Notes under the pieces: model-generated
The model's database searches: none
Seen by the model: the letters and a program-made list of their open reading frames with translations, nothing else
Told to the model about the DNA's origin: nothing
Part shown: positions 1 through 64,000 of the stretch, piece by piece
Layout of the letters: each line of letters opens with the position of its first letter
How positions within the stretch are numbered: position 1 is the stretch's first letter
Program-made: the position numbers and the translations under genes
Source: Knoellia sinensis KCTC 19936
Lineage (GTDB): Bacteria; Actinomycetota; Actinomycetes; Actinomycetales; Dermatophilaceae
Length of the DNA stretch: 64,000 bases
NCBI RefSeq assembly: GCF_000768705.1
Contig: NZ_AVPJ01000002.1
Location: 248,001 to 312,000 of the forward strand
Direction: 5' to 3'

Positions 1-1
1 T

Positions 2-166
2 GCGAAGACCGCGGAGAAGTACACCTACGCGATGCCCTGCCAGTCCGGACTGACGTTCACGGTGACGCAGCACTGGTTGCCGACGTCCCACATCAGGATC
101 ACCGACTACCTCGCGAACGACCGGACCGAGGACATCCTCGGCTCCTTCCGATTCACCGGTTCCTGA
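2..166 (+). CDS. C-terminal end of an unidentified protein (5' part outside window)
   Basis: The window opens inside this gene. Only the last 54 codons are present, in the frame that ends with TGA at 164-166. The visible tail is polar and aromatic (it contains YTYAMPCQSG and ends SFRFTGS) and has no membrane segment. I do not recognise the family. It converges with the dehydrogenase at 250-1422 and a long palindrome lies between them. Confidence 0.6.
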   Translation, partial: AKTAEKYTYAMPCQSGLTFTVTQHWLPTSHIRITDYLANDRTEDILGSFRFTGS

Positions 167-181
167 TCCGACTCAAGACGA

Positions 182-225
182 CGTATGCCGTCCGCTCACC
201 TCGCGAGGTGAGCGGACGGCATACG
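182..225. terminator. 44-bp perfect palindrome between convergent genes, made of two inverted GTATGCCGTCCG words
   Basis: Bases 182-203 and 204-225 are exact reverse complements with no unpaired loop. The outer ends are GTATGCCGTCCG and its complement CGGACGGCATAC, the word repeated through the window. It sits between the partial plus-strand gene and the minus-strand dehydrogenase, so the likely role is a bidirectional transcription terminator. There is no T tract, which is common for actinobacterial terminators. Confidence 0.75.
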
Positions 226-249
226 GACGCTTGGGCCTGAAAGGCTCGG

Positions 250-1422
250 TCAGCGGGTGGGGAGCCAGATCGTGGGTGATCCGGCGGCCATGCGCTGCTC
301 GGCGATGTGGTCGGCCGCGGCGGCAGGGCTCGTGCCGTGCTCGTCGGCGGTCCGCAGCACCTCGAGGGTGTGCTCGAAGATCGCGGTCGCGCCGACCTTG
401 GCGCGGTCGAAGTCGAAGCCGAGGAGCTCGTCGCTCACCTGGATGACGCCGCCGGCGTTGACGAGGAAGTCGGGGCAGTAGGTGATGCCGCGCGCCACGA
501 GGCGGTCGGCGGTGCCGCCCTCACCCTCGGTCACGAGCTGGTTGTTGGCCCCGCCGCAGACGATCGTCGCCTTGAGGGCGTCGACGGTGTCGTCGTCGAG
601 GGCGCCACCGAGGGCGCAGGGGGCGTAGACGTCGAGCTCGCTGCGGACGAGGGCCGCCACGTCGCTGACCGACTCGATGCCGGGGTGGGTGGCCTTGAGG
701 GCGTCGACGGCGGCTGCGTTGACGTCGGTGACGACGACCTGGGCGCCGTCCTCGACGAGGTGGCCGGCGAGGATGCGTCCGACCTTGCCGACGCCGGCGA
801 TGCCGACGCGGCGACCCTTGAGGGTGGGCTCGCCCCACAGGTGCTGGGCCGCGGCGCGCATGCCCTGGAAGACGCCGAACGCCGTGAGGACCGAGGAGTC
901 ACCGGCGCCGCCGTTCTCGGGGGAGCGGCCGGTCGCGAAGCGGGTCGTCTCGGAGACGACGTCCATGTCCTGCACGTAGGTGCCCACGTCGCACGCCGTG
1001 ACGTAGCGACCGCCGAGGCTCTCGACGAACCGGCCGAACGCACGGAGCAGTTCGGGGGACTTGTCGGAGTTCGGGTCGCCGATGATCACGGCCTTGCCGC
1101 CACCGTGCGGGATGCCTGCGACGGCGTTCTTGTAGGACATGCCCCGCGAGAGGCGCAGGACGTCGGCGAGAGCCTCGTCCTCGGTCGCATAGGGGTAGAA
1201 GCGCGTGCCGCCGAGCGCCGGGCCGAGGGCGGTGTTGTGAATCGAGATGATGGCGCGCAGCCCGGACTTCGGGTCGGAGCAGAAGACGACCTGCTCGTGA
1301 CCCGACGTGTCGGTCGGGGCGAGGGGCGCGGGGGTGGCGCTGGGGGCGCTGGACGCGGCGGGTGCCTCGGACGCGGGTGCGCTGGGCGCGGGGGCCGGGG
1401 CGGTGACGGGCGACGCGGTCAC
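250..1422 (-). CDS. Glu/Leu/Phe/Val dehydrogenase, probably valine or leucine dehydrogenase
   Basis: Predicted cytosolic NAD-dependent oxidative deaminase of branched-chain amino acids, giving the 2-oxo acid and ammonium. The 390-residue product has the family's GGTRFYPY segment at 71-78, SYKNA with Lys98, GGGKA with Lys110 (catalytic lysine of the family), TACDVGT with Asp145, and a Rossmann GIAGVGKVG at 207-215. The GTG start at 1422 has AAGGAG about 8 bases upstream. The first 40 or so residues are an Ala/Pro/Ser-rich extension not expected in leucine dehydrogenases; a later start is possible, but the ribosome-binding site favours this one. The substrate, valine or leucine, cannot be settled from sequence alone. 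Confidence 0.88.
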
Positions 1423-1554
1423 GGTGGTGACTCCTTTGTCATGACTTGAGCCGCGAGGATGACGCGGCGAATCTGGGATGCACGGGTCTCATGCACTTCT
1501 CAGGGTAGGCCGACAGGGCGCCCGGACCATATTTGCGTGCGAGAGGATGGCGGC

Positions 1555-2628
1555 ATGCGTATCGGCTACAAGGCTTCGGCCGAGCAGTTCGCCCCCGCCG
1601 AGCTGGCGTCCTACGCCGTTCTCGCGGAGGAACTGGGACTGGACTCGGTGACGATCTCGGACCACTTCCAGCCCTGGCGGCTGGAGGGCGGGCACGCGCC
1701 GAACTCCATCGCGTGGCTGTCCTGGGTGGCGGCCCGGACCGAGCGCGTCCTGCTCGGGACGTCGGTCATGACGCCGACCTACCGCTACAACCCGGCCGTG
1801 ATCGCGCAGACCTTCGCGACGATGGCGTGCCTCGCTCCGGGCCGGATCATGCTCGGGGTCGGGACCGGGGAGGCGCTCAACGAGGTGGCCGTGGGCTCGG
1901 TGCCCGAGAGCGGCTGGCCCGAGTTCAAGGAACGCTATGCGCGGCTGCGCGAGTCGGTGCGCCTCATGCGTGCACTCTGGACGCAGGAGTCGGTGACGTT
2001 CGACGGCGACTACTACCGCACCGAGGACGCCCGGATCTTCGACCGGCCCGACACTCCCGTTCCCGTCTACGTCGCCGCGGGCGGTCCGCTCGTGGCCCGG
2101 TATGCCGGCCGGTCCGGTGACGGCTTCATCTGCACCTCGGGCAAGGGGCGGGAGTTGTATGCCGACCAGTTGCTTCCCGCCGTGGCCGAAGGGCTCGAGA
2201 AGGCCGGTCGGGACAGCGGCGACATCGATCGGATGATCGAGATCAAGCTGTCCTGGGACCCCGATGCCGATCGCGCGCTCGACAACACCCGCTTCTGGGC
2301 GCCGCTGTCGCTCACCGCCGAGCAGAAGCACTCGATCCACAGCCCGGCCGAGATGGAGAGGGCCGCCGACGAGCTCCCCATCGAGCAGGTCGCCAAGCGG
2401 TGGATCGTGGCGTCCCGGCCCGAGGATGTGGTGTCGGCGGTGCGCGAGTACACCGATCTCGGGTTCGACCACCTCGTGTTCCACGGGCCCGGGGGAGACC
2501 AGGAGCGCTTCCTGCGGACCTTCACCGAGCAGGTGGTGCCGGGCCTGCGTGAACTCACCGTAGGGTCGCCGTCAACGACCCCCGCCAAGACCTCCGCCAA
2601 GACCGACGCCACGAAGGACCCTGCCTGA
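1555..2628 (+). CDS. fgd: F420-dependent glucose-6-phosphate dehydrogenase
   Basis: Luciferase-fold enzyme that oxidises glucose-6-phosphate to 6-phosphogluconolactone while reducing coenzyme F420, supplying F420H2 to other reductases. The 357-residue protein has SDHFQPW with Asp36, His37 and Trp41, and GTGEALNE with Glu106. These match the positions of the active-site His40, Trp44 and Glu109 of mycobacterial FGD1, shifted by three. ATG at 1555 follows GAGAGGA. The last ~24 residues are a Ser/Thr/Lys-rich tail beyond the usual length. Its TGA overlaps the next ATG by one base, so it leads a coupled operon running to 6659. It implies that the organism makes F420; a DDN-like consumer lies at 18687. 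Confidence 0.9.
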
Positions 2629-3149
2629 TGGACCCGACCGCGATCAGCGCCACCGAACTCGACGTCGCCTCCCTCGTCATCCGCCTCGCCCTCGGGCCGA
2701 TGCTCATCCTGCACGGCCTCAACAAGGTCAAGGGCGGGCTCGACGGCACCGCGGGCTGGTTCGAGTCCCTGGGCCTCAAGCCGGGCTGGCTGCACGCGCG
2801 CGTTGCCGCCGCCACGGAGATCGGGGCTGGCCTCATCGTGACGCTCGGGCTGCTCAACGGTCTGGGCGCCATGGCGTTCGTCGGGCTCATGGCCGTGGCC
2901 GCGCTCACCGACCACCGCGGCAAGGGCTACTTCATCTTCAAGGGCGGGTGGGAGTACGTCCTGCTCGTGGGCATCGTCGCCGTCGCACTGGCCGTCATGG
3001 GTCCGGGGCGTTGGTCCCTCGACAACGCGCTGGGTTGGGACTTCACCGGCCTCGGTTGGGGCGCCATCGCCCTCGTCGGAGGGCTGCTCGCTGCGGCTGG
3101 CATGCTCGTCACCTCGTACCGCCCCGCGAAGAACGAAGTCAGCGCATGA
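2628..3149 (+). CDS. DoxX family membrane protein
   Basis: A 173-residue protein with four hydrophobic segments and the DoxX-family opening (LVIRLALGPMLILHGLNKV, then residues around GWFESLGL). DoxX proteins are small integral membrane proteins, some linked to redox stress; the substrate here is unknown. Start and stop are both coupled: TGATG with fgd upstream, and ATGA with the crotonase downstream. A second, shorter DoxX protein is at 13162. The family call is firm, the function is not. Confidence 0.85.
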   Translation: MDPTAISATELDVASLVIRLALGPMLILHGLNKVKGGLDGTAGWFESLGLKPGWLHARVAAATEIGAGLIVTLGLLNGLGAMAFVGLMAVAALTDHRGKGYFIFKGGWEYVLLVGIVAVALAVMGPGRWSLDNALGWDFTGLGWGAIALVGGLLAAAGMLVTSYRPAKNEVSA

Positions 3150-3916
3150 GCAGCGCCTCCACCGTCGTTGTCGCCCGCGACGGTGCCGTCGGCCGGATCA
3201 CGCTCAACGCTCCCGAGCGTCTCAACGCCCTCGATGCCGACATGCTCAAGGCGATCGCCGCCGCCGTGACCGAACTCGACGCCGACCCCGCAGTGCGGAT
3301 CATCGTGCTTGCCGGTGAGGGTCGGGCCTTCTCCGCAGGAGCTGACCTCTCGGACTACGAGAAGGTCGGAGACCTGGACGGACTCCTCGCCGAGCTCGGC
3401 CCGACCGTCCGCGCCATCGTCAACGCGGGCACCCCCGTCCTGTCACTCGTGCCCGCGGTTGCCGCAGGGGCAGGGCTGTCGCTGGCCCTCGCGGCCGACT
3501 ACACACTCGTCGCCGACGAGGCCAAGATCCTGCTCGCCTTTGGCGGACTGGGCCTGATGCCCGACGGTGGCGCGACAGCACTCGTGGTTGCCTCAATCGG
3601 ACGAGCGCGGGCCCTGCGGTTTGCCCTCACCGGTGAGCGGATCAGCGGTTCACAGGCTGCCGAGTGGGGTCTCGTCTCCGAATCCGTTGCGGCAGAGGAT
3701 TTCTCGACCCGCGCTGACGCACTGACCGCCCAGCTTGCGGCCCTCGCGCCGGAAGGGGTTGCCCGCACGACCGCGGCGGTCACGGCGGCGATCGTCGACG
3801 TGGACCGTGCTCTTGGCCGCGAGGAGACCGAACAGCACGCGCTCATGCGCACCGACGACTTCGCCGAAGGGGTCGCCGCCTTCCGTGAGAAGCGCCCGCC
3901 GACGTTCGGGGCGTGA
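3146..3916 (+). CDS. Enoyl-CoA hydratase/isomerase (crotonase) family protein
   Basis: A 256-residue crotonase-fold enzyme acting on an acyl-CoA. The oxyanion-hole segments are visible at SAGADL (63-68) and VAAGAGLSLA (105-114). The classical hydratase glutamate pair is absent: the position after the GAG turn is Leu-Ser, and the second acid is Asp140 in MPDGGATALV. That pattern resembles PaaG-type isomerases, where an aspartate does the chemistry, more than true hydratases. It overlaps DoxX by four bases (ATGA) and is followed after 9 bases by gpgS. The natural substrate is not apparent. Confidence 0.85.
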   Translation: MSSASTVVVARDGAVGRITLNAPERLNALDADMLKAIAAAVTELDADPAVRIIVLAGEGRAFSAGADLSDYEKVGDLDGLLAELGPTVRAIVNAGTPVLSLVPAVAAGAGLSLALAADYTLVADEAKILLAFGGLGLMPDGGATALVVASIGRARALRFALTGERISGSQAAEWGLVSESVAAEDFSTRADALTAQLAALAPEGVARTTAAVTAAIVDVDRALGREETEQHALMRTDDFAEGVAAFREKRPPTFGA

Positions 3917-3925
3917 CCGGAAGCA

Positions 3926-4903
3926 ATGGGTGACGCGACGGTGGACGGGGGGCGGACGGCATACCGGGCGTCTGACTGGACGCAGGACGCGCTCCTCGAA
4001 CGCAAGGGTGACCACACGATCTCCGTGGTGATCCCCGCCAAGGACGAAGAGGCCACCGTCGGTGAGGTCGTCACGCGGATCCTCGCCGACTTCGTCGCGG
4101 ACGGGGGCGCGGGCCTCGTCGACGAGGTCGTCGTCATCGACTCCGACTCGACCGATGCGACCGCAGCAGTGGCACGCGATGCCGGGGCGAAGGTGTTCTC
4201 CGCCAAGGACATTCGGCCCGACCTGGGTGCGGCCTTCGGCAAGGGTGAAGCGTTGTGGAAGTCCCAGTTCGTGACGTCCGGCGACCTGGTCGCCTTCGTG
4301 GACGCCGACCTCATCGACTGGGGGACGCACTTCGTCACGGGCCTGCTCGCACCCCTCCTCGTCGATCAGGGCGTGCACCTCGTCAAGGCGGTCTATGACC
4401 GGCCGATGATCGATGCGGACGGCCGTGAGGAGGAGACCGGCGGGCGGGTCACCGAACTCGTGGCGCGCCCGTGGCTCGCGCTGCACCGGCCCGGGCTCGC
4501 GGGTGTGGTCCAGCCCCTCTCCGGCGAGTGGGCGATCCGCCGGGAGAGCTTCGCCTCGTATGCCGTGCCCGTCGGCTACGGCGTGGAGATCGCGGCGCTG
4601 CTCGACACCGCGGACCGGTTCGGCGTCGAGGCCGTCGCTCAGGTCGACTTGGGCCGACGCACCCACCGGCACCACCGGCATGACACGCTCGGTCTCATGG
4701 CTGTGCAGGTGCTTGCTGCTGCGGAACGCCGTCGCGATGGGGCGGAGTCCGGCGCTCGGGCTGGGATGCCCGAGCTGGACATGGTGCCGTTGCGGCAGTT
4801 CGTCCGTGGCGCTGAGGGATTCGAGCCGCGCGAGACCGCTGTGGCCGTGAGCGAACGGCCTCCGGCCGCATCAGTCCGTATGCCGTCCGTGGAGTCCCGA
4901 TGA
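3926..4903 (+). CDS. gpgS: Glucosyl-3-phosphoglycerate synthase
   Basis: GT81-type glycosyltransferase that moves glucose from an NDP-glucose donor to 3-phosphoglycerate, the first step to glucosylglycerate and, in mycobacteria, methylglucose lipopolysaccharides. The 325-residue protein has VVIPAKDEE (34-42), the IDSDSTDAT sugar-nucleotide loop (71-79), GKGEALWKS (105-113), the metal-binding VDADL (125-129) and QPLSGEWAIRRE. Its TGA overlaps the folP2 ATG, the same gene pair found in mycobacteria. Two copies of the GTATGCCGTCCG word lie inside the reading frame, near the N-terminus (encoding RTAY) and near the C-terminus. Confidence 0.9.
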   Translation: MGDATVDGGRTAYRASDWTQDALLERKGDHTISVVIPAKDEEATVGEVVTRILADFVADGGAGLVDEVVVIDSDSTDATAAVARDAGAKVFSAKDIRPDLGAAFGKGEALWKSQFVTSGDLVAFVDADLIDWGTHFVTGLLAPLLVDQGVHLVKAVYDRPMIDADGREEETGGRVTELVARPWLALHRPGLAGVVQPLSGEWAIRRESFASYAVPVGYGVEIAALLDTADRFGVEAVAQVDLGRRTHRHHRHDTLGLMAVQVLAAAERRRDGAESGARAGMPELDMVPLRQFVRGAEGFEPRETAVAVSERPPAASVRMPSVESR

Positions 4904-5772
4904 GCGCCCTCACCTTCCGACTGGGGTCCCGGGAGTTCGACGCGCGGTCGCGCCTCGTCATGGCGATCGTCAACCGGACGCCCGACTCGTTCTATGACAA
5001 GGGTGCGACGTGGCGTCAGGAGGCGGCGTTCGATCGGGTGCGCGAGGTCGTGGCGCAGGGGGCTGACATCGTCGACATCGGCGGGATCAAGGCTGCGCCG
5101 GGAGTGGAGATCGGGGCGGACGAGGAGAAGGGCCGCGTTGTCGACTTCGTGGCCGCCATGCGTGAGGAGCACCCGGACCTCTTGATCTCGGTCGACACGT
5201 GGCGGGCGTCGGTGGGGCGTGCCGTCCTCGAGGCGGGCGCGGACATCCTCAACGACGCGTGGGGTGGGGCCGATCCCGAGTTGGTCGAGGTGGCCGCTGA
5301 GTTCGACGCTGCCGTCGTATGCACCCACACGGGTGGGGTGACACCGAGGACTCGGCCGCACCGCATCGAGTACGACGACGTCATGGCTTCGATCGTGGAA
5401 TCCCTTGTGGCGCAGGCTGATCGAGCAGTGTCGGTCGGGGTGCCGCGTGAGCGGGTTGTCATCGACCCAGCGCACGACTTCGGCAAGAACACGTGGCACT
5501 CGCTCGAGGCGACACGTCGGCTGGACGAGCTTGTGGCGTTGGGTTGGCCGGTGCTCGTGTCCCTGTCCAACAAGGACTTCGTGGGCGAGTCGCTGGACCT
5601 GCCCGTAGGGGAGCGGTTGACCGGAACCCTTGCTGCGACGGCGATCTCGGCGTGGCACGGGGCGCACATCTATCGGGTGCACGAGGTCGTCGAGACCCGA
5701 CAGGTGCTCGACATGGTGTCGGTGATCGCGGGCGACCTGCCGCCCGCGCGGGTTGCTCGGGGGTTGGCATGA
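4900..5772 (+). CDS. folP2: Dihydropteroate synthase-like protein, FolP2 type
   Basis: A TIM-barrel protein of the dihydropteroate synthase family, 290 residues. The pterin loop is VNRTPDSFYDKG (24-35). The usual GGESTRPG substrate loop is replaced by GGIKAAPG (61-68), so the Ser-Thr-Arg positions are lost; SRKSF is replaced by SNKDF. Mycobacterial FolP2, also encoded beside gpgS, has the same kind of changes and is reported not to have normal DHPS activity. I therefore expect a role other than standard folate synthesis, perhaps tied to GpgS. It overlaps both neighbours by four bases (ATGA). Confidence 0.85.
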   Translation: MSALTFRLGSREFDARSRLVMAIVNRTPDSFYDKGATWRQEAAFDRVREVVAQGADIVDIGGIKAAPGVEIGADEEKGRVVDFVAAMREEHPDLLISVDTWRASVGRAVLEAGADILNDAWGGADPELVEVAAEFDAAVVCTHTGGVTPRTRPHRIEYDDVMASIVESLVAQADRAVSVGVPRERVVIDPAHDFGKNTWHSLEATRRLDELVALGWPVLVSLSNKDFVGESLDLPVGERLTGTLAATAISAWHGAHIYRVHEVVETRQVLDMVSVIAGDLPPARVARGLA

Positions 5773-6659
5773 GCGGCGCGGTCGCACCCGTCTCGGACGT
5801 CGTCGTCGTGCCGGGGGCGCCGTTGCTGCTCCCGGAGTACCAGGGGCGTGCCGCCGCGGCACCCGGGCTGCTCGAGTCCTGCGTGGAGGCCGTGCGGGCC
5901 GCGGTCGAGCACGCGTCCCATGTGGTCGTCGTGCACGCGACCGATCGGGAGCCGCGCAGCACGCGGCCGGCGATCGGGCTCCGCGTCGCGGACCACTTGT
6001 TGGCTGCGACGCACTTGGGGTTCACGGTCGACCACGTGTCCGTGGCGTGGGACGCGTCGGTCGAGGAGTGCCTCGAGCTGGGCCGCGTGACAGTCGGGGC
6101 GGTTCGTGAGCCGACCCCAGCAGGGTCCCGCTCCGAAAGTGTCTTTGCTCCGCCTGGCGATGCAAAGACACCCCCATTCGCTGCAGGCGATGACGCAAGT
6201 TCGGTTGCTGCCCAACGAGACGCAAAGGGGAGTGTCTTTGCGTCCGCTGGGGGAGCAAAGACACCTCTTGGGGGGACCCCGCATCGGGGGCGTCCGGCGA
6301 GCACAAGTGAGCGTGCGGGCACGACACTTCTGGTCGTCGCCGACGGGTCGGCTCGCCGCACGGAGAAGGCACCCGGCCACCTCGACCCTCGCGCCGCAGG
6401 CGTGGACGACGCCATCGTCGACGCCCTTCGCTCCGCTCACATGGGTGGCCTGGACCGGCTGCTCGACCTGGACCCCGCGCTCTGCGCCGACCTTCTCGTC
6501 TCCGGACGTGCGCCCCTCCAAGTCCTGGCTTCCGCGGTGGGCGCCGGGCCCAGGACGGACGCGGAAGGCGCGCGGACGGCATACCGGCTGGAGCGGTTGG
6601 ATGTGAGCGATCCGTTCGGGGTGCTCTACGTCGTCGCGCACCTCATGGCAGCCGTCTGA
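5769..6659 (+). CDS. Class III extradiol dioxygenase-like protein carrying an in-frame palindromic insertion
   Basis: A 296-residue actinobacterial protein resembling the LigB/DODA-fold 'class III extradiol dioxygenase family', of unknown substrate. The N-terminal half (VVVVPGAPLLLPEYQG...) and C-terminal half (LLVVADGSARRTEKAPGHLDPRA... to the end) look normal for the family. Residues ~117-172 do not: they hold two copies of a SVFA-x(4)-GxAKTP repeat encoded by the palindromic DNA at 6123-6279. Family members are nearer 230-240 residues from memory, which fits an insertion of about 50. The gene starts with an ATGA overlap to folP2 and ends the operon. Confidence 0.7.
   Translation: MSGAVAPVSDVVVVPGAPLLLPEYQGRAAAAPGLLESCVEAVRAAVEHASHVVVVHATDREPRSTRPAIGLRVADHLLAATHLGFTVDHVSVAWDASVEECLELGRVTVGAVREPTPAGSRSESVFAPPGDAKTPPFAAGDDASSVAAQRDAKGSVFASAGGAKTPLGGTPHRGRPASTSERAGTTLLVVADGSARRTEKAPGHLDPRAAGVDDAIVDALRSAHMGGLDRLLDLDPALCADLLVSGRAPLQVLASAVGAGPRTDAEGARTAYRLERLDVSDPFGVLYVVAHLMAAV
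6123..6279. repeat. Palindromic element inserted in frame within a coding region
   Basis: Two hairpins, GTGTCTTTGC/GCAAAGACAC at 6139-6148/6162-6171 and again at 6232-6241/6255-6264, lie in an outer imperfect inverted repeat. The left arm begins GGGTCCC near 6123 and the right arm ends GGACCC near 6279. The whole ~155-bp unit is open in the gene's frame and encodes a repeated peptide. It looks like a mobile or spreading palindrome tolerated inside a gene, comparable in kind to rickettsial palindromic elements. Confidence 0.75.
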
Positions 6660-6747
6660 AAAGTTTCTGGGATCGCCTGTCGAAACGGCTGGAGGTCGTT
6701 CGGCACCCTCAGTGGAAGAACGAACACCGCAACCCAAGGGAGTCACC

Positions 6748-7029
6748 ATGTCGTTCCAGGCCTACCTCGACGCCGCCGAGAAGAAGACGGGTCACACGCC
6801 ACAGCAGCTCGTCGACCTCGCCCATGCCAAGGGCTTCGGTCCCGACACCAGGGCGGGCGACATCCTCGCCTGGCTGGCCGACGACCACGGTCTCGGGCGC
6901 GGGCACGGGATGGCGCTCGTCCACGTGATCAAGAACGGGCCGCAGATCCCCGACAAGCACGTCGGCACGACCGGCACCCACAGGGACCAGTCGAACCTGC
7001 TCCGACTCGACGGGATCGCCAACCGATAG
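6748..7029 (+). CDS. DUF4287 domain protein
   Basis: A 93-residue protein beginning MSFQAYLDAAEKKTGHTP and continuing LVDLAHAKGF, GDILAWLADDHGLGRGHGMAL, which is the DUF4287 pattern. The function is unknown; related proteins are small and cytosolic, and some are joined to DUF5655 domains. ATG at 6748 follows AAGGGAG. An 88-base gap separates it from the upstream operon, so it is probably transcribed on its own. Confidence 0.85.
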   Translation: MSFQAYLDAAEKKTGHTPQQLVDLAHAKGFGPDTRAGDILAWLADDHGLGRGHGMALVHVIKNGPQIPDKHVGTTGTHRDQSNLLRLDGIANR

Positions 7030-7033
7030 CCAC

Positions 7034-7121
7034 CTGCGGGCGGACTATCAGCCCAGACGGACCTGCGGCTCCCGTCGGCGTGTCGTGCCTGTCGGCGGTC
7101 GAGCTGATAGTCGGCCCGCAG
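7034..7121. terminator. Long inverted repeat between convergent genes (GCCGACTATCAGC family, copy 1)
   Basis: Arms at 7034-7052 and 7103-7121 pair over 19 bases with one mismatch around a 50-base loop. It follows the DUF4287 gene and precedes the end of the minus-strand response regulator, so it is a probable bidirectional terminator. A related element with the same arm core is at 49852-49928. Confidence 0.6.
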
Positions 7122-7175
7122 GGCCGTCACCCGGCAGGGGTCCGGTGGACGGAGGTGGAGCAGGGTGCGGCGCCG

Positions 7176-7820
7176 TCAGTCGAGCCCCAGGCCTTCCTCA
7201 CGGGCGCGCACGATGGCCGCTGAGCGGTCGCGCACCGCGAGCTTGGTCAGGACGTTGGACACGACGTTGCGCACCGTCTTGGGTGACAGGACGAGGCGCC
7301 GAGAAATCGTGACGTTGTCATGACCACGAGCGACCAGGTCGAGGACCTCGCGCTCGCGCTCGGTGAGATCCGGGAAGGGCACGCGGACGGCCGAGCGCCC
7401 CGAGGTCAGCGCCGTCACGGCACGCGCCGCGACGGCCGAGCCAAGGATGACCTCACCGTTCGCGACGGCTCTGACCGCACGCTCCACCTCGTCGGGCGTC
7501 GCGCCCTTGAGCAGGTAGCCCCGCGCTCCCACGCGCATGCACGCCGCCACAGCGTCGTCGTCCTCACGCATCGTCACGACGAGCACGCGAACGTCGGGGT
7601 CTCGCCGCACGAGCTCGCGGGTGGTCTCGATGCCCGAGTCGTCGCCGAGGTTGAGGTCCATGAGGATCACGTCGATCTCGTCGAGAGGGAGGACCAGGGC
7701 CTCGGCGGCGTCCGCGGCCTGACCTCGAACCGAGATCCCCTCGAGCGACCCGAGCAGCCCGGCCATGCCCATGCGGAAGACGGGGTGGTCATCGACGACG
7801 GCGACCCGAATGTCAGGCAT
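7176..7820 (-). CDS. NarL/LuxR-type response regulator
   Basis: A 214-residue DNA-binding response regulator. The receiver domain has the acidic pair Asp10-Asp11, phospho-acceptor Asp55 (VILMDLNL), Thr83 and Lys105 (YLLKG). The LuxR-type helix-turn-helix spans about 149-205 (DLTEREREVLDLVARG, then LSPKTVRNVVSNVLTKL). ATG at 7820 lies inside the end of the kinase gene, overlapping by eight bases, so the two are translationally coupled partners. Target genes are unknown; the membrane protein at 9816 is in the same operon and may be part of the signal input. Confidence 0.9.
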   Translation of the reverse strand: MPDIRVAVVDDHPVFRMGMAGLLGSLEGISVRGQAADAAEALVLPLDEIDVILMDLNLGDDSGIETTRELVRRDPDVRVLVVTMREDDDAVAACMRVGARGYLLKGATPDEVERAVRAVANGEVILGSAVAARAVTALTSGRSAVRVPFPDLTEREREVLDLVARGHDNVTISRRLVLSPKTVRNVVSNVLTKLAVRDRSAAIVRAREEGLGLD

Positions 7821-9768
7821 TCGTCGCCACCTCTCGAAGGGGGAGCACAGCCTCGACGATGGTGCCCTCACCGGGCGCCGACCTGACGTCCAGGGTGCCG
7901 CCCTGCTCGTCGGCGCGCTCCCGCATCGAGCTCGTCCCCACGCCGGCCCTGGCATCCTCGGGAAGCCCCCGACCATTGTCGCTGACCGTCAGCACCAGCC
8001 CTGCCTCGGTGCATTGCGTCGTGACGTGACACGTCTGGGTGCCGCTGTGCCGCAACGCATTCGTGATCGCCTCCGAGATGATCGCGTATGCCGTGGCTCC
8101 CGTCTGGGGCTCGACTCCCTCATCGTGGCGCAGGTCCAGAACCACCTCGTTGCCATCCTCGCCGTGTCGAGCGGCCAGTTCCAAGAGAGCCGCAGACAGC
8201 CCCAGCTCGTCGAGTGCCGGAGGGAGAAGGTGGTGCGAGAGCGTTCGGACGTCCTGGACTCGCTGGTCGAGTTCGGCCTGGAGCGTTGCGAGCAGCTCAG
8301 TCGCGGCCTCCGGATCCGACGCCATGAGGTTGCGCGCCCCCTGCAGGCCGAGCCGCAGGCCGGCAAGGGAGGGCCCGAGTCCGTCGTGGATCTCCCGGCG
8401 GATGACCCGACGCTCCTCGAGTCGAGCGCGGGCCAGTCGGGTCCTGGCCTCGTCGACGTCGGAGGCGGCCCGCGACACGGCGGCTGCCGTGGCGAGGACT
8501 GTCGCGAGGTCCGACAGGGTCTGCTCGCCGCGGGCCCCGAGGGTCTCCCCACCCGGAAGGGTGACTTCGAGAACGCCAACGTGCTCGCCGCGGTGGGCCA
8601 ACGGCATACGGACGGGTTCTCCACTGGGAACGCCCCACTGGACCGGATCGCGGTCAGGCAGCGCGACGGTCACGGACTCGAGACGCATCGTCGTCCCGAT
8701 ATCGGCCGCGAGCCCCTGGAGCAGGTCATCGGTGCTCTCGGCGAGGCGGAGCTGGCTGCCGAGTCGCCGGACCACGTGATCGGGAGACGCCGAGACGCCG
8801 TAGACGAGGCGGTGGACCCGACCTTCCAGCCAGAGACGGGCCGGCTGCACGGCGACCGCGACGGCGGCGGCTGCGACAAGTCCGGTCGCTCCGTCACCCG
8901 GGAGGACGCTGCGTGCGAGCACGGTGACGACGAGGTAGACCCCCACCAGGGACACGGTGAGGAGACCGGCGAGCACGGTGCGGCTCACGGCGAGCCGCAG
9001 GCCCCACATGCGACTCCGGAGAACGGCGACGAGGATTGCTGCCGGATAGACCGCCTGCGAGAGGAGGTGCAGGGCGGGTGTCGTCCATGCCGGGAGTGGG
9101 AGAGCGTCGGGCGGGAGGAGCAGGGGGACGAACGACAGCGCGAGCAGGGCGGCACCGAGGGCGAGCCAGCCGAGCCCGTTGCGTTCGTCGACCGGGCCAC
9201 GACGGCGACGGTGCTCCACGGCTCCGGCCGTGATGAGCCCGAACACGACCGCGGCCGCGAGCAACACCAGGAACGGCAACATCTGGTCGGTCAGTTGGGC
9301 GACGAGGACTGCCAGCGTCAGGACGGCGCCGACGAGCACACCCCAGCGGGCACGCCCCAACGGGTGGTTGCGCACGAGCCACGGCACGACAAGGAAGAGG
9401 GCGAGGGTGCCCGGCACCCAAGCCGTGCTCTGGAGGATGCGGACGGCCTCGGTGGCCGGCAGACCGGGGCGGGTGGCGGCGAAAGCGGGGTAGCCGAAGC
9501 CCGTTGCGGCGATGCCGCCGCCGATCGCCGCGAGGGCGAGCAACCACCCGACCGGGTGCGGGCGGCGCGCGATGATGAGTGCTGCCACGGTCCCGTAGAC
9601 GCACGCCACCGCCACGTCGACGACGAAGAACCAGAGGCTCTCGTCCCAGGGCGGCCGCGCCATCACGATGAACGTGACCGCGAGCACGGCGAGGCCCCAG
9701 GAGGCCACGGCGATCGCCATGGCCACCCGGGGTAGACCGGGCCCACTCGTTGCGCTCGGTGCGGTCAT
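7813..9768 (-). CDS. Membrane sensor histidine kinase (HisKA_3 type)
   Basis: Sensor kinase of the NarX/DesK group and partner of the regulator at 7176. The 651-residue protein has about ten hydrophobic segments in the first ~330 residues, a GAF-like linker, the dimerisation/phosphorylation segment RRVIRREIHDGLGPSLAGL (His in EIHDG), an N-box SEAITNALRHS and a G-box DNGRGLP. The start is uncertain: ATG at 9768 gives MTAPSATSG and is used here, while GTG at 9810 would add 14 residues and leave only 5 bases to the upstream gene. Neither has a clear ribosome-binding site. The signal is unknown. Confidence 0.88.
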   Translation of the reverse strand: MTAPSATSGPGLPRVAMAIAVASWGLAVLAVTFIVMARPPWDESLWFFVVDVAVACVYGTVAALIIARRPHPVGWLLALAAIGGGIAATGFGYPAFAATRPGLPATEAVRILQSTAWVPGTLALFLVVPWLVRNHPLGRARWGVLVGAVLTLAVLVAQLTDQMLPFLVLLAAAVVFGLITAGAVEHRRRRGPVDERNGLGWLALGAALLALSFVPLLLPPDALPLPAWTTPALHLLSQAVYPAAILVAVLRSRMWGLRLAVSRTVLAGLLTVSLVGVYLVVTVLARSVLPGDGATGLVAAAAVAVAVQPARLWLEGRVHRLVYGVSASPDHVVRRLGSQLRLAESTDDLLQGLAADIGTTMRLESVTVALPDRDPVQWGVPSGEPVRMPLAHRGEHVGVLEVTLPGGETLGARGEQTLSDLATVLATAAAVSRAASDVDEARTRLARARLEERRVIRREIHDGLGPSLAGLRLGLQGARNLMASDPEAATELLATLQAELDQRVQDVRTLSHHLLPPALDELGLSAALLELAARHGEDGNEVVLDLRHDEGVEPQTGATAYAIISEAITNALRHSGTQTCHVTTQCTEAGLVLTVSDNGRGLPEDARAGVGTSSMRERADEQGGTLDVRSAPGEGTIVEAVLPLREVATNA

Positions 9769-9815
9769 GGTCTCGGCACGATAGCGCCGGTCCACGGCCG
9801 TACGCTCCACTTTGC

Positions 9816-10604
9816 TCAGACCCGTGAGGGCGTGATCGCCGACTCGACGTCACCGGCACAGTCGTCGTCGCCGGCGCCACTGCTCGCGGGGCGGTCGCCG
9901 ATGGTCAGAGCGAGGGCCGTGATGAGCAGCCAGACGGGTCCGGTCATGCCAGCCATGTACTGGAGCGGCGAGAGGCCGAGCAGGAGCGTCAGGCCGCCGA
10001 GGACGAGTCCGGCGAAGCCGACCCAGCGGGCCACGGCTGCGTGCCGGAGAGCAGCGATGGCGACGGCGACTCCGGCGACGCCTGCGCCCACCCACAGCCA
10101 CGGGATCGTGCCGACCCAGTGGTTGAAGAACACTGCGCTCTCCGGCACGAGCCCGATGCCCGGGTCCGCTACGGCGAAGACGAACTCGGTCGTGAGTCCG
10201 GAGCCGAGCAACCCTGCGACGGAGACCAGCCCGAGGCCACCGGCGGCCACGTCGGGGAGCAGGCTGCGGCTCGGCAACTGGTCCGCGAGGCGACGACGCA
10301 GGCCTGCGGCGAAGACGAGCAGAAGCACGACCGAGAGCATCGTCGCGGTGTGGAAGACGAGGATCTGCGGCACGAGTTCACCGAGGCGGGTGACGATCCG
10401 GTCGGGGTCTCCGCCCGTGTCCGGGGCGTAGACGGCGTCAATCTGCATCGAGGCCGCGATGCCCACGATGGCGGCCAGTCCGGCGGCGACCCCACTCGCG
10501 GCCCAGGCTCGACCACCTGCCAGGCGTCGGACTCGGGCAGGTGTCGACGCAGCAGCGCCGGGCGGCACGGGGGCGGACGGGTGGGTGGTGAGCGTGGCGC
10601 TCAT
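9816..10604 (-). CDS. Six-pass membrane protein of unknown function
   Basis: A 262-residue protein with about six membrane segments: WAASGVAAGLAAIVGIAAS, ILVFHTATMLSVVLLLVFAA, LGLVSVAGLLGSGL, WVGTIPWLWVGAGVAGVAVAIAAL and two more, ending in an acidic tail. I do not assign a family with confidence; the layout recalls DUF4386-type proteins. ATG at 10604 has AGGAG six bases upstream. It is the first gene of an operon with the sensor kinase and response regulator, so a link to signalling or to their output is likely. Confidence 0.75.
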   Translation of the reverse strand: MSATLTTHPSAPVPPGAAASTPARVRRLAGGRAWAASGVAAGLAAIVGIAASMQIDAVYAPDTGGDPDRIVTRLGELVPQILVFHTATMLSVVLLLVFAAGLRRRLADQLPSRSLLPDVAAGGLGLVSVAGLLGSGLTTEFVFAVADPGIGLVPESAVFFNHWVGTIPWLWVGAGVAGVAVAIAALRHAAVARWVGFAGLVLGGLTLLLGLSPLQYMAGMTGPVWLLITALALTIGDRPASSGAGDDDCAGDVESAITPSRV

Positions 10605-10676
10605 GGCAACTCCTGTGAACGGTCTGGAAGGAACGCATTCACCGTCGCGCTGACCGCGTCACCACCAACAGGGGCC

Positions 10677-10713
10677 GCTGTCCCGAGTGTCCGGGAAGGT
10701 CACTCGGGACAGC
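10677..10713 (-). terminator. Terminator hairpin downstream of the cell-wall-binding deacetylase
   Basis: A perfect 13-bp stem (GCTGTCCCGAGTG at 10677-10689 with its complement at 10701-10713) and an 11-base loop, 12 bases past the stop of the minus-strand gene at 10726 and before the next minus-strand gene. There is no T tract. Confidence 0.7.
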
Positions 10714-10725
10714 TCGCAACAGGCC

Positions 10726-12471
10726 TCAGTCCCTCATGTCGGTGATGGTCGTGAGGATGTAGCCGTTCGAGCGCAACGTCGAGACGATCTGGGGGAGCGC
10801 GTCGAGCGTGTGGAACCCGCCGAGGTGCGCGAGCACGATCGTGCCGTTCGGGGGCAGCGGGCTGGTGGTCCGGCTGACGATCTGGGCGGTGGTCGTCGAC
10901 GTCGACCAGTCGATCGTGTCGCGGTTCCACATCAGCGTCTTCGTGTAGCCCACCGCGGCCGCGTTGTCTCGCACGAACGTGTTGTGGGATCCGTAGGGCG
11001 GGCGCCAGTAGGGACGTGGGTCCATCCCGCCGGACGCGGACCGAAGGATCGCCTCGGTCTGGGTGAGCTCGTTGCGGATGAAGGCACCCGTCATCGACAC
11101 CTGGCACGGTGCCGCGCTCGGGGATCCACCTCCTCCGAGGACGAGGTCGCAATGGCGCATCGTGTGGTTTCCGAGTTCGAACAGCTCGGGTCGTTGTCCG
11201 ATGTCGGCGAGGATCGCGCGTCCTTCGGTGGTCTGCGTCATGGCCCCCGTCGGGAAGAACGTCGTGCAGATCTGGTTCGCTGCGAGGTAGGCGACGATGT
11301 CGCGCGCCCCTTCGAGTCGTCCGCCCATGTCAAGGGTGAAGGAGACCTGCTTCGTGGCGGTCGGGACGGAGCTGATCACCTGCTGCCCGCCGGCGGCCGG
11401 CTTGCGGCCGCTCCAACACACACCCATGAGGCGTTGGGCTTCCTGGGCCGCGGAGACGCCGACGACGCTGGGACCACCGAGGAGGTATGCCGTCGTGGGG
11501 CTGACCCGGCCGAGCTCGGTGCTCGTGGCGGCCGTGAGCGAGCCTCCGCCGAGGAGGATCGGTCCGCGAGTCCGGCCTGCGGGGGAGACGGCGGCGAGCG
11601 CGTCGGGGAAGTTGAAGCCGGTGGCGATGAAGGCCGTGGGCCGGTTCGCGCCGAAGATGCGCTTCGACATGGCGATGGCCGTGTCGAAGCGGCTGGCCCC
11701 GGAGATTCGCTCGACGGGTGCGATGGCCCCGAGGGCAGCGGCGACATCGGCCGACACGGCGCCCGTGCCGCCCATGAGCATGATGCGGCTGGGGTTGAGG
11801 CGGTTCAGTTCGTCGGCAACGGTCGGGGGGAGGGACGTGGGTCGCGTCAGGAGCATCGGCGCCCCCTCCACGCCGGCGGCGGCTCCGCCGCTCAGGGCGT
11901 CCGGGAAGGTCGTGCCGGTGGCGACGTAGGCGACGTCCGCACCTGCGGGGAAGGCGTTCTGCGACACCTTGACTGCGGTGTCGTAGCGGTCCGTGCCGAA
12001 GGCGCGGGTGGCTCCACCGGAGCTCAGGGTTGCCAGGGAGGCGAGGACGGCGGCGGACACGACATCGGGCCCGCCGGTGACGACGATGGTGCCGGGGTTG
12101 AGGCGGTCAAGTTCGGTGCGGGTGCTGGCCGGGACGGAGTCCCTGTTGACGAAGAGCACCGGTCCGCCGCGCTTGGCGGCTGCCGGTCCAGCGGCGAGCG
12201 CATCGGGGAAGTTCGTCCCGATCGCGACATAGGCGACCGGCACCCCAGGGCCAAAGAACTGCTGGGAGGTGCGGGCCGCCGTCGCGAACCGGTCCCCGCC
12301 GGCGAGCCGGACGACCTTGAAGGAGAGGTCACCGTTGGGGTTGGCCGCACGGGCTTGGCCCGTCGAGGCCATGAGGGCCCCCGACGCGCCAAGCGCGGCC
12401 ACTGCGGAAATCGTGAGCGCCTTGCGCCGGATCTCGCCGGTGCGTGGCTTCCATGTCATCGGATCGCTCAT
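10726..12471 (-). CDS. Secreted cell wall-binding repeat protein with polysaccharide deacetylase domain
   Basis: A 581-residue exported protein. A signal peptide runs to ARA near residue 42. Three cell-wall-binding type 2 repeats follow, each opening with a GxxRxxTA motif (RLAGGDRFATAA, RAFGTDRYDTAV, RISGASRFDTAI) and holding FPDAL. The C-terminal ~190 residues form a NodB-like deacetylase with NHTMRH, RPPYG and LAHLGG motifs. The first NodB motif reads TLDMGG rather than TFDDG, so the first Asp (catalytic base) is kept but the second, a metal ligand in the family, is Met. The gene probably trims or binds cell-wall glycan. ATG at 12471 has GGAGG seven bases upstream. Confidence 0.85.
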   Translation of the reverse strand: MSDPMTWKPRTGEIRRKALTISAVAALGASGALMASTGQARAANPNGDLSFKVVRLAGGDRFATAARTSQQFFGPGVPVAYVAIGTNFPDALAAGPAAAKRGGPVLFVNRDSVPASTRTELDRLNPGTIVVTGGPDVVSAAVLASLATLSSGGATRAFGTDRYDTAVKVSQNAFPAGADVAYVATGTTFPDALSGGAAAGVEGAPMLLTRPTSLPPTVADELNRLNPSRIMLMGGTGAVSADVAAALGAIAPVERISGASRFDTAIAMSKRIFGANRPTAFIATGFNFPDALAAVSPAGRTRGPILLGGGSLTAATSTELGRVSPTTAYLLGGPSVVGVSAAQEAQRLMGVCWSGRKPAAGGQQVISSVPTATKQVSFTLDMGGRLEGARDIVAYLAANQICTTFFPTGAMTQTTEGRAILADIGQRPELFELGNHTMRHCDLVLGGGGSPSAAPCQVSMTGAFIRNELTQTEAILRSASGGMDPRPYWRPPYGSHNTFVRDNAAAVGYTKTLMWNRDTIDWSTSTTTAQIVSRTTSPLPPNGTIVLAHLGGFHTLDALPQIVSTLRSNGYILTTITDMRD

Positions 12472-12557
12472 GATGTGCCTCCTCCATCGAATGGTCCTAC
12501 GTGTGGAGGACGCGCAACAGGGGTTTTCCGGTTGACGTGTCGAATTTCGGGGTGGGC

Positions 12558-13040
12558 TCAGCAGGGGTTCTCGTCGTGGACGGCGGAGCCGATGCGGCGG
12601 CCGATGTCCCCGAGTTGGCGCACCTGCGCCTTCGTCAGGGGGTCGAAGACGAGGCGGCGGACCGTGCGCACGTGGCCGGGCGCGGCCTCGAGGAGGAAGG
12701 CCATGCCCTCGTCGGTGAGGGTGGCCAAGGTGGATCGGCCGTCGGTGGGGTCGGGGCGACGGACGAGCCAGCCACGCTTCTCGAGGCGCGCCGCGACCTG
12801 GGACAGGCGGGGGAGTTGCCCCTCGGTGAAGGTCGCGAGGGTGCTCATCCGCATGGTGTGGTCGGGGGCGTCGGAGAGACCGGCGAGGACCTGGTATTCG
12901 AAGTGGGTCACGCCGGAGTCCTGCTGGAGCTGGCGGTCCAAGGTGGCGGGCAGGCGAACCACGAGGCCGACAAGGGCCATCCACGCGGCCATCTCCTCGT
13001 CGCTCAGCCAAGGGGTCTCGTCGTCGGCCATGGTGCTCAT
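12558..13040 (-). CDS. MarR family transcriptional regulator
   Basis: A 160-residue winged-helix repressor. Helices at MRMSTLATFTEGQLPRLSQV and the wing DPTDGRSTLATLTDEG are typical of MarR. ATG at 13040 is used; the Met at residue 4 is an alternative start. It diverges from DoxX (13162) and the dioxygenase-fold gene (13607), and an inverted repeat lies between them at 13078-13123. MarR proteins in such settings often respond to phenols, quinones or oxidants. Autoregulation and control of 13162-14485 are inferred from position. Confidence 0.87.
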   Translation of the reverse strand: MSTMADDETPWLSDEEMAAWMALVGLVVRLPATLDRQLQQDSGVTHFEYQVLAGLSDAPDHTMRMSTLATFTEGQLPRLSQVAARLEKRGWLVRRPDPTDGRSTLATLTDEGMAFLLEAAPGHVRTVRRLVFDPLTKAQVRQLGDIGRRIGSAVHDENPC

Positions 13041-13077
13041 CCTAGGTTCTGCGGCTCTCGTCGCGGATCGGGAATTA

Positions 13078-13123
13078 GTTGCGTCATGAACTACTTAAAC
13101 CTATCGTTACTTCACGACGCAAC
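13078..13123. promoter_or_regulatory. Inverted repeat in the marR/doxX divergent promoter, candidate MarR operator
   Basis: GTTGCGTCATGAA at 13078-13090 and TTCACGACGCAAC at 13111-13123 are complementary except for one base, 20 bases apart. The tract is AT-rich (ACTACTTAAACC) against a GC-rich background, as expected for a promoter. A smaller TAGTT/AACTA repeat sits within it at 13076-13093. Binding by the adjacent MarR protein is inference. Confidence 0.5.
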
Positions 13124-13161
13124 AAAAATGGAGCGTCTCCCCTGAACCCGAAGGACTTCTC

Positions 13162-13533
13162 ATGACCATCGCCCTCTGGATCGTCGCCGGTCTCCTCGCC
13201 GTCGCCTTCGCCGCCGCCGGCTTCATGAAGCTGACCTCCACCCCCGAGCAGCTCGCCGAGAAGGGCATGGGCTGGGCCCAGGACTTCTCGCCCAACACGG
13301 TCAAGGCCATCGGTGGCCTCGAGGTGCTCGCGGCCATCGGCCTCATCGTGCCGCCGCTCGTCGGCGTCGCCCCGGTCCTCGCGCCGCTCGCCGCCGTCGG
13401 CCTCGTTCTCATGATGATCGGCGCGCTCATCGTCCACGCCCGCCGTGGCGAGAAGCAGGCCTTCCCCGCCAACGCCATCCTCGGTCTGCTCGCGGCCTTC
13501 GTCGCGTGGGGCGGCTTCACCGCGGCCTTCTGA
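13162..13533 (+). CDS. DoxX family membrane protein
   Basis: A 123-residue four-helix membrane protein (LWIVAGLLAVAFAAAGFMKL, later GGLEVLAAIGLIVPPLVGVA and APLAAVGLVLMMIGALIVHA), typical of the DoxX/DUF4870-like small family. ATG at 13162 follows GAAGGA. It lies between a divergent MarR gene and an extradiol-dioxygenase-fold gene, a set seen in quinone/catechol defence loci. Shorter than the DoxX protein at 2628 and only loosely similar to it. Confidence 0.83.
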   Translation: MTIALWIVAGLLAVAFAAAGFMKLTSTPEQLAEKGMGWAQDFSPNTVKAIGGLEVLAAIGLIVPPLVGVAPVLAPLAAVGLVLMMIGALIVHARRGEKQAFPANAILGLLAAFVAWGGFTAAF

Positions 13534-13606
13534 GCCGCGCACCCGCCCTGCGTCAGGCCCTCCCGATCTGCGGCTTCGTCCGCGACACCACGACAGGACT
13601 CACGTC

Positions 13607-14485
13607 ATGACCAACCCCGCACACCTCGCCTCGCAGCACCGCCCCGCCGGCGCCTACGAGGACCTGCATGCGCGGGTCGTCGACCAGGCTCGCGCGCAGC
13701 GAGTGTGGACTCCGGACGACGGCGCGATGCCGGCGCTCTTCGTCAGCCACGGCGCCCCGCCCACGCTCGACGACCCCGAGTGGCTCGCTGACCTGTTCAC
13801 CTGGTCGCAGAGCATGCCCAAGCCGCGCGCCGTCGTCATCGTGTCGGCCCACTGGGAGAACGCGCCGGTCGCGATCTCGGGTGCTGCTGCGGGAACGCCG
13901 CTGGTCTATGACTTCGGTGGCTTCCACCCCAAGTACTACACGTTGCAGTACGGAACGCCGGACGCTTCTGACCTGGCGCGTCGTCTGGCCGGGGTGCTCG
14001 GTGGCATCACGCCGATCCACCACCACGTCAACCGCGGTCTGGACCACGGCGCCTTCATCCCGATGATGGCGATGTATCCCGCCGCCGACGTCCCCGTCGT
14101 GCAGCTGAGCATGCCGAGCCTCGAGCCGGCCGCCCTGCTGCGGCTCGGTCAGAAGCTCCGGTCCCTGCGGGAAGAGGGCATCCTCGTGATCGGGTCGGGC
14201 TTCATGACCCACAGCTTCGCCGTGATGCGCGACCCGTCGCTGGCCGGTCACACGGCGGCCTTCGACGAGTGGGCCGCGGATGCTCTGGAGCGTGGTGACG
14301 TCGATGCCCTGACGGACTACCTGGCCAAGGGTCCCGGTGCCGCGGTGTCGCACCCGACGGCCGACCACTTCGTGCCGCTGCTCCTCACCATGGGGGCCGC
14401 GACCGATGCCGGTCGCCCGCAGGTGAAGACGGCCATCGAGAAGGTCCGCTTCCACAACTCGATCCGCTCCATCCAGGTCGCCTGA
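13607..14485 (+). CDS. DODA-type extradiol dioxygenase (YgiD family)
   Basis: A 292-residue enzyme of the class III extradiol fold, related to plant DOPA 4,5-dioxygenase and E. coli YgiD. The metal and substrate histidines are visible: SHGAP with His48, SAHWE with His82, GLDHGAF with His147 and GFMTHSF with His202. It likely opens a catecholic ring, with a non-haem metal in the cytosol. ATG at 13607 is chosen because the family domain starts soon after; the upstream in-frame extension overlaps doxX. With DoxX and MarR it forms a probable catechol/quinone-response unit. Confidence 0.85.
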   Translation: MTNPAHLASQHRPAGAYEDLHARVVDQARAQRVWTPDDGAMPALFVSHGAPPTLDDPEWLADLFTWSQSMPKPRAVVIVSAHWENAPVAISGAAAGTPLVYDFGGFHPKYYTLQYGTPDASDLARRLAGVLGGITPIHHHVNRGLDHGAFIPMMAMYPAADVPVVQLSMPSLEPAALLRLGQKLRSLREEGILVIGSGFMTHSFAVMRDPSLAGHTAAFDEWAADALERGDVDALTDYLAKGPGAAVSHPTADHFVPLLLTMGAATDAGRPQVKTAIEKVRFHNSIRSIQVA

Positions 14486-14491
14486 CGTCTT

Positions 14492-14566
14492 CGACTTTGT
14501 GCCCCAGTGGGACAGGCCGTGAGGGCCTTCGGCCCAGCGGCCCTGTCCCACTGGGGCACAAAGTCG
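14492..14566. terminator. Long hairpin, GACTTTGTGCCC family, between convergent genes
   Basis: Arms at 14492-14516 and 14542-14566 are perfect 25-bp complements (outer end CGACTTTGTGCCCC), with a GC-rich loop that can itself fold. It lies 7 bases after the plus-strand dioxygenase and 7 bases before the end of the minus-strand transporter. Probable bidirectional terminator. Related copies are at 32813, 41004, 43656 and 54215. Confidence 0.75.
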
Positions 14567-14573
14567 GGGTGGG

Positions 14574-16430
14574 TCAGCCCTTTCTGAGCAGGCGGACGTC
14601 GTCGGAGAGGTCGTCGGTCTGGACGATGATGACGTCGCTCTTGGCGTTCTTGACGACCTTGGCCGCGACGGAGCCGAGCACGCCCTCACCGTGTTCGCCG
14701 AGACCACGGTTGCCGACGACGATGAGGCGCCGCGGGTTGTCCGCCGAGGCCTGCAGGAGCGCATCGGAAACATCGCCCGGGACCAGCATCGAGTCATAGG
14801 TGCGGACCCGGTAGTGGTTGAGGTCGTTCACGGTCATCTTGAGGGCGTGGCGGGCGGCCTCCTCGCCGTAGATCTCCTCACGTCCCCGGTCGGGGTCGGG
14901 GGTGCCCTCGGGCAGATAGGCCGTGACGATCGTGAGGCGGCAGTTCGCGCTCGCTGCGATCTCCATGGCACGGTGCACGCCATAGAGGGTGTGGTCGGTG
15001 CCGTCGGAACCGACGATGACCCGCTCGTAGGTGCTGAGCTTCCCGGTGGGGGCGCCCAGCGGGACGATCGTCGACTCGTCGGCATCGCTGGGAGTCGTGA
15101 CCCAGAGCATCGCCACTGCGCCGATGAGCATGAGGGCTCCTGCGAGGAACATCGCCTTCGTGGGGTCGTTGTCGAGCAAGTTCTGGTAGATCCAGCCGAA
15201 GGTCACCGTCTCGATGAGCATCGGGACGACGATCATCATGTTGAGGATGCCCATGTAGATGCCCGAGCGGCCGGGAGGCACCATGCTCGCGACCATGAGG
15301 TAGGGCACGCCGACGATCGAGGCCCACATGATGCCGATGCCGATCATCGCCAGGATGCTTGTGGTCTGGCTGTTGGCGGTCGAGAGCCAGATCATGCTCA
15401 GGCCACCGAGGACGAGCGCGGCTGCGTGCGTGAATTTCCCGCCGTACCTCTGGACGAGGGGCAGCAGGGCGAGCGCCGAAATGGCGCAGACGAGGTTGTA
15501 GGAACCGTTGAGCAATCCGGACCAACCTGCCGCTTCGTTTTGCAGGGTGGCCTGAGCCTCCGGATCACTGACACCGAAGATCGAGCGGCCAACGCTCAGT
15601 GCGACGAACTGCCAGTAGATGAACATCGCATAGAACTGGAACATGAAGACAAGGCCGATCTTGTGCATCGCGAGCGGCATGACCTTCACGGCACCGGCGA
15701 TGTCCTTGACGAAGCTGCCGATGCCGCCCTTGGCCTCGGCCATCTCGGCGAACTCCTCCTCGCTGGGCGTGAGTTCTATCCGCTTGCGCATGGCGATGAA
15801 CATCGTGATCGCGATGCAGATCGCGCCGAGCCAGAAGCAGACGTAGGCCCAGTAGGGGATGCCGTTGGGAGCGAGACCGGGTGCGGCCTTCTGGAAGGCG
15901 AAGATCGAGAAGTTCGCGAGGACCGCTCCGGCGCCGGTGAGCATGCTCTGGATGAGGAAGCCTCGGGCCAACTGGTTCTTGGGCAGCCGGTCCGAGATGA
16001 GCGCGCGGTAGGGCTCCATCGAGGTGTTGTTGCCGGCATCGAGCAGCCACAACCCGAGGACGCCGAGCCAGAGAATTGAGATGAAGGGGAAGACGATGCA
16101 CAGGGCGATCATCACGACGGACCCGGCGAGGATGTAGGGCCGGCGACGGCCCCACCGGTCGGACCAGGTGCGGTCGGACATCGCGCCGATGAGCGGCTGG
16201 ATGAGCAGGCCGGTCATCGGGCCGGCAAGGTTGAGGAGGGGCAGGCTGTGCCCGTCAGCGCCCATGGCCGTGAAGAGCGGGTTGATGGCCGTCTGGGTCA
16301 GCGCGAAGCTGAACTGCACTCCGAAGAACCCCGCATTCATCATGAAGATGTTGCGTTGGGTCATGAGCGGTTTCCGCTCAGTGACCTCCTGACTTTCGGC
16401 GACGTGCGGCCCTGCTTCGGTGACGGTCAT
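14574..16430 (-). CDS. MFS sugar-type transporter fused to a C-terminal universal stress (UspA) domain
   Basis: A 618-residue fusion. Residues ~25-455 form a 12-helix major-facilitator permease resembling the sucrose/maltoside GPH-like group (GAMSDRTWSDRWGRRRPYILAGS loop between helices 2 and 3). Residues 468-618 form a UspA domain with the ATP-binding signature GNRGLG-x9-GS (VVGNRGLGEHGEGVLGS). Fusions of this kind suggest nucleotide-sensing control of transport. ATG at 16430 has AGGAG six bases upstream, and a Crp/GlxR-like site is at 16464. The reading frame is continuous, so the fusion is not an annotation artefact. The substrate is unknown. Confidence 0.85.
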   Translation of the reverse strand: MTVTEAGPHVAESQEVTERKPLMTQRNIFMMNAGFFGVQFSFALTQTAINPLFTAMGADGHSLPLLNLAGPMTGLLIQPLIGAMSDRTWSDRWGRRRPYILAGSVVMIALCIVFPFISILWLGVLGLWLLDAGNNTSMEPYRALISDRLPKNQLARGFLIQSMLTGAGAVLANFSIFAFQKAAPGLAPNGIPYWAYVCFWLGAICIAITMFIAMRKRIELTPSEEEFAEMAEAKGGIGSFVKDIAGAVKVMPLAMHKIGLVFMFQFYAMFIYWQFVALSVGRSIFGVSDPEAQATLQNEAAGWSGLLNGSYNLVCAISALALLPLVQRYGGKFTHAAALVLGGLSMIWLSTANSQTTSILAMIGIGIMWASIVGVPYLMVASMVPPGRSGIYMGILNMMIVVPMLIETVTFGWIYQNLLDNDPTKAMFLAGALMLIGAVAMLWVTTPSDADESTIVPLGAPTGKLSTYERVIVGSDGTDHTLYGVHRAMEIAASANCRLTIVTAYLPEGTPDPDRGREEIYGEEAARHALKMTVNDLNHYRVRTYDSMLVPGDVSDALLQASADNPRRLIVVGNRGLGEHGEGVLGSVAAKVVKNAKSDVIIVQTDDLSDDVRLLRKG

Positions 16431-16463
16431 GAGAACTCCTCGGCATCGTTGACGAGTGGTGCT

Positions 16464-16479
16464 TGTGACGCGGATCACG
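16464..16479 (-). promoter_or_regulatory. Crp/GlxR-like binding site upstream of the MFS-UspA gene
   Basis: The 16 bases TGTGACGCGGATCACG fit TGTGA-N6-TCACr, the consensus bound by Crp and its actinobacterial relatives such as GlxR. It lies 34 bases upstream of the ATG at 16430, in the promoter region. Control of a sugar-type permease by a cAMP-linked regulator would make sense; direct binding is not shown. Confidence 0.55.
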
Positions 16480-16571
16480 CGACTCTCGGAGGATAGACCC
16501 GGAAATGGCAGCGCGCCCGCCGAGCTGTCGAGCGAATTTGTGCTAATGCGAGGTAGGGCGGGCGTGTGAGT

Positions 16572-17936
16572 TCAGAGGGTTGCGAGGACCTCGTTGAGCG
16601 CCTCCGTCGAGCTCGGGTGCGTCCAGATCCCGTCGCGCAGTTCGGACGCCGTCACCCCGGCCCGCATCGCGAGGGCGACAAGGTTGACGATCTCTTGGCT
16701 GTCCACGCAGAACAGGGCAGCCCCCAGGACGAGGTCTGACGAGGCGTCGACGACGACCTTGATGAGTCCACGCGTGTCCCCGACGATGCGCGCACGGGGC
16801 ATGGCGGCGATCGCGTCGATGGCCTTGCGGGCGACCTTGACGTCGCGACCGGCTTCGCGGGCCTCGCGTTCGGTCATCCCGACGCGTGCCAGGGGCGGCG
16901 TGATGAAGGTCGTTGTCGGCACGGCGACGCGGTCGCTCGTCGTGCGTGCGCCGTCGCCCACGAGCTGGTCCTTGACGATGCGATGGTCGTCGAACGACAC
17001 ATAGGTGAACTGGGGTCCGCCGTTGACGTCGCCGACCGCCCAGACGCCGTCGACCGAGGTCCGCAGGTGCTCGTCGACACGCACAGCACCGTTGTCCCCC
17101 AACGCGATTCCCGCTGCCTCGAGCCCCAGGTCGTCCGTGGCCGGACGGCGTCCCACCGCCACGAGCACACGGTCCGCGGTCAGGGTGTCGCCACCTTCGA
17201 GGCGGACGAGGGCCGCGTCGGCGCTTTCCTCGACGCGCTCCACGGTCGCACCCAGCATGAACGTCAACCCCTCCTCTTCGAGGACCTCGCGCACCGCCGC
17301 CGCCACGTCGTCGTCCTCCTGGGGCAGCAGCCGATCCACCGAGTCGACGACGGTGACCTCCGACCCGAACTCGCGATACGTCGCGGCGAGCTCCAGCCCG
17401 ATCGCACCCGCGCCGATGACGACGAGCCGCCCCGGCAGGTCGGTCTCGTCGATGAGCTTGGTCGACGACACGACGCGCGGTCCATCCAGGCCGGGGATGG
17501 GCGGGATCATCGGCACCGCCCCGGTGTTGATGATGATCCGCTCGCTCGTCACCCGCACGATCTCCGCGCCGGCACTCACCTCGATCTCATGGGGGCCAAC
17601 GAACCGTGCCCGACCCATGAGAACGGTGGCGGTGTCGTGGGAGTCGACCATCGAGAAGTTCTTGCCACGGAGCAGGCTGGTCAGCGCGTTCTTGCGCTCG
17701 ATGGCGTCGAGGTAGCGGACCGGTGCCGGCGCGGAGGAGTCCGCGGACCGGTGGGCCGACTCCACGAGCGCCTTGGTCGGCACGCACCCGATGTTGATGC
17801 ACGTCCCTCCGACCATCCCCTCCGACTGCTCGATCATCAACACGGACTCGCCGCGCCCCGCGAGGAACGCTGCCAGCGTCTTCCCGCCCTTGCCCCAGCC
17901 GATGATGATCGCGTCGTAGTTCGTCGCCGTGCTCAT
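16572..17936 (-). CDS. Pyridine nucleotide-disulfide oxidoreductase, RclA/mercuric-reductase-like
   Basis: A 454-residue FAD and NAD(P)H flavoprotein. The N-terminal FAD loop is IIIGWGKGGKTLA, a variant close to E. coli RclA. The redox-active disulfide GGTCINIGCVPTK has Cys46 and Cys51. The NAD(P) loop is VVIGAGAIGLELA, the second FAD motif is VWAVGDVNG, and the C-terminal dimer segment is WTHPSSTEALNEVL with the active-site His-Pro. It likely reduces a metal or disulfide substrate under oxidative stress; lipoamide dehydrogenase itself is less likely because no dehydrogenase-complex genes are nearby. ATG at 17936. Confidence 0.85.
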   Translation of the reverse strand: MSTATNYDAIIIGWGKGGKTLAAFLAGRGESVLMIEQSEGMVGGTCINIGCVPTKALVESAHRSADSSAPAPVRYLDAIERKNALTSLLRGKNFSMVDSHDTATVLMGRARFVGPHEIEVSAGAEIVRVTSERIIINTGAVPMIPPIPGLDGPRVVSSTKLIDETDLPGRLVVIGAGAIGLELAATYREFGSEVTVVDSVDRLLPQEDDDVAAAVREVLEEEGLTFMLGATVERVEESADAALVRLEGGDTLTADRVLVAVGRRPATDDLGLEAAGIALGDNGAVRVDEHLRTSVDGVWAVGDVNGGPQFTYVSFDDHRIVKDQLVGDGARTTSDRVAVPTTTFITPPLARVGMTEREAREAGRDVKVARKAIDAIAAMPRARIVGDTRGLIKVVVDASSDLVLGAALFCVDSQEIVNLVALAMRAGVTASELRDGIWTHPSSTEALNEVLATL

Positions 17937-18027
17937 GCTCGCGACCCTAGTGGCCGGGGGCGCCGCACCCCAGCCCCACGAATTCGGACGTGCCCAGCGC
18001 GCGTGCGGACATGGGCACTGTCGGGGG

Positions 18028-18039
18028 CGGACGGCATAC
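18028..18039 (-). repeat. GTATGCCGTCCG word, intergenic copy
   Basis: An exact 12-base copy of the repeated word (as CGGACGGCATAC on the plus strand), 37 bases upstream of the reductase start at 18076 and not part of a hairpin. Confidence 0.7.
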
Positions 18040-18075
18040 GCAAGACTTCGAGGACACTCAGCGAAGGGACACCCA

Positions 18076-18687
18076 ATGCAGAGCGTCATGATCGACTTCA
18101 TCATCAGCCTCGACGGCTACGCGTCGGCCGACGGCTGGCCCGGGCTGTGGGGCGTGGAGAGCCCCGAGTACCTCGCGTGGCTCGAAGCGGACGACACCGA
18201 CTACGACGTCCTCATGGGCGCGAAGACGTATCGGCTCATGTCGGACTTCGCCGCGCAGATGCCGGACGACCCGGGCTTCCAGGCGATGGCGGCGATGCCC
18301 AAGGTCGTCTTCTCATCGACCCTTGACGAGCCCCTGTCGTGGGCGAACACCGTTCTCGTGACGGACGATCCGGTCGGCTGGGTGCGTTCGCGCAAGGAAA
18401 GTGGTGAGCGACCGATGCGGACGCTCGGCAGTCTTTCCGTATGCCGTGCGCTCCTGTCCGCGGGGCTCGTCGACCGTTTCCGCGTGGTCGTCTTCCCGTT
18501 CATCACGGGCGCGACCGGGCAGGAGCGGATCTTCGACGGCTACCCCGACGTCGGTCTCGAACTCGTCGAGAGCAAGACGTTCGACAAGGGGATGCAGCTG
18601 CTGACCTATGTGCCAACGATCCTGGATCGACCACCTGCTGGCGGGATGGGCAGCATGCCGGAGTCACAGCCCGACGCGGGGCGCTGA
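18076..18687 (+). CDS. Dihydrofolate reductase family protein (RibD C-terminal-like)
   Basis: A 203-residue protein with the RibD_C/DHFR fold: FIISLDGYASADG at the start, DVLMGAKTYRLM, PKVVFSSTLDEPLSW, LGSLSVCRALLSAGLVDRFRVVVFPFITG, and a C-terminal FDKGMQLLTYVP. Such stand-alone proteins are NADPH-dependent reductases of unknown substrate. ATG at 18076 follows AAGGGA. Its TGA shares a base with the ATG of the DDN-like gene downstream (TGATG), so the two are co-translated. Confidence 0.85.
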   Translation: MQSVMIDFIISLDGYASADGWPGLWGVESPEYLAWLEADDTDYDVLMGAKTYRLMSDFAAQMPDDPGFQAMAAMPKVVFSSTLDEPLSWANTVLVTDDPVGWVRSRKESGERPMRTLGSLSVCRALLSAGLVDRFRVVVFPFITGATGQERIFDGYPDVGLELVESKTFDKGMQLLTYVPTILDRPPAGGMGSMPESQPDAGR

Positions 18688-19067
18688 TGGCGCGGCCACC
18701 CGCGGGGGCGAAGTACTTCAACCTGCTCGCCGTGCAGGTGGCTGGGCGGCCCTTCGTTCCGGTGTTCGCGGTGGTGCGGCACCGTGGGCGCACGAGTGGG
18801 CGTGAGTACTCGACGCCGGTGATCGTGCTCAAGGCACCGGGCGCGTTCGTCGTCCCCATCGTGTGGGGCAAGGAGTCGGACTGGGTGCGCAACGTGCTCG
18901 CAGCCGGTGGTGGGACTGTGCGCTACAAGGGGCAGGACCATGCGGTCACGGACCCGCAGATCGTGGGTGTGGAGGAGGCCCGGGCGGCGGCTCCGTCACT
19001 CCTCCATGGAGCGCTCGAGCGCCTCCCCGGCGGTGGCGACTTCCTCCGGCTACGCCGGGACGGCTGA
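18687..19067 (+). CDS. F420-dependent nitroreductase-like (DDN family) protein
   Basis: A 126-residue split-barrel protein of the deazaflavin-dependent nitroreductase family. Family marks are RGRTSGREYSTPVIVL, then WGKESDWVRNVLAAGGGTVRYKG. Members use F420H2 to reduce quinones or nitro compounds at the membrane. This is the likely consumer of F420H2 produced by the Fgd at 1555. It is coupled to the DHFR-like gene and ends 17 bases before the convergent metallophosphoesterase, with no obvious terminator between. Confidence 0.83.
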   Translation: MARPPAGAKYFNLLAVQVAGRPFVPVFAVVRHRGRTSGREYSTPVIVLKAPGAFVVPIVWGKESDWVRNVLAAGGGTVRYKGQDHAVTDPQIVGVEEARAAAPSLLHGALERLPGGGDFLRLRRDG

Positions 19068-19083
19068 GGGGGCGGCGACCCGC

Positions 19084-20811
19084 TCAGGCACGCGGGTTCA
19101 CGAGGAGCAGCTCGGTGTTGCGGTCGCCCGCGCCACCCTCTGAAGCCAACGCCGCGTGGATGTCGTTGAACGACAGCTCCCGGTAGAGCGAGGCCAATGC
19201 TGTTTGCGAGCCCGACTCGTAGGAGGCCTGATACGGAGCGGCCGACTCGATCAGTGTCGTGAAGAGCGACAGCGTCCCGTCCTTGTTGTCGCAGACGTCG
19301 ATGATGCGAGCCTGCTGTGGGAAGTCGATGTGGGAGGCGGTGTTGATCTCCCAGAACGCGCGGCGCGGATCCGAGTGCCCCTGCGCCACAGGCGAGTTCA
19401 CGTGGGTGTGGCCGTTGACCCAGGCCAGGACGTTGGGGAAGTCGTGCAGCATTCGCAGCAGGTCGAAGCCTGCGTGCCGGATCTCTGGCTTCGCCGGATC
19501 CATGAGGATGTTGTTCATCGTGCCGGACGTGTGGTGGCTGAACAGGACGAAGTACTCGTCGGTGACGGAGTGCTTGTACTTGATCCCCCAGTCCCAGTAG
19601 GTGCTGGAACCGGCCCTCAGTCGACGCTTGAGCCAGCACCACTGCTCGTCACCGATCGACCCCTCAGTGAAGCCGGCGTGGTTCGTCGAGTCCATCGCAA
19701 TTCCGGTGACACCGGGGGCGATCGGGAAGGCGTAATAGCCGCGACCGGTCGCCGCGGCCTCCTCGTCGAAGCCGTGTCCGAACGGACCAGGGCCCGTGTA
19801 TGCCGTCCGCCGGTGCCTTTCGATGTAGTCCCTCGGCGAGAACGGCCGGCGGCGCTCGTCGGGGGTGACGCGCCAGCTCGACGTCATCGTGCCGCCGGTG
19901 CCGAGGATGGTGGTGCTGCCCCGGCGAAGAGCATCCTGAAGGGCGAGGTTGCTCGTGCCCTGCGCGAAGCCGGTGAACTTGAAGTGGCCCGTGTAGGCAG
20001 CATCGAGTCCCAGGATGTTCGACGGGAGTGTGCCCTGGATCGAGTCGTCGTGGTTGCCGAAGACGGAGTACCACGGGGTGTCGAGCCCCTCGCTCGTGTG
20101 CGGTGCGGTGGCGCGCGTGAAATAGCCTGGGAGAGTGGGGAATCCGGCCTTCTTGTAGCGGTCCTGAACGGTGATTTCGGGGTTCCAGTAGTTGCTGTCG
20201 CCGCCGGACTGGACACCCTCCCACTGGGAGGCATCGCCGGTGTTCGCCGTGATCCGGCCACCACTCATCACTGACAGGAACCAGTCGAGCTCGATGTCCT
20301 CGCGGTTGTCGGTGTTGTCGCCGGTCGAGACGACACAATCGAAGGTGCGGCCGCTGAAGGGGCCTCGCTTGATGTCGTTCACCCGCTTGACCAGCTGCGC
20401 GGCACCCTGGGTGCCCAGCGCCTCCTGCGGCCGGAACGCCGACGGTGCGACGTCGTGAAGGAACTCGAACCGCAGCGGCGACTGCGCGTCGACCATGTGC
20501 AGGTCGGTGAAGTGGACGATCGAGGCCAGTGGGGTGCGTCGGTCGTCACGGTCGCCCGTGCCCGCGGCAAGGTCACTGCGGACGGTGAGTGGATACCCGG
20601 GTCCGGCCTGGAGGCGCCGATACCCCGACGCGCCCGCAGGGGAGGCAGCCTGCTCGAGGGTCGTCCCCGCGATGCTCACGGCGCGCTGGGCACCGAGCCG
20701 CAGCGCCCGGTCCCGCGCGAAGGCTGACGTGCCCTGGCCGCAGCTCAGGGCGATGGTGCCGAGCCCTCCGGCTCCGGCGAGGAGGAGTGAGCGGCGGTTG
20801 ATCGACGACAC
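19084..20811 (-). CDS. Tat-exported metallophosphoesterase (TIGR03767-like)
   Basis: A 575-residue calcineurin-like phosphoesterase. The N-terminus has a twin-arginine signal (INRRSLLLAGAGGLGTIAL). The metal-binding motifs are all present: HFTDLH (DxH), STGDNTDN (GDxxD), FGNHD (GNHD), LFSHH and NGHTHV (GHTH). It resembles the actinobacterial TIGR03767 family of unknown substrate, presumably acting outside the membrane after folding. GTG at 20811 is chosen because AGGAG lies seven bases upstream; the longer ORF start at 20850 has none. It diverges from the LuxR-type gene. Confidence 0.85.
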   Translation of the reverse strand: MSSINRRSLLLAGAGGLGTIALSCGQGTSAFARDRALRLGAQRAVSIAGTTLEQAASPAGASGYRRLQAGPGYPLTVRSDLAAGTGDRDDRRTPLASIVHFTDLHMVDAQSPLRFEFLHDVAPSAFRPQEALGTQGAAQLVKRVNDIKRGPFSGRTFDCVVSTGDNTDNREDIELDWFLSVMSGGRITANTGDASQWEGVQSGGDSNYWNPEITVQDRYKKAGFPTLPGYFTRATAPHTSEGLDTPWYSVFGNHDDSIQGTLPSNILGLDAAYTGHFKFTGFAQGTSNLALQDALRRGSTTILGTGGTMTSSWRVTPDERRRPFSPRDYIERHRRTAYTGPGPFGHGFDEEAAATGRGYYAFPIAPGVTGIAMDSTNHAGFTEGSIGDEQWCWLKRRLRAGSSTYWDWGIKYKHSVTDEYFVLFSHHTSGTMNNILMDPAKPEIRHAGFDLLRMLHDFPNVLAWVNGHTHVNSPVAQGHSDPRRAFWEINTASHIDFPQQARIIDVCDNKDGTLSLFTTLIESAAPYQASYESGSQTALASLYRELSFNDIHAALASEGGAGDRNTELLLVNPRA

Positions 20812-20858
20812 GATGGAGCTCCTGACGGTTCGGCGCGGTGGGTGGAGCAAACCTATTC

Positions 20859-20872
20859 AGGTCAGATGACCT
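20859..20872. promoter_or_regulatory. AGGTCA-GA-TGACCT palindrome in a divergent promoter
   Basis: A perfect 14-base palindrome with a 2-base spacer, between the metallophosphoesterase (start 20811) and the LuxR-type regulator (start 20946), in the only AT-leaning part of the gap. It could be an operator for the adjacent regulator or another factor; nothing proves this. Confidence 0.35.
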
Positions 20873-20945
20873 ACAGGTGACTTACGAGCAGCCGATTTCT
20901 GTCGCGATGGTCTGCGGCACGTCAAGTTCGAGTACGTTCGCGAGC

Positions 20946-23348
20946 ATGACCGGTGCAGTCCACGAGGTGCCGCTGGTCGGGCGAGAGGCCGAGCTGGACG
21001 CCCTCCGTGCGGCGGTCTCGTCGGCCGCCGACGGTCGACCTTCCGCGGTGCTGCTCGCGGGCGCCGCAGGGTCCGGCAAGTCACGGTTGGTGCAGGCGGC
21101 AATCGAGGAACTCGGCGAGGACTCCGCTCTCATCCTGCGCGCCCAGTGCGTCGACGTCGGCGAGCCTGGCCTGCCCCACCTCGTGCTCATGGACCTCGTC
21201 CGCGCCATCCGCACAGCGGGGTACGAGGTCACCCCGGACGTGGCGGCCCTCGACGGGGGCGACACCTCGGCCCCGTTGCAGTCCTACGACGCGATGGTCG
21301 GACTGCTCGGCACCCTCGGGAGCGCCGACCGGCCAGTCGTCTTCGTCATCGAGGACGTGCACTGGATGGACTCCTCGTCTGCAGCGTTCCTGACGTTCCT
21401 GTTGCGGCGCATGGCTTCTGAGCACCTTGCCGTCATCGCAACGGTGCGCACAGACGCCGCGACGGGCCAGTCGCGAGTGCGCCAATGGCTCAGTGAGGTG
21501 GGCAGAATCGCGGCCGTGAGCCGGCTGGATCTCGAGCCGTTCACGCAGACGGAAGTCACGGCATACCTCGCACAAGCGGGCGGCGGAGCGGTGGAGCCCG
21601 CAGCGGCAGCCGAGGTCATGCGGCGGACCGGCGGCAACCCCTACTTCGTCGCGGCGCTGGCGACCGGCCCCCACGACCGGGCAGTGCCGCCGGCCCTGAC
21701 CGACCTTCTGGTCGGCCGGGTCGACGCGCTCTCGTCGACGGCGCGCGACCTGGTTCGTGCCGTGGCCGTGGGGTCGCCGCCGGTCCCCGATCCGGTGCTC
21801 CGTCGCGTTGTGGCGCAGGGCGATCGCGTGTCCGACGAGGTCGTGGATGTCGGCCTCCGCGAGGCCCTCGGTGAGGGGGTTCTGACGACGGATGGCGTGG
21901 GCTATGCGCTCACCCACGACCTCATGCGCGATGCCATGCGCCACGACCTCCTCCCGGGTGAGCGCCAGCGACTTCACGCGGCCTACGCCGCGACCCTGGA
22001 ATCAGGGTCCGGGACCACTGACCCCGTGCACGTTGCCGAGATCGCGCACCACTGGTCGGAGACGCAAGACGCGGCCCGAGCGCTGACGTGGTCGGTGCGC
22101 GCGGCTGGAGATGCCATGGAGGTGCTCGCGCCCGCGGAGGCCCTGCTCCAACTGGAGCGCTCCCTGGCGCTCTGGCCGGTCGTCGCGGTGCCTACGGAGG
22201 CGGCCGGCATGAGTCATGCCGAGCTCGCCACGCGTGCCAGCCGTGCCGCGGGGCTCGCGGGGGAGCGGTCCCGGGCCATCGAATGGGCCAGCCTGGCGGT
22301 ACGGCTCAGCGACGCGACGGAAGACGCCGAAGCAGGCGTGAGAGCGCGGGCCGAACTCGTCCGCCAGCTCATCGTGGCGGAAGCCACCGATCACGCTGTC
22401 GCGCAGAGCGAAGACGCGATGAGGCTGGCACGGCAGCCGGGTCGGAGCCCGGTTGCAGTGGCCACCGCCGAGGTCATGCTGGTCCGCGCCCTCCTCGCGG
22501 ACCGTCGCACTGCCGAGGCTCGCGACCGCGTTCCGCACGCGATCGCGGCCGCCCACGACGCCGGAGCCACGGGCATCGAGATCGACGCCCTCGTCACCGC
22601 AGCCTTCCTCGACGAGACCGCAGGCGACGTCGAGGACGCGGGGAAGCGTCTCCGCAGGGCAATCTCGTTGGCACGGGCTTCTGGTGAGTTCGCGGCCGAG
22701 CTGCGCGGGCACTACACCCTTGCCTGCCTGCACTACTACAACGGTGACGTCGCAGGCTCACTCCCAGTCCTGCGCGCCGCGCTCGGCCGGGTCTCCGACA
22801 CGGGATTGCGGTGGAGTGAACACGGTGTCGAGCTGCGGATCCTGCTCGCCGTGTCCCTGTATGCCGTCGGCGACCTCGCTGGGAGCGCCGCGGCTTCCGC
22901 GACCGACCACTTGGGCGAGCCGCCCGACGCCGCAGCGGCTCGCCTCGCGGCGGTCGGGTGCTATGCGGCGGTGGCGATGGATGAGCCGGACGTGGGCGAC
23001 CGTCTGCTCGAGCTCGACTCGAGTTGGGATGCCGATCCGCAGGTGGCTCTGGTCGCCGGTGGCTGCCGCGCCGACCACCTCATCTGGACCGGTGACCCCG
23101 CAGGAGCTGTGGCGGCCGCCGAGCGCGCACAGCAATACCTCGACACGACCGTGGGCGAGGGGATGTATGGCGGACTGTGGCTGTCCGCCTTGGGTCTCGC
23201 CGCGCTCGCGGACATCGCAGTGACGGGTCGTCAGGCGCGCGACCACGCCGCGGTCGAGGGGGCGCTGCGTCAGGGGGAGGTGCTCCTCGACCGGGTGATG
23301 CGGCTCATCCAGAGTGGTCATGGTCGACCCGGCGACCTCGGGCCCTGA
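20946..23348 (+). CDS. LuxR-type AAA ATPase regulator, N-terminal part (frameshifted from its HTH)
   Basis: An 800-residue product covering the STAND/AAA ATPase and tetratricopeptide-like part of a large LuxR-family regulator. Walker A is GAAGSGKS (39-46) and Walker B VVFVIEDVHWMD (family IEDVHWAD). The rest is helical repeats. Members normally run to ~900-950 residues with a C-terminal helix-turn-helix, but this frame stops at 23346-23348. The missing end is in the +1 frame at 23320-23847. ATG at 20946 precedes VPLVGREAELDAL, the usual N-terminus. Either a frameshift mutation, a sequencing error, or recoding. Confidence 0.8.
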   Translation: MTGAVHEVPLVGREAELDALRAAVSSAADGRPSAVLLAGAAGSGKSRLVQAAIEELGEDSALILRAQCVDVGEPGLPHLVLMDLVRAIRTAGYEVTPDVAALDGGDTSAPLQSYDAMVGLLGTLGSADRPVVFVIEDVHWMDSSSAAFLTFLLRRMASEHLAVIATVRTDAATGQSRVRQWLSEVGRIAAVSRLDLEPFTQTEVTAYLAQAGGGAVEPAAAAEVMRRTGGNPYFVAALATGPHDRAVPPALTDLLVGRVDALSSTARDLVRAVAVGSPPVPDPVLRRVVAQGDRVSDEVVDVGLREALGEGVLTTDGVGYALTHDLMRDAMRHDLLPGERQRLHAAYAATLESGSGTTDPVHVAEIAHHWSETQDAARALTWSVRAAGDAMEVLAPAEALLQLERSLALWPVVAVPTEAAGMSHAELATRASRAAGLAGERSRAIEWASLAVRLSDATEDAEAGVRARAELVRQLIVAEATDHAVAQSEDAMRLARQPGRSPVAVATAEVMLVRALLADRRTAEARDRVPHAIAAAHDAGATGIEIDALVTAAFLDETAGDVEDAGKRLRRAISLARASGEFAAELRGHYTLACLHYYNGDVAGSLPVLRAALGRVSDTGLRWSEHGVELRILLAVSLYAVGDLAGSAAASATDHLGEPPDAAAARLAAVGCYAAVAMDEPDVGDRLLELDSSWDADPQVALVAGGCRADHLIWTGDPAGAVAAAERAQQYLDTTVGEGMYGGLWLSALGLAALADIAVTGRQARDHAAVEGALRQGEVLLDRVMRLIQSGHGRPGDLGP

Positions 23349-23847
23349 GGGGCGGGCCTGGCACGCCCGGGCAGTTGCCGAGCATGCCCGCCTGCGCGGC
23401 GAACCCGCGGTCGAGGAGTGGCGTGCGGCGGTGCAGGCGTTCGGCTACGGGCAGGCCTACGAGGTGGCGCGCGGGCAGTGGCGGCTCGCTGAGGCCCTCG
23501 CGCAGGTGGGCGAGCGTGATGAGGCGCGGGCGGTGGCGGGGGAGGCTGCCGCCGCAGCAGGGCGGATGGGCGCTGCGCCGCTGCAGCGGGCCATCGCCGC
23601 CATGTTGCAGGGCGCCCGGCTCGCCCCGACCGCAGCGCGTGCCGACGGTGTGCTGACCCGGCGTGAGCGTGAGGTCCTGGCCCTCGTCGCCGAAGGCCTG
23701 ACGAACCGTGAGATCGGGCGACGCCTCTACATCAGTGAGAAGACGGCGAGCGTCCACCTCAGCAACCTCATGGCCAAACTCAACGTCTCCAGCCGGACAG
23801 AGGCGGTGACCGTGGCGGTGCGCCGTGGCCTGCATGAGGTGACCTAA
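23320..23847 (+). CDS. LuxR-type regulator, C-terminal part with helix-turn-helix
   Basis: A 175-residue continuation of the regulator in the +1 frame, overlapping the N-terminal frame by ~29 bases. It begins at the family segment GPEGRAWHARAVAEHARLRG and YEVARGQWRLAEAL, and ends in a LuxR helix-turn-helix (LTRREREVLALVAEGLTNREIGRRLYISEKTASVHLSNLMAKL). ATG at 23320 (or GTG at 23314) could allow independent re-initiation near the upstream stop. If so, it would make a free DNA-binding subunit; otherwise the locus is a broken gene. Confidence 0.75.
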   Translation: MVDPATSGPEGRAWHARAVAEHARLRGEPAVEEWRAAVQAFGYGQAYEVARGQWRLAEALAQVGERDEARAVAGEAAAAAGRMGAAPLQRAIAAMLQGARLAPTAARADGVLTRREREVLALVAEGLTNREIGRRLYISEKTASVHLSNLMAKLNVSSRTEAVTVAVRRGLHEVT

Positions 23848-23958
23848 GGGATCTGAGGTCGGACTGCGTGAATGCCTCATGTGCCCGACCACCCCTCAGC
23901 TCCAGATTCGAGGGAGGCCGCACCACCCGGGTGCGGCACCCACGACAGGGAGCAGCAC

Positions 23959-25353
23959 ATGGACACCTCGACACGCGCACAACTCGCTCGTGAACTGCGC
24001 GGCCGTGCCTTCGCCGGAGACGACCCGGCCGCAGCGCCGCATCTCACCGGCTTCAACACTTCCGTCACCCACCGCCCCGGCGTCCTGGTGACCGCCGAGA
24101 GTTCCGAGGACGTCGCAGCCGCAGTCCGGCATGCCGTCCGGTCCCGTCTCGCGGTCGCCGTCCAGGCGACGGGCCACGGGGCAGCGGCGCCCGTCGGCGA
24201 CGACACCGTCCTCATCACGACCGACGCCCTGCGGGACGTCGAGGTCGACCCTGAGCGCCGGGTCGCACGCGTCGAGGCCGGCGTCCGCTGGCGGCAGGTC
24301 ATCGACGCTGCCGCGCCACACGGACTCGCGCCGCTCAACGGCTCGTCGTCGGACGTCGGGGTGGTGGGCTACACGCTCGGCGGCGGGATGGGGCACCTCG
24401 CCCGACGACACGGCTTCGCCGCGGACCACGTCCGTTCCCTGGAGCTCGTCACGGCCGCCGGGGAGATCCGCACCGTCACCGCCGAAAGCGACCCTGACCT
24501 GTTCTGGGCCGTGCGCGGCGGTCAGTCGAGCTTCGGCATCGTGACCGCGCTGGAGTTCGACCTCGTGCCGGTGCCCGAGTTCTTCGGTGGGGCATTGATG
24601 TTCACCGGAGACGCCATCGAAACGGTGCTGCGGTCATGGGCCATGTGGGCTCCGACCCTGCCCGAGGACGCCACGACGTCCGTCGCCCTCCTTCGACTGC
24701 CGCCCATCGACGACGTGCCGCCGCCCTTGCGTGGGGTGGTGAGTCTCGCGGTGAGATTCGGATTCGCCGGGTCCGCGGACGCCGGCGAAACGCTCATCGC
24801 CCCGATGCGGACCGTCGCCGAACCCACTCTGGGTGGCATCGGTCCGATGCCCTACGCCGCCGTCGACGCCATCCACATGGACCCGACCGAACCGATGCCG
24901 GCGGTCACCCGTGGCGGACTCCTGCGCGAACTTCCACCTGCCGCCATCGACAGCCTCTTGGCCGTCGCCGGACCGGGCGTGGACGTGCCGCTCGTCATGG
25001 CCGAGCTGCGGCTCATGGGCGGGGCGCTCGCGCGAGCAGCAGCTGTTCCCAACGCTGTCGCGGGTCGCGAGGGCGCGTTCGCGGTGACGGCCATCGCACC
25101 GGCACCCCCTCCGTTGGCGGAGGTCGCGCCTCTCGTCACCTCCGGCGTCATCAGTGCTCTGGAGCCGTGGTCGACGGGCACCAATCTCGTGAACTTCGTC
25201 GGCAGCTCCGACCCCGACGCGATCCGCGGCGCTTGGACGGTCGACACCCTCGACAGGCTGCGACGGGTCAAGGCAGCCGTGGATCCCGCCAACGTCTTCG
25301 GTGGTGCCCTCACGGCCGAGTCGACGCTCGAGCCGACTGCGGTGGGTGCGTGA
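23959..25353 (+). CDS. FAD-binding oxidoreductase (berberine-bridge-enzyme-like)
   Basis: A 464-residue VAO-fold flavoprotein. The FAD domain has AVQATGHGAAAPVGDD, whose His is the usual 8-alpha-histidyl FAD attachment site, and GYTLGGGMGHLARRHGFAADHV. The Cys used by bicovalent relatives is absent, so the flavin is probably singly linked. The C-terminal berberine-bridge segment (VKAAVDPANVFGG) is present. It probably oxidises an alcohol or sugar. ATG at 23959 follows AGGGAG. The TGA overlaps the ATG of the cupin gene, so the two form an operon. Confidence 0.83.
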   Translation: MDTSTRAQLARELRGRAFAGDDPAAAPHLTGFNTSVTHRPGVLVTAESSEDVAAAVRHAVRSRLAVAVQATGHGAAAPVGDDTVLITTDALRDVEVDPERRVARVEAGVRWRQVIDAAAPHGLAPLNGSSSDVGVVGYTLGGGMGHLARRHGFAADHVRSLELVTAAGEIRTVTAESDPDLFWAVRGGQSSFGIVTALEFDLVPVPEFFGGALMFTGDAIETVLRSWAMWAPTLPEDATTSVALLRLPPIDDVPPPLRGVVSLAVRFGFAGSADAGETLIAPMRTVAEPTLGGIGPMPYAAVDAIHMDPTEPMPAVTRGGLLRELPPAAIDSLLAVAGPGVDVPLVMAELRLMGGALARAAAVPNAVAGREGAFAVTAIAPAPPPLAEVAPLVTSGVISALEPWSTGTNLVNFVGSSDPDAIRGAWTVDTLDRLRRVKAAVDPANVFGGALTAESTLEPTAVGA

Positions 25354-25712
25354 TGAGCCGCCTGCCCGTCGTCGTCGAGGCGGGCTCGGGAGACCGTGTC
25401 GGCAACGTCGAGTTCCTGGCTCGCACCCAGGACACGCCGTTCTTCAACCTCGCGATCATCGTCCTGCGCCCCGGTCAAGGCGTCGACAGCCATGTCCACG
25501 ACGCCGAGGACGACTCGTTCTATGTCCTCGACGGGACGCTCACCGTCACCCTCGGGGAGGAACGCAGGCAACACCGAGCGGGGCCGGGAACGTTCGTGCT
25601 CGTGCCGTGCGGCACCGCCCACGAGATCCGCAATGAGGGAACGGCTGACGTACGGATGCTCAACGTCCACTCACCCGGCGGCTTCGACCGGAGGATCGGA
25701 CTGCGCGGCTGA
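25353..25712 (+). CDS. Cupin domain protein
   Basis: A 119-residue single-domain cupin. Motif 1 is GQGVDSHVHDAEDDSFYVLDG (His-x-His, Glu) and motif 2 GTFVLVPCGTAHEIRNEG, so the metal site looks complete. Small cupins of this type are sugar or small-molecule binding or isomerising proteins; the substrate is not evident. The start overlaps the oxidoreductase stop (TGATG), tying it to that enzyme. It is followed by a hairpin built from two copies of the repeated GTATGCCGT word. Confidence 0.82.
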   Translation: MSRLPVVVEAGSGDRVGNVEFLARTQDTPFFNLAIIVLRPGQGVDSHVHDAEDDSFYVLDGTLTVTLGEERRQHRAGPGTFVLVPCGTAHEIRNEGTADVRMLNVHSPGGFDRRIGLRG

Positions 25713-25731
25713 GCCGTACGTCCGAGCCCAG

Positions 25732-25768
25732 CGGGACGGCATACACACTGGATTCGTATGCCGTCCCG
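25732..25768 (+). terminator. Hairpin of two inverted GTATGCCGT words after the cupin gene
   Basis: CGGGACGGCATAC at 25732-25744 pairs perfectly with GTATGCCGTCCCG at 25756-25768 around an 11-base loop, 20 bases after the cupin stop. Likely terminator of the oxidoreductase-cupin operon. Confidence 0.7.
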
Positions 25769-25813
25769 TCGCCTTGCGCTGTACGTCTGCGACACAGCCC
25801 TGAGAGGAACTCG

Positions 25814-26953
25814 ATGCGCGAGTTGAACTTCGTCCGATCCGGTCAACTGGAGTGGCGTGATCGTCCAGATCCCGTCCTGGAGAACGGAACCGACGCCCTC
25901 GTGCGTCCCTTTGTCGCGAGCCGGTGCGACGGAGACACCCTCCCGATCCACCGCTCCGTGTCACGGGGCATGCAGGCCGGCTTGAGGCTCGGGCTCATCG
26001 ATCCGGTTGTTGCCGCCATCACCGGTGACGTCCCGTTCCGGGGGCCCTTTGGGATCGGCCACGAGTCCATCGCCGAGGTGACCGAGGTCGGTCCCGAGGT
26101 GCGTGACCTCAACGTCGGCGACGTCGTCGTCGTGCCCTGGGCGCTGTCGTGCGGCTCCTGCCGCGAGTGCCGCCTGAGGCTCACCGCCAAGTGCTCGACG
26201 ATGCGTGAGGAGAGTCCCGGTCGAGCGCTTGCGGCCTTCGGGTTCGGGCCGGCGTCCGGACCATGGGGTGGCATGGTCGCCGACTCGTTGAGGATCCCGC
26301 ACGCCGAGCACATGCTCGTCCGCGTGCCAGAGGGTGTCGACCCGCTGAGGATTGCGGCAGCGAGCGACAACCTCACCGACGCCTGGCGGTCGGTCGTCCC
26401 GCCGCTCCGGGAGCGACCGGGCGGACGGGTTCTAGTCCTCGGCGGTGGCGGTCAGAGCATCGGCCTCTATGCGGCTGGTCTCGCCGTGGAGCACGGCGCG
26501 GAGGTCGTCGACTACGTCGACACTCGCGATGCCCGGCTCGAGGTCGCCGAAGCGCTCGGGGCCCGCGTGCACAAGCTGGCCAAGGGGGCGCGCGCCCCCT
26601 TCCCCGTTCAGGCCAATCACTTCGACGTTGCGGTGGAGGCGTCATCGACGTCACGCGGACTACGACGGGCCCTGCGCGCCCTGCGGCCCGGAGGCATCTG
26701 CACCGGCACCGGCTACTACCTCTCGCCGGGGACGAAGCTTCCCGTCATGGACATGTACGCCACGAGCGCCACGCTCCGCGTGGGCGTCTCCCACGTTCGC
26801 CCAGTTCTGCCCGACCTGCTCGATTTCGTTGCGACGAGCGGCTTCCCGGCCGAGAAGGTCACCAGCCTGCTCGCCGACTGGGAGGACGCTCCCGAGGCCT
26901 ACGCGGCATACACCACGAAACTCGTGCTCCATCGGGCGCGCATCACGGGGTGA
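25814..26953 (+). CDS. Zinc-dependent alcohol dehydrogenase (MDR family)
   Basis: A 379-residue medium-chain dehydrogenase. Catalytic zinc ligands are suggested by Cys38 (SRCDGD) and His83-Glu84 (GIGHES). The structural-zinc loop has Cys113, Cys116, Cys119 and Cys127. The nucleotide loop LVLGGGGQSIGLYAAGLA is a GxGGxG variant, followed by VDYVDTRDARLEVAEALGA. Loop details suggest a threonine/sorbitol-dehydrogenase-like enzyme, but the substrate is not identifiable. ATG at 25814 follows GAGAGGAA. It is separated from the cupin gene by a terminator hairpin, so it is probably its own transcript. Confidence 0.85.
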   Translation: MRELNFVRSGQLEWRDRPDPVLENGTDALVRPFVASRCDGDTLPIHRSVSRGMQAGLRLGLIDPVVAAITGDVPFRGPFGIGHESIAEVTEVGPEVRDLNVGDVVVVPWALSCGSCRECRLRLTAKCSTMREESPGRALAAFGFGPASGPWGGMVADSLRIPHAEHMLVRVPEGVDPLRIAAASDNLTDAWRSVVPPLRERPGGRVLVLGGGGQSIGLYAAGLAVEHGAEVVDYVDTRDARLEVAEALGARVHKLAKGARAPFPVQANHFDVAVEASSTSRGLRRALRALRPGGICTGTGYYLSPGTKLPVMDMYATSATLRVGVSHVRPVLPDLLDFVATSGFPAEKVTSLLADWEDAPEAYAAYTTKLVLHRARITG

Positions 26954-26991
26954 CATCGAGGCGAAGGCGAGCGAACGGCATACGTGGCTCT

Positions 26992-27043
26992 CACAACGTC
27001 AGCGTGAACGGTCGCAAGAGCCACCGTTCACGCTGACGTTGTG
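26992..27043. terminator. Perfect 21-bp hairpin between convergent genes
   Basis: Arms 26992-27012 and 27023-27043 (outer end CACAACGTCAGCGTGAACGG) pair without mismatch around a 10-base loop. It lies between the alcohol dehydrogenase and the secreted protein on the opposite strand: probable bidirectional terminator. Confidence 0.75.
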
Positions 27044-27050
27044 GGTCGTA

Positions 27051-27860
27051 CTACTTGCCGTTGCGGCTCAGCTGAACCTTGCCGGAGGCTTCGACCACAG
27101 CGCACTCCGCGAGGCCGCACGCGAACGCGACGGAGAAGTTGGCGGCCTTGCCGCCCGAGAAGAGGCCGTTCTCGGAGAAGACGAACGCCTCCCAGGTGTG
27201 GGTGGAGCCGTCACACTCGAGCGGGTTGACGAAGAAGAACCCGTTGATCTTCACGCGCCCAACGGTCTGGGTGAGAGTGCCCGAGACGTCCGAGTTGAAG
27301 CCGTCGGCGTTGGTGCAGTTGTAGGTGCCGGTGATGCGCGCCGTGCCGTCCTTGTAGGCGACGCCCCTGGGGTCGACCGTGAGGGCCGCCGTCGGTGCGG
27401 GCGGGAGCTCTCCGAAGGTCATGGAGAGGTTGCCGCCCTGGGCTGCGCTGTCCGAGAACGCCATGACCGAGTAGGTGGTCCCGGCCTCGCCGCGCACCCC
27501 GACCTGGCCCGGACCGCAGGCGACGAGGTTGCCCTCGTTGGGGTCGCCCGCCGTGACGATGACGCCGGCGGTGTAGTCGGAGGCGCTCACGTCGGCGAGG
27601 AAGCCGTCGCCGGTGATGTCGGTGTAGGTGAACCACACGCTCGCGTTCGTGGCGGGTGCGCCGCACATCCCGTTGAGCGACGCGTCGAGGGCGTCGGTCG
27701 TCGCCTCGGTGGTGTCCTGCTCGATCGTCGTCGGAAGTGACCCGACAACGGTCGCGCCGGCAAACGTGTCGTTGGCGGGAACGGCTGCGCTGGCGGACGT
27801 TGCAGTGAACGGGACGAACAGCAGTGTTGCGGCGAGCGCCGCGGCAGAGCGGAGTTTCAT
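27051..27860 (-). CDS. Secreted protein, PPC-like N-terminal domain and DUF6299-like C-terminus
   Basis: A 269-residue exported protein. Residues 1-25 are a signal peptide (LAATLLFVPFTATSASA, cleavage before AVPAND). NDTFAGATVV...WFTYT resembles bacterial pre-peptidase C-terminal domains, which are beta-sandwich modules. The C-terminal part (VDPRGVAYKDGTARITGTYNC, then paired cysteines) recalls DUF6299-type proteins; that assignment is from memory and tentative. No catalytic motif is visible. ATG at 27860 has AGAGGGG upstream. Probably a surface or matrix protein. Confidence 0.75.
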   Translation of the reverse strand: MKLRSAAALAATLLFVPFTATSASAAVPANDTFAGATVVGSLPTTIEQDTTEATTDALDASLNGMCGAPATNASVWFTYTDITGDGFLADVSASDYTAGVIVTAGDPNEGNLVACGPGQVGVRGEAGTTYSVMAFSDSAAQGGNLSMTFGELPPAPTAALTVDPRGVAYKDGTARITGTYNCTNADGFNSDVSGTLTQTVGRVKINGFFFVNPLECDGSTHTWEAFVFSENGLFSGGKAANFSVAFACGLAECAVVEASGKVQLSRNGK

Positions 27861-28111
27861 TGTGGATCCCCTCTTGACGTGAGGGGAGCCCCTGCACCCC
27901 TCGTGCGCACACAGTAGGGCTGTCGGCGCTCGCCGGCACCTCGAACGACGACGACACGCGGCCCGTGGTTTTTCGGCGGAGACTGTCCAACCGGACCGGA
28001 GTCCTTGGCAGACCACGACGCGGCACCCGGGATCGGGTCCACGCTGTCGTGCTGGCCTATGAAACGGGGATCGTCGTGCCCGGTGGAGCGCCCAGCGATT
28101 AGGGTCGGATC

Positions 28112-28615
28112 ATGGATGCCCCCCGCTGGGTCTATGCAGACAAACAGCAGCCCTCGATTCACGGTGCAATGGCCGCGGTGTCGAACGAGATCAGGGTCCG
28201 GGCCGACGCGGTGGGGATCAGCAAGATGGTTCTCGAACTGGTGAACCTGCGGTCATCCCAGATCAACGGGTGTGCGTTCTGCCTCCACCTGCACACCCAC
28301 CTCGCGCTGCGCGGTGGGGAGTCGCCGCAGCGCATCGCAGTGTTGCCCGCATGGCGCGAGGCCGACCTGTTCACGGAGGTGGAGCGGGCCGCACTCACGA
28401 TCGCGGAGGCGGTCACGCGGGTTTCCGAAGGGCATCTCACCGACGACCAGTACGACCTGCTGCGCGAGATCCTGACGGACGACCAGCTCGCCCTGCTGAT
28501 CTATGCCGCGTCGATGATCAACGCCTTCAACCGCGTCTCGATCCTGAGTCACCACCCCGTCACCCACCGGGAGTCGTTCGGCACCCCGGTCACAGGAGGC
28601 ACCCATGGCCCGTAA
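28112..28615 (+). CDS. Carboxymuconolactone decarboxylase/AhpD family protein
   Basis: A 167-residue AhpD-fold protein with the redox motif NGCAFCLHLHTH (Cys54, Cys57, His61), as in peroxidase-like alkylhydroperoxidase D relatives. It may reduce peroxides or act as a thiol oxidoreductase. ATG at 28112 has only a weak upstream site. Its last 11 bases overlap the following ferredoxin-like gene, so a shared redox role is plausible. It diverges from the secreted protein at 27051. Confidence 0.85.
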   Translation: MDAPRWVYADKQQPSIHGAMAAVSNEIRVRADAVGISKMVLELVNLRSSQINGCAFCLHLHTHLALRGGESPQRIAVLPAWREADLFTEVERAALTIAEAVTRVSEGHLTDDQYDLLREILTDDQLALLIYAASMINAFNRVSILSHHPVTHRESFGTPVTGGTHGP

Positions 28616-28838
28616 GACCTACACCGGTCCGCTCGTCGACGTGACGGACGATCGCGAACCGTGCATCCACTCCACGGTGTGCGTGCGGGGGATGCCGAGC
28701 GTCTTCGACACGAGTCGACGACCGTGGATCGACCCGGGGGCGGCAGACACTCCCGAGCTGGCCGACCAGTTGCGGGAGGTGGTGGGGCGCTGCCCCTCCG
28801 GCGCGTTGCTCATCCAGGAGCACTCGACGCACGAATAG
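28605..28838 (+). CDS. Small iron-sulfur binding protein (Fer4_19 family)
   Basis: A 77-residue protein of the Fer4_19 ((4Fe-4S) mono-cluster) family, recognised by PCIHSTVCVRGMPSVFD, RRPWIDPGAAD and RCPSGAL. Cys20, Cys26 and Cys63 are the visible ligands; only three, so the cluster may be 3Fe-4S or use a non-Cys ligand. It overlaps the AhpD-like gene by 11 bases. Likely an electron carrier. It ends just before a hairpin and tRNA-Phe on the other strand. Confidence 0.83.
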   Translation: MARKTYTGPLVDVTDDREPCIHSTVCVRGMPSVFDTSRRPWIDPGAADTPELADQLREVVGRCPSGALLIQEHSTHE

Positions 28839-28845
28839 GCCGTCG

Positions 28846-28896
28846 GAATGACGAAACCGCAGGTGTGCACACGGCATACCTGCGGTTTCGTCGTTC
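28846..28896. terminator. Hairpin between the ferredoxin-like gene and tRNA-Phe
   Basis: Arms 28846-28864 and 28878-28896 pair over 19 bases with one mismatch; the core is ACGAAACCGCAGGT. The loop holds one copy of the repeated word as ACGGCATAC (28871-28879). It follows the plus-strand gene and the 3' end of the minus-strand tRNA, so it can terminate both. Confidence 0.7.
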
Positions 28897-28898
28897 GG

Positions 28899-28972
28899 TG
28901 GCCAGGGACGGGGTCGAACCGTCGACCTTCCGATTTTCAGTCGGACGCTCGTACCAACTGAGCTACCTGGCC
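28899..28972 (-). tRNA. tRNA-Phe (anticodon GAA)
   Basis: The minus strand gives a full cloverleaf: acceptor GGCCAGG/CCTGGCC, D-arm GCTCAGTTGGTACGAGC, anticodon stem-loop CCGACTGAAAATCGG with anticodon GAA, and T-arm GACGGTTCGACCCCGTC. The full CCA is not encoded (the discriminator A is followed by CCG). A TATAGT -10-like hexamer lies at 28994-28999. Confidence 0.95.
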
Positions 28973-28993
28973 GTTGCCCTCTCGGGCACGGCG

Positions 28994-28999
28994 ACTATA
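28994..28999 (-). promoter_or_regulatory. -10-like hexamer upstream of tRNA-Phe
   Basis: TATAGT on the minus strand, 21 bases before the tRNA 5' end. No clear -35 was recognised. Position and match suggest the tRNA promoter. Confidence 0.45.
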
Positions 29000-29066
29000 C
29001 CTGAGGCTTCGCCGCCTACCGAATCGTGTCCCCGGTGGTGGTCAGCGGCCTGAAGCCAGTGCCGTT

Positions 29067-29561
29067 TCAGTCGGAGTCGTGTGGATCGCGAGCCTCCTCG
29101 TCGGCCTGCTCGATGGTGACCGTCAGCGCGGCGAGAGCCTCAGGCTTCCCGTGGAACCGGCGATAGCTGTAGATGAGGAGGCCGAGGGTGATCGCCGCCG
29201 AGACGAGCAGAGTGATTCCCGCCCAGAAGCCGCCCGGCAGCCACCAGCTCTCCGGCGCGGGCCACCACGAGGGCGCAGGGGGATCGAGGATCCACAGGAC
29301 ACCGCAGCCGACGAGCCCGGCGACGACGAGCACGGACCAGATCATCCGCAGCGGGGCCTGCACGCTCTCCGCAGCTTCACGGAGGGCCCTCAGTCGCACT
29401 GGCTCGAGCCGGCGGTGGGCCCATTCGTGCTGCCGCGAGAGCAGGGCGAGGCCCGCGAAGATGCCGAGCAGACCGGGTCCGGGCAGGAAGATCGCCGCCA
29501 CGCCGGCAATAAGGAGCACCCAGCCCAAGGTCTCGAGGGCGACCCGCTTGAGACGTCGCAT
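29067..29561 (-). CDS. PGPGW-type membrane protein (TIGR02611-like)
   Basis: A 164-residue membrane protein with the family core TLGWVLLIAGVAAIFLPGPG followed by LLGIFAGLALLSRQHEWAHR, i.e. the PGPGW/TIGR02611 signature. It has two further hydrophobic segments (MIWSVLVVAGLVGCGVLWIL and FWAGITLLVSAAITLGLLIY) and an acidic tail. Function unknown. ATG at 29561 overlaps the TGA of the DUF2200 gene by one base (TGATG), so the pair is co-translated. Confidence 0.8.
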   Translation of the reverse strand: MRRLKRVALETLGWVLLIAGVAAIFLPGPGLLGIFAGLALLSRQHEWAHRRLEPVRLRALREAAESVQAPLRMIWSVLVVAGLVGCGVLWILDPPAPSWWPAPESWWLPGGFWAGITLLVSAAITLGLLIYSYRRFHGKPEALAALTVTIEQADEEARDPHDSD

Positions 29562-29905
29562 CAGCGGCGCAGGACCTTCTCCATGGGGCGGCCCTTGGCG
29601 AGTTCGTCGACGAGCTTGTCGAGGTAGCGGATCTTCTGCATGAGCGGGTCCTCGATCTCCTGGACCTTGACCCCACACACCGAACCCGTGATGAGCGACG
29701 CGTTCGGGTTGAGGCGCGCCGCCGCGAAGAAGTCCTCGAAGCTCGTCTCCTCGGCCAGGTGACCCTTGAGCTCCGCGTCATCGAACCCGGTCAGCCACTC
29801 GATGACTTCGTCGAGCTCCGCAGTCGTTCGCCCCTTGCGCTCCACCTTGGTGACGTAGTGCGGATAGACCGAGCCGACCGGCATACGGAAAATTCTGTGA
29901 CTCAC
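29561..29905 (-). CDS. DUF2200 family protein
   Basis: A 114-residue protein matching DUF2200: it starts with [19 protein letters not shown], then [27 protein letters not shown] and a C-terminal [17 protein letters not shown]. Function unknown; members are small soluble proteins. GTG at 29905 is chosen because the family begins at this residue; the longer ORF runs back through tRNA genes and is not real. It is coupled to the downstream PGPGW gene. Confidence 0.83.
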
Positions 29906-29932
29906 CCGTCGAGCGTAGCCCCGCCCGGCATG

Positions 29933-29968
29933 ACGAGAGCCCCACACCATCTGGTGTGGGGCTCTCGT
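29933..29968 (-). terminator. 17-bp hairpin between tRNA-Asp and the DUF2200 gene
   Basis: Arms 29933-29949 and 29952-29968 (ACGAGAGCCCCACACCA and its exact complement) are separated by only 2 bases. It follows the 3' end of tRNA-Asp on the minus strand and so probably terminates the tRNA-Glu/tRNA-Asp transcript. Confidence 0.7.
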
Positions 29969-29975
29969 GACTGTG

Positions 29976-30049
29976 CGACCCCGACGGGACTCGAACCCGC
30001 GACCTCCGCCGTGACAGGGCGGCGCGCTAACCAACTGCGCTACGGGGCC
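29976..30049 (-). tRNA. tRNA-Asp (anticodon GTC)
   Basis: Minus-strand cloverleaf: acceptor GGCCCCG/CGGGGTC (one G-T pair), D-arm GCGCAGTTGGTTAGCGC, anticodon stem-loop CCGCCCTGTCACGGCGG with anticodon GTC, and T-arm GCGGGTTCGAGTCCCGT. It lies 33 bases downstream of tRNA-Glu, a probable joint transcript. Confidence 0.95.
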
Positions 30050-30082
30050 TTGCTGGTGCAAGACCTGGACTGCTGTACTGCG

Positions 30083-30155
30083 TATCCCCAACGGGATTCG
30101 AACCCGTGCTACCGCCGTGAAAGGGCGGGGTCCTGGGCCGCTAGACGATGGGGAC
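30083..30155 (-). tRNA. tRNA-Glu (anticodon TTC)
   Basis: Minus-strand cloverleaf: acceptor GTCCCCA/TGGGGAT, anticodon stem-loop CCGCCCTTTCACGGCGG with anticodon TTC, and T-arm ACGGGTTCGAATCCCGT. The start is set at 30155 by analogy with other bacterial tRNA-Glu genes, which begin GTCCCC. Confidence 0.95.
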
Positions 30156-30223
30156 CCTATCTTTCGAAGGATCCGCCACTGTCGCGCAGCGCGCGGGCGC
30201 TCGGATCCGTCGTGGACTCGGAA

Positions 30224-30252
30224 AGCATAAGGGACGATTGCCGAGGTTCCAA
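30224..30252 (-). promoter_or_regulatory. Candidate promoter of the tRNA-Glu/tRNA-Asp transcript
   Basis: Minus-strand TTGGAA (30247-30252), a 17-base spacer, then TATGCT (30224-30229). Each hexamer matches the housekeeping consensus at four of six positions. It lies ~70 bases upstream of tRNA-Glu. Confidence 0.45.
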
Positions 30253-30276
30253 AACGGGATCTGCGGGCCCGGTTCC

Positions 30277-30316
30277 ATGGGGCCAAACGCGCTCTATGTT
30301 GCGCCTTTGGCCCCAT
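30277..30316 (-). terminator. Hairpin downstream of the GntR operon
   Basis: Arms 30277-30292 and 30301-30316 (ATGGGGCCAAA core) pair over 16 bases with one mismatch and an 8-base loop, 35 bases past the GntR stop and upstream of the tRNA promoter. Probable terminator of the minus-strand operon. Confidence 0.65.
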
Positions 30317-30333
30317 CACTTCCGGCCGATTCC

Positions 30334-30345
30334 GTATGCCGTCCG
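30334..30345 (+). repeat. GTATGCCGTCCG word, intergenic copy
   Basis: An exact 12-base copy just beyond the end of the GntR gene, outside the adjacent hairpin. Confidence 0.7.
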
Positions 30346-30351
30346 CCCACC

Positions 30352-30726
30352 TCAGGCGCGTGCCTCCCGGAGCGCTGCCCGCACCAGGTCGATGGCCGCC
30401 GAGTCGCTGAGGCCGGCCCGAGCAGCGCTGGTGGCGTAGGCCGCGGCGCTGCGGTGGAGGGCCGTGTCGGTGGCGTGGCCGCCAGGGGCGACGACCGTGC
30501 CGGCGCGGCGACCAGTGGTGACGAGACCCTCGGCCTCGAGCTCCTTGTAGGCCCGGGCGACGGTGTTGACGGCGATGCCGAGGTCGGCGGCGAGGGCGCG
30601 CACGGTGGGGAGGCGGTCGCCCTCGGCCAGGGCACCGGCGCCGATGAGGCCCGCGAGTTGGGCCCGCACCTGTTCGTAGGGCGGCTCTGCGGCCGAGACG
30701 TCGACGGTGATGACGAGTTCGGTCAT
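30352..30726 (-). CDS. GntR family regulator, short YtrA-like form
   Basis: A 124-residue repressor with an N-terminal GntR winged helix ([53 protein letters not shown]) and only a short helical tail, as in the YtrA subgroup. It is the second gene of an operon: its ATG overlaps the TGA of the membrane gene upstream (ATGA). YtrA-type regulators usually repress their own operon through a palindrome near the promoter; a perfect one lies at 31663-31704. Confidence 0.87.
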
Positions 30727-31655
30727 GAGTGGGCCTTCGACTGGGGCGGAAGGGCTCCGTCGGGTGCCGCGCTGGGGTCCAGCGGTGCGGTGTCGATCGC
30801 CGCGAGCTCCTCGCGGGAGCCGACCGATCCACCCAGCGCGAACAGGGCCACGAAGATGAGCGCGACGGCGGGGGCGTACAGGGCAAAGGCCGTCCACTGA
30901 TAGAAGTCCCACGGCGACCGCGGAGCAGTTTCGCTGGCACCGCGCAGCAGTTGGCTGACCTCGTTCATGTCCCCGGCGATGGCGAACAGAGCGACGCTCC
31001 CCGCCACGGCGAATCCGAAGGTGGTGGCCCTCAGCACCCGCGAGGCGTCCCGGGCGCGTAGCAGGGTGTCAGTGGGTTCGGCGATGCGTGGCCGGTCCCG
31101 AATCTCGCGCAGGGCCCAAGCTGCTGCCGCAGCAAGGACAACGCCGGCACAGGTAGCAGGCGCCATGACCGGCCACCCGGGGAAGCCCTGCAGGACGGCG
31201 CTCTCGTCGCCGTGCCGGCGGACCAGGGTCGTGCCATCGGTGGCCATGAGGCTCGCTGCCAACCATGCCGTGACGGCGATGCCGCCACTCACGAGGGCCG
31301 CGATGCGTTGGTGCGGCACCCGGGCAACGAACAGTCGGCGCGGCGCGATCGTCGCGTGGCGGATGGTCCCGGGAGCGGGCAACCGGCTCAGGCGGGAGCC
31401 CAGGGCCGTTGTGATGACGACGACGGCGCACTGGACGAGGAAGGCGGTTGGTGCCCTGCCTGCGAAGCCTTCATCATCCTGGCGAGGGAACACGAGGAAT
31501 GTCACCGCCAAGGCGAAGATCGAGGCGTTCGACGCGCGCGACGCCCACACGGGTCCCCGCCTGCGCATCACGAGGACGATGACGAGCGCGACGACGACGT
31601 AGCCCACCAGGAATGCGCCCTGCACCGCCAACTCGCGGATCACTGGGTCGACCAT
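30723..31655 (-). CDS. Multi-pass membrane protein of unknown function, co-encoded with GntR
   Basis: A 310-residue protein with about six to seven hydrophobic segments ([114 protein letters not shown]). I do not recognise the family. ATG at 31655 is the first gene of the operon; the stop overlaps the GntR start by four bases. In YtrA-type loci the partner genes are usually transporters or membrane proteins, which fits. Confidence 0.8.
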
Positions 31656-31662
31656 GCGACAA

Positions 31663-31704
31663 CTCCCTATGTCTCAATGTATTAAGGCATTGAGACATAG
31701 GGAG
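31663..31704. promoter_or_regulatory. Perfect 17-bp palindrome ahead of the GntR operon, candidate operator
   Basis: CTCCCTATGTCTCAATG (31663-31679) and its exact complement (31688-31704) flank an 8-base AT-rich loop (TATTAAGG). It sits 8 bases upstream of the first ATG, overlaps the likely promoter and ribosome-binding site, and is much more AT-rich than its surroundings. This is where a YtrA-type GntR operator is expected. A terminator role is less likely because it precedes the operon. Confidence 0.6.
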
Positions 31705-31747
31705 CTCGTGCTGTCAACTGGACCCGGCAGAAGGCTCCATCATTGGG

Positions 31748-32800
31748 TCAGGCGGGGTTTGCCCAGGAGTGAAGCCGGTCGGCCTCCCAGGTCGTGATGA
31801 TGCGATCCCACGGCACGCCGAGGCGCTCGGCCCGCTCGCACCCGTAGGCCTTCATGTCGAGCTGGCCGGGGGCGTGGGCATCGGAGTCGATGGAGAACAG
31901 GCAGCCGATCTCGAGGGCGAGTGCGATGAGATCGTCGGGCGGATCCTTGCGCTCCGGGCGGCTGTTGATCTCGACGGCGGTGTTGCCCTCGAGGCACGCC
32001 TCGAACACGGCTCGCGCGTCGAAGTCCGACTGTGGACGCGTCCCCCGGGACCCCTCGACGAGCCGCCCCGTGCAGTGGCCGAGGACGTTGACGCGTGGGT
32101 TGAGGGCGGCGTTGACCATTCGCTTGGTCATGGGCGCGGAGTTCATCTTCAGCTTGCTGTGCACCGAGGCGGTGACGAAGTCGAGCTGGCCGAGCATGAC
32201 GTCCGTTTGGTCGAGCGAGCCGTCGTCCAGGATGTCGACCTCGATCCCCTTGAACAGTCGGAACGCCTCTCCCACACCGCGATTGATCGCATCGACGATG
32301 GCGATCTGCTTGGTGAGCCGTTCGGCGGTCAGCCCGTTGGCGACGCGCAACTGGGGGGAGTGGTCGGTGAGCACCATCCATTCGTGACCGAGTTCGATGC
32401 CGGTGAGCACCATCTCGTCGATCGGCGAACCGCCGTCGCTCCAGTCGGAGTGGAGGTGGCAATCGCCGCGCAACGCGGCATACAGGTCCTCACCTCCTGA
32501 GACGAGTGGGCCGCCGCTCTTGTCCTGCAACGATTCCAGGTATGCCGGGAGCTCACCTCGCGCAGCCTCCTCCACCACCGCGGACGTGGACTTCCCGATC
32601 CCGGGGATCTGCTGGAGCGTGCCGGCTTCGACTCGGTCGTGGATCTCGGCTTCGCCGACTTCCTTGAGAGCCTTGACCGCCTTGCGGAAGGCCTCGACCC
32701 GATACGTGCCAGCGCGGTTGCGCTCGAGGAGGAAGGCGATGCGCCGCAGCGCGTCGGCGGGTTCGACGGGAGCCTCGAGCGGGGGCAACAGCGCAACCAT
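31748..32800 (-). CDS. PHP domain phosphoesterase with helix-hairpin-helix (PolX-like C-terminal type)
   Basis: A 350-residue protein. Residues ~12-80 form a helical DNA-polymerase-beta-like/HhH region (LRRIAFLLERNRAGTYRVEAF, then QQIPGIGKSTSAVVEE). The PHP metal sites follow: DCHLHSDWSDG (His115, His117), LTDHS (146-147), KGIEVDIL, ASVHSKL, LGHCTG and DSDAHAP. It resembles the PHP part of PolX without a full nucleotidyltransferase, so a DNA-repair phosphoesterase or nuclease role is likely. ATG at 32800 is chosen; the longer frame runs through a hairpin. Confidence 0.83.
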   Translation of the reverse strand: MVALLPPLEAPVEPADALRRIAFLLERNRAGTYRVEAFRKAVKALKEVGEAEIHDRVEAGTLQQIPGIGKSTSAVVEEAARGELPAYLESLQDKSGGPLVSGGEDLYAALRGDCHLHSDWSDGGSPIDEMVLTGIELGHEWMVLTDHSPQLRVANGLTAERLTKQIAIVDAINRGVGEAFRLFKGIEVDILDDGSLDQTDVMLGQLDFVTASVHSKLKMNSAPMTKRMVNAALNPRVNVLGHCTGRLVEGSRGTRPQSDFDARAVFEACLEGNTAVEINSRPERKDPPDDLIALALEIGCLFSIDSDAHAPGQLDMKAYGCERAERLGVPWDRIITTWEADRLHSWANPA

Positions 32801-32812
32801 GCCCCCATCCTC

Positions 32813-32887
32813 CGACTTTGTGCCCGATTGGGACACGCCGGGTCGGCCGTAGGCCGCCGCCGCGTGTCCCAATCGGGCACAAAGTCG
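32813..32887. repeat. Long hairpin, GACTTTGTGCCC family, between divergent genes
   Basis: Perfect 25-bp arms at 32813-32837 and 32863-32887. Unlike the other copies it lies upstream of two divergent genes (32800 minus, 32924 plus), where a terminator would make little sense. It therefore argues that the family spreads as a DNA element and is not placed only for termination. Confidence 0.75.
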
Positions 32888-32923
32888 ATGCTGCATGTCG
32901 GGGGGGAGAGGCAGGATTGGCGC

Positions 32924-33637
32924 ATGACCTCACTGACGCCCTTTGCTGAGCTCCACGCGAGCGACCTCTTCGTCATGCCCAACGCGTTCGACGCCGGGTC
33001 GGCGAAGCGGCTCGCGGAAGCCGGCTACCCGGCCATCGCCACCACGAGCCACGGGCACGCCGCCACCTTGGGCAAGCCCGATCTCGAGGTGACGCGTGAT
33101 GAGTTGGTCGCGCACGTCGCCCTGCTCACGAGCGTCGTCGACGTGCCTGTCAACGTCGACTCCGCCGACTGCTTCCCCAGGGAGGAGGGTGGGGTCGCCC
33201 GGACAGTGGAGCTGCTCGCCGAGGCGGGTGCGAGCGGCCTGTCGATCGAGGACTACGACCCGGTGACGCAGGCCATCGTGTCGTGGGACGAGGCCGTGGC
33301 CCGCGTGGCAACGGTCGTCGAGGTCGCGCATGCGCACGGCATCGTCGTCACCGCTCGGTGCGAGTCCGTTCTCTACGGGTTGGGCGAGGATCCGATCGAG
33401 CGCCTTGCCGCCTATCGGGATGCCGGTGCAGAAGTGCTCTTCGCACCTCTGGTCAACGACGAGGCGGGCATTGCGGCCATCGTCGCGCTGGGCGCCCCGG
33501 TCAACTTCCTGGCGGCAGGTGACCACCCCTCCGTCGCGCGCCTGCGCGAACTCGGGGTCCGTCGCGTGTCCACCGGTGGCGCATTGACGACGGCGGCCTA
33601 CGACGCCGCGGTCGCCTACGCCCAAGCCCTCACCTGA
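32924..33637 (+). CDS. Isocitrate lyase/PEP mutase superfamily protein
   Basis: A 237-residue TIM-barrel protein of the ICL/PEPM family: LFVMPNAFDAGSAKRL, TTSHGHAATLGKPD, VPVNVDSADCFP, GLSIEDYDP, and VTARCESVLYG, with VNFLAAGDHPS near the end. The family makes or breaks carbon-carbon or carbon-phosphorus bonds next to a carboxylate (2-methylisocitrate, phosphonopyruvate and others). No neighbouring genes reveal the substrate. ATG at 32924, 38 bases after the hairpin. Confidence 0.84.
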   Translation: MTSLTPFAELHASDLFVMPNAFDAGSAKRLAEAGYPAIATTSHGHAATLGKPDLEVTRDELVAHVALLTSVVDVPVNVDSADCFPREEGGVARTVELLAEAGASGLSIEDYDPVTQAIVSWDEAVARVATVVEVAHAHGIVVTARCESVLYGLGEDPIERLAAYRDAGAEVLFAPLVNDEAGIAAIVALGAPVNFLAAGDHPSVARLRELGVRRVSTGGALTTAAYDAAVAYAQALT

Positions 33638-33670
33638 CGCAAGCCGCGCGGGCACGGCTAGTTTTGCGGG

Positions 33671-35014
33671 GTGAGCCAGCCGACCAGTCCAGAATCCGCC
33701 GCGGGACCAGGGCGTACACGCCAGAGCGTGATCTATCGACGCGGGACGCTCGGTCAGCCGCCGCGTGTCCCGACTGACCCGACGGAACTCGAGTCACGTG
33801 CGCGGAAGGCGATGAGCGACAAGGCCTGGGCATACGTCGCCGGCGCTGCTGGTGCGGGTGCCACGGCGCAGGCGAACCGGGCAGCGTTCGACCGCTGGCA
33901 GATCGTGCCGCGGATGTTGCACGGCAACACCAGGCGCGACCTGCGCACCGAGATCCTCGGAACGCCACTCGCGGGATCTGTCATGGTCGCCCCGGTCGGT
34001 GCGGCAGAACTCGTGGCCCCGAAGGCCGACATCGAGATCGCGCGCGGCGCCTCGGCCGCCGCGACTCCCTACATCGTCTCCACGCAGGGCTGTTCGCCGA
34101 TGGAGGAGACGGCTGCGGCGATGGGGGAGACGCCGTGGTGGTACCAGCTCTACTGGTCGACCGACGAGGCGCTCGTGGACTCCCTCATCGGACGGGCGGA
34201 AGCTGCCGGGGCGCGCGCCCTCGTCGTCACGCTCGACACGACCATGCTCGGCTGGCGAACCCAGGACCTCGACCTCGGGTCGCTGCCGTTCACGCAGGGT
34301 GTCGGCATCGCGCAGTACACCTCCGATCCCCGCTTCATGGAGATCGTGCGCGAGCGAGTGGCTGCTTCGGCTGCCGCAGGCGTCGAGGCCGAGTCGCCGC
34401 TCGCCGGCACACGTGGAGCAGCCAAGGTGCGGGCCGCCGGTGGTGGGGCACGCACGCTGCTCAGTCAGGCCCGACGTCACCCCGGCGGCACCCGCGACAA
34501 TCTCCGTTCCCCTGAACCGCGGGCAGCCGTCGAGACGTTCCTCGACATCTATTCAAACCCCGGCCTGTCCTGGGGGCACCTCGAGACGCTGCGCGAGCGG
34601 ACCCGAATTCCGGTGCTGCTCAAGGGAATCCTTCACCCTGACGATGCCGAGCGCGCGCTTGACCTGGGCGTCGACGGCATCATCGTGTCGAACCACGGCG
34701 GTCGTCAGGTCGACCGATCCATTGCCTCGCTCGACGCGCTCATCGCGATCCGTGAGCGCATCGGGCGCGATCCCGTGGTCCTTCTCGACAGCGGTGTCCG
34801 CACCGGCGCGGACGTCTTCGTCGCCCTTGCGCTCGGTGCCGATGCCACGCTCATCGGGCGCCCGCACATCTATGGCCTCGCCCTCGACGGCGCCGACGGT
34901 GTCCGCGACGTCCTCGACAACGTCATCGCCGAACTCGACCTCACGATGGGCCTGACCGGAGCCGCCTCCATCAGGGACATCACCCGCGAGGCTTTCCTCC
35001 AGCCCCGCCCCTGA
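33671..35014 (+). CDS. FMN-dependent alpha-hydroxy acid oxidase, lactate 2-monooxygenase-like
   Basis: A 447-residue (S)-2-hydroxy-acid dehydrogenase of the TIM-barrel FMN family. Family marks are VMVAPVGAAEL, YIVSTQGCSPMEE, WWYQLYWSTDE, VVTLDTTMLGWRTQDL (typical of lactate 2-monooxygenase and related), LLKGILHPDDA with the FMN Lys, SNHGGRQVD with the catalytic His and substrate Arg, and LLDSGVRTGADVFVALALGA. It probably oxidises L-lactate or a related acid. GTG at 33671; the first ~25 residues are extra to the catalytic domain. It ends before a convergent hairpin. Confidence 0.85.
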   Translation: MSQPTSPESAAGPGRTRQSVIYRRGTLGQPPRVPTDPTELESRARKAMSDKAWAYVAGAAGAGATAQANRAAFDRWQIVPRMLHGNTRRDLRTEILGTPLAGSVMVAPVGAAELVAPKADIEIARGASAAATPYIVSTQGCSPMEETAAAMGETPWWYQLYWSTDEALVDSLIGRAEAAGARALVVTLDTTMLGWRTQDLDLGSLPFTQGVGIAQYTSDPRFMEIVRERVAASAAAGVEAESPLAGTRGAAKVRAAGGGARTLLSQARRHPGGTRDNLRSPEPRAAVETFLDIYSNPGLSWGHLETLRERTRIPVLLKGILHPDDAERALDLGVDGIIVSNHGGRQVDRSIASLDALIAIRERIGRDPVVLLDSGVRTGADVFVALALGADATLIGRPHIYGLALDGADGVRDVLDNVIAELDLTMGLTGAASIRDITREAFLQPRP

Positions 35015-35054
35015 GTGTCCTGGAACCGCGGCCATGCGTGGGCCTCAATGGCTG

Positions 35055-35133
35055 CGTCCCGATCTCACCGAATTCCTCGACCAGGGACACAGAGATCGCG
35101 TGCCCAACCGAGGAACTCGGTGAGATCGGGACG
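35055..35133. terminator. Long hairpin between convergent genes
   Basis: Arms 35055-35079 and 35109-35133 pair over 25 bases with one mismatch (CGTCCCGATCTCACCG outer part), loop 29 bases. It lies between the hydroxy-acid oxidase and the aminotransferase. Same architecture as the GACTTTGTGCCC elements but a different arm sequence. Confidence 0.7.
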
Positions 35134-35141
35134 GGGGGCGA

Positions 35142-36347
35142 TCAGGAACCCGTGATCTCGGCGACGGCGGCGAGGAGCCGGTCGACGTCGCTGTCGTCGG
35201 TGTAGGGCGCGAGACCGACCCTCACCCCGCCCTCGTCACCGAGCCCGAGGTGCCGCGACGCCTCGATCGCATAGAAGTGACCGGCGGGAGCGTTGACACC
35301 GCGTTCGGCCAGACCTCGACGCACCTCCTGCGCGGTCAGGCCCTCGACCGTGAAGAGCAGGGTCGGCGTGCGCTTGCGAGCATTCGAGAAGAGCCGCACG
35401 GACGGCATACCGCGCAGTCCTTCCTCAAGGCGCGTGCGCAGCACGTGTTCGTGGGCATCGAGCACCTCAAAGCTCGCCAGCACCCGCTCGCGACGCGAAC
35501 CGGTCGCCGACGGATCCAGTCCGGCGAGCACCTCCACCGCCGCCGTCGTCCCGGCGAGCAGCTCATAGGGCAGCGTTCCCAACTCGAATCGCTCAGGCAC
35601 GTCGTTCGTGGACGGCAACAACTTGTCCATCTGCAACGTCTCGAGGAGTTCAGGTGCAGCGGCCACGACACCAACGTGCGGACCCAGGAACTTGTAGGGC
35701 GAGCAGGTCCAGAAGTCGACCCCCAGCCCTTCGAGGTCCACGGATGCGTGCGCGGTCGCATGGACACCATCGACCCAGTGCAGAGCGCCGACCTCGTGGA
35801 CGGCCCGGGCGATCTTGCACACGGGAGGCTTCGTGCCGATGAGGTTGGAGGCACCGCTCGTCGCGACGAGCCGGGTCCGGTCCGTGAGCAGCGAGGTCAC
35901 AGCAGCGGAGTGCAGCTCCCCAGTGTCGGGCTCGAAGTCGGCCCACTTCACGACAGCGCCGACGGCTTCGGCGGCCTGGACCCAGGGCCGGATGTTGGAG
36001 TCGTGGTCGAGACGGGTGACGATGACCTCGTCGCCCGGCTTCCACGTGCGCGCCAGCGCCCGCGAGAGGTCATAGGTCAGAGCCGTGGCACTCCGACCGA
36101 AGGCGACGCCACGGGGGTCGGCCCCGAGGAGGTCGGCGACGGCAGCTCGCGCGTCCGTGACCACGGCTTCCGCACGGCGCTCGCTCGCGGTGACATCGCC
36201 CCGGTTGGAGATGGCCGAGACCAAGGTGTCGTGCACGGCCTCGGCGACAGGGGTCGGCGTCTGGGATCCGCCGGGCCCGTCGAAGTGTGCAGCGCCCTCG
36301 TCCAGCGCTGGGAAGAGCGCGCGGACGGCCGTGACGTCATAGCTCAT
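35142..36347 (-). CDS. Class V aminotransferase, cysteine-desulfurase-like (VC1184 type)
   Basis: A 401-residue PLP enzyme. The PLP lysine is in SPYKFLGPH; ATSGASNLIGTKPP, HWVDGVHATAH and FDGPGGSQTPTPV are class V marks, and the pattern fits the VC1184 (TIGR01976) subfamily annotated as cysteine desulfurase. The C-terminal region reads GVNAPAGHFYAIE, without the active-site Cys that true IscS/SufS enzymes have there, so desulfurase activity is doubtful. No Fe-S assembly genes are nearby. ATG at 36347. Confidence 0.83.
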   Translation of the reverse strand: MSYDVTAVRALFPALDEGAAHFDGPGGSQTPTPVAEAVHDTLVSAISNRGDVTASERRAEAVVTDARAAVADLLGADPRGVAFGRSATALTYDLSRALARTWKPGDEVIVTRLDHDSNIRPWVQAAEAVGAVVKWADFEPDTGELHSAAVTSLLTDRTRLVATSGASNLIGTKPPVCKIARAVHEVGALHWVDGVHATAHASVDLEGLGVDFWTCSPYKFLGPHVGVVAAAPELLETLQMDKLLPSTNDVPERFELGTLPYELLAGTTAAVEVLAGLDPSATGSRRERVLASFEVLDAHEHVLRTRLEEGLRGMPSVRLFSNARKRTPTLLFTVEGLTAQEVRRGLAERGVNAPAGHFYAIEASRHLGLGDEGGVRVGLAPYTDDSDVDRLLAAVAEITGS

Positions 36348-36367
36348 GACGTCACGCTACAGAGCGA

Positions 36368-37129
36368 TCAGGCGCAGGCGGGTGCGTTGCCCACGGCGTC
36401 GGCCGCCGCTTGGTAGGCAGGGATGCTCTTCTGCGCAGAGTCCACGGCCTTGACCCACGTGTTGTGGTAGGACCCCATCTCGGTGTGCGCCTTGTTGGCC
36501 ATCATCCGGAGGTGCGCGGACCACTCGTTCTGAACCGTCGTCCCCGTGGTGCGGACCTTGTCCAGAGCGGCGAGGCGCGTCGTGCAGGCCGTGATGGTCG
36601 CGTCGCCCGCGGCCTCCTTGGCCGCGTCGGCGCACGCGGTGCCGGTGGCCTGGAACGCCTTGGTCGTGGCGGCGATGGCCTTCTCGTCCGCGAGACCGAA
36701 GGCCTTGGAGTCGGCGTAGAGCTTCGCGGTCTCCTCGAGGGTGATCCTGCCCGAGGTCTTGGCGAGGTAGGCGTCCGTGTGGGTCTTCCAGTGCGCGGCC
36801 GAGTCCTTGGCGGCCGCGGCGAAGTCCTCCGCAGCCTTGACCTGGGCGACACAGTCCGTGCGGGCGCCGTCGGCTGCCTCGGGCGTGCCCGACGCAGCGG
36901 TGCTCGGGGCCTCGCTCGGCGCGGTGCCGCCGGCTCCCGACCCCGAGCCGGAGGTGGTCGCGGAGGCCGCGGCAGTGGCCGTGGCTGGCGCCGCGTCACC
37001 ACTCGGGTCGTCGTTGAGCATGGACCCGACGGCCCACGCACCGCCCCCGGCAAGGAGGACGACGCCAGCGATGATCGCGGCGGTCACTCCGCCGGCTTGG
37101 GTTGATCCGTGTTTCCCCACGGGCGTCAT
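36368..37129 (-). CDS. Membrane-anchored extracytoplasmic protein of unknown function
   Basis: A 253-residue protein with one N-terminal membrane segment (GGVTAAIIAGVVLLAGGGAWAVG), a ~60-residue Ala/Ser/Thr/Gly/Pro linker, and a helical domain with Cys at TDCVAQVK, GTACADAAK, TITACTTRL and the C-terminal PACA. Even numbers of cysteines fit disulfides outside the cell. No family recognised. ATG at 37129. It lies on the same strand as the downstream aminotransferase with 20 bases between. Confidence 0.75.
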   Translation of the reverse strand: MTPVGKHGSTQAGGVTAAIIAGVVLLAGGGAWAVGSMLNDDPSGDAAPATATAAASATTSGSGSGAGGTAPSEAPSTAASGTPEAADGARTDCVAQVKAAEDFAAAAKDSAAHWKTHTDAYLAKTSGRITLEETAKLYADSKAFGLADEKAIAATTKAFQATGTACADAAKEAAGDATITACTTRLAALDKVRTTGTTVQNEWSAHLRMMANKAHTEMGSYHNTWVKAVDSAQKSIPAYQAAADAVGNAPACA

Positions 37130-37217
37130 CCTTGCACCTCTGGCGAGCGCTGACGAACTGATCAGGCATTTGGACAGGGTGACTGTCCAGTAATGGCTCA
37201 TCAGGATGAAAGTTTGT

Positions 37218-38210
37218 CTATTTCCCCTGTGCCGCAGGGGAGTTGACCCACGAGTAACGTCGCACGACATCCCCGATAGCGACCGTGATTCCGGAGTCGT
37301 CGACGCGGAGCGCGCGGAGGCCGTCGCGGCTCACAATCCTTCCCGTATGCCGGCCGCTCACCTCGAGCGTGTGGATCCCGTCCCCGAACGGCCACCACCA
37401 GAGGGTGGTGCGCCCGACCTCGGCGCGGGTGCCAGCGCCATTCGTCTGATCGGTCTGATCCGAGGCGCCCTGAGCCGCGGCGTCAGGGCAGGCCCCTGGG
37501 GCCGTCGAGGTGGCCGACCGGTCGAAGGACTCGTAGGTCGTGCGCGTGCAGGATCCCCCGGCAGCGGAGTCGAGGAGGAGGCGGCCGTCCCTGCCCACGG
37601 ACGCCCGGGCAGGCGGGCGGAGCACGACGCGACTCGAGTCGGGGTCGACGAGGACGACCGTGTCATCCCCGGTCGGGAACACTCCCACGACCGGAAGGTT
37701 GCCATCGGTGCCCACCACCGGTGCAGCGGTGCCGGACGCCGTGGGCTGGGGCGTCTGCCATGCCTCCTGACCGTTCGCCCCGAGGCCGATGAGGCGGCAG
37801 GCTCGCGGTGTGCCACCACACGCCTGCACGACCGTGGTGCCCGATGACGCCGCCACCAGGGCGAGGCGGTGTGCCGTGGGGCCGCGCCAGGTCCAGCGGG
37901 ACTGGCCGTCGAGGCCGGCGGCGTCGAGGGTCGTGTCGTTCACGATGAGGAGGCGGCCACCGCCGATGGCCCGGTCTCCGCCACTCACCGAGCCCAGAGT
38001 GATCCGCGTCCCCGACACGAGGTCGATGGCGACCGTGGAGTCCGTGGCGACCAGGGCGCGACCGCCGAGGACTCGGCCCTCCACGGCGGTCGTCTCCCAT
38101 TCGCCCGCCACGCCTTCGTCGTCGGGAGTGGTGAGCCAGCCGACGACGACGGTGAGGACGACCGCGGACGCGGCGAAGACGGCATACGCGATCGTTCGTC
38201 GTGATCTCAC
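37218..38210 (-). CDS. Membrane-anchored protein with repeated beta-strand (PQQ-like) ectodomain
   Basis: A 330-residue protein with one N-terminal membrane segment (TIAYAVFAASAVVLTVVVGWL) and a ~300-residue outside domain with repeated strands (VAIDLVSGTRITLG, DRAIGGGRLLIVND, VLVDPDSSRVVL, LRALRVDDSGITVAIGDVV), suggesting a beta-propeller of the PQQ-binding-like type. No enzyme motif is evident. GTG at 38210 starts 17 bases after guaB1, so the two may share a transcript. The N-terminal segment includes one repeated word, encoding AYAV. Confidence 0.7.
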   Translation of the reverse strand: MRSRRTIAYAVFAASAVVLTVVVGWLTTPDDEGVAGEWETTAVEGRVLGGRALVATDSTVAIDLVSGTRITLGSVSGGDRAIGGGRLLIVNDTTLDAAGLDGQSRWTWRGPTAHRLALVAASSGTTVVQACGGTPRACRLIGLGANGQEAWQTPQPTASGTAAPVVGTDGNLPVVGVFPTGDDTVVLVDPDSSRVVLRPPARASVGRDGRLLLDSAAGGSCTRTTYESFDRSATSTAPGACPDAAAQGASDQTDQTNGAGTRAEVGRTTLWWWPFGDGIHTLEVSGRHTGRIVSRDGLRALRVDDSGITVAIGDVVRRYSWVNSPAAQGK

Positions 38211-38226
38211 GCGCGTGCCGAGCCGA

Positions 38227-39672
<1,446 letters not shown>

Positions 39673-39743
39673 CTATGAGCGTTCGCGACGGCGATCCCCA
39701 TCCGTGGGCGCTCCCGGCCGCCCGCGTGTAGCAGGATCGTCCC

Positions 39744-40997
39744 GTGAGTCTCCTTGCCCCGTCGCCCGCCGACGCTGCTCGCCGCACCGGCCTGCGCCGG
39801 ATGCGCGCTGTCGCGCTGGGTCTGCTCGTGCTCGCCGCCATCGTGTATGCCGTGACGTTGCGTCACGAGACCGGCTGGCTGGGCTATGTCAATGCGGGGG
39901 CCGAGGCGGCCATGGTCGGTGCGCTGGCGGACTGGTTCGCCGTGACGGCGCTGTTCCGGCACCCCCTGGGTCTGCCGGTGCCGCACACGGCGATCATTCC
40001 CAAGCGCAAGAACGAGATCGGTCGCAACCTCCAGGAGTTCGTGACGGAGAACTTCCTCACCGAGCAGATCGCCCGGGAGCGGCTGACGGCCGCCCGGGTG
40101 GGTGAGCGCCTGGGCGTGTGGTTGAGCGAGCCGCGGCACCGACAACGGGTCATGACCGAGGTCGTGCGCGTGACCCGGGCGGGGTTGGGGCGGCTGTCCG
40201 ACGAGGACGTGCGCGAAGTCATCGCCGACTTCGTCCTGCCGCGACTCGCCACCGAGCCGATCAGCCCCATCGCCGGGTCGCTGCTCGAGGGCGTGGTGTC
40301 GGAGGAGACGCACCACGGTCTCGTCGACCTCGGGTTGGAGCAGCTTCACGACTGGCTCGTCGACAACCCGGGGACGTTCTCATCGGTCATGGGCGAGCGG
40401 GCGCCGTGGTGGTCGCCGCCGTGGGTCGACGACAAGGTCATCGGATGGAGCTACCAGCAGGTGCTCACCTGGCTCGCCGACATCCGGTCGACGCCGGGGC
40501 ATCCTGCGCGGGTGGCGTTCGATGACCTGCTGGGTCGACTCGCTCGCGACCTCCAGTCCGATCCGGCGGTCATGGAGCGCGCCGAGTCGCTCAAGGAGCG
40601 GCTGCTCTCACACCCGCAGGTGCCGGACACGGCTGTGGGCCTGTGGCGGTCGTTCGCGGCGGCGCTGGAGTCGGCGATGGATGACCCGACGTCGTACTTC
40701 CACGTCCGCGGCGACGAACTCCTGCAGCACCTCGGGCGGCACCTCGTCGAGGACGAGCCGTGGCGCTCGCGGCTGGAGGGGCACCTTGGGGAGGCGGTGT
40801 CGTTCTTCGTGAACACCTATGGGTCCGAGCTCGCGGAGGTCATCTCGGTGACGGTCGAGCAGTGGGACGGGCGTGAGGCGGCGGAGCGGATCGAGCTGCA
40901 CGTGGGGCGCGACCTGCAGTTCATCCGGATCAACGGCACGATCGTCGGCGCCCTCGCCGGGATCATCATCCACGCGCTGAGCTCGACCCTCCACTGA
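39744..40997 (+). CDS. DUF445 family membrane protein
   Basis: A 417-residue protein of the DUF445/YjiN family: N-terminal membrane segment (LGLLVLAAIVYAVTLRH), WLGYVNAGAEAAMVGALADWFAVTALFRHPLGLPVPHTAIIP, a long helical middle and a C-terminal segment (LQFIRINGTIVGALAGIIIHAL). The conserved GADWFAVxALFRHP block is diagnostic. Function unknown. GTG at 39744. It ends seven bases before a long terminator hairpin facing the next minus-strand gene. Confidence 0.87.
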   Translation: MSLLAPSPADAARRTGLRRMRAVALGLLVLAAIVYAVTLRHETGWLGYVNAGAEAAMVGALADWFAVTALFRHPLGLPVPHTAIIPKRKNEIGRNLQEFVTENFLTEQIARERLTAARVGERLGVWLSEPRHRQRVMTEVVRVTRAGLGRLSDEDVREVIADFVLPRLATEPISPIAGSLLEGVVSEETHHGLVDLGLEQLHDWLVDNPGTFSSVMGERAPWWSPPWVDDKVIGWSYQQVLTWLADIRSTPGHPARVAFDDLLGRLARDLQSDPAVMERAESLKERLLSHPQVPDTAVGLWRSFAAALESAMDDPTSYFHVRGDELLQHLGRHLVEDEPWRSRLEGHLGEAVSFFVNTYGSELAEVISVTVEQWDGREAAERIELHVGRDLQFIRINGTIVGALAGIIIHALSSTLH

Positions 40998-41003
40998 CCT
41001 CCA

Positions 41004-41079
41004 GCGACTTTGTGCCCCATTGGGACACGGTGCGCGGCCTTCGGCCGAGTCACCGTGTCCCAATGGGGCACAAAGTCGC
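41004..41079. terminator. Long hairpin, GACTTTGTGCCC family, between convergent genes
   Basis: Perfect 29-bp arms, 41004-41032 and 41051-41079, loop 18 bases. This is the longest stem of the family here. It lies between DUF445 and the minus-strand gene at 41149. Confidence 0.78.
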
Positions 41080-41100
41080 ACAAGCGCATGTGGGCGCCTC

Positions 41101-41132
41101 GTGCACTGCTGCGGTCGGCCGCAGCAGTGCAC
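41101..41132. terminator. Second hairpin beside the long one, 14-bp perfect stem
   Basis: GTGCACTGCTGCGG at 41101-41114 pairs exactly with 41119-41132 around a 4-base loop. It sits 17 bases before the end of the minus-strand gene and may be that gene's own terminator, with the 41004 element serving DUF445. Confidence 0.65.
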
Positions 41133-41148
41133 AGTGGGCACTCAGGCG

Positions 41149-41763
41149 TCAGTTCTTGCGGAACTTGTCCTTGAGGTTCTCTCCTTCGTCCTGGAGGCGG
41201 TCGCGCCAACTCGGGTCGTCCCGGTTGACGTCAGGCGTGTCGGCATCGGTGTCGCGCCAGCCCCGGTCACCCCGACTTACGTCGGGAGCGTCGGTGTCCG
41301 TGTGCTGCCGAGTCGCGTCGCTGCCGCTCCACTCGGCATCACCGCGGTCGCTGACGGCAGTGCGGTCGTCGAAGCGGGAGGAGCCCGTGTCGCGGTACTC
41401 ACCAGCCGCCATGTCCGAACCAGCTGCTCCGCCTACGGCGGCTCCGCCGGCGGCTCCACCGGTCGCGTAGGTGTCACCGGTGCGACGACCGTCGCGGTCG
41501 GTGTCGATGTCCGGGTCGAGCCTGTCGGCCTCCCGGACGCTGTCGTCGTACTCGGACCGGGCCTCACGGGCGTCTGCTGCCGCCCGACTGGCGTCAGCCT
41601 CCTTGTCGCGGGCCACCTGGGACTGCTGGAACGCGTCCTCTCGGACCTCGGCAGCCTGCTCACGACGCGCCTCTTCGCTCCGCTTCCGCAACTGCGGCAG
41701 GATCCACAGGAACAGCAGGGCCAGGACGACAAGCGCGATGATCCACCACCACATGGTGTCCAT
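41149..41763 (-). CDS. Small membrane protein with long charged cytoplasmic tail
   Basis: A 204-residue protein with one N-terminal membrane segment (MWWWIIALVVLALLFLWILP) then a coiled-coil-like charged stretch (RKRSEEARREQAAEVREDAF) and a long acidic/Arg-rich, low-complexity tail ending NLKDKFRKN. Similar tails occur in actinobacterial hypothetical proteins; no family is assigned. ATG at 41763 is chosen over GTG at 41772 because AAGGAGAG lies at a workable distance only for the ATG. Confidence 0.75.
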   Translation of the reverse strand: MDTMWWWIIALVVLALLFLWILPQLRKRSEEARREQAAEVREDAFQQSQVARDKEADASRAAADAREARSEYDDSVREADRLDPDIDTDRDGRRTGDTYATGGAAGGAAVGGAAGSDMAAGEYRDTGSSRFDDRTAVSDRGDAEWSGSDATRQHTDTDAPDVSRGDRGWRDTDADTPDVNRDDPSWRDRLQDEGENLKDKFRKN

Positions 41764-41905
41764 CAGGATCACTCTCCTTGGGTGCAGCGAGGAAACTCCT
41801 CGTTGCCTCCAAAGTAATCAACTTTCTGCCCCACTCTGCGTTCAAGCGCAGGGGAAAAGTGCCTCTGAGCAGCGCGAACGCCGAACAGGTCGGCGCAGCG
41901 GACGC

Positions 41906-42910
41906 TCAGCCGGCCCAGTCCGGGTCGGCTGCCGTGAGCCGTGCGGGGTCGACCGTGCCGGGTTCGGGGCGCCGGTCCTGATCGCGACTCTCGTCGACCA
42001 GTGCGGCACGGACGGACTCGGCGAAGTGCAGCGGCCGATCCGGGGGTGGCCCGATGAGGTCGTCGATGTCGCGCTCCTTGCACACGACCTCGTGGACGAG
42101 GCTCCCGACAAGCGGCTTGGCGATTCCCGACGGCACCGGCGTGACCAGCCCGACCCAGTGGCTCGCGACCCACGGCGTCAGGACAGGGAGGGCGCGGATC
42201 GGCCGCTCGCGCAGGCCAGCGATCTCTGCATAGCCCTGGATCATCTCGCGGTAGGTCATGGTGTCCGGCCCGCCGACGTCGAACGTGCGGTTGTGCTCAC
42301 CCCGAGCCGTTGCGGCGCCGACCAGATAGTGGAGGACATCGCGGATCGCGATCGGCTGGATGCGGTTGTCGACCCACTTGGGCACGACCATCGCGGGGAG
42401 GCGGTTCGTGAGGTGCCTGAGCATCTCGAAGGACGCCGATCCCGAGCCGATGATGACCGCCGCCTGCAGCACCATCGTCGGGACGCCCGATGCCATGAGG
42501 AGATCCCCCACCTCGACGCGAGAGGCGAGATGGTCCGACAACACGCTCACGGGCGGGTGGAGCCCGGACAGATAGACGATGCGGCCGACGTCAGCGGCCT
42601 GCGCTGCGAGCCCGAAGAGCCGAGCCAGTTCGCGGTCGCGCTCCTCGAAGTCGGCATCGCCGTCCATCGAGTGCAGCAGGTAGTAGGCGACGTCGATGTC
42701 GGCCAACGCCCGGTCGAGGTCGGCGCGCACACCTGCGTCGCCCTCGACGATCTCGACGCGGTCGCGCCAGGCCCTCTCGGAGAGCCGGTCCGCCGACCGG
42801 GCCAGCACCCGCACGTCGTGGCCGGCAGCGAGCAGTGCCGGGACCAGGCGCGAGCCGATGTATCCGGTTGCACCCGTCACCAACACGCGAACCCGCAGGT
42901 CAGATGCCAT
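41906..42910 (-). CDS. NAD(P)-binding SDR family protein (DUF2867-less NmrA/epimerase type)
   Basis: A 334-residue Rossmann protein: RVLVTGATGYIGSRLVPALL at residues 7-26, then RSADRLSER, EGDAGVRADLDRALADIDVAYYLLHSMDG, VYLSGLHPP and VGGPDTMTYREMIQGYAEIAGL. It is close to the actinobacterial atypical SDR group (complex-I-subunit-like NAD(P)H-binding proteins). Lacks the usual catalytic YxxxK, so its activity is unclear. ATG at 42910 is used; ATG at 42919 or 42934 are alternatives, the last colliding with the divergent gene's start. Confidence 0.8.
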   Translation of the reverse strand: MASDLRVRVLVTGATGYIGSRLVPALLAAGHDVRVLARSADRLSERAWRDRVEIVEGDAGVRADLDRALADIDVAYYLLHSMDGDADFEERDRELARLFGLAAQAADVGRIVYLSGLHPPVSVLSDHLASRVEVGDLLMASGVPTMVLQAAVIIGSGSASFEMLRHLTNRLPAMVVPKWVDNRIQPIAIRDVLHYLVGAATARGEHNRTFDVGGPDTMTYREMIQGYAEIAGLRERPIRALPVLTPWVASHWVGLVTPVPSGIAKPLVGSLVHEVVCKERDIDDLIGPPPDRPLHFAESVRAALVDESRDQDRRPEPGTVDPARLTAADPDWAG

Positions 42911-42932
42911 CTGTGGCATCGTCTCATCCGTC

Positions 42933-43655
42933 ATGGACCACGCACTGGCGGAACTGCGGCGATTCTTCCGAGCCGCACTGGTCGAGCCCGTCCCGCGCGA
43001 CCACACCGAGACCGACGCGGCCTTCCGCCGGCGCCGGGCGGTTGCCGTGGCCACGCTCGTCGTCGGTGTCGGCGTGAACGCCTGGGCACTGCGGATCCCG
43101 CCGGGTGATCGGCTCTTCTATGCCGGGACCGTCCTGCTGGCGATCGTGTGGGCAGGCGGCGCACTCCTTTCCGGCCCGTTGCACCTCGGCCGCGCCCACA
43201 CCCGCTCCGGTGCCGGGCGCGCCCGACCGGTCGTCCAGTCCCTGGTTCTCGGACTCCTGCTCCTTGCCCTCTTCCTCGCCGGGGCGCTCGTCGTGGCCCG
43301 CATCCCGCTGCTGCGCGAACCCGTCGACGGGCTGCTCGACCACGCCCGCTTCGGATCTCTACCGGTCGTCGCGCTCGTCACGGCGATCAACGGCGTCGCG
43401 GAGGAGCTGTTCTATCGGGGTGCGCTCTTCGCTGCGGTCGGGCGTCGGCACGCGGTTCTCGTCACGACGATCGTGTATGCCGTCGTGACCGCTGCCGCTG
43501 GGATCCCCCTTCTCGTTCTCGCGGCTCTCCTGCTCGGTGCCGTCACGGGTCTCCAGCGGCGGGTGACCGGCGGCATCCTCGGGCCGATCGTCACCCACCT
43601 CGTCTGGTCGCTCGGGATGCTCTTCCTGCTCCCGCCCGTTCTCGCCGCCGCCTAA
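42933..43655 (+). CDS. CPBP family intramembrane glutamic protease (Abi/CAAX-like)
   Basis: A 240-residue membrane protein with about six to seven hydrophobic segments. The CPBP motifs are present: motif 1 EELFYRG (EExxxR) and motif 2 HLVWSLGM with the second-motif His. Members are intramembrane proteases, processing prenylated or signal peptides, sometimes linked to bacteriocin self-protection; no such partner is nearby. ATG at 42933 is only 22 bases from the divergent SDR start. It ends one base before a long hairpin. Confidence 0.85.
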   Translation: MDHALAELRRFFRAALVEPVPRDHTETDAAFRRRRAVAVATLVVGVGVNAWALRIPPGDRLFYAGTVLLAIVWAGGALLSGPLHLGRAHTRSGAGRARPVVQSLVLGLLLLALFLAGALVVARIPLLREPVDGLLDHARFGSLPVVALVTAINGVAEELFYRGALFAAVGRRHAVLVTTIVYAVVTAAAGIPLLVLAALLLGAVTGLQRRVTGGILGPIVTHLVWSLGMLFLLPPVLAAA

Positions 43656-43720
43656 CGACTTTGTGCCCGGTGGGGACATGAGGAGCGCAGCGACGAGTGT
43701 CCCCACCGGGCACAAAGTCG
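43656..43720 (+). terminator. Long hairpin, GACTTTGTGCCC family, after the CPBP protease
   Basis: Perfect 23-bp arms, 43656-43678 and 43698-43720, with loop TGAGGAGCGCAGCGACGAG. The 18-base loop core TGAGGAGCGCAGCGACGA recurs exactly in the hairpin at 54215-54281. Confidence 0.75.
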
Positions 43721-43768
43721 AAGCGTCAGGTCGGGGACGTTTGCGGCGACTCGATCGTTGAGGCAGGC

Positions 43769-44134
43769 ATGAGCACTCTCACCTGTCCCAAGTGCGGATC
43801 CGAGATGCGCAGCTACGAGCGCAACCAGGTCCACGTCGACCAGTGCACCGGCTGCGGCGGCCTCTTCCTCGACCGCGGCGAGCTCGAGGCACTCGTCAAC
43901 GCCGAGACCGCCTACTACCAGCCGCAGCAGCAGGCCCAGCAGAGCCAGCCACAGCAGCAGGCGCAGCCGGCAGCGGCACCGCAGCAGCCGGCATACGGGC
44001 AGGGTCCCTATGGTCAGCCCGCGGCCCAGCACTACGGCCAGGCGCCGCGCTACTCGTCCTCTCCGGGCAAGGGCTACTACGGCCAGCCCGGCTATCGCCG
44101 GAAGAAGTCGTTCCTCTCCGAACTCTTCGACTGA
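43769..44134 (+). CDS. Small zinc-ribbon (TFIIB-like) protein with Gln/Tyr-rich tail
   Basis: A 121-residue protein. The N-terminal ~50 residues are a TFIIB-type zinc ribbon (CPKCGSEM...CTGCGGLFLDRGELEAL, four cysteines). The rest is Gln/Pro/Tyr/Gly-rich low complexity, ending in a basic RRKKSFLSELFD. This domain arrangement is common in bacterial proteins of unknown function and is not a transcription factor in the archaeal sense. ATG at 43769 follows a weak GGCAGG. Confidence 0.82.
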   Translation: MSTLTCPKCGSEMRSYERNQVHVDQCTGCGGLFLDRGELEALVNAETAYYQPQQQAQQSQPQQQAQPAAAPQQPAYGQGPYGQPAAQHYGQAPRYSSSPGKGYYGQPGYRRKKSFLSELFD

Positions 44135-44150
44135 CGACCCGACTCACAGG

Positions 44151-44180
44151 CCCCCGTTGACATCTGGTCAGCGGGGGTTT
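44151..44180 (+). terminator. Intrinsic terminator after the zinc-ribbon gene
   Basis: CCCCCGTTGAC (44151-44161) pairs with GTCAGCGGGGG (44167-44177), with one G-T wobble, and is followed by TTT. This is the most classical terminator in the window. Confidence 0.75.
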
Positions 44181-44199
44181 GTCGTGCCATAGTTCAGCC

Positions 44200-45033
44200 A
44201 TGACAGCAGGGGTGGGGGAGGGCGTCGCCGTCGCGGGGACCGCGACGGCAGGACGTGACGGTCGCTGGTGGCACGAGCGGTTCATCGTGGCGTTCGGCGG
44301 GGCGGTCGTGGTCCTTGCCACGCTGATCATGGCGGGTTCGTGGACAGACGGGCTGCGGGGCTCGTCGTTCGATGAACTGAGGCAGGACCTGCGCAACGGC
44401 GCAGTGCAGGAGTGGTACGTCGCGGACCAGCTCGAACGCGGGACCTTCGACCGGATGGTGGCGCACCAGACGGGCATCGTCGAGGCTCCGGGCGAGCCGA
44501 CGCCGGACGCTGCCGGGGGTGTCGACATGACCGTCGACACGCAACAGGGCGGGATCATCGTCTGGCGGGCGTACGGGGCGCAGGGCTGGCGAGTGGCGAC
44601 GTCCGACGTTGACCTGGACTCGTTCGGCAGCAGCATCAGCAGGTCCGGCGGTTCGCCGGAGGTCGCCGAGTTCGTGAAGGAGTTGCGCGAGGCCGACGTC
44701 CCCATGCGCCCGTTCAGCGTGGGCGACGGCGGGCCGCTCACCTTCCCCGCGATGCTCGCCGCCGCGGGGATCTTTGCCGGGCTCATCTTCGGCGCGGCTC
44801 CACGCCTGGGGACGCGGTGGTTCTGGTTCTGGGTCATGGTCAACGGGCCGCTCATGCTCGGCTTCATCGCGTATGCCGTGGTCGAGCTCATCGGGTTCGG
44901 TCGCCCCACGGATCGGCCCCTCGACAAGCGACTGTCGGGCATCGTGGGCTTCGTCGGTGCCATCGCCCTGAGCGTGGCCTTCGGCATCGGCGCCAACGCC
45001 CTCCGGTCCTGGGGAGTGCCGCTCCCGCTCTGA
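44200..45033 (+). CDS. Membrane protein of unknown function
   Basis: A 277-residue protein: one N-terminal membrane segment (FIVAFGGAVVVLATLIMAGSW), a ~130-residue soluble region (DELRQDLRNGAVQEWYVAD, MTVDTQQGGIIVWRAYG), then about three more segments (AMLAAAGIFAGLIFGA, WFWFWVMVNGPLMLGFIAYAVVELI, GIVGFVGAIALSVAFGIGANAL). No family recognised. ATG at 44200 is chosen because the longer frame starts inside the terminator. It carries one repeated word (AYAV). Confidence 0.75.
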   Translation: MTAGVGEGVAVAGTATAGRDGRWWHERFIVAFGGAVVVLATLIMAGSWTDGLRGSSFDELRQDLRNGAVQEWYVADQLERGTFDRMVAHQTGIVEAPGEPTPDAAGGVDMTVDTQQGGIIVWRAYGAQGWRVATSDVDLDSFGSSISRSGGSPEVAEFVKELREADVPMRPFSVGDGGPLTFPAMLAAAGIFAGLIFGAAPRLGTRWFWFWVMVNGPLMLGFIAYAVVELIGFGRPTDRPLDKRLSGIVGFVGAIALSVAFGIGANALRSWGVPLPL

Positions 45034-45202
45034 CGGCGCGCTGGCTAGTCATTGACCCCGGCGACGCCTCCTCATGGCCAGTTCCTTGGTGTGCACACAG
45101 GCGCACCACCGGGTCATTGTGGGCCTCGGACGCCTACCCCTAGCGTCGGCGGGAGGGCCGCACCCTCCCGTGGCGCGACCTTCCCCCTGGAAGGAGCAGG
45201 AC

Positions 45203-45544
45203 ATGCACTTCACGCGATGGCTCGCAGTCCCGGCAGCAGCCGGACTGATGTTCTCCGGTGTGTCGATCGCCAACGCCGGCGAGGTCACCGGCAGCGGCAA
45301 GCCCACCAAGGCGCCTGCCAACACCAACTCCATCTGCGCGTTCTCCGGGCTCGAGGACGGCGAAGAAGCCGGAACCGGGTTCCCGGGCCCCGGTGGAGCA
45401 CCGCCCCAGAACTGGGGTCACGTCCAAAAGGCGCAGCGCGCCGCGGGTGCCACCGTTCAGGACCTCAAGGCCTCCGGGTTCCAACCCGGTGACTCCTGCA
45501 ACGGTTCCCGCGGCTTCCTGGCCGGCGGAGGCGAGGAGCCGTAA
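45203..45544 (+). CDS. Small secreted protein of unknown function
   Basis: A 113-residue exported protein. A signal peptide ends at SIANA (residues 1-24), leaving a ~90-residue Gly/Pro-rich mature part with two cysteines (SICAF, DSCNG). Contains NWGHVQKAQRAAG and GDSCNGSRGFLAGG. No known domain. ATG at 45203 has AAGGAG seven bases upstream, a strong site. Followed by a hairpin terminator. Confidence 0.8.
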   Translation: MHFTRWLAVPAAAGLMFSGVSIANAGEVTGSGKPTKAPANTNSICAFSGLEDGEEAGTGFPGPGGAPPQNWGHVQKAQRAAGATVQDLKASGFQPGDSCNGSRGFLAGGGEEP

Positions 45545-45560
45545 ACCGTCTTGGGCTGCA

Positions 45561-45599
45561 GCGATGGCCCTCCCTTCCCCGGTGAGGGCGGGCCATCGC
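45561..45599 (+). terminator. Hairpin terminator after the small secreted protein
   Basis: GCGATGGCCCTCCC (45561-45574) pairs with GGGCGGGCCATCGC (45586-45599), one mismatch, loop 11 bases, followed by CGTTCTGT. It lies 16 bases past the stop. Confidence 0.65.
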
Positions 45600-45630
45600 C
45601 GTTCTGTCGTGACGAAGGTCGGAGGTGGGC

Positions 45631-46407
45631 GTGCCGATCGACAACGAGATCTACGATCGCGAGGGTGCTGGCTGGTGGGATGAGGACAACCCGCTCAACA
45701 TCCTCCACGGCAGCTTCACCCCTGGTCGCATCACGTACTTCCGCGACGTCTTCCACGAACGTGGCATGTCCCCGGACGGGCTTCGCGCCCTCGACATCGG
45801 CTGCGGCGGAGGGTTCATGGCCGAGGAGTTCGCTCAGTTGGGATGCGACGTGGTGGGTGTCGACCCATCCGAGGTCTCCATCGAATCCGCACGCGCCCAC
45901 GCTCAGCGGATGGGCCTCGACATCGACTACCGGGTCGGCTCCGGCGAAAGCCTCCCGGTCGCAGATGGGGACTTCGACATCGCCTATTGCTGCGACGTCC
46001 TGGAGCACGTGTCGGATGTCGACGCCGTGCTCCGCGAGACTTCACGCTGTCTCAAGCCCGGCGGCCTCTACCTCTTCGACACCATCAACCGCACCCGGCA
46101 GAGCCGGCTCCTGGCCATCAAGGTGATGCAGGAATGGCGCTTGACCCGGATCATCAATGCGGACATTCATGACTGGGACATGTTCATCACGCCGGATGAG
46201 CTCGACGGTTCGCTCGCCGGTGCGGGCCTTCGTCTCCATGAAACGGTCGGCCTCGGCCCGCGGGCGTCGAAGCCATCGCTGGTCTGGAACTTCGTGCGAG
46301 CCCATCGCGGGGCCATCACCTTCGGTGAACTCAGTCGAAGGCTCGAAGCAGGTCAGGTGAAGAGCAAGGCGTTGTCGTACATGGGCTACGCCACCAAGGT
46401 CGCCTGA
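45631..46407 (+). CDS. SAM-dependent methyltransferase, UbiG-like
   Basis: A 258-residue methyltransferase. SAM-binding motif LDIGCGGGFMAEEFAQLG, acidic motif II VVGVDPSE, then ESLPVADGDFDIAYCCDVLEHV and CLKPGGLYLFDTINRT, matching the UbiG/Coq3 O-methyltransferase pattern. Actinobacteria lack ubiquinone, so the acceptor is probably another phenolic or quinone metabolite. GTG at 45631 is chosen because GGAGG lies five bases upstream; GTG at 45625 would overlap that site. Confidence 0.85.
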   Translation: MPIDNEIYDREGAGWWDEDNPLNILHGSFTPGRITYFRDVFHERGMSPDGLRALDIGCGGGFMAEEFAQLGCDVVGVDPSEVSIESARAHAQRMGLDIDYRVGSGESLPVADGDFDIAYCCDVLEHVSDVDAVLRETSRCLKPGGLYLFDTINRTRQSRLLAIKVMQEWRLTRIINADIHDWDMFITPDELDGSLAGAGLRLHETVGLGPRASKPSLVWNFVRAHRGAITFGELSRRLEAGQVKSKALSYMGYATKVA

Positions 46408-46472
46408 ACGTCGCCCGATGCTGGAACGTGGACCGCGGTGCTCGGATCTCTCGGGTCGCTGATCTGCGCGTG

Positions 46473-46548
46473 TGGTGGGCCCCGTGGGACTCGAACCCAC
46501 AACCTACGGATTAAAAGTCCGCAGCTCTAACCATTGAGCTAGAGGCCC
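46473..46548 (-). tRNA. tRNA-Lys (anticodon TTT), CCA encoded
   Basis: Minus-strand cloverleaf: acceptor GGGCCTC/GGGGCCC (one G-T pair), D-arm GCTCAATGGTTAGAGC, anticodon stem-loop CGGACTTTTAATCCG with anticodon TTT, and T-arm GTGGGTTCGAGTCCCAC. The 3' CCA is present, unlike the other three tRNA genes here. A TATCGT -10-like hexamer sits at 46577-46582. Confidence 0.95.
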
Positions 46549-46688
46549 GCGCGGAGGTCGGTCCGCACGTGCGCAGACGATACCGGGCGGCACTGGGCAC
46601 CATGCGCGGCAACCGGCGCAGATGCGCGGCACCTCACGCAGGAGGGGAGGCTCACGCTGCTCCTTTGCCGCCCGCCGTGTCCGCCGGC

Positions 46689-47111
46689 TCAGATCCGTTC
46701 GAGCGTCGCTGGGTCCTCGGCGCCGTCGAAGTACTTCTCCAACACGTCTGTGAAGAGCTGTCGGTCCAGTTCGACCTCGGCAGCCCGCCCGAACAGCGTC
46801 AGGCACGAGCGCAGCTTGATCGCGTCGATTCCACCGAACACCGATTCGGCGTCCGCCCCGGGCAGTTCCAGAAGCACCTCGCAACACTCACGCAACCGTT
46901 GTCCGAGAACGGGATCCGCGAGATAGGCGCGGGCTTCGCCAAGGTTGGACACGGCATACCTCTGCGCCATGGCACTGCGACCGAGCCCCACGATCTGTGG
47001 GAAGACGAACCACATCCAGTGGCTCACCTTGCGGCCGCGACGGAGTTCGGCGAGCGCGGCGTCATACGCTCCGCCGGCGTCCTGCGCCTCGACGAACCGG
47101 TCCAGTCCCAT
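46689..47111 (-). CDS. DUF1810 family protein
   Basis: A 140-residue protein with the DUF1810 pattern: LDRFVEAQDAG, ALAELRRGRKVSHWMWFVFPQIVGLGRS, AQRYAVSNLGEARAYLADPVLGQRLREC, and DAIKLRSCLTLF. Function unknown; it is related to the macro-domain-like/ADP-ribose-linked proteins only by loose suggestion. ATG at 47111 has GGAGG only 1-2 bases away, so initiation is uncertain. Divergent from the gene at 47160. Confidence 0.85.
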   Translation of the reverse strand: MGLDRFVEAQDAGGAYDAALAELRRGRKVSHWMWFVFPQIVGLGRSAMAQRYAVSNLGEARAYLADPVLGQRLRECCEVLLELPGADAESVFGGIDAIKLRSCLTLFGRAAEVELDRQLFTDVLEKYFDGAEDPATLERI

Positions 47112-47159
47112 GCCTCCAGCGTGACAGGCCACCAGCGCCCCGTGGGGGACGATGGGGGC

Positions 47160-47801
47160 ATGACAGACAGCGGCCGCAACGTCCCCAGGCGTCCCGTGCA
47201 GTTCGGGCCCGACGAGCTCGAGGCCCACGGTGGCACCCTGCCCGGACCGGCCGAACTCACCGAGATAGCCCATGAGACCGCCGCCGTCCTCGTCGGCACC
47301 GGTCGCGCCGTCGACGACCCCGACGTCACCGCGCGGCTCGTGGCGCTCGTTGATGACCTCGGCCTGTCGACCGTCGCCGACCTGTGGGCCTCCCGCCCGG
47401 CCCGCACCCTGCCGGGAGCGCTCTGGCGCCTCTACGCGGTCCGGGAGTGGGTCCGCCGCCAGCCCGTCGAGGCCAGCAGGGAGTACGCCGCGGGGATGCG
47501 GTTCACCGACGTCGCACACGCCGTCGCAGGGGTCGCCGAGCCGCCCGGCCCCGACGAGGTCAAGGCGCTGGCCGACGAGATCCTGACAGGCGTCTTCGAC
47601 GGCGATCTGGCCGTCGCCCTGGAGAGGGCCGCAGCCTTCGCGGCGGTCATCGCCGCAGGTCGGGCAGAGATGGCGCATGACCGGGACGACAGCGACCCCG
47701 CCACGGCCGGAGCCCTCACGACCAGCGGGGCGGCCATGCAGCGCACGGGGGAGGACCTTGTCGCCTGCGCCGCGCTGTGGCGGGCCGACGAACTGGACTG
47801 A
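47160..47801 (+). CDS. Soluble protein of unknown function
   Basis: A 213-residue soluble, Ala-rich helical protein: FGPDELEAHGGTLPGPAELTEIAHETAAVL, DLWASRPARTLPGALWRLYAVREWV, RFTDVAHAVAGVAEPPGPDEVKALADEILTGVF. No membrane segment, signal or metal motif. I do not recognise the family; it may be an actinobacterial hypothetical protein often seen near phosphate genes, but that is only an impression. ATG at 47160. Confidence 0.75.
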   Translation: MTDSGRNVPRRPVQFGPDELEAHGGTLPGPAELTEIAHETAAVLVGTGRAVDDPDVTARLVALVDDLGLSTVADLWASRPARTLPGALWRLYAVREWVRRQPVEASREYAAGMRFTDVAHAVAGVAEPPGPDEVKALADEILTGVFDGDLAVALERAAAFAAVIAAGRAEMAHDRDDSDPATAGALTTSGAAMQRTGEDLVACAALWRADELD

Positions 47802-47833
47802 TCCGGCGAGGTGAGTGACCCCTCGAATGTGGG

Positions 47834-47845
47834 CGGACGGCATAC
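47834..47845 (-). repeat. GTATGCCGTCCG word, intergenic copy
   Basis: An exact 12-base copy (as CGGACGGCATAC) in the leader region, not in a hairpin. Confidence 0.7.
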
Positions 47846-47900
47846 GGGATCGGCAAAGTCGGGAACACATCGGCGGGTGCTCCGCGTTAGGCTCTCTGGT

Positions 47901-47983
47901 GGTGCCGGACCGCGGCAGCCCCGGGTCCCAAAATTAGCCGCTACGAGCGGCCTCGCGCCGTGAGGCGCTCCCGGTCCGGCACC
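47901..47983 (+). ncRNA. Candidate structured RNA element or terminator
   Basis: GGTGCCGGACCG (47901-47912) pairs perfectly with 47972-47983. Inside are two further hairpins: GCCGCT/AGCGGC (47937-47942/47946-47951) and GCGCC/GGCGC (47955-47959/47964-47968), with a single-stranded CCCAAAATTA. This makes a three-way-junction shape of ~83 bases. I cannot match it to a known riboswitch or sRNA. It could be a terminator of 47160 or a leader of the phosphate operon. Confidence 0.4.
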
Positions 47984-48073
47984 GCTTTCACGCCTCGAGG
48001 ACCGTGCCACCCTGACCGGCGGCCGGAGGTCCACGGCGCGCCGACGAACGGTCGATGAACCGTCGATGACGTC

Positions 48074-48112
48074 CAGATGGCTGACAGGCCTTAGCCTTAT
48101 CAGCGACATCTG
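48074..48112. promoter_or_regulatory. Imperfect palindrome 27 bases ahead of the DUF47 start
   Basis: CAGATG-GCTGA (48074-48084) is mirrored by TCAGC-GA-CATCTG (48100-48112) with a 2-base bulge. It includes CTGACA...TTATCA, which could be -35 and -10 elements. Candidate operator or leader hairpin for the phosphate-transport operon; no PHO-box repeat was recognised here. Confidence 0.4.
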
Positions 48113-48139
48113 CACTTCGAGCCGTTCGGAGCGACTCTC

Positions 48140-48766
48140 GTGGGCTTCAGCCTGACCCCCAAGGACAACGGGTTCTATGAACTCTTCTCCAGCTCAGCCG
48201 CACACCTCATCGAAGGCGCTGCGGAACTCACTGCCATCCTCGGGGCCGACACCCAGGACGAGCGCGAGGCGATCGCCAAGCGCCTGAGTGACGTGGAGAC
48301 CTCGGCAGACGAGGCCACCCATGAGCTCATTCGCAAGGTGAACTCGTCGTTCATCACGCCGTTCGACCGCGAGGACATCCACGGTCTGGCGAGCGCCCTG
48401 GACGACTGCATCGACCACATGGAGGCTGCCGGGGACCTCGTCGCGCTCTATCGCATCGACAAGCTCCCCAAGGGCGTCACGAAGCAGGTCGAGATCCTGT
48501 CCCGCATGGCCGAGGTCACTGTCGACGCCATGCCGCGCCTGCGCTCGATGAAGGACCTCAGCTCCTTCTGGATCGAGATCAACCGTCTCGAGAACTCCGC
48601 GGACAAGGCGTACCGCCGCATGCTGGCCGAGCTCTTCAATGAGGAGGGCGCCGACCCGCTCACCGTCATGAAGCACAAGGAGCTCATCGACGAGCTCGAG
48701 GCCGCGGCTGACGCCTTCGAGACCGTGGCCCACAAGGTCGAGAGCATCGCCGTCAAGGAGTCCTGA
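48140..48766 (+). CDS. DUF47 (PhoU-like) phosphate transport accessory protein
   Basis: A 208-residue helical protein of the DUF47/PhoU-like family: HLIEGAAELTAILGAD, VETSADEATHELIRKVNSSFITPFDREDIHGLASALDDCIDHMEAAGD, ENSADKAYRRMLAELF, then KHKELIDELEAAADAFETVAHKVESI. It partners with Pit transporters and is thought to regulate them. GTG at 48140. It is followed by pit after a 5-base gap, an operon. Confidence 0.88.
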   Translation: MGFSLTPKDNGFYELFSSSAAHLIEGAAELTAILGADTQDEREAIAKRLSDVETSADEATHELIRKVNSSFITPFDREDIHGLASALDDCIDHMEAAGDLVALYRIDKLPKGVTKQVEILSRMAEVTVDAMPRLRSMKDLSSFWIEINRLENSADKAYRRMLAELFNEEGADPLTVMKHKELIDELEAAADAFETVAHKVESIAVKES

Positions 48767-48771
48767 CCACT

Positions 48772-49776
48772 GTGGACAGCTGGATCCCGGTGGCCCTTGT
48801 CGTCGCGCTGGCGATGGGCTTCAACTACACCAACGGCTTTCATGACGCGGCCAACGCCATCGCGACGTCGGTGTCGACGCGTGCTCTGACGCCGCGCATC
48901 GCACTCGGCATGGCCGCAGTCGCCAACCTCGTCGGGGCCTTCTTCGGCACCAAGGTCGCCAAGACCGTCGGCAGCGGCATCATCGATGCCCCTGCGGGCA
49001 AGGTCGGCCTGATGATCTGTGCGGCCGGCCTCGTCGGCGCCATCGCCTGGAACATGCTGACGTGGTGGTACGGCCTGCCGTCCTCGTCGTCGCACGCCCT
49101 CATCGGTGGACTCGGCGGCGCGGCCATCGCGGCGTCGAGCACGGTCCACTGGGACGCGGTGCTCCAGAAGGTCATCCTGCCGATGATCGCGTCACCCGTC
49201 GTCGGGCTCGTCGTCGGCTTCCTCGTGATGACCGCGATCCTCTGGATCTTCCGCAAGGGGCACCCGGGCAAGGTCAACCGCGGCTTCCGCTACGCGCAGA
49301 CCGTGTCCGCGGCCGCGATGGCCTTTGGCCACGGCATGCAGGACGCTGCCAAGACCGCAGGCGTGGTCGTGCTGGCATTGACCGTGGGTGGCTTCCACTC
49401 GAACGGTGACGACAGCATCCCGCTCTGGGTCCTCGTCATGAGCGCCGTGGTCATCTCGGCCGGAACGTATGCCGGTGGGTGGCGGATCATGCGCACGCTC
49501 GGCCGCCGCATCATCCACCTCGACCCCCCGCAGGGATTCGCCGCGGAGACGACCGCCGCAGCGGTCCTCTACGCCGCCACGGCGACCGGCGCGCCCATCT
49601 CGACGACGCACGCCATCACGTCGGCGATCATGGGCGTCGGCTCGACGAAGTCCGTCAAGGCGGTCCGCTGGGGCGTCGCCAAGAACATCGTCGGAGCGTG
49701 GGTGCTCACCTTCCCCGGCGCTGGCATCGTGGCGGTGGGCATGTTCCTGCTGCTCAAGCTCATCATCGGCGTCTGA
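48772..49776 (+). CDS. pit: Inorganic phosphate transporter (Pit family)
   Basis: A 334-residue, roughly ten-helix low-affinity phosphate (metal-phosphate) symporter. The PiT signature GFNYTNGFHDAANAIAT is at the N-terminus and repeated as FGHGMQDAAKTAGV in the second half, the expected internal duplication. SSSHALIGGLGGA and STTHAITSAIMGVGS are the paired family loops. GTG at 48772, five bases after DUF47. Converges with pstSCAB, placing low- and high-affinity phosphate uptake side by side. Confidence 0.9.
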   Translation: MDSWIPVALVVALAMGFNYTNGFHDAANAIATSVSTRALTPRIALGMAAVANLVGAFFGTKVAKTVGSGIIDAPAGKVGLMICAAGLVGAIAWNMLTWWYGLPSSSSHALIGGLGGAAIAASSTVHWDAVLQKVILPMIASPVVGLVVGFLVMTAILWIFRKGHPGKVNRGFRYAQTVSAAAMAFGHGMQDAAKTAGVVVLALTVGGFHSNGDDSIPLWVLVMSAVVISAGTYAGGWRIMRTLGRRIIHLDPPQGFAAETTAAAVLYAATATGAPISTTHAITSAIMGVGSTKSVKAVRWGVAKNIVGAWVLTFPGAGIVAVGMFLLLKLIIGV

Positions 49777-49851
49777 CCCCCGATTTTCTGCCGTCTGGTT
49801 GCGGGGCCCCCTCCGGTCGGAAGGTGGTGGGCCCAGCGCAATAGGGCGGCC

Positions 49852-49928
49852 GGCCGACTATCAGCACATGAGTCCGGACCCGCGACACGCCGGTGTGGCC
49901 GCAGTTCTGGCCGGGCTGATCGTCGGCC
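49852..49928. terminator. Long inverted repeat between convergent pit and pstB (GCCGACTATCAGC family, copy 2)
   Basis: GGCCGACTATCAGC (49852-49865) pairs with GCTGATCGTCGGCC (49915-49928), one mismatch, loop 49 bases. The left arm is identical to the complement of the right arm of the 7034-7121 element. The 257-base gap 49777-50033 holds nothing else I can identify. Confidence 0.55.
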
Positions 49929-50033
49929 CGCAGGACACAGCCCACAGGAATCTGCAGGGCACGCCGTGCGGCCCCCTGCCCGCACGGCATGCCCTGTGTG
50001 CGCCACAGCCCGAGGCCGGCGCCCAGCCCCGAC

Positions 50034-50810
50034 TCAGCCGAAGCGGCCCGAGATGTAGTCCTCGGTGGCCTTCTCGGTCGGGTTGCTGAAGATCTTCTGC
50101 GTGTCGTCGACCTCGACCAGGCGGCCAGGCTGGCCCGTCGCCTTGAGGTTGAAGAACGCCGTCTGGTCCGAGACGCGCGCCGCCTGCTGCATGTTGTGCG
50201 TGACGATGACGACGGTGTACTTGCTCTTGAGCTCGTTGATGAGGTCCTCGATGGCGAGCGTCGAGATCGGGTCGAGCGCGGAGCACGGCTCGTCCATGAG
50301 CAGCACCTGCGGGTCGACCGCGATGGCACGCGCGATGCAGAGGCGCTGCTGCTGGCCACCGGACAGCCCGGCGCCGGGCTTGTCGAGGCGGTCCTTGACC
50401 TCGTTCCAGAGGTTGGCGCCCTTGAGCGACTTCTCGACGACCTCGTCGAGCTGCTTCTTGTTCTTGACCCCGTTGAGCTTGAGGCCGGCAGCGACGTTGT
50501 CGCGGATCGACATCGTCGGGAACGGGTTGGGCCTCTGGAACACCATGCCGACGGTGCGGCGCACGGCCACCGGGTCCATCGACGGGGCGTAGAGGTCCTG
50601 GTCGTCGAGAGCGACCGTGCCGTCGACGCGACCGCCCGGGATCACCTCGTGCATGCGGTTGAGGGTGCGGAGCACGGTCGACTTGCCGCAGCCCGACGGG
50701 CCGATGAAGGCCGTGACGGAGCGGGGCTCGACGGTGAGGGACACGCCTTCGACGGCCTTGAAGTCGCCGTAGTAGATGTCCAGGTCCTTGACGTCAATGC
50801 GCTTGGCCAT
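50034..50810 (-). CDS. pstB: Phosphate ABC transporter ATP-binding protein PstB
   Basis: A 258-residue ABC ATPase of the phosphate importer. Walker [11 protein letters not shown]-loop [13 protein letters not shown], signature LSGGQQQRL, Walker [14 protein letters not shown] and switch THNMQQA. Energises high-affinity phosphate uptake with PstA and PstC. ATG at 50810 lacks a clear ribosome-binding site. There is a 53-base gap after pstA containing one repeated word (50842), the only sizeable gap inside pstSCAB apart from the pstS-pstC one. Confidence 0.92.
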
Positions 50811-50841
50811 GGGAGTGGTTCTCTCTTTCGAAAAATTCTTC

Positions 50842-50850
50842 GTATGCCGT
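50842..50850 (+). repeat. GTATGCCGT word between pstA and pstB
   Basis: Exact 9-base copy in the intercistronic gap. Confidence 0.6.
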
Positions 50851-50863
50851 GTGTGCGGCGAGG

Positions 50864-51784
50864 TCAGTTCCGCACCTTGCTGAACCGGCTGATGAAGCGG
50901 CCGGCGATGTTCAGCAGGAAGACGAGGAGGATGAGGGTGAGGGAGGCTCCCCAGACGCGGTCGACTGAGGGCTGGACGCTCTCGCCGTAGCTCTGGAAGA
51001 TCATCGTCGGCAGCGTCGGCATGAGACCGTCGAAGAGATTCGTCGCGATGACCGCCGTGTAGGGGCCGAGGATGATGAGCGGCGCCGTCTCGCCCATGAC
51101 ACGAGCGAGACCGAGCAGGACGCCGGTGACAATGCCCGAGAACGAGGTGGGGATGACGATCTTCATGATCGTCTTCCATTTGGGCACGCCGAGGGCGTAC
51201 GACGCCTCCCGCAGTTCGTTGGGAACGAGCTTGAGCATCTCCTCGGTCGAGCGGACCACCGTGGGGATCATGAGCATCGTCAGCGCGAGGCAGACCGCGA
51301 TCGGGAGGCGCTGGAAGCCGAAGGTCGTCACCCACACGGCGTAGACGAACAGGGCCGCCACGATCGACGGGATGCCCGTGAGGATGTCGACCATGAAGGA
51401 CACGGTCTTGGCGAGGCGCCCCCGCCCGTATTCGACGAGGTAGATCGCGGTCAGGACACCGATGGGCACGGAGATGAGGGCGGTGACCCCGGCCTGGATC
51501 AGGGTGCCCTGGATGGCGTGGACGGCGCCGCCGCCCTCCCGCCGCGACGTGATCCCGTTCTGGGAGTGGGTCCACCACGTGAGGTCGAGGAGCATCTGAC
51601 CTCCCTTGAACACGGCTGACCCGAGGATCCAGACGAGCGGGATGAGTGCCACGAGGAACGCGGCCCACATGACCACACGCGCCACCTGGTCCTTGACCGC
51701 ACGCGCGCTGGACTTGCCACCGAAGTCGTCGCTGGGCGCGGTGGTGGGGAGCGCGGACTCGTCGAGAGTGCTGAGGGTGCTCAT
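50864..51784 (-). CDS. pstA: Phosphate ABC transporter permease PstA
   Basis: A 306-residue six-helix permease with the binding-protein-dependent transport signature ([20 protein letters not shown]) and [20 protein letters not shown]. Forms the membrane channel with PstC. ATG at 51784 overlaps the pstC stop by four bases. A ~35-residue cytoplasmic N-terminal extension ([21 protein letters not shown]) precedes the first helix. Confidence 0.9.
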
Positions 51785-52794
51785 TCGCTGAAGGCCTTCC
51801 GACGCTCGATGACGACCCGGGCCGCCGCGTTGACGATGAAGGTGAGGATGAAGAGGACGAGGCCGGCGGCGATGTAGGCGCCGGTCTTCTGCGCCGAGTC
51901 GAACTCGCCGGCGTCGTTGGCGATGCGCGAGGCGAACGTCTCGCCACCGCCGAAGATCGACCAGTTGAAGCTCTCGGAGGCGTTGAGTGCGGAGAGGAGC
52001 AGCGTCACCGCGAGGGTCTCCCCGAGCGCCCGGCCGAGGCCGAGCATCGCCGCGGAGATGATGCCGGGCTTGCCGAACGGGAGGACCGCGGTGCGGATCA
52101 TCTCCCACTTCGTCGCGCCGAGGGCCAGGGCGCCCTCCTTGTGGGTCGTGGGCACCTGGGCGAAGACCTCGCGCGAGATCGCCGTGACGATCGGCAGGAT
52201 CATGATCGCGAGGATGATGCCGGCGAAGGCGAGCGTGCTCTTGGCGCTCGGCGTCCCGGTGTAGGTGAAGAACGGGAGCCACCCGAGGACGGTGTCGGTG
52301 AACCTGGCGACCGGCTCGAAGTACTCACCGGCGACCTGGAGGCCCCAGAGGCCATAGACGATCGACGGCACCGCGGCGAGCAGGTCGACAAGGGTGGCTG
52401 CGGGCTTGCTCAGCCAGCCGGGGGCGTACTGGGTGATGAAGAGGGCCACGGCCACGCCGAGCGGCACGGCGATGAGCATCGCGATGATCGAGGTGATGAT
52501 CGTCGCCCAGAGCAGGTCGACGATGCCGAACCGCGGGTTCTCGCCGGCGGTCACCCACTCCCGCGAGGTGAGGAAGTTGGCGTCGTTGTTGAGCAGCGAC
52601 GGAACGGCCTGCCAGACGAGGAAAACCCCGACGAGGGTGACGAGGGCGATGACGAGGATGCCGGACCCGGTGGCCAGGCCGCCGAAGATGCGGTCACCGA
52701 GTCGCCCGGTGCCGGCCTGGTCGGCCTCCAGGGGTGGGCGGCCGTCGCCGGTGGGCAGCTCGTCGATCGCGCTGTGACCGGTGATCGATGACAC
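51781..52794 (-). CDS. pstC: Phosphate ABC transporter permease PstC
   Basis: A 337-residue permease with the transport signature [20 protein letters not shown] and [20 protein letters not shown], and [10 protein letters not shown] typical of PstC. GTG at 52794; N-terminal ~35 residues are cytoplasmic. The gene follows pstS after a 109-base gap that contains a GC hairpin (52835-52867), which may reduce read-through so that the binding protein is made in excess. Confidence 0.9.
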
Positions 52795-52834
52795 GAGGGT
52801 GAGGTCCTCTCGGGCAGGGGTGGGAAACGGGGTC

Positions 52835-52867
52835 GAGGGGGCGGGGCCGCTGCGGCCCCACCCCCTC
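52835..52867 (-). terminator. GC-rich hairpin between pstS and pstC, likely attenuator
   Basis: GAGGGGGCGGGGCC (52835-52848) pairs with GGCCCCACCCCCTC (52854-52867), one mismatch, loop 5 bases. Such hairpins after the binding-protein gene often lower expression of the permease genes. Confidence 0.6.
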
Positions 52868-52903
52868 AGTTGACCAGAAGGTCAACGATGGTCGAAAGCG
52901 CGA

Positions 52904-54028
52904 TCAGGAGATCGCCTCGATCGCGGTCTCGACCTTGGTCTGAACCTCGGGGGGAAGCGGCGCGTAGCCGATCTCCTCGATGGACTTCTGGGCCTCCTCG
53001 GAAGCGAAGAACTTGAGGAAGGCCTTGATGTTCTTCTGCGTCTCGGCGTCCTCGCCCTTCGAGCAGACGATCTCGTAGGTCACGAGGTTGATCGGGTACG
53101 CACCCGGCTCCTTCGTGGCGTAGTCGAGCTTGAGGGCGAGGTCGTTGCCCGTGCCCGTCTGCTCGGCGGTGGCCACGGCCGTGCCGACCGTCTCGCTGTT
53201 CAGCTCGACGGGGCCGGCGCCGTTGTCGATCGCGGCGACGCCGAGGTTGTTGTCCTTGGCGTAGCTCCACTCGACGTAGGTGATGCCACCGTCGGTGCTC
53301 TTGACACCCTCGGCGACACCGGCCGACTTGGCCTTGCCCTCACCCTTGCCGTCCCACGACTTCGAGGGCTCGCCGGCCCAGTTGGCCGGGGCGGCAGCCT
53401 TGAGGTACTTGGTGAAGTTCTCGGTCGTGCCCGACTCGTCGGAGCGGAAGAAGACCTTGATGGCGGTGGCCGGCAGGGTGGTGCCCGAGTTGATCGCGGC
53501 GATCTTCGGGTCGTTCCAGGTGGTGATCTTGCCGGAGAAGATGTCACCGGCGACTGCCGGCGTGAGGTTGAGCTTGTCGACACCCTCGACGTTGTAGGCC
53601 ACGGCGATCGGGCCGGTGACGAGCGGGATGTTCCACGCGGGGGAGCCGCAGTACGTGGCTGCCTCGGTGGCCTCGACCTTGCCGTCCTTCTCGACCGTCT
53701 TGAGCGCCGAGTCGGAACCGGCGAAGTCGACCTGGCCGGCAATGAACTGCTTGATCCCCGCGCCCGAACCGGACGGGTTGTAGTTGATCGTGGCGCCCGA
53801 GCAGGTCTCGCCGAACTTGGCGGCAACTTCCTCGATGGCGTTCTTCTGGGCGGACGAGCCCTCGACGTTGAGGGTGCCGTCGAAGCAGTCTTCGTTGGCC
53901 GTGGCGCTGGCCGTGTTGCCGCCGGCTTCGGCGTTGGTGCCCGTGTTGTTGTCGGAACCGCATGCGGTCAGGGCAATCGAACCGACGAGGGCGAGTGACG
54001 CCATCGTGCCAAGACGCTGAATCTTCAC
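52904..54028 (-). CDS. pstS: Phosphate ABC transporter substrate-binding lipoprotein PstS
   Basis: A 374-residue lipoprotein. Signal peptide with lipobox LTAC (lipidated Cys23), then a Gly/Asn/Thr linker and the PstS fold: LNVEGSSAQKNAIEE, YNPSGSGAGIKQFIAGQVDFAGSDSAL, FFRSDESGTTENFTKYLK (phosphate-binding Ser/Asp/Thr loops). Binds phosphate outside the membrane for PstCAB. GTG at 54028 with AGAGG upstream. A PHO box lies at 54132-54153, so phosphate starvation probably induces it through PhoP. Confidence 0.92.
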   Translation of the reverse strand: MKIQRLGTMASLALVGSIALTACGSDNNTGTNAEAGGNTASATANEDCFDGTLNVEGSSAQKNAIEEVAAKFGETCSGATINYNPSGSGAGIKQFIAGQVDFAGSDSALKTVEKDGKVEATEAATYCGSPAWNIPLVTGPIAVAYNVEGVDKLNLTPAVAGDIFSGKITTWNDPKIAAINSGTTLPATAIKVFFRSDESGTTENFTKYLKAAAPANWAGEPSKSWDGKGEGKAKSAGVAEGVKSTDGGITYVEWSYAKDNNLGVAAIDNGAGPVELNSETVGTAVATAEQTGTGNDLALKLDYATKEPGAYPINLVTYEIVCSKGEDAETQKNIKAFLKFFASEEAQKSIEEIGYAPLPPEVQTKVETAIEAIS

Positions 54029-54131
54029 TGTTGTTGCCTCTCACAAGAATGAACGGGAGCCGGCCACGGCAGGGGGTTCTCGGTGGCCCGACACTGCGAA
54101 GGTAAGGACGCCCGGTGACCGGTCGGCCCGT

Positions 54132-54153
54132 CGTGGGTGAACGACGCGTGAAC
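54132..54153 (-). promoter_or_regulatory. PHO box upstream of pstS
   Basis: Two direct 11-base units on the minus strand, GTTCACGCGTC then GTTCACCCACG, match the actinobacterial PhoP consensus of repeated GTTCACC units with 11-base period. A weaker GAACACC unit precedes them. Distance to the pstS start is about 100 bases. Confidence 0.7.
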
Positions 54154-54214
54154 GGTGTTCGGCCATTGCCTGACGCGCAGTTCAAGTGAGAGTCAGGTCA
54201 CTCTCCGCTCATCA

Positions 54215-54281
54215 CCGACCTATTGCCCGTTCGGCCAGTGAGGAGCGCAGCGACGAACCGGCCGAACGGGCAATAAGTCGG
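54215..54281. repeat. Long hairpin, variant of the GACTTTGTGCCC family
   Basis: Arms 54215-54236 and 54260-54281 pair over 22 bases with one mismatch; arm sequence CCGACCTATTGCCCG resembles the family with ACTTTGTGCCC changed to ACCTATTGCCC. The loop shares an exact 18-base core with the hairpin at 43656. It lies between mutT1 (ending at 54285) and the pstS promoter, so it can terminate mutT1. Confidence 0.7.
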
Positions 54282-54284
54282 TCT

Positions 54285-55277
54285 CTACGGGAGGTGGCGC
54301 TCGACGGCGACGATGCGCGCGCCGCCGTTCTTGCCGTGGCGTTCCTTGCCCAGGCCAGTCCCCGCTACGTGGCAGACGAGGGCCTCACCCTTGGCGAGGT
54401 TCTCGTCGCGGGCCTCGACGAACCGTTCCAGCAGTTCCACGGAGTCCGGCCCGCCCAACTCCAGCAGGGGACTCAACACGTCCATCACCGCCGGCAGCAC
54501 CGGCCCATGCGTGCACAGCGCCATCGGCTCGCCCCGCTCCAGCGCCCGCGCCACGTGCTCGGCAGCCTTCTCCGGCGCCGCCTCGTGCCCCTCCTCCGAG
54601 AGGCCCTTCCTGGTACGGGGAGCGATCCCGGACCACACGGCATACGGGGAAATCGTGTCGAGACAACGCAGCGAAGGTGACGTGACGATGTCGGTGATTC
54701 CGTATGCCGTGAGCACCGGAATGAGGGCATCCGCCCGTTCTCGCCCGCGCTCGTCCAAAGGCCGCAACTGGTCGTCGTCGCTCCAGTCGGAGCGGGCGAG
54801 GGCCTTCGCGTGCCGGACGATGACGAGCGGCCAGGTGTCGAGAGTGCCCTCGGTGTGGGCGCGGACAAGGGCCCTCAGCTGGTCGCGGTCGTGCGAGTAG
54901 TCGAGGCGGACGTCGGCTTCGGCGACATCGAGCCAGTCGACGGCGTCGATCTCGTTCTCGAGGCGGCCGTGACCACCGGTGACGGTCGAGGCCCAGTAGC
55001 GGACGACCTTCTCGCCCTGCTCGCCGCTCTTGGTGAGCATGAGGTAGTGGGCCCCCGGCAGTGGGCGCCCGAGGCGCACCTGGAGGCCGGTCTCCTCCTC
55101 GGTCTCGCGGGCCGCTGCGGCCGACCAGTCCTCGCCCGGGTCGAGCTTGCCCTTGGGCCACGACCAGTCGTCGTAGCGAGGCCGGTGCACCAGGGCCACC
55201 TGGAGCACGCCCTTGCGCACCCGCCACGGCAGCGTTCCAGCCGCGGGGATGGCTTGGGCGCGGGCCTGCGCGCTCAG
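54285..55277 (-). CDS. mutT1: NUDIX hydrolase fused to histidine phosphatase, MutT1 type
   Basis: A 330-residue two-domain protein. The NUDIX box is [22 protein letters not shown] (GX5EX7REUXEE match). A SixA-like phosphatase follows: [14 protein letters not shown] (RHG-type), [22 protein letters not shown] and CTHGPVLP. The same pair and the ppk neighbour occur in mycobacterial MutT1, which cleanses 8-oxo-dGTP/diadenosine polyphosphates. No ATG or GTG gives the expected start; CTG at 55277 forms a CTGA overlap with the ppk1 stop and gives a normal length, so a CTG start is proposed. GTG at 55379 is an alternative overlapping ppk1. Confidence 0.83.
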
Positions 55278-57637
55278 CGCCGCCGAGCCTTGCGTCGTCG
55301 CTTGGCGTGCATCTCGATGAGGTCCTCCTGGATGTCCGGAAGGGGTTCGCCGTGCTTGTCGAGGTGGCGCCGGCTCCACCGACCGTCGCCGGAGAGGGCC
55401 CAGTGCGAGTAGTGGCCGCTCATGCCCTTCTTCATCAGTGACGCGAGGTCGGCGAGGTGGCGCGGGTCGCTGAGGCGTACGAGGCATTCGACGCGACGGT
55501 CGAGGTTGCGGTGCATCATGTCGGCGCTGCCGATCCAGGCCTCGACATCGTCTCCGGTGCCGAAGAGGAAGACGCGCGAGTGCTCGAGGAAGCGGCCGAG
55601 GACCGAGTGGACGGTGATGTTCTCGGACAGGCCCTCGACTCCGGGGCGCAGCGCGCAGATGCCGCGCACCCACACGTCGACCCGGACGCCTGCCTGGGAG
55701 GCGCGGTAGAGCGCGTCGATGATCTGCTCGTCGACGATGGAGTTGACCTTGATGCCGATGTAGCCGGTGCCCTTCTTGGCGTCCTCGGCATCGACCTGCG
55801 CCTCGATGCGCTCGATGAGACCGGAGCGCACGGAGCGCGGCGCGACGAGGAGTCGCTTGAACTTGCTGCGCGGCGCCACACCTGACAACTGGTTGAAGAG
55901 CTTGGTGAGGTCGTCGCCGACCTGGGGGTCGGCGGTGAGGAGGCCGAAGTCCTCATAGAGGCGTGCCGTCTTGGGGTTGTAGTTGCCGGTGCCGATGTGG
56001 CAGTAGCGGCGCAGCCCGTCCTCCTCCTGGCGCACGACGAGGCTGAGCTTGGAGTGGGTCTTGAGGCCGACGATGCCGTAGACGACGTGGACGCCGGACC
56101 GCTCGAGCTTGCGCGCCCACTCGATGTTGTTCTGCTCGTCGAATCGGGCCTTGATCTCGACGACCGCGAGGACCTGCTTGCCGCTGTCGGCGGCGTCGAT
56201 GAGGGCATCGACGATGGGGGAGTCGCCGCTCGTGCGATAGAGCGTCTGCTTGATGGCGAGCACGTTGGGGTCAGCGGCAGCCTGCTCGATGAAGGCCTGG
56301 ACCGACGTCGAGAACGAGTCGTAGGGGTGCTGCAGCAGGACGTCCTGCTTGCGGATGCTCGCCAGGATGTCGCGCGCCTTGGCGCTCTCGGTCGGGGCGA
56401 GGTCGCTGTTGGTGCGGGCGACGAACGCCGGGTAGTGCAGGTCGGAGCGCTCGAGGTCGGCGATGATGTTGAGTCCGCGCAGGTCGAGCGGCGCCGGCAG
56501 GCGATAGACCTCGGCCGCGGTCACGCCGAGTTCACGGACGAGCAGGTCCATGACGTGGTCGTCCATCTCGCGGTCGACCTCGAGTCGGACCGGAGGGCCG
56601 AAGCGGCGGCGGGTGAGCTCCTTCTCGAGGGCCGTGAGGAGGTTCTCGGCGTCGTCCTCCTCAACCTCGAGGTCCTCGTTGCGCGTGACCCGGAAGGTGT
56701 AGTGCTCGTGCACCTCCATGCCGGGGAAGAGTTGGTCGAGGTGGGCGGCCATGACGTCCTCGAGCGGGACGAAGCGCACGTCGTAGGTGTCGCCGGCGGC
56801 CTCGTCCGCCGTGGAGGTGCCGGCGCCGCCCACGCGCAGCAGGCGCGGCAGCAACGGCGGCACCTTGACCCTGGCGAAGTGCTCCTTGCCCGTCTTGGGG
56901 TTGATGAGGAGGACGGCGAGGTTGAGCGACAGCCCGGAGATGTAGGGGAAGGGGTGCGCCGGGTCGACGGCCAGCGGGGTGAGGACCGGGAAGACGCGCT
57001 CGGTGAACATGTCGCCGAGCTGGGCCTGCTCCTCCTCGGACAGCTCGTCCCAGCGCACGACCTCGATGCCCTGGGCCTCGAGGGCCGGCTGGACGAGGTC
57101 GTCGTAGACGCGGGCCTGCATGTCGAGGAGCTCGTGGCTCACCCGGGAGATCTGCTCGAGCACCTCGCGCGGCTCGAGGCCGGACGCCGAGCGGACCGCG
57201 AGCCCGGTGGCGATGCGGCGCTTGAGGCCGGCGACACGAACCATGAAGAACTCGTCGAGGTTCGACGTGAAGATCGCGAGGAAGCGCGCCCGCTCGAGCA
57301 GGGGCACATTCTCGTCGGCCGCGAGTTGGAGCACGCGCTCGTTGAACTGGAGCCAGGAGATCTCGCGGTCGAGGAAGCGGTCGGTCGGAAGGCCGTCGTC
57401 CTCCCCGGTGCGGACGAACCGACCGTTGGCGGCGCGCGGCTGGGCACCCCGGGCCTCGGTGGCGGAGGCGCTCGCGATCGAGGTGTCCGTGACGAAGCTC
57501 GTGTCCGTGGTGGCCCGCGCGGCCTCGGCGGCCGCGTCCTGCGCTGCACCCGGGAGCGTGCCGTTCTCGACCAGCCCGTCGGCGACCTCAGCGGCCTCCG
57601 GGTCGAGGGCGGTGTCGGACTTCGTCGACGTGCTCAT
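55274..57637 (-). CDS. ppk1: Polyphosphate kinase
   Basis: A 787-residue Ppk1: makes polyphosphate from ATP. Catalytic core with [16 protein letters not shown], whose His528 is the expected phosphorylated His, and [21 protein letters not shown] with His547. [13 protein letters not shown] and [10 protein letters not shown] are N-terminal domain marks. The first ~70 residues are a poorly conserved Ala/Thr-rich extension. ATG at 57637. Coupled to mutT1 by a 4-base overlap, and next to the phosphate-uptake block, so phosphate import and storage are encoded together. Confidence 0.92.
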
Positions 57638-57684
57638 GAGTCCATCGTGTCAGCGGCAGGTGAACGGGAGGAGACAAACCATGA

Positions 57685-58392
57685 TCAGCGCAGCCGTCCG
57701 CCCGCACGAATCACCGTTTGGGCTGCCAGGGCATCGAGTGAATCCACGACGTCGGGGTCCTCGACCTTGAGGTCGGTCTGCAGGATCGACAGTTCGGTGC
57801 AGCCGAGCACGATGGCCTGGGCGCCCCTGGCGCGCAAGTGCGCGACCGCAGCGTCGAAGCGCTCGCGCTCGACCGGCATACCGGCTTTGACTCCGTCATA
57901 GATCATCGACATGACGTCCTTCTGGACGACGTCGTCGGGCTCGACCGGAGTGAGCCCGCGCTCGATCGCCGTGTCGTGATAGATCCGGGAACGCAGCGTG
58001 CCGTCGGTCGCGAGGATGCCGATGGTGGTGAGGTCGGGGACAGCGGTCTGGGCGGCGGTCACCGTCTCGGCGACGATGTCGAGGACGTCGATCTCGACTG
58101 CGGCCTGCACCTCGTCGAGGAAGGCGCGGGCCGTGTTGCACGGGACCGCGATGAACGTGGCGCCGGCGGCTTCGAGTTGGCGCGCGTCCTCCGCCATCAC
58201 CGGTCCGGGGGACTCGTCACTGTCTCCGACGATGTATGCCGTCCGGTCCGGAATGCTTGCGTGGTTCCACACGAGCATGTCGACGTGGTCCTGGTCGCGA
58301 TCGGCGTCGGTCATGGCGAGGATGCGCTGCATGAAGTAGACGGTGGCCATCGGGCCGACCCCGCCGAGGATGCCGACCGGTTCGTTGCGCAC
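57685..58392 (-). CDS. Aspartate/glutamate racemase family protein
   Basis: A 235-residue cofactor-independent racemase. The two catalytic cysteines are visible in VPCNTARAF and LGCTELSIL, and VGILGGVGPMATVYFMQRI is the family N-terminus. It interconverts L- and D-Asp or D-Glu. GTG at 58392. It diverges from a FemA/B-type transferase and an ATP-grasp ligase, suggesting that the D-amino acid feeds peptidoglycan cross-bridges. One repeated word is in frame (encoding DRTAY). Confidence 0.86.
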   Translation of the reverse strand: MRNEPVGILGGVGPMATVYFMQRILAMTDADRDQDHVDMLVWNHASIPDRTAYIVGDSDESPGPVMAEDARQLEAAGATFIAVPCNTARAFLDEVQAAVEIDVLDIVAETVTAAQTAVPDLTTIGILATDGTLRSRIYHDTAIERGLTPVEPDDVVQKDVMSMIYDGVKAGMPVERERFDAAVAHLRARGAQAIVLGCTELSILQTDLKVEDPDVVDSLDALAAQTVIRAGGRLR

Positions 58393-58426
58393 CCATCGAG
58401 CGTAACCCGCGCAGGTAGTCCAGCCA

Positions 58427-58486
58427 TGACGCGGAAATCTCGGATCGTCCCGGATATATCCGCGACCTTCGTCGATTTCCGCGTCA
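58427..58486. promoter_or_regulatory. Nested palindromes in the racemase/FemX divergent promoter
   Basis: TGACGCGGAAATC (58427-58439) and its exact complement (58474-58486) enclose another perfect palindrome, CGGATATATCCG (58451-58462), in a 149-base gap. This could be an operator for both genes or a cruciform-forming element. Confidence 0.45.
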
Positions 58487-58541
58487 CGCCCGGGTCGATA
58501 GACTCCCCAGCGATCCCTGACTGGCCCGACCTAGGAGTTCC

Positions 58542-59768
58542 GTGGCACTGGCCGCCCTCGACCTCACCGACCGCGAGCACGACGACTTCGTCCGTGACCA
58601 CCCCAAAGGTCACCTCATGCAGACGACACCGTGGGGCAAGGAGAAGGAGCACACCGGCTGGACCTGGCGCACCGTCGCCGTGGGCCGCCCGAGCAGGACG
58701 GCGGGGGAGCGCCCCGAGGTCACGGGTGTCGCCCTCATCCTGTTCCGTCGCACGCCCGTGCTGCCGATGGCGCTCGCCTACTGCCCGCGCGGCTTCGTCG
58801 TCGACTGGGCGGATGGCGAGAGCGTCGACGCCCTCCTCGCCGAGGTGAGCCGCGTCGCCAAGGGAAACCGAGGCGTCCTGCTGCGCATCGACCCGGCCGT
58901 TCGCATCGACAACCCCGACATCCGCCCCGCCCTCGAGTCTCGCGGCTTCACCCGCACCGACCCGGGTGACGATGCCGCCAAGACGCTCGCCCAGCCGGCG
59001 CTGCGCATGGTCACCGACATCAGCGACCTCGACCAGCTCCACAAGGACCTGTCACAGGGCACGCGGCAGTCGATTCGCAAGGGCGAGAAGTCGGGCCTGA
59101 TCTACGAGTCTGCGGGGCGCGACGGCGTCGACGCCTTCTACGAGCTCATGAAGACGACCGGCGAGCGCGACGGCTTCGGCATCCGCAGCAAGGACTACTT
59201 CACGACCCTCGTCGACGTCCTCTCGCCGACCGACGACATCGTCATCTCCCTCGTCAAACTCGACCATGGTGCTGCGGCCGACAAGGCCCGAGCGGCGCTC
59301 GAGGACACCCGCGCCCAGCTCCAGAAGGCGCAGGGCAAGCGCGAGAAGTACCCCTCCGAGAAGGCCGACCGTCAGGTCGCCACGCTCGAGGAGCAGATCG
59401 CGGCCAAGGACAAGTCGATCGAGGAGTTCGAGGCGGCGCACGCAAAGCACCCCGACGGCCAGTACCTCGCCGGCTCGGTCTTCGCCACCTGCGGCACCCG
59501 CGGCTCCTACCTCTATGCCGCGTCCTCCAACGACTACCGCAACCTGCGCCCGAACTACCTCATGGTCTGGCGGATCATGCAGGACGCCGCGGCCAAGGGC
59601 GTCAAGACCTTCGACTTCGGAGGCATCGACGCGTCCGAGGGGCTCGAGGAGTTCAAGCGTCAGTGGAACCCAGAACGACGTGAGTATGCCGGTGAGTTCA
59701 CCAAGCGCCTCCGTCCCGTTTCAGGTCGGCTCATCGACCTGGTCGTCAAGATCTACAAGCGCCGCTGA
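58542..59768 (+). CDS. FemA/FemB-type peptidoglycan bridge aminoacyltransferase
   Basis: A 408-residue Fem-family transferase: adds an amino acid from aminoacyl-tRNA to the peptidoglycan stem peptide precursor. GNAT-like halves are recognisable (HLMQTTPWGKEKEH, then GIDASEGLEEFKRQWNPERREYAGEF at the end). A 244-302 coiled-coil arm (DKARAALEDTRAQLQKAQ...) matches the FemA helical insertion. GTG at 58542 with AGGAG four bases upstream. It is followed by the ATP-grasp ligase after 14 bases: an operon. Confidence 0.86.
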   Translation: MALAALDLTDREHDDFVRDHPKGHLMQTTPWGKEKEHTGWTWRTVAVGRPSRTAGERPEVTGVALILFRRTPVLPMALAYCPRGFVVDWADGESVDALLAEVSRVAKGNRGVLLRIDPAVRIDNPDIRPALESRGFTRTDPGDDAAKTLAQPALRMVTDISDLDQLHKDLSQGTRQSIRKGEKSGLIYESAGRDGVDAFYELMKTTGERDGFGIRSKDYFTTLVDVLSPTDDIVISLVKLDHGAAADKARAALEDTRAQLQKAQGKREKYPSEKADRQVATLEEQIAAKDKSIEEFEAAHAKHPDGQYLAGSVFATCGTRGSYLYAASSNDYRNLRPNYLMVWRIMQDAAAKGVKTFDFGGIDASEGLEEFKRQWNPERREYAGEFTKRLRPVSGRLIDLVVKIYKRR

Positions 59769-59782
59769 AGGGCTGAAAACCG

Positions 59783-61096
59783 TTGTCTGACAAGTCCTTT
59801 GCGTCCATCGCGGACCAGCCCTTCGTCCCCGTCATCGTCGGCGCCCACGTCGGCGGCTACTCGCTCGTCCGCGCCTTCCACGAGGCCTACGGCGTGAAGT
59901 CCCTCGTCGTCACCGGCGCGACGTCGTGGGTCGTCGAGAACTCCGCGATCCTCGAGGTCGTCCACTGCTCCGACGCGCACGACCCGGCGGTGCTCGCGGC
60001 CACGCTCAAGGGCTCGCCGTTCGCCAACCTCGCGCAGCCCAAGATCCTGCTCGCCACCTCCGACTCGCTCGTCGACGTCATCGCCCTGATGCGCGACGAC
60101 CTCGACGACTCGTGGAAGGTCCCCTATGTCGGGGCCGAGCCGCTCGCGCGCGCCACCCGCAAGCACACCTTCGAAGAGGCGGCGCAGGCAGCGGGAGTGA
60201 CGACTCCGGCGACGACGTTCATCGACCTGGGAGACACGGCATACAACGTTCTTGAAGCCGAACTCCCCACCGACGGCTACCCACTCATCGTCAAGCCGAC
60301 CGCACCGGCCGCGTGGAACCGCGTGAAGTTCGAGGGCCAGGCCAAGGTCCACGAGGTCGCGACGCAGGAGGAGCTGCGTGATCTCGTCGGCCGCGTGCAG
60401 GCCTCCGGCTACCGCGAGACGCTCATCGTGCAGGACAAGATCCCCGGCGACGACACGGGCATGCGCATCCTGACGTGCTACTGCGACAAGGACTCTCGCG
60501 TGCGGTTTGCGAGCTATGGACGCACGCTCATCGAGGAGCACTCGCCCGGACTGCTCGGTGTGCCCGCCGCGATCCTCACCGGCCAGAATCGCGAGATCGT
60601 CGACGAAGCCGTGCGGCTTCTCGCCGAGCTCAAGTGGGTCGGCTACGCGAACTTCGACCTCAAGTACGACCCACGCGACGGCAAGACGAAGTTCTTCGAG
60701 CTCAACCCGCGGCTCGGGCGCTCGAACTACTACGTCACGGGGACGGGGTTCAACCCAGTGCGGTGGTACGTCGACGAGTACGTCCACGACAACCTGCCTG
60801 ACGAGTTCGAGCTCGTCGAGGCCGACACCGAGTCGGTCTACTCGGTCGTGCCGGTGCGGACGATCAAGTGGGCGATCGCACGCCACCCCGACCTGTGGGA
60901 GCGGACGCAGCGGGTCATCAAGGCCGGTGGGCTGCGCAACCCGTTGCACTACAAGGCCGAGAAGCACCCCGTTCGGTGGGCCAAGATCCTCGCGGCGGGC
61001 GTGAGCTACGACCGCAAGTTCCACCAGTACTACGACCCGGAGGCGGCCTTCCACCCCGGTGGCGAACCCGCCGACTCCGACCTGCCGCGTACCTAG
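59783..61096 (+). CDS. ATP-grasp carboxylate-amine ligase, D-aspartate-ligase-like
   Basis: A 437-residue ATP-grasp enzyme: PLIVKPTAPAAWNRVKF (ATP-binding), FASYGRTLIEEHSPG, KWVGYANFDLKYDPRDGKTKFFELNPRLGRSNYY (acid/Asn metal site). Similar ligases (D-aspartate ligases) attach an amino acid through its side chain to the peptidoglycan stem lysine. TTG at 59783 is the only start near the conserved N-terminus. Follows FemX, and a racemase is divergent; together they suggest an interpeptide-bridge pathway using a D-acidic residue. Which residue is not determinable here. Confidence 0.82.
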   Translation: MSDKSFASIADQPFVPVIVGAHVGGYSLVRAFHEAYGVKSLVVTGATSWVVENSAILEVVHCSDAHDPAVLAATLKGSPFANLAQPKILLATSDSLVDVIALMRDDLDDSWKVPYVGAEPLARATRKHTFEEAAQAAGVTTPATTFIDLGDTAYNVLEAELPTDGYPLIVKPTAPAAWNRVKFEGQAKVHEVATQEELRDLVGRVQASGYRETLIVQDKIPGDDTGMRILTCYCDKDSRVRFASYGRTLIEEHSPGLLGVPAAILTGQNREIVDEAVRLLAELKWVGYANFDLKYDPRDGKTKFFELNPRLGRSNYYVTGTGFNPVRWYVDEYVHDNLPDEFELVEADTESVYSVVPVRTIKWAIARHPDLWERTQRVIKAGGLRNPLHYKAEKHPVRWAKILAAGVSYDRKFHQYYDPEAAFHPGGEPADSDLPRT

Positions 61097-61136
61097 CTCA
61101 CCCAATTGGACGGTTCGGCACAACCCAGCCCATCGC

Positions 61137-61148
61137 GTATGCCGTCCG
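61137..61148 (+). repeat. GTATGCCGTCCG word, intergenic copy
   Basis: Exact 12-base copy in the 156-base gap between the ligase and the toxin-antitoxin genes. The rest of the gap, including paired TCTGAAT/CCTGAAT words near 61203-61231, shows no gene. Confidence 0.7.
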
Positions 61149-61252
61149 CCCACCTCGGCGTCCCCACCCACCGCTGCGCGCGGGATCCCCACCAACCATC
61201 AGCCTGAATTTGGGCCTTCTATGGGTCTGAATGCGGGCGTAGTTTGGTGCGC

Positions 61253-61534
61253 ATGCAGACGCTCCCGATCTCGAAGGTGAAGGACAGGCTCAACGAGTTG
61301 GTGGACTCCGTGGCGCTCACCCATGAGCAGGTGACGATCACCAAGAATGGGTCGCCGGCGGCAGTGCTCATCGGAGCGGACGAGTGGGAGTCCCTCCAGG
61401 AAACCCTGTTCTGGCTCTCCCGTCAGGGCACCCTCGATGACGCGGCTCGGGCGCGGCAGGACCTGGCTGACGACGAGACGGTGAGTGAGGACGAGATTCG
61501 AGCAGAGTGTGGCGTGCCGCGGAAGGGTCGATGA
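61253..61534 (+). CDS. Type II antitoxin, Phd/YefM family
   Basis: A 93-residue antitoxin. N-terminal Phd/YefM DNA-binding fold (LPISKVKDRLNELVDSVALTHEQVTITKNGSPAAVLIGADEWESLQETL) and an acidic, flexible C-terminus (DLADDETVSEDEIRAEC) that would bind the toxin. ATG at 61253. Overlaps the toxin start by four bases (ATGA), the classical arrangement. Expected to repress its own promoter. Confidence 0.87.
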   Translation: MQTLPISKVKDRLNELVDSVALTHEQVTITKNGSPAAVLIGADEWESLQETLFWLSRQGTLDDAARARQDLADDETVSEDEIRAECGVPRKGR

Positions 61535-61815
61535 CCGACGAGCGGGAGCGCGTTCACGAGGTCGTCTTTGCTGCCTCGGCTCAGCGCGATCTCCGTGACA
61601 TCCCACCGCGCATCGTCCCCGCGATCATTGAGTTTGCGTTTGGTGAACTCGCGCGCAAGCCGCGCTCCGTGGGCAAGCCCCTGCAGCGCGAACTCGAAGG
61701 ACTGTGGGGAGCCCGACGCGGGCCATACCGCATCCTCTACGAGATCGTGGAGGATCGACTGCTCGTCCTGGTGATCCAGGTCGACCACCGCTCTGACGTG
61801 TATCGCCGACGTTGA
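61531..61815 (+). CDS. Type II toxin, RelE/ParE family
   Basis: A 94-residue basic toxin: HEVVFAASAQRDLRDIPPRIV, KPLQRELEGLWGARRGPYRILYEI, and HRSDVYRRR. RelE-type mRNA interferases have this fold; the conserved Arg/Tyr near YRILYEI and HRSDVYRR suggest the mRNA-cleaving RelE branch over the gyrase-poisoning ParE branch. ATG at 61531 with GGAAGGG upstream. Coupled to the antitoxin. Confidence 0.86.
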   Translation: MTDERERVHEVVFAASAQRDLRDIPPRIVPAIIEFAFGELARKPRSVGKPLQRELEGLWGARRGPYRILYEIVEDRLLVLVIQVDHRSDVYRRR

Positions 61816-61912
61816 GAAGTCGCGCAGTGCGGCCGGTGGGCCGCAGTGTTCTGCGAAGCATTGTGGGGCTGCGACTCGCCGGTAACTCCGCATTTGGTTC
61901 TAGCGTGTTGGG

Positions 61913-63433
61913 ATGAGCCTCTTCAGGACGAAGTCGGTCGAGCAGTCGATTGCGGACACCGAGGAGCCGGAGCACCAACTCAAGAAGAACCTGGGTGTGC
62001 TCGACCTCGTGATCTTCGGGGTGGGCGTCATCATCGGCGCGGGCATCTTCGTGGTCACCGGCACGGTCGCCAAGACCAACGCTGGACCGGCAATCACGCT
62101 CTCCTTCATCATCGCTGGCCTCGCCTGTGCGCTGGCGGCCCTGTGCTACGCGGAGTTCGCCTCCACGGTCCCGGTGGCGGGCAGCGCCTACACGTTCAGC
62201 TACGCGACCTTCGGTGAACTCATCGCCTGGATCATCGGCTGGGACCTCGCGCTGGAGTTCACCATCGGTTCCGCTGCCCTGGCCACGAGCTTCTCCGGCT
62301 ATTTCCAGGAGGTCGTGGCCGGGACGCCGTTCGAGGTGCCGGCGTCGCTCGGCTCCGCTGCTGAGGGCACGGTGGACCTCCCCGCCGTCATCATCTCGCT
62401 GCTGGTGATGGCGGTGCTCATCGCCGGCATCAAGCTCTCCAGCATGATCAACCAGGTCGTGGTGGCCATCAAGCTGCTGGTCGTCGCGGCGGTGATCGTC
62501 TTCGGCGTCTCGCACATCGACACGGCCAACTACTCGCCCTTCGTTCCTCCCTCCGAGCCTGCGCCCGAAGGGGAGCGGGGCTTCATGGACGGCACCCTGA
62601 TCAGCTGGCTCCTGGGAACGGACCCGGCGGTCTACGGCTTCGCAGGTGTCATCGCCGGCGCCGCGATCGTGTTCTTCGCGTTCATCGGCTTCGACATCGT
62701 CGCCACCACCGCCGAGGAGACCCGCAACCCGCAGCGCGACGTGCCCCGCGGCATCCTCTACTCGTTGGCGATCGTCACGGTGCTCTACATGGCGGTGAGC
62801 CTGGTGATCACCGGGATGCAGAACTACACCGACATCGAGGCCGGTGACCCGGCGCCCCTGGCCACAGCGTTCGACGCGGTCGGCATGGACTGGATGGGGC
62901 GGCTCATCGCCATCGGCGCGTGCATCGGGCTCATCGTCGTCGTCATGATCCTGATGCTCGGCCAAACCCGCGTCGGGTTCGCCATGGCCCGTGACGGGCT
63001 CCTGCCGCGGGGACTCGCCAAGGTGCACCCGAAGTTCGGCACGCCCTACATCTTCACCGCGATCACCGGAGTGGCCGTCGCGATCATCGGCGGCTTCGTC
63101 GACCTCGCGACCCTGGTCAACCTGGTGAGCATCGGCACCCTGTTCGCCTTCGTGCTGGTGAGCGTCGGAGTGGTCATCCTGCGCCGGACCCGCCCCGACC
63201 TGCCGCGCGCCTTCCGGACGCCCGCCGTCACCGTGGTCGCGGGCCTGTCGGTGCTGCTCTGCTTCTACTTGATGCTCAACCTCACGGGAGGCACATGGGT
63301 GCGCTTCCTCATCTGGATGGCCCTCGGCCTGGTCGTCTACTTCGCCTACGGCCGCTCCCACAGCCGACTTGGCCGCGGGGACCACACCACCGAGCCACCA
63401 GCGGACGTGATCACCACCGACCCGCGCGTGTGA
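61913..63433 (+). CDS. APC superfamily amino-acid permease (CAT/YfnA-like)
   Basis: A 506-residue permease with about twelve hydrophobic segments. The APC marks are GVGVIIGAGIFVVTG in helix 1 (substrate and ion loop), EFASTVPVAGSAYTF and FFAFIGFDIVATTAEETRNPQRDVPRGI in the helix 6-7 region. Most similar in layout to cationic amino acid transporters such as YfnA and GkApcT; the exact substrate is uncertain. ATG at 61913. Its end is coupled to a 20-codon micro-ORF. Confidence 0.88.
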   Translation: MSLFRTKSVEQSIADTEEPEHQLKKNLGVLDLVIFGVGVIIGAGIFVVTGTVAKTNAGPAITLSFIIAGLACALAALCYAEFASTVPVAGSAYTFSYATFGELIAWIIGWDLALEFTIGSAALATSFSGYFQEVVAGTPFEVPASLGSAAEGTVDLPAVIISLLVMAVLIAGIKLSSMINQVVVAIKLLVVAAVIVFGVSHIDTANYSPFVPPSEPAPEGERGFMDGTLISWLLGTDPAVYGFAGVIAGAAIVFFAFIGFDIVATTAEETRNPQRDVPRGILYSLAIVTVLYMAVSLVITGMQNYTDIEAGDPAPLATAFDAVGMDWMGRLIAIGACIGLIVVVMILMLGQTRVGFAMARDGLLPRGLAKVHPKFGTPYIFTAITGVAVAIIGGFVDLATLVNLVSIGTLFAFVLVSVGVVILRRTRPDLPRAFRTPAVTVVAGLSVLLCFYLMLNLTGGTWVRFLIWMALGLVVYFAYGRSHSRLGRGDHTTEPPADVITTDPRV

Positions 63434-63492
63434 GCGCGACGACGGAGGAGATGCCACGGCGCGATCCCCACCTCGCCGAGATCATCCGATGA
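63430..63492 (+). CDS. Possible 20-residue micro-ORF bridging permease and quinone reductase
   Basis: GTG at 63430 forms a GTGTGA overlap with the permease stop, and the ORF's own TGA overlaps the ATG of the next gene at 63489. The peptide is MSATTEEMPRRDPHLAEIIR. It is preceded by no clear ribosome-binding site. It may serve as a translational bridge rather than as a functional peptide. Confidence 0.35.
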   Translation: MSATTEEMPRRDPHLAEIIR

Positions 63493-64000
63493 GGACGATG
63501 GTCGTCGTTGCGCACCCACGGCGCGAGAGCTTCTCGCACGCCATGGCAGCGGGCGTGGCTGAGGCGGTCTTGGCGTCCGGTGCCAGCATCGATTGGCACG
63601 ACCTCTATGCCGAGGGCTTCGATCCCGTTCTGCCGGTCGAGGAGACCATGACGTCCGGAAGCTCGGCGCTCGACCGCCATGAGATCGGGTCCCCACTCCT
63701 TCGTGCGCATCGAGACCATTTGGCACAAGCGGATGCTCTCGTCGTGGCGCACCCCAACTGGTGGGGCAAACCCCCGGCGATGATGGCCGGTTGGCTCGAC
63801 AGGGTGCTCGTGCCGGGGGTGGCCTACGAACTGGATACACGGACCGGTGCCCCCCGACCTCTGCTCGGGCTGCGCCACCTGCTCGTCCTGAATACGTCGG
63901 ACACGCCAGCCGATCGGGAACGCGAGGTCTTCGGTGACCCGCTCGACCTCATCTGGCGGCAGTGTGTCGGTGGCTACCTGGGTGAGGCGCAGATCCAGCG
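63489..64000 (+). CDS. NAD(P)H quinone reductase, flavodoxin-like fold (3' end outside window)
   Basis: The last gene of the window, open at 64000 after 170 codons. Flavodoxin_2/NQO-type fold: MVVVAHPRRESFSHAMA (FMN/FAD loop), DALVVAHPNWWGKPPAMMAGWLDRVL (the WW-G-P-x(4)-W(I/L)DRV signature), then LLVLNTS. Two-electron quinone or nitro reduction with FMN or FAD is expected. ATG at 63489 follows the micro-ORF; ATG at 63498 is an alternative. Confidence 0.78.
   Translation, partial: MRTMVVVAHPRRESFSHAMAAGVAEAVLASGASIDWHDLYAEGFDPVLPVEETMTSGSSALDRHEIGSPLLRAHRDHLAQADALVVAHPNWWGKPPAMMAGWLDRVLVPGVAYELDTRTGAPRPLLGLRHLLVLNTSDTPADREREVFGDPLDLIWRQCVGGYLGEAQIQ

Follow-up and report, generated by a model that had tools for sequence, protein, structure and literature searches.

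A conserved octamer of Knoellia as a probable DNA-uptake sequence with genus-level dialects

The genome of Knoellia is strewn with copies of a short word, GTATGCCG, which is probably a DNA-uptake sequence, a self-label that we propose to be read by a Tad/Flp competence pilus. To our knowledge, words for the uptake of self-DNA have so far been known only from two Gram-negative families. On the best reading of the findings, DNA-uptake sequences arose here independently and diverged into genus-level dialects, with a Tad-type competence pilus as the putative reader. With somewhat less assurance, we favour the wider view that self-recognition in DNA uptake was invented here for a third time, independently; this would be its first appearance in Gram-positives and the first use of a Tad/Flp pilus as reader, and the family-wide one-base dialects would set up barriers to the exchange of genes between genera.

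Abundance and form of the word

Within a 64-kb stretch of DNA, the whole of which was analyzed and is called the window here, an earlier note had listed 32 exact copies of the 9-mer GTATGCCGT and likened them to an uptake-signal-type repeat. Every copy was recovered at its coordinate and on its strand, 17 on the plus and 15 on the minus strand (Table 1). The note's estimate of about 0.3 copies per 64 kb by chance agrees both with the 0.37 copies expected under independent bases and with the mean of 0.26 (maximum 2) in 100 dinucleotide-shuffled versions of the window. Nor is the word peculiar to this stretch, as it might have been: the whole genome holds 1,429 copies, against 17 of the reversed word, the strong genome-wide over-representation of a short word by which the uptake-sequence class is recognized. 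The uptake-signal reading is further supported by one-base variants of the word, by the failure of a codon-preserving model and by the presence of competence genes.

Twelve of the copies in the window extend to GTATGCCGTCCG, as the note had held. What is conserved is the octamer GTATGCCG, best with T next, rather than the 9-mer; at position 9, the base after the octamer, T is favoured, G and C are tolerated and A is rare. Forty-three octamers lie in the window; in Knoellia the octamer occurs about 0.6 times per kb, counting either strand. Between genes a longer form is favoured, with A at −8 and then GTATGCCGTCCGCTC[GA]CCT.

Table 1. Copies of the word in the window (window coordinates). The last column gives the aligned Knoellia relatives in which the octamer is intact, out of those compared.
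Word	Context	Coordinates	Strand	Octamer kept
GTATGCCGT	intergenic, left arm of perfect inverted pair	183..191	+	3/3
GTATGCCGT	intergenic, right arm of pair with 183	216..224	-	3/3
GTATGCCG then G	coding	2100..2107	+	5/5
GTATGCCG then A (rare form)	coding	2157..2164	+	2/5
GTATGCCGT	coding	3956..3964	-	5/5
GTATGCCGT	coding	4558..4566	+	1/5
GTATGCCGT	coding	4878..4886	+	4/5
GTATGCCGT	coding	6576..6584	-	3/3
GTATGCCGT	coding	8086..8094	+	1/1
GTATGCCGT	coding	8601..8609	-	0/1
GTATGCCGT	coding	11485..11493	+	no relative aligned
GTATGCCGT	intergenic	18031..18039	-	3/3
GTATGCCGT	coding	18439..18447	+	2/3
GTATGCCGT	coding	19798..19806	+	no relative aligned
GTATGCCGT	coding	21558..21566	-	no relative aligned
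GTATGCCGT	coding	22859..22867	+	no relative aligned
GTATGCCGT	intergenic, inverted pair with 25756	25736..25744	-	no relative aligned
GTATGCCGT	intergenic, inverted pair with 25736	25756..25764	+	no relative aligned
GTATGCCG then C	coding	26904..26911	-	no relative aligned
GTATGCCGT	intergenic	26975..26983	-	no relative aligned
GTATGCCGT	intergenic	28871..28879	-	4/4
GTATGCCG then G	coding	29879..29886	-	0/2
GTATGCCGT	intergenic, extended form	30334..30342	+	4/4
GTATGCCG then C	coding	32476..32483	-	4/4
GTATGCCG then G	coding	32540..32547	+	4/4
GTATGCCGT	coding	35402..35410	-	3/4
GTATGCCG then G (T in relatives)	coding	37345..37352	+	4/4
GTATGCCGT	coding	38179..38187	-	4/4
GTATGCCGT	coding	39845..39853	+	4/4
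GTATGCCGT	coding	43475..43483	+	3/4
GTATGCCG then G	coding	43989..43996	-	4/4
GTATGCCGT	coding	44871..44879	+	3/3
GTATGCCGT	intergenic by gene calls	46951..46959	-	3/3
GTATGCCGT	intergenic, extended form	47837..47845	-	2/2 gap-free comparisons
GTATGCCG then G	coding	49467..49474	+	2/3
GTATGCCGT	intergenic	50842..50850	+	2/2
GTATGCCGT	coding, inverted pair with 54702	54637..54645	-	2/2
GTATGCCGT	coding, inverted pair with 54637	54702..54710	+	2/2
GTATGCCG then G	coding	57874..57881	-	2/2
GTATGCCGT	coding	58234..58242	+	2/2
GTATGCCG then G	coding	59684..59691	+	no relative aligned
GTATGCCGT	coding	60236..60244	-	no relative aligned
GTATGCCGT	intergenic, extended form	61137..61145	+	no relative aligned

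Genes, gaps and strands

A word that is common in genes could reflect codon-pair or amino-acid context, for example Tyr-Ala-Val in membrane proteins, and the coding copies do favour the frame TAT GCC. Synonymous shuffling of 464 kb, however, left 9.0 ± 3.4 coding copies of GTATGCCGT where 102 are observed, so codon usage is not the cause. In the same 464 kb, 52 copies lie between genes against 0.2 expected, and antisense octamers are common (86, against 116 sense, among those borne by genes). These results refute context bias as the origin of the word and leave it practically no probability; the dicodon or context frequencies that the earlier note had set against its own reading do not account for the word.

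Although 202 of 277 octamers in the 464 kb fall inside genes, the density of GTATGCCGT is 4.4-fold higher between genes than in coding DNA. Octamers are divided equally between the strands over 400 kb (117/117, the most unequal 50-kb bin being 23/16), and a direct count of GTATGCCGT in the first 400 kb of the contig gave 62 and 65. These figures bear on a second possibility, that the octamer acts like Chi, as a recombination hot-spot recognized by a helicase-nuclease of the RecBCD/AdnAB type. E. coli Chi, too, is eight bases long and has a similar density, and a non-palindromic, genus-specific octamer in hundreds to thousands of copies is what such a reading would predict. Chi sites, however, are skewed to the leading strand, and no such bias along a replichore was seen in the 117/117 split, a count over 400 kb with the position of the replication origin not located. 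A strand-skewed motif of the Chi or KOPS type is therefore not supported, and neither inverted pairs nor the intergenic enrichment of GTATGCCGT would be expected of one; we regard this explanation as very unlikely.

Copies in genes and gaps, on both strands and partly as inverted pairs, had been reported in the earlier note, and all of this was confirmed, though close pairs are only slightly in excess. Three pairs in the window lie at most 80 nt apart, and all are inverted (Table 1). Among neighbours within this distance the inverted share is 8/8 for GTATGCCGT and 19/25 for the octamer, and close GTATGCCGT pairs number 3 against 1.3 expected in the window and 5 against 3.2 in 400 kb. Folding, done for the 183/216 pair only, predicted a strong hairpin at 182-225, with a perfect 20-bp stem, a 4-nt loop, −51.4 kcal/mol and a z-score of −8.1. 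Such pairs could point to transcription terminators, which, together with methylation or restriction sites, might make up a mixture of minor causes. This is highly improbable: only 8 GTATGCCGT pairs within 80 nt occur among 159 copies, most octamers are in genes, and restriction sites are usually avoided in genomes, whereas this word is enriched and kept.

The spacing of copies agrees with a random (exponential) model (KS p 0.45), and nothing points to regular intervals. Octamers are scarce in genes of low GC, a property that can serve only as a stand-in for foreign origin: 3 octamers were found in 37 kb of genes below 65% GC, against 177 in 313 kb at or above 67%, and the four longest gaps are low-GC.

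Conservation among Knoellia relatives

Sites were compared with those of five Knoellia relatives. The octamer is intact in 90 of 105 comparisons, against 241 of 959 for flanking octamers, and this holds both for coding sites (66/81 against 182/786) and for intergenic sites (24/24 against 59/173). Column identity is 0.91-0.98 within the octamer, 0.75 in the columns just outside and 0.64 to 0.93 in the further flanks, and GTATGCCG ranks first in conservation among 218 octamers. TAT codons are kept in 33 of 39 cases within the word and in 53 of 138 elsewhere. The word is thus maintained at its sites among relatives and is scarce in foreign DNA, as far as low GC is a proxy for it, both of which are features of uptake sequences.

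Dialects among genera

Comparison with sister genera, which the earlier note had proposed, showed the word to be patchy, with one-base variants replacing GTATGCCGT in several of them. GTACGCCG is present in 2,111 to 4,185 copies in three genomes of genus g40 and in 2,216 in g23, while GGATGCCG reaches 3,816 and 3,838 copies in genus g17, 3,949 in g26 and 2,099 to 4,480 in four g44 genomes. In 40- to 100-kb samples from g17, g23, g26 and g40, the dialect words exceed both intergenic and synonymous-shuffle expectations, though some cases are weak. Weaker dialects are present in other genera, genera g37 and g38 are enriched in a word unrelated to the octamer, CGAAGGGG, and no clear word was seen in g2, g10, g11, g41, g45 and others. 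The dialect of genus g16 is GTATGCCGCTG, which ends in CTG; we take this ending as chance. Among the 20 families sampled within the order, GTATGCCGT is abundant in one, and the highest count in 273 genomes of the 19 others is 44.

The dialects track the ComEC tree only weakly. They require 14 changes on it, a number that shuffling reached in 1 of 200 trials when all 34 rows were used and in 30 of 200 when each genus was represented by a single row.

The most serious rival, though still an unlikely one, is that the octamer is the site of a chromosome-organizing or other cytoplasmic sequence-specific DNA-binding protein with no role in uptake. Such a site could be conserved, genome-wide, strand-neutral, present in genes and gaps and rare in low-GC genes, and drift of a regulator's specificity between genera could also yield dialects. 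The density of this one fixed octamer is, however, far greater than that of known site-specific organizers; the sites of MatP, Noc, SlmA and ParB number in the tens. Uptake sequences, in addition, typically show inverted pairs, dialects and a preference that extends into longer flanks.

Competence machinery and proposed mechanism

Competence genes, which the earlier note had suggested looking for, are present: the genome encodes ComEA, adjoining ComEC, as well as DprA and a Micrococcus-like Tad/Flp pilus cluster, and thus a natural competence machinery. The tadA cluster lies at about 419.2-423.8 kb of G000:C1. Across the family, ComEC is found in 145 and TadE in 146 of 149 genomes. PilM was found in 5 of the 149 and in 0 of 9 Knoellia genomes, and no N_methyl (type IV) pilin was found in the genome under study, which argues against a classical type IV pilus with ComP as the machine. 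The word cannot be foretold from the machinery: ComEC and TadE occur equally in genera without a clear word (g2, g10, g11, g41, g45 and others), a g2 genome with no clear word (G134) has the same Tad cluster, and none of the machinery genes tried separates carriers from non-carriers, ComEC and TadE being near-universal.

In the DNA-uptake mechanism that we propose, a minor pilin of the TadE/TadF/TadG type in the Tad/Flp competence pilus would bind octamer-bearing double-stranded DNA. The pilus would hand this DNA to ComEA, one strand would pass through ComEC, and DprA and RecA would recombine it. More frequent uptake of tagged DNA would let tagged alleles spread through the population, so that the word would accumulate and stay conserved wherever the gene tolerates it, with recently acquired DNA still free of it. 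A receptor change in other genera may have given rise to the other dialects (GTACGCCG, GGATGCCG, GTATGCCGCTG and the weaker ones). In the cluster that runs from L156:19235 to L157:3810, TadE and the proteins resembling TadF and TadG are candidates for the putative receptor.

If true, this third case, in high-GC Gram-positives, would mean that the labelling of self-DNA for uptake arose on repeated occasions, here with another pilus. It would also offer a naturally occurring series of dialects, along with related genera that have or lack a word, for matching receptor to word, as well as a practical route for transforming soil actinobacteria with tagged DNA.

Comparison with known uptake systems

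Among the papers listed from the open-licence PMC literature, none pointed to an actinobacterial uptake sequence by title or abstract start, and among the matches listed for GTATGCCGT as text, all looked unrelated. The USS of Pasteurellaceae has a core plus a weaker flanking consensus, and the Knoellia word resembles it in pairing a core on the 9-bp scale with longer, weaker flanks. It differs in that the sequence is unrelated, the phylum is another and Knoellia has Tad-type instead of type IV pili.

The DUS of Neisseriaceae is likewise a short, non-palindromic word of at least a thousand copies, located in genes and gaps, with intergenic inverted pairs and dialects that vary between lineages, and a CTG core is conserved in every neisserial dialect (PMC3630211). 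In contrast, Knoellia is a high-GC actinobacterium with a different word, and the ComP minor pilin serving the DUS belongs to a pilus for which neither PilM nor an N_methyl pilin was found in the Knoellia genomes searched (nine for PilM, the studied one for the pilin). The earlier note had also pointed to an 8-base overlap with the Neisseria DUS, while allowing for coincidence. GTATGCCGT lacks the CTG core that descent from the DUS would entail, and related dialects alter bases within the overlap, so the likeness is best taken as coincidence.

A close parallel in machinery is Micrococcus luteus, whose natural transformation depends on a Flp/Tad pilus (PMC6370729). M. luteus is competent, whereas competence of Knoellia is predicted from its genes; the terms "uptake sequence" and "uptake signal" have 0 occurrences in the main text of PMC4322843, on M. 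luteus. The two share a parts list of comEA, comEC and Flp pilin with no comG cluster, together with two tad-like clusters carrying TadA and small TadE/TadF pilins, and the N-terminal segments of Knoellia TadE/TadF resemble, as judged by eye, those shown in PMC6370729.

The repeated word and its core

An exact count found 32 copies of the 9-mer GTATGCCGT in the window, 17 on the plus strand and 15 on the minus strand, at every position claimed in the earlier note, against a mean of 0.26 in shuffled windows; its excess over base composition is the largest of all window 9-mers. The window carries actinobacterial genes, including those for F420-dependent glucose-6-phosphate dehydrogenase and glucosyl-3-phosphoglycerate synthase. 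The repeat extends genome-wide: in the 3.99 Mb (61 contigs) of the K. sinensis genome the word occurs 717 and 712 times on the two strands, versus 10 and 7 for the reversed word, which served as control.

Variants were counted in 464 kb, comprising 400 kb of contig C1 of this genome and the window. The forms differing at position 9 were observed 159 times for GTATGCCGT (1.6 expected), 61 for GTATGCCGG (2.4), 53 for GTATGCCGC (2.5) and 4 for GTATGCCGA (2.3). Single-base variants elsewhere in the word reached at most about three times expectation, in small numbers, the largest being GGATGCCGT (22 versus 8.9 expected). Because variants strongly exceed expectation at position 9 alone, the core is the octamer GTATGCCG, present in 277 copies. 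A longer preference, A at −8 plus GTATGCCGTCCGCTC[GA]CCT, was seen in unpaired intergenic copies (n=46). In unpaired coding copies (n=182) the preference is reduced to A at −8 and T at position 9, with traces at +12 and +18.

Genes, gaps and conservation

The earlier note had raised codon-context bias as an alternative, whereby the word would be an artefact of coding. Gene calls came from a simple codon-model caller made for this analysis, not curated annotation. In the 464 kb, 52 9-mers were wholly intergenic, where intergenic composition predicts 0.2, and genes held 102, where 30 synonymous shuffles averaged 9.0 ± 3.4 and never exceeded 16; octamers in genes numbered 196 versus 20.3 ± 3.8. 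With octamers on both gene strands as well (116 sense, 86 antisense), a coding artefact was rejected. Octamer density was 1.73 per kb in convergent, 1.84 in codirectional and 1.03 in divergent gaps.

To assess conservation, corresponding regions of five Knoellia genomes were aligned to the window; each contributed between 8.5 and 34.9 kb of alignment, at 80-83% identity. The 43 sites yielded 105 gap-free comparisons, the other 110 being unusable; as the genomes are related, these are not independent. Identity was 0.91-0.98 in the eight octamer columns, 0.75 immediately outside and 0.64 to 0.93 farther out. The octamer was intact in 66 of 81 coding comparisons, versus 182 of 786 for flanking octamers offset by multiples of three bases, and in 24 of 24 intergenic comparisons, versus 59 of 173; of the 218 octamers for which 40 or more comparisons were available, it ranked first. 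TAT codons were conserved in 33 of 39 cases inside the word versus 53 of 138 outside, and position 9 varied among T, G and C. Judged from these alignments, the octamer sites appear to be kept by selection or drive.

Placement along the genome

Over 400 kb the strands carry 117 octamers each, the most uneven 50-kb bin being 23/16. Gaps between octamers fit an exponential distribution (KS p 0.45), and even spacing was not found by this test. In the 464 kb, neighbours at most 80 nt apart numbered 8 for the 9-mer (4.5 expected), all inverted, and 25 for the octamer (13 expected), 19 of them inverted. The four longest octamer-free gaps (12.7, 11.8, 9.9 and 7.8 kb) have a GC content of 61-65%; judged by eye, polysaccharide-synthesis genes predominate among those listed for the three longest, and the 12.7-kb gap opens with some housekeeping genes. 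The 37 kb of genes below 65% GC contain 3 octamers, as against 177 in the 313 kb of genes at or above 67%; since the octamer is itself 62.5% GC, composition alone would predict the opposite bias, toward low-GC genes. The low-GC genes, in which it is scarce, may be recently acquired DNA.

A second word, CGACTTTGTGCCC with its complement GGGCACAAAGTCG, has 24 copies in the 464 kb, mostly at both ends of inverted repeats with starts 49-64 nt apart; it resembles a conserved bidirectional terminator or some other intergenic element.

Coordinates of the second repeated element and of the Tad clusters in the K. sinensis genome (G000)
Feature	Location	Content
CGACTTTGTGCCC/GGGCACAAAGTCG repeat	window 14492-14566	
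CGACTTTGTGCCC/GGGCACAAAGTCG repeat	window 32813-32887	
CGACTTTGTGCCC/GGGCACAAAGTCG repeat	window 41005-41078	
CGACTTTGTGCCC/GGGCACAAAGTCG repeat	window 43656-43720	
CGACTTTGTGCCC/GGGCACAAAGTCG ends	G000:C1:1-400000	16 further ends
Tad cluster	G000:C1, about 419.2-423.8 kb	TadA; two T2SSF proteins (TadB, TadC); 70-residue Flp-like peptide (by eye, without family match); TadE; TadF-like protein (by eye); TadG-like protein
Second, larger Tad cluster (L158)	G000:C60:121.4-129.8 kb	TadZ-like and CpaB-like proteins, two small Flp-like pilins; by eye except a TadE match

Competence machinery

Competence genes, about which the earlier note had asked, are present in the K. sinensis genome: ComEA, with SLBB and helix-hairpin-helix domains, adjoins ComEC, and DprA is also encoded. 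The best-matching segment of this ComEC shows 71-73% identity to its counterparts in the five named Knoellia genomes. A search of the 149 family genomes detected ComEC in 145; the other four are fragmented or incomplete assemblies. PilM was detected in 5 of the 149 and in none of nine Knoellia genomes, and an N_methyl pilin was not found in the K. sinensis genome, which has two Tad clusters. A cluster of the C1 kind was also recognized, by eye, in a genome (G134) of genus g2, whose sample showed no word. According to PMC6370729, the actinobacterium Micrococcus luteus, which carries comEA, comEC and two tad-like clusters, requires Flp pili for transformation.

Distribution and dialects

NCBI places Knoellia in Intrasporangiaceae; the family analysed here is a GTDB group, Dermatophilaceae. 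Five named Knoellia genomes carry 994, 885, 1,469, 1,437 and 1,408 copies of GTATGCCGT, on each strand exactly the numbers counted in five genomes of the window's genus, which identifies that genus as Knoellia; Glycomyces has 12, Curtobacterium 1 and a Nocardioides MAG 11. Among 149 family genomes of 53 genera, 29 genera include at least one genome with at least 100 copies and 24 do not. Excess over the reversed word was weak in g33 (2.0-fold) and g4 (2.5-fold), and 2.1- and 4.0-fold in the two g50 genomes. An order-wide sample of 297 genomes (24 of the family) gave a maximum of 44 copies in the 273 genomes from 19 other families, with 45 of the reversed word in that genome. The word is thus abundant in part of the family, as the sister-genus comparison proposed earlier now shows. 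The g25 genomes (G025, G069, G096) differ, with 276, 6 and 893 copies.

A preset-free word search covered 40-100 kb samples of 29 genomes, representing 29 family genera other than Knoellia. In seven control tests of these words in g2, g10, g41 and g45, coding counts lay between 0 and 2.1 times the shuffle mean and intergenic copies never exceeded 2; a two-fold excess in genes is therefore little evidence by itself. A clear word was not found in samples of g2, g3, g10, g11, g15, g19, g28, g41, g45 and g49.

Candidate words: intergenic counts compared with expectation, coding counts with 20 synonymous shuffles; words were picked and tested on the same samples, which inflates small values
Genus	Word	Intergenic obs/exp	Coding obs/shuffled	Remark
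g16	GTATGCCGCT	15/0.02	14/0.1	
g26	GGATGCCG	13/1.0	67/12.6	
g17	GGATGCCG	3/0.27	30/4.6	
g23	GTACGCCG	6/0.36	27/5.5	
g40	GTACGCCG	13/0.89	43/9.1	
g48	GTACGCCG	1/0.16	27/4.5	
g24	GTACGCCG	0/0.36	15/6.4	weak
g25 (G069)	GTACGGCG	5/0.21	37/11.8	
g20	GTATGCGG	2/0.09	14/1.8	
g27	GTATGACG	6/0.06	17/1.4	
g35	GTATGGCG	4/0.14	9/1.3	
g9	CGATGCGG	3/1.1	52/13.3	mainly coding
g37	CGAAGGGG	10/0.46	33/5.8	
g38	CGAAGGGG	11/1.15	29/9.1	
g4	GTATGCCG	2/0.19	26/3.0	
g5	GTATGCCG	3/0.03	32/3.0	
g16	GTATGCCG	16/0.35	16/2.0	
g27	GTATGCCG	3/0.16	21/2.8	
g32	GTATGCCG	4/0.12	18/2.1	
g35	GTATGCCG	7/0.14	7/0.9	
g39	GTATGCCG	2/0.03	15/1.3	
g53	GTATGCCG	6/0.19	9/0.6	

CGAAGGGGG, a word unrelated to the octamer, is enriched in genes and gaps of two related family genera (G144, L034-L038; G037, L102-L103); it may be a very different dialect or reflect some other phenomenon. 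The G015 sample (L044-L048) contains, beside the GTATGCCGCTG dialect, a clustered repeat of lower GC content with the words ATCGAAAGAG and CGAAAGAGCA, which occupies five of its 2-kb bins.

Genome-wide counts, on both strands, are not affected by choosing words on the tested samples.

Genome-wide dialect counts
Word	Genus	Copies
GTACGCCG	g40	3,903, 2,111, 4,185
GTACGCCG	g48	2,618, 2,366, 785
GTACGCCG	g23	2,216
GTACGCCG	g24	1,359
GTACGCCG	g25	1,463 in 1 of 3 genomes; 374 and 177 in others
GTACGCCG	g3 (G002, G084, G054, G107)	345, 347, 1,125, 2,529
GTACGCCG	g32 (two genomes)	865, 1,011 (intermediate)
GTACGCCG	g53 (one genome)	870 (intermediate)
GTACGCCG	g19	752 (intermediate)
GTACGCCG	K. sinensis genome	236
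GGATGCCG	g17	3,816, 3,838
GGATGCCG	g26	3,949
GGATGCCG	g44	2,195, 2,099, 4,480, 3,619
GGATGCCG	K. sinensis genome	589

Outside g17, g26 and g44, GGATGCCG peaked in g2 (1,336 and 1,210, two genomes) and g53 (1,239, one genome). Reversed dialect words number 148 to 439 in the g40, g17, g26 and g44 genomes, and only the top counts are telling because many other genomes exceed the reversed word two- to five-fold. In g3 and g19 GTACGCCG is raised genome-wide although their samples showed no clear word. That rich and poor genomes coexist within g25 and within g3 suggests that a dialect was recently gained, lost or switched.

A ComEC tree was built from 34 labelled rows and three outgroups, leaving out g41 (where a search detected ComEC), g15 and g20, and the words were grouped into five states. 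Dialect state changed 14 times on this tree, a number matched by 1 of 200 shuffles of all rows. Agreement between dialect and tree is nevertheless weak, since with one row per genus the 14 changes were matched by 30 of 200 shuffles.

Comparison with known uptake sequences

The word has the testable genomic features of an uptake sequence, except even spacing and a firm match between dialect and tree. Among the matches listed from the open-licence literature, none showed an actinobacterial uptake sequence, and PMC12616744 names Neisseriaceae and Pasteurellaceae as the only families known to have the trait. Descent from the neisserial DUS was rejected; the evidence supports a candidate uptake word alike in kind to it, the likeness that the earlier note had proposed.
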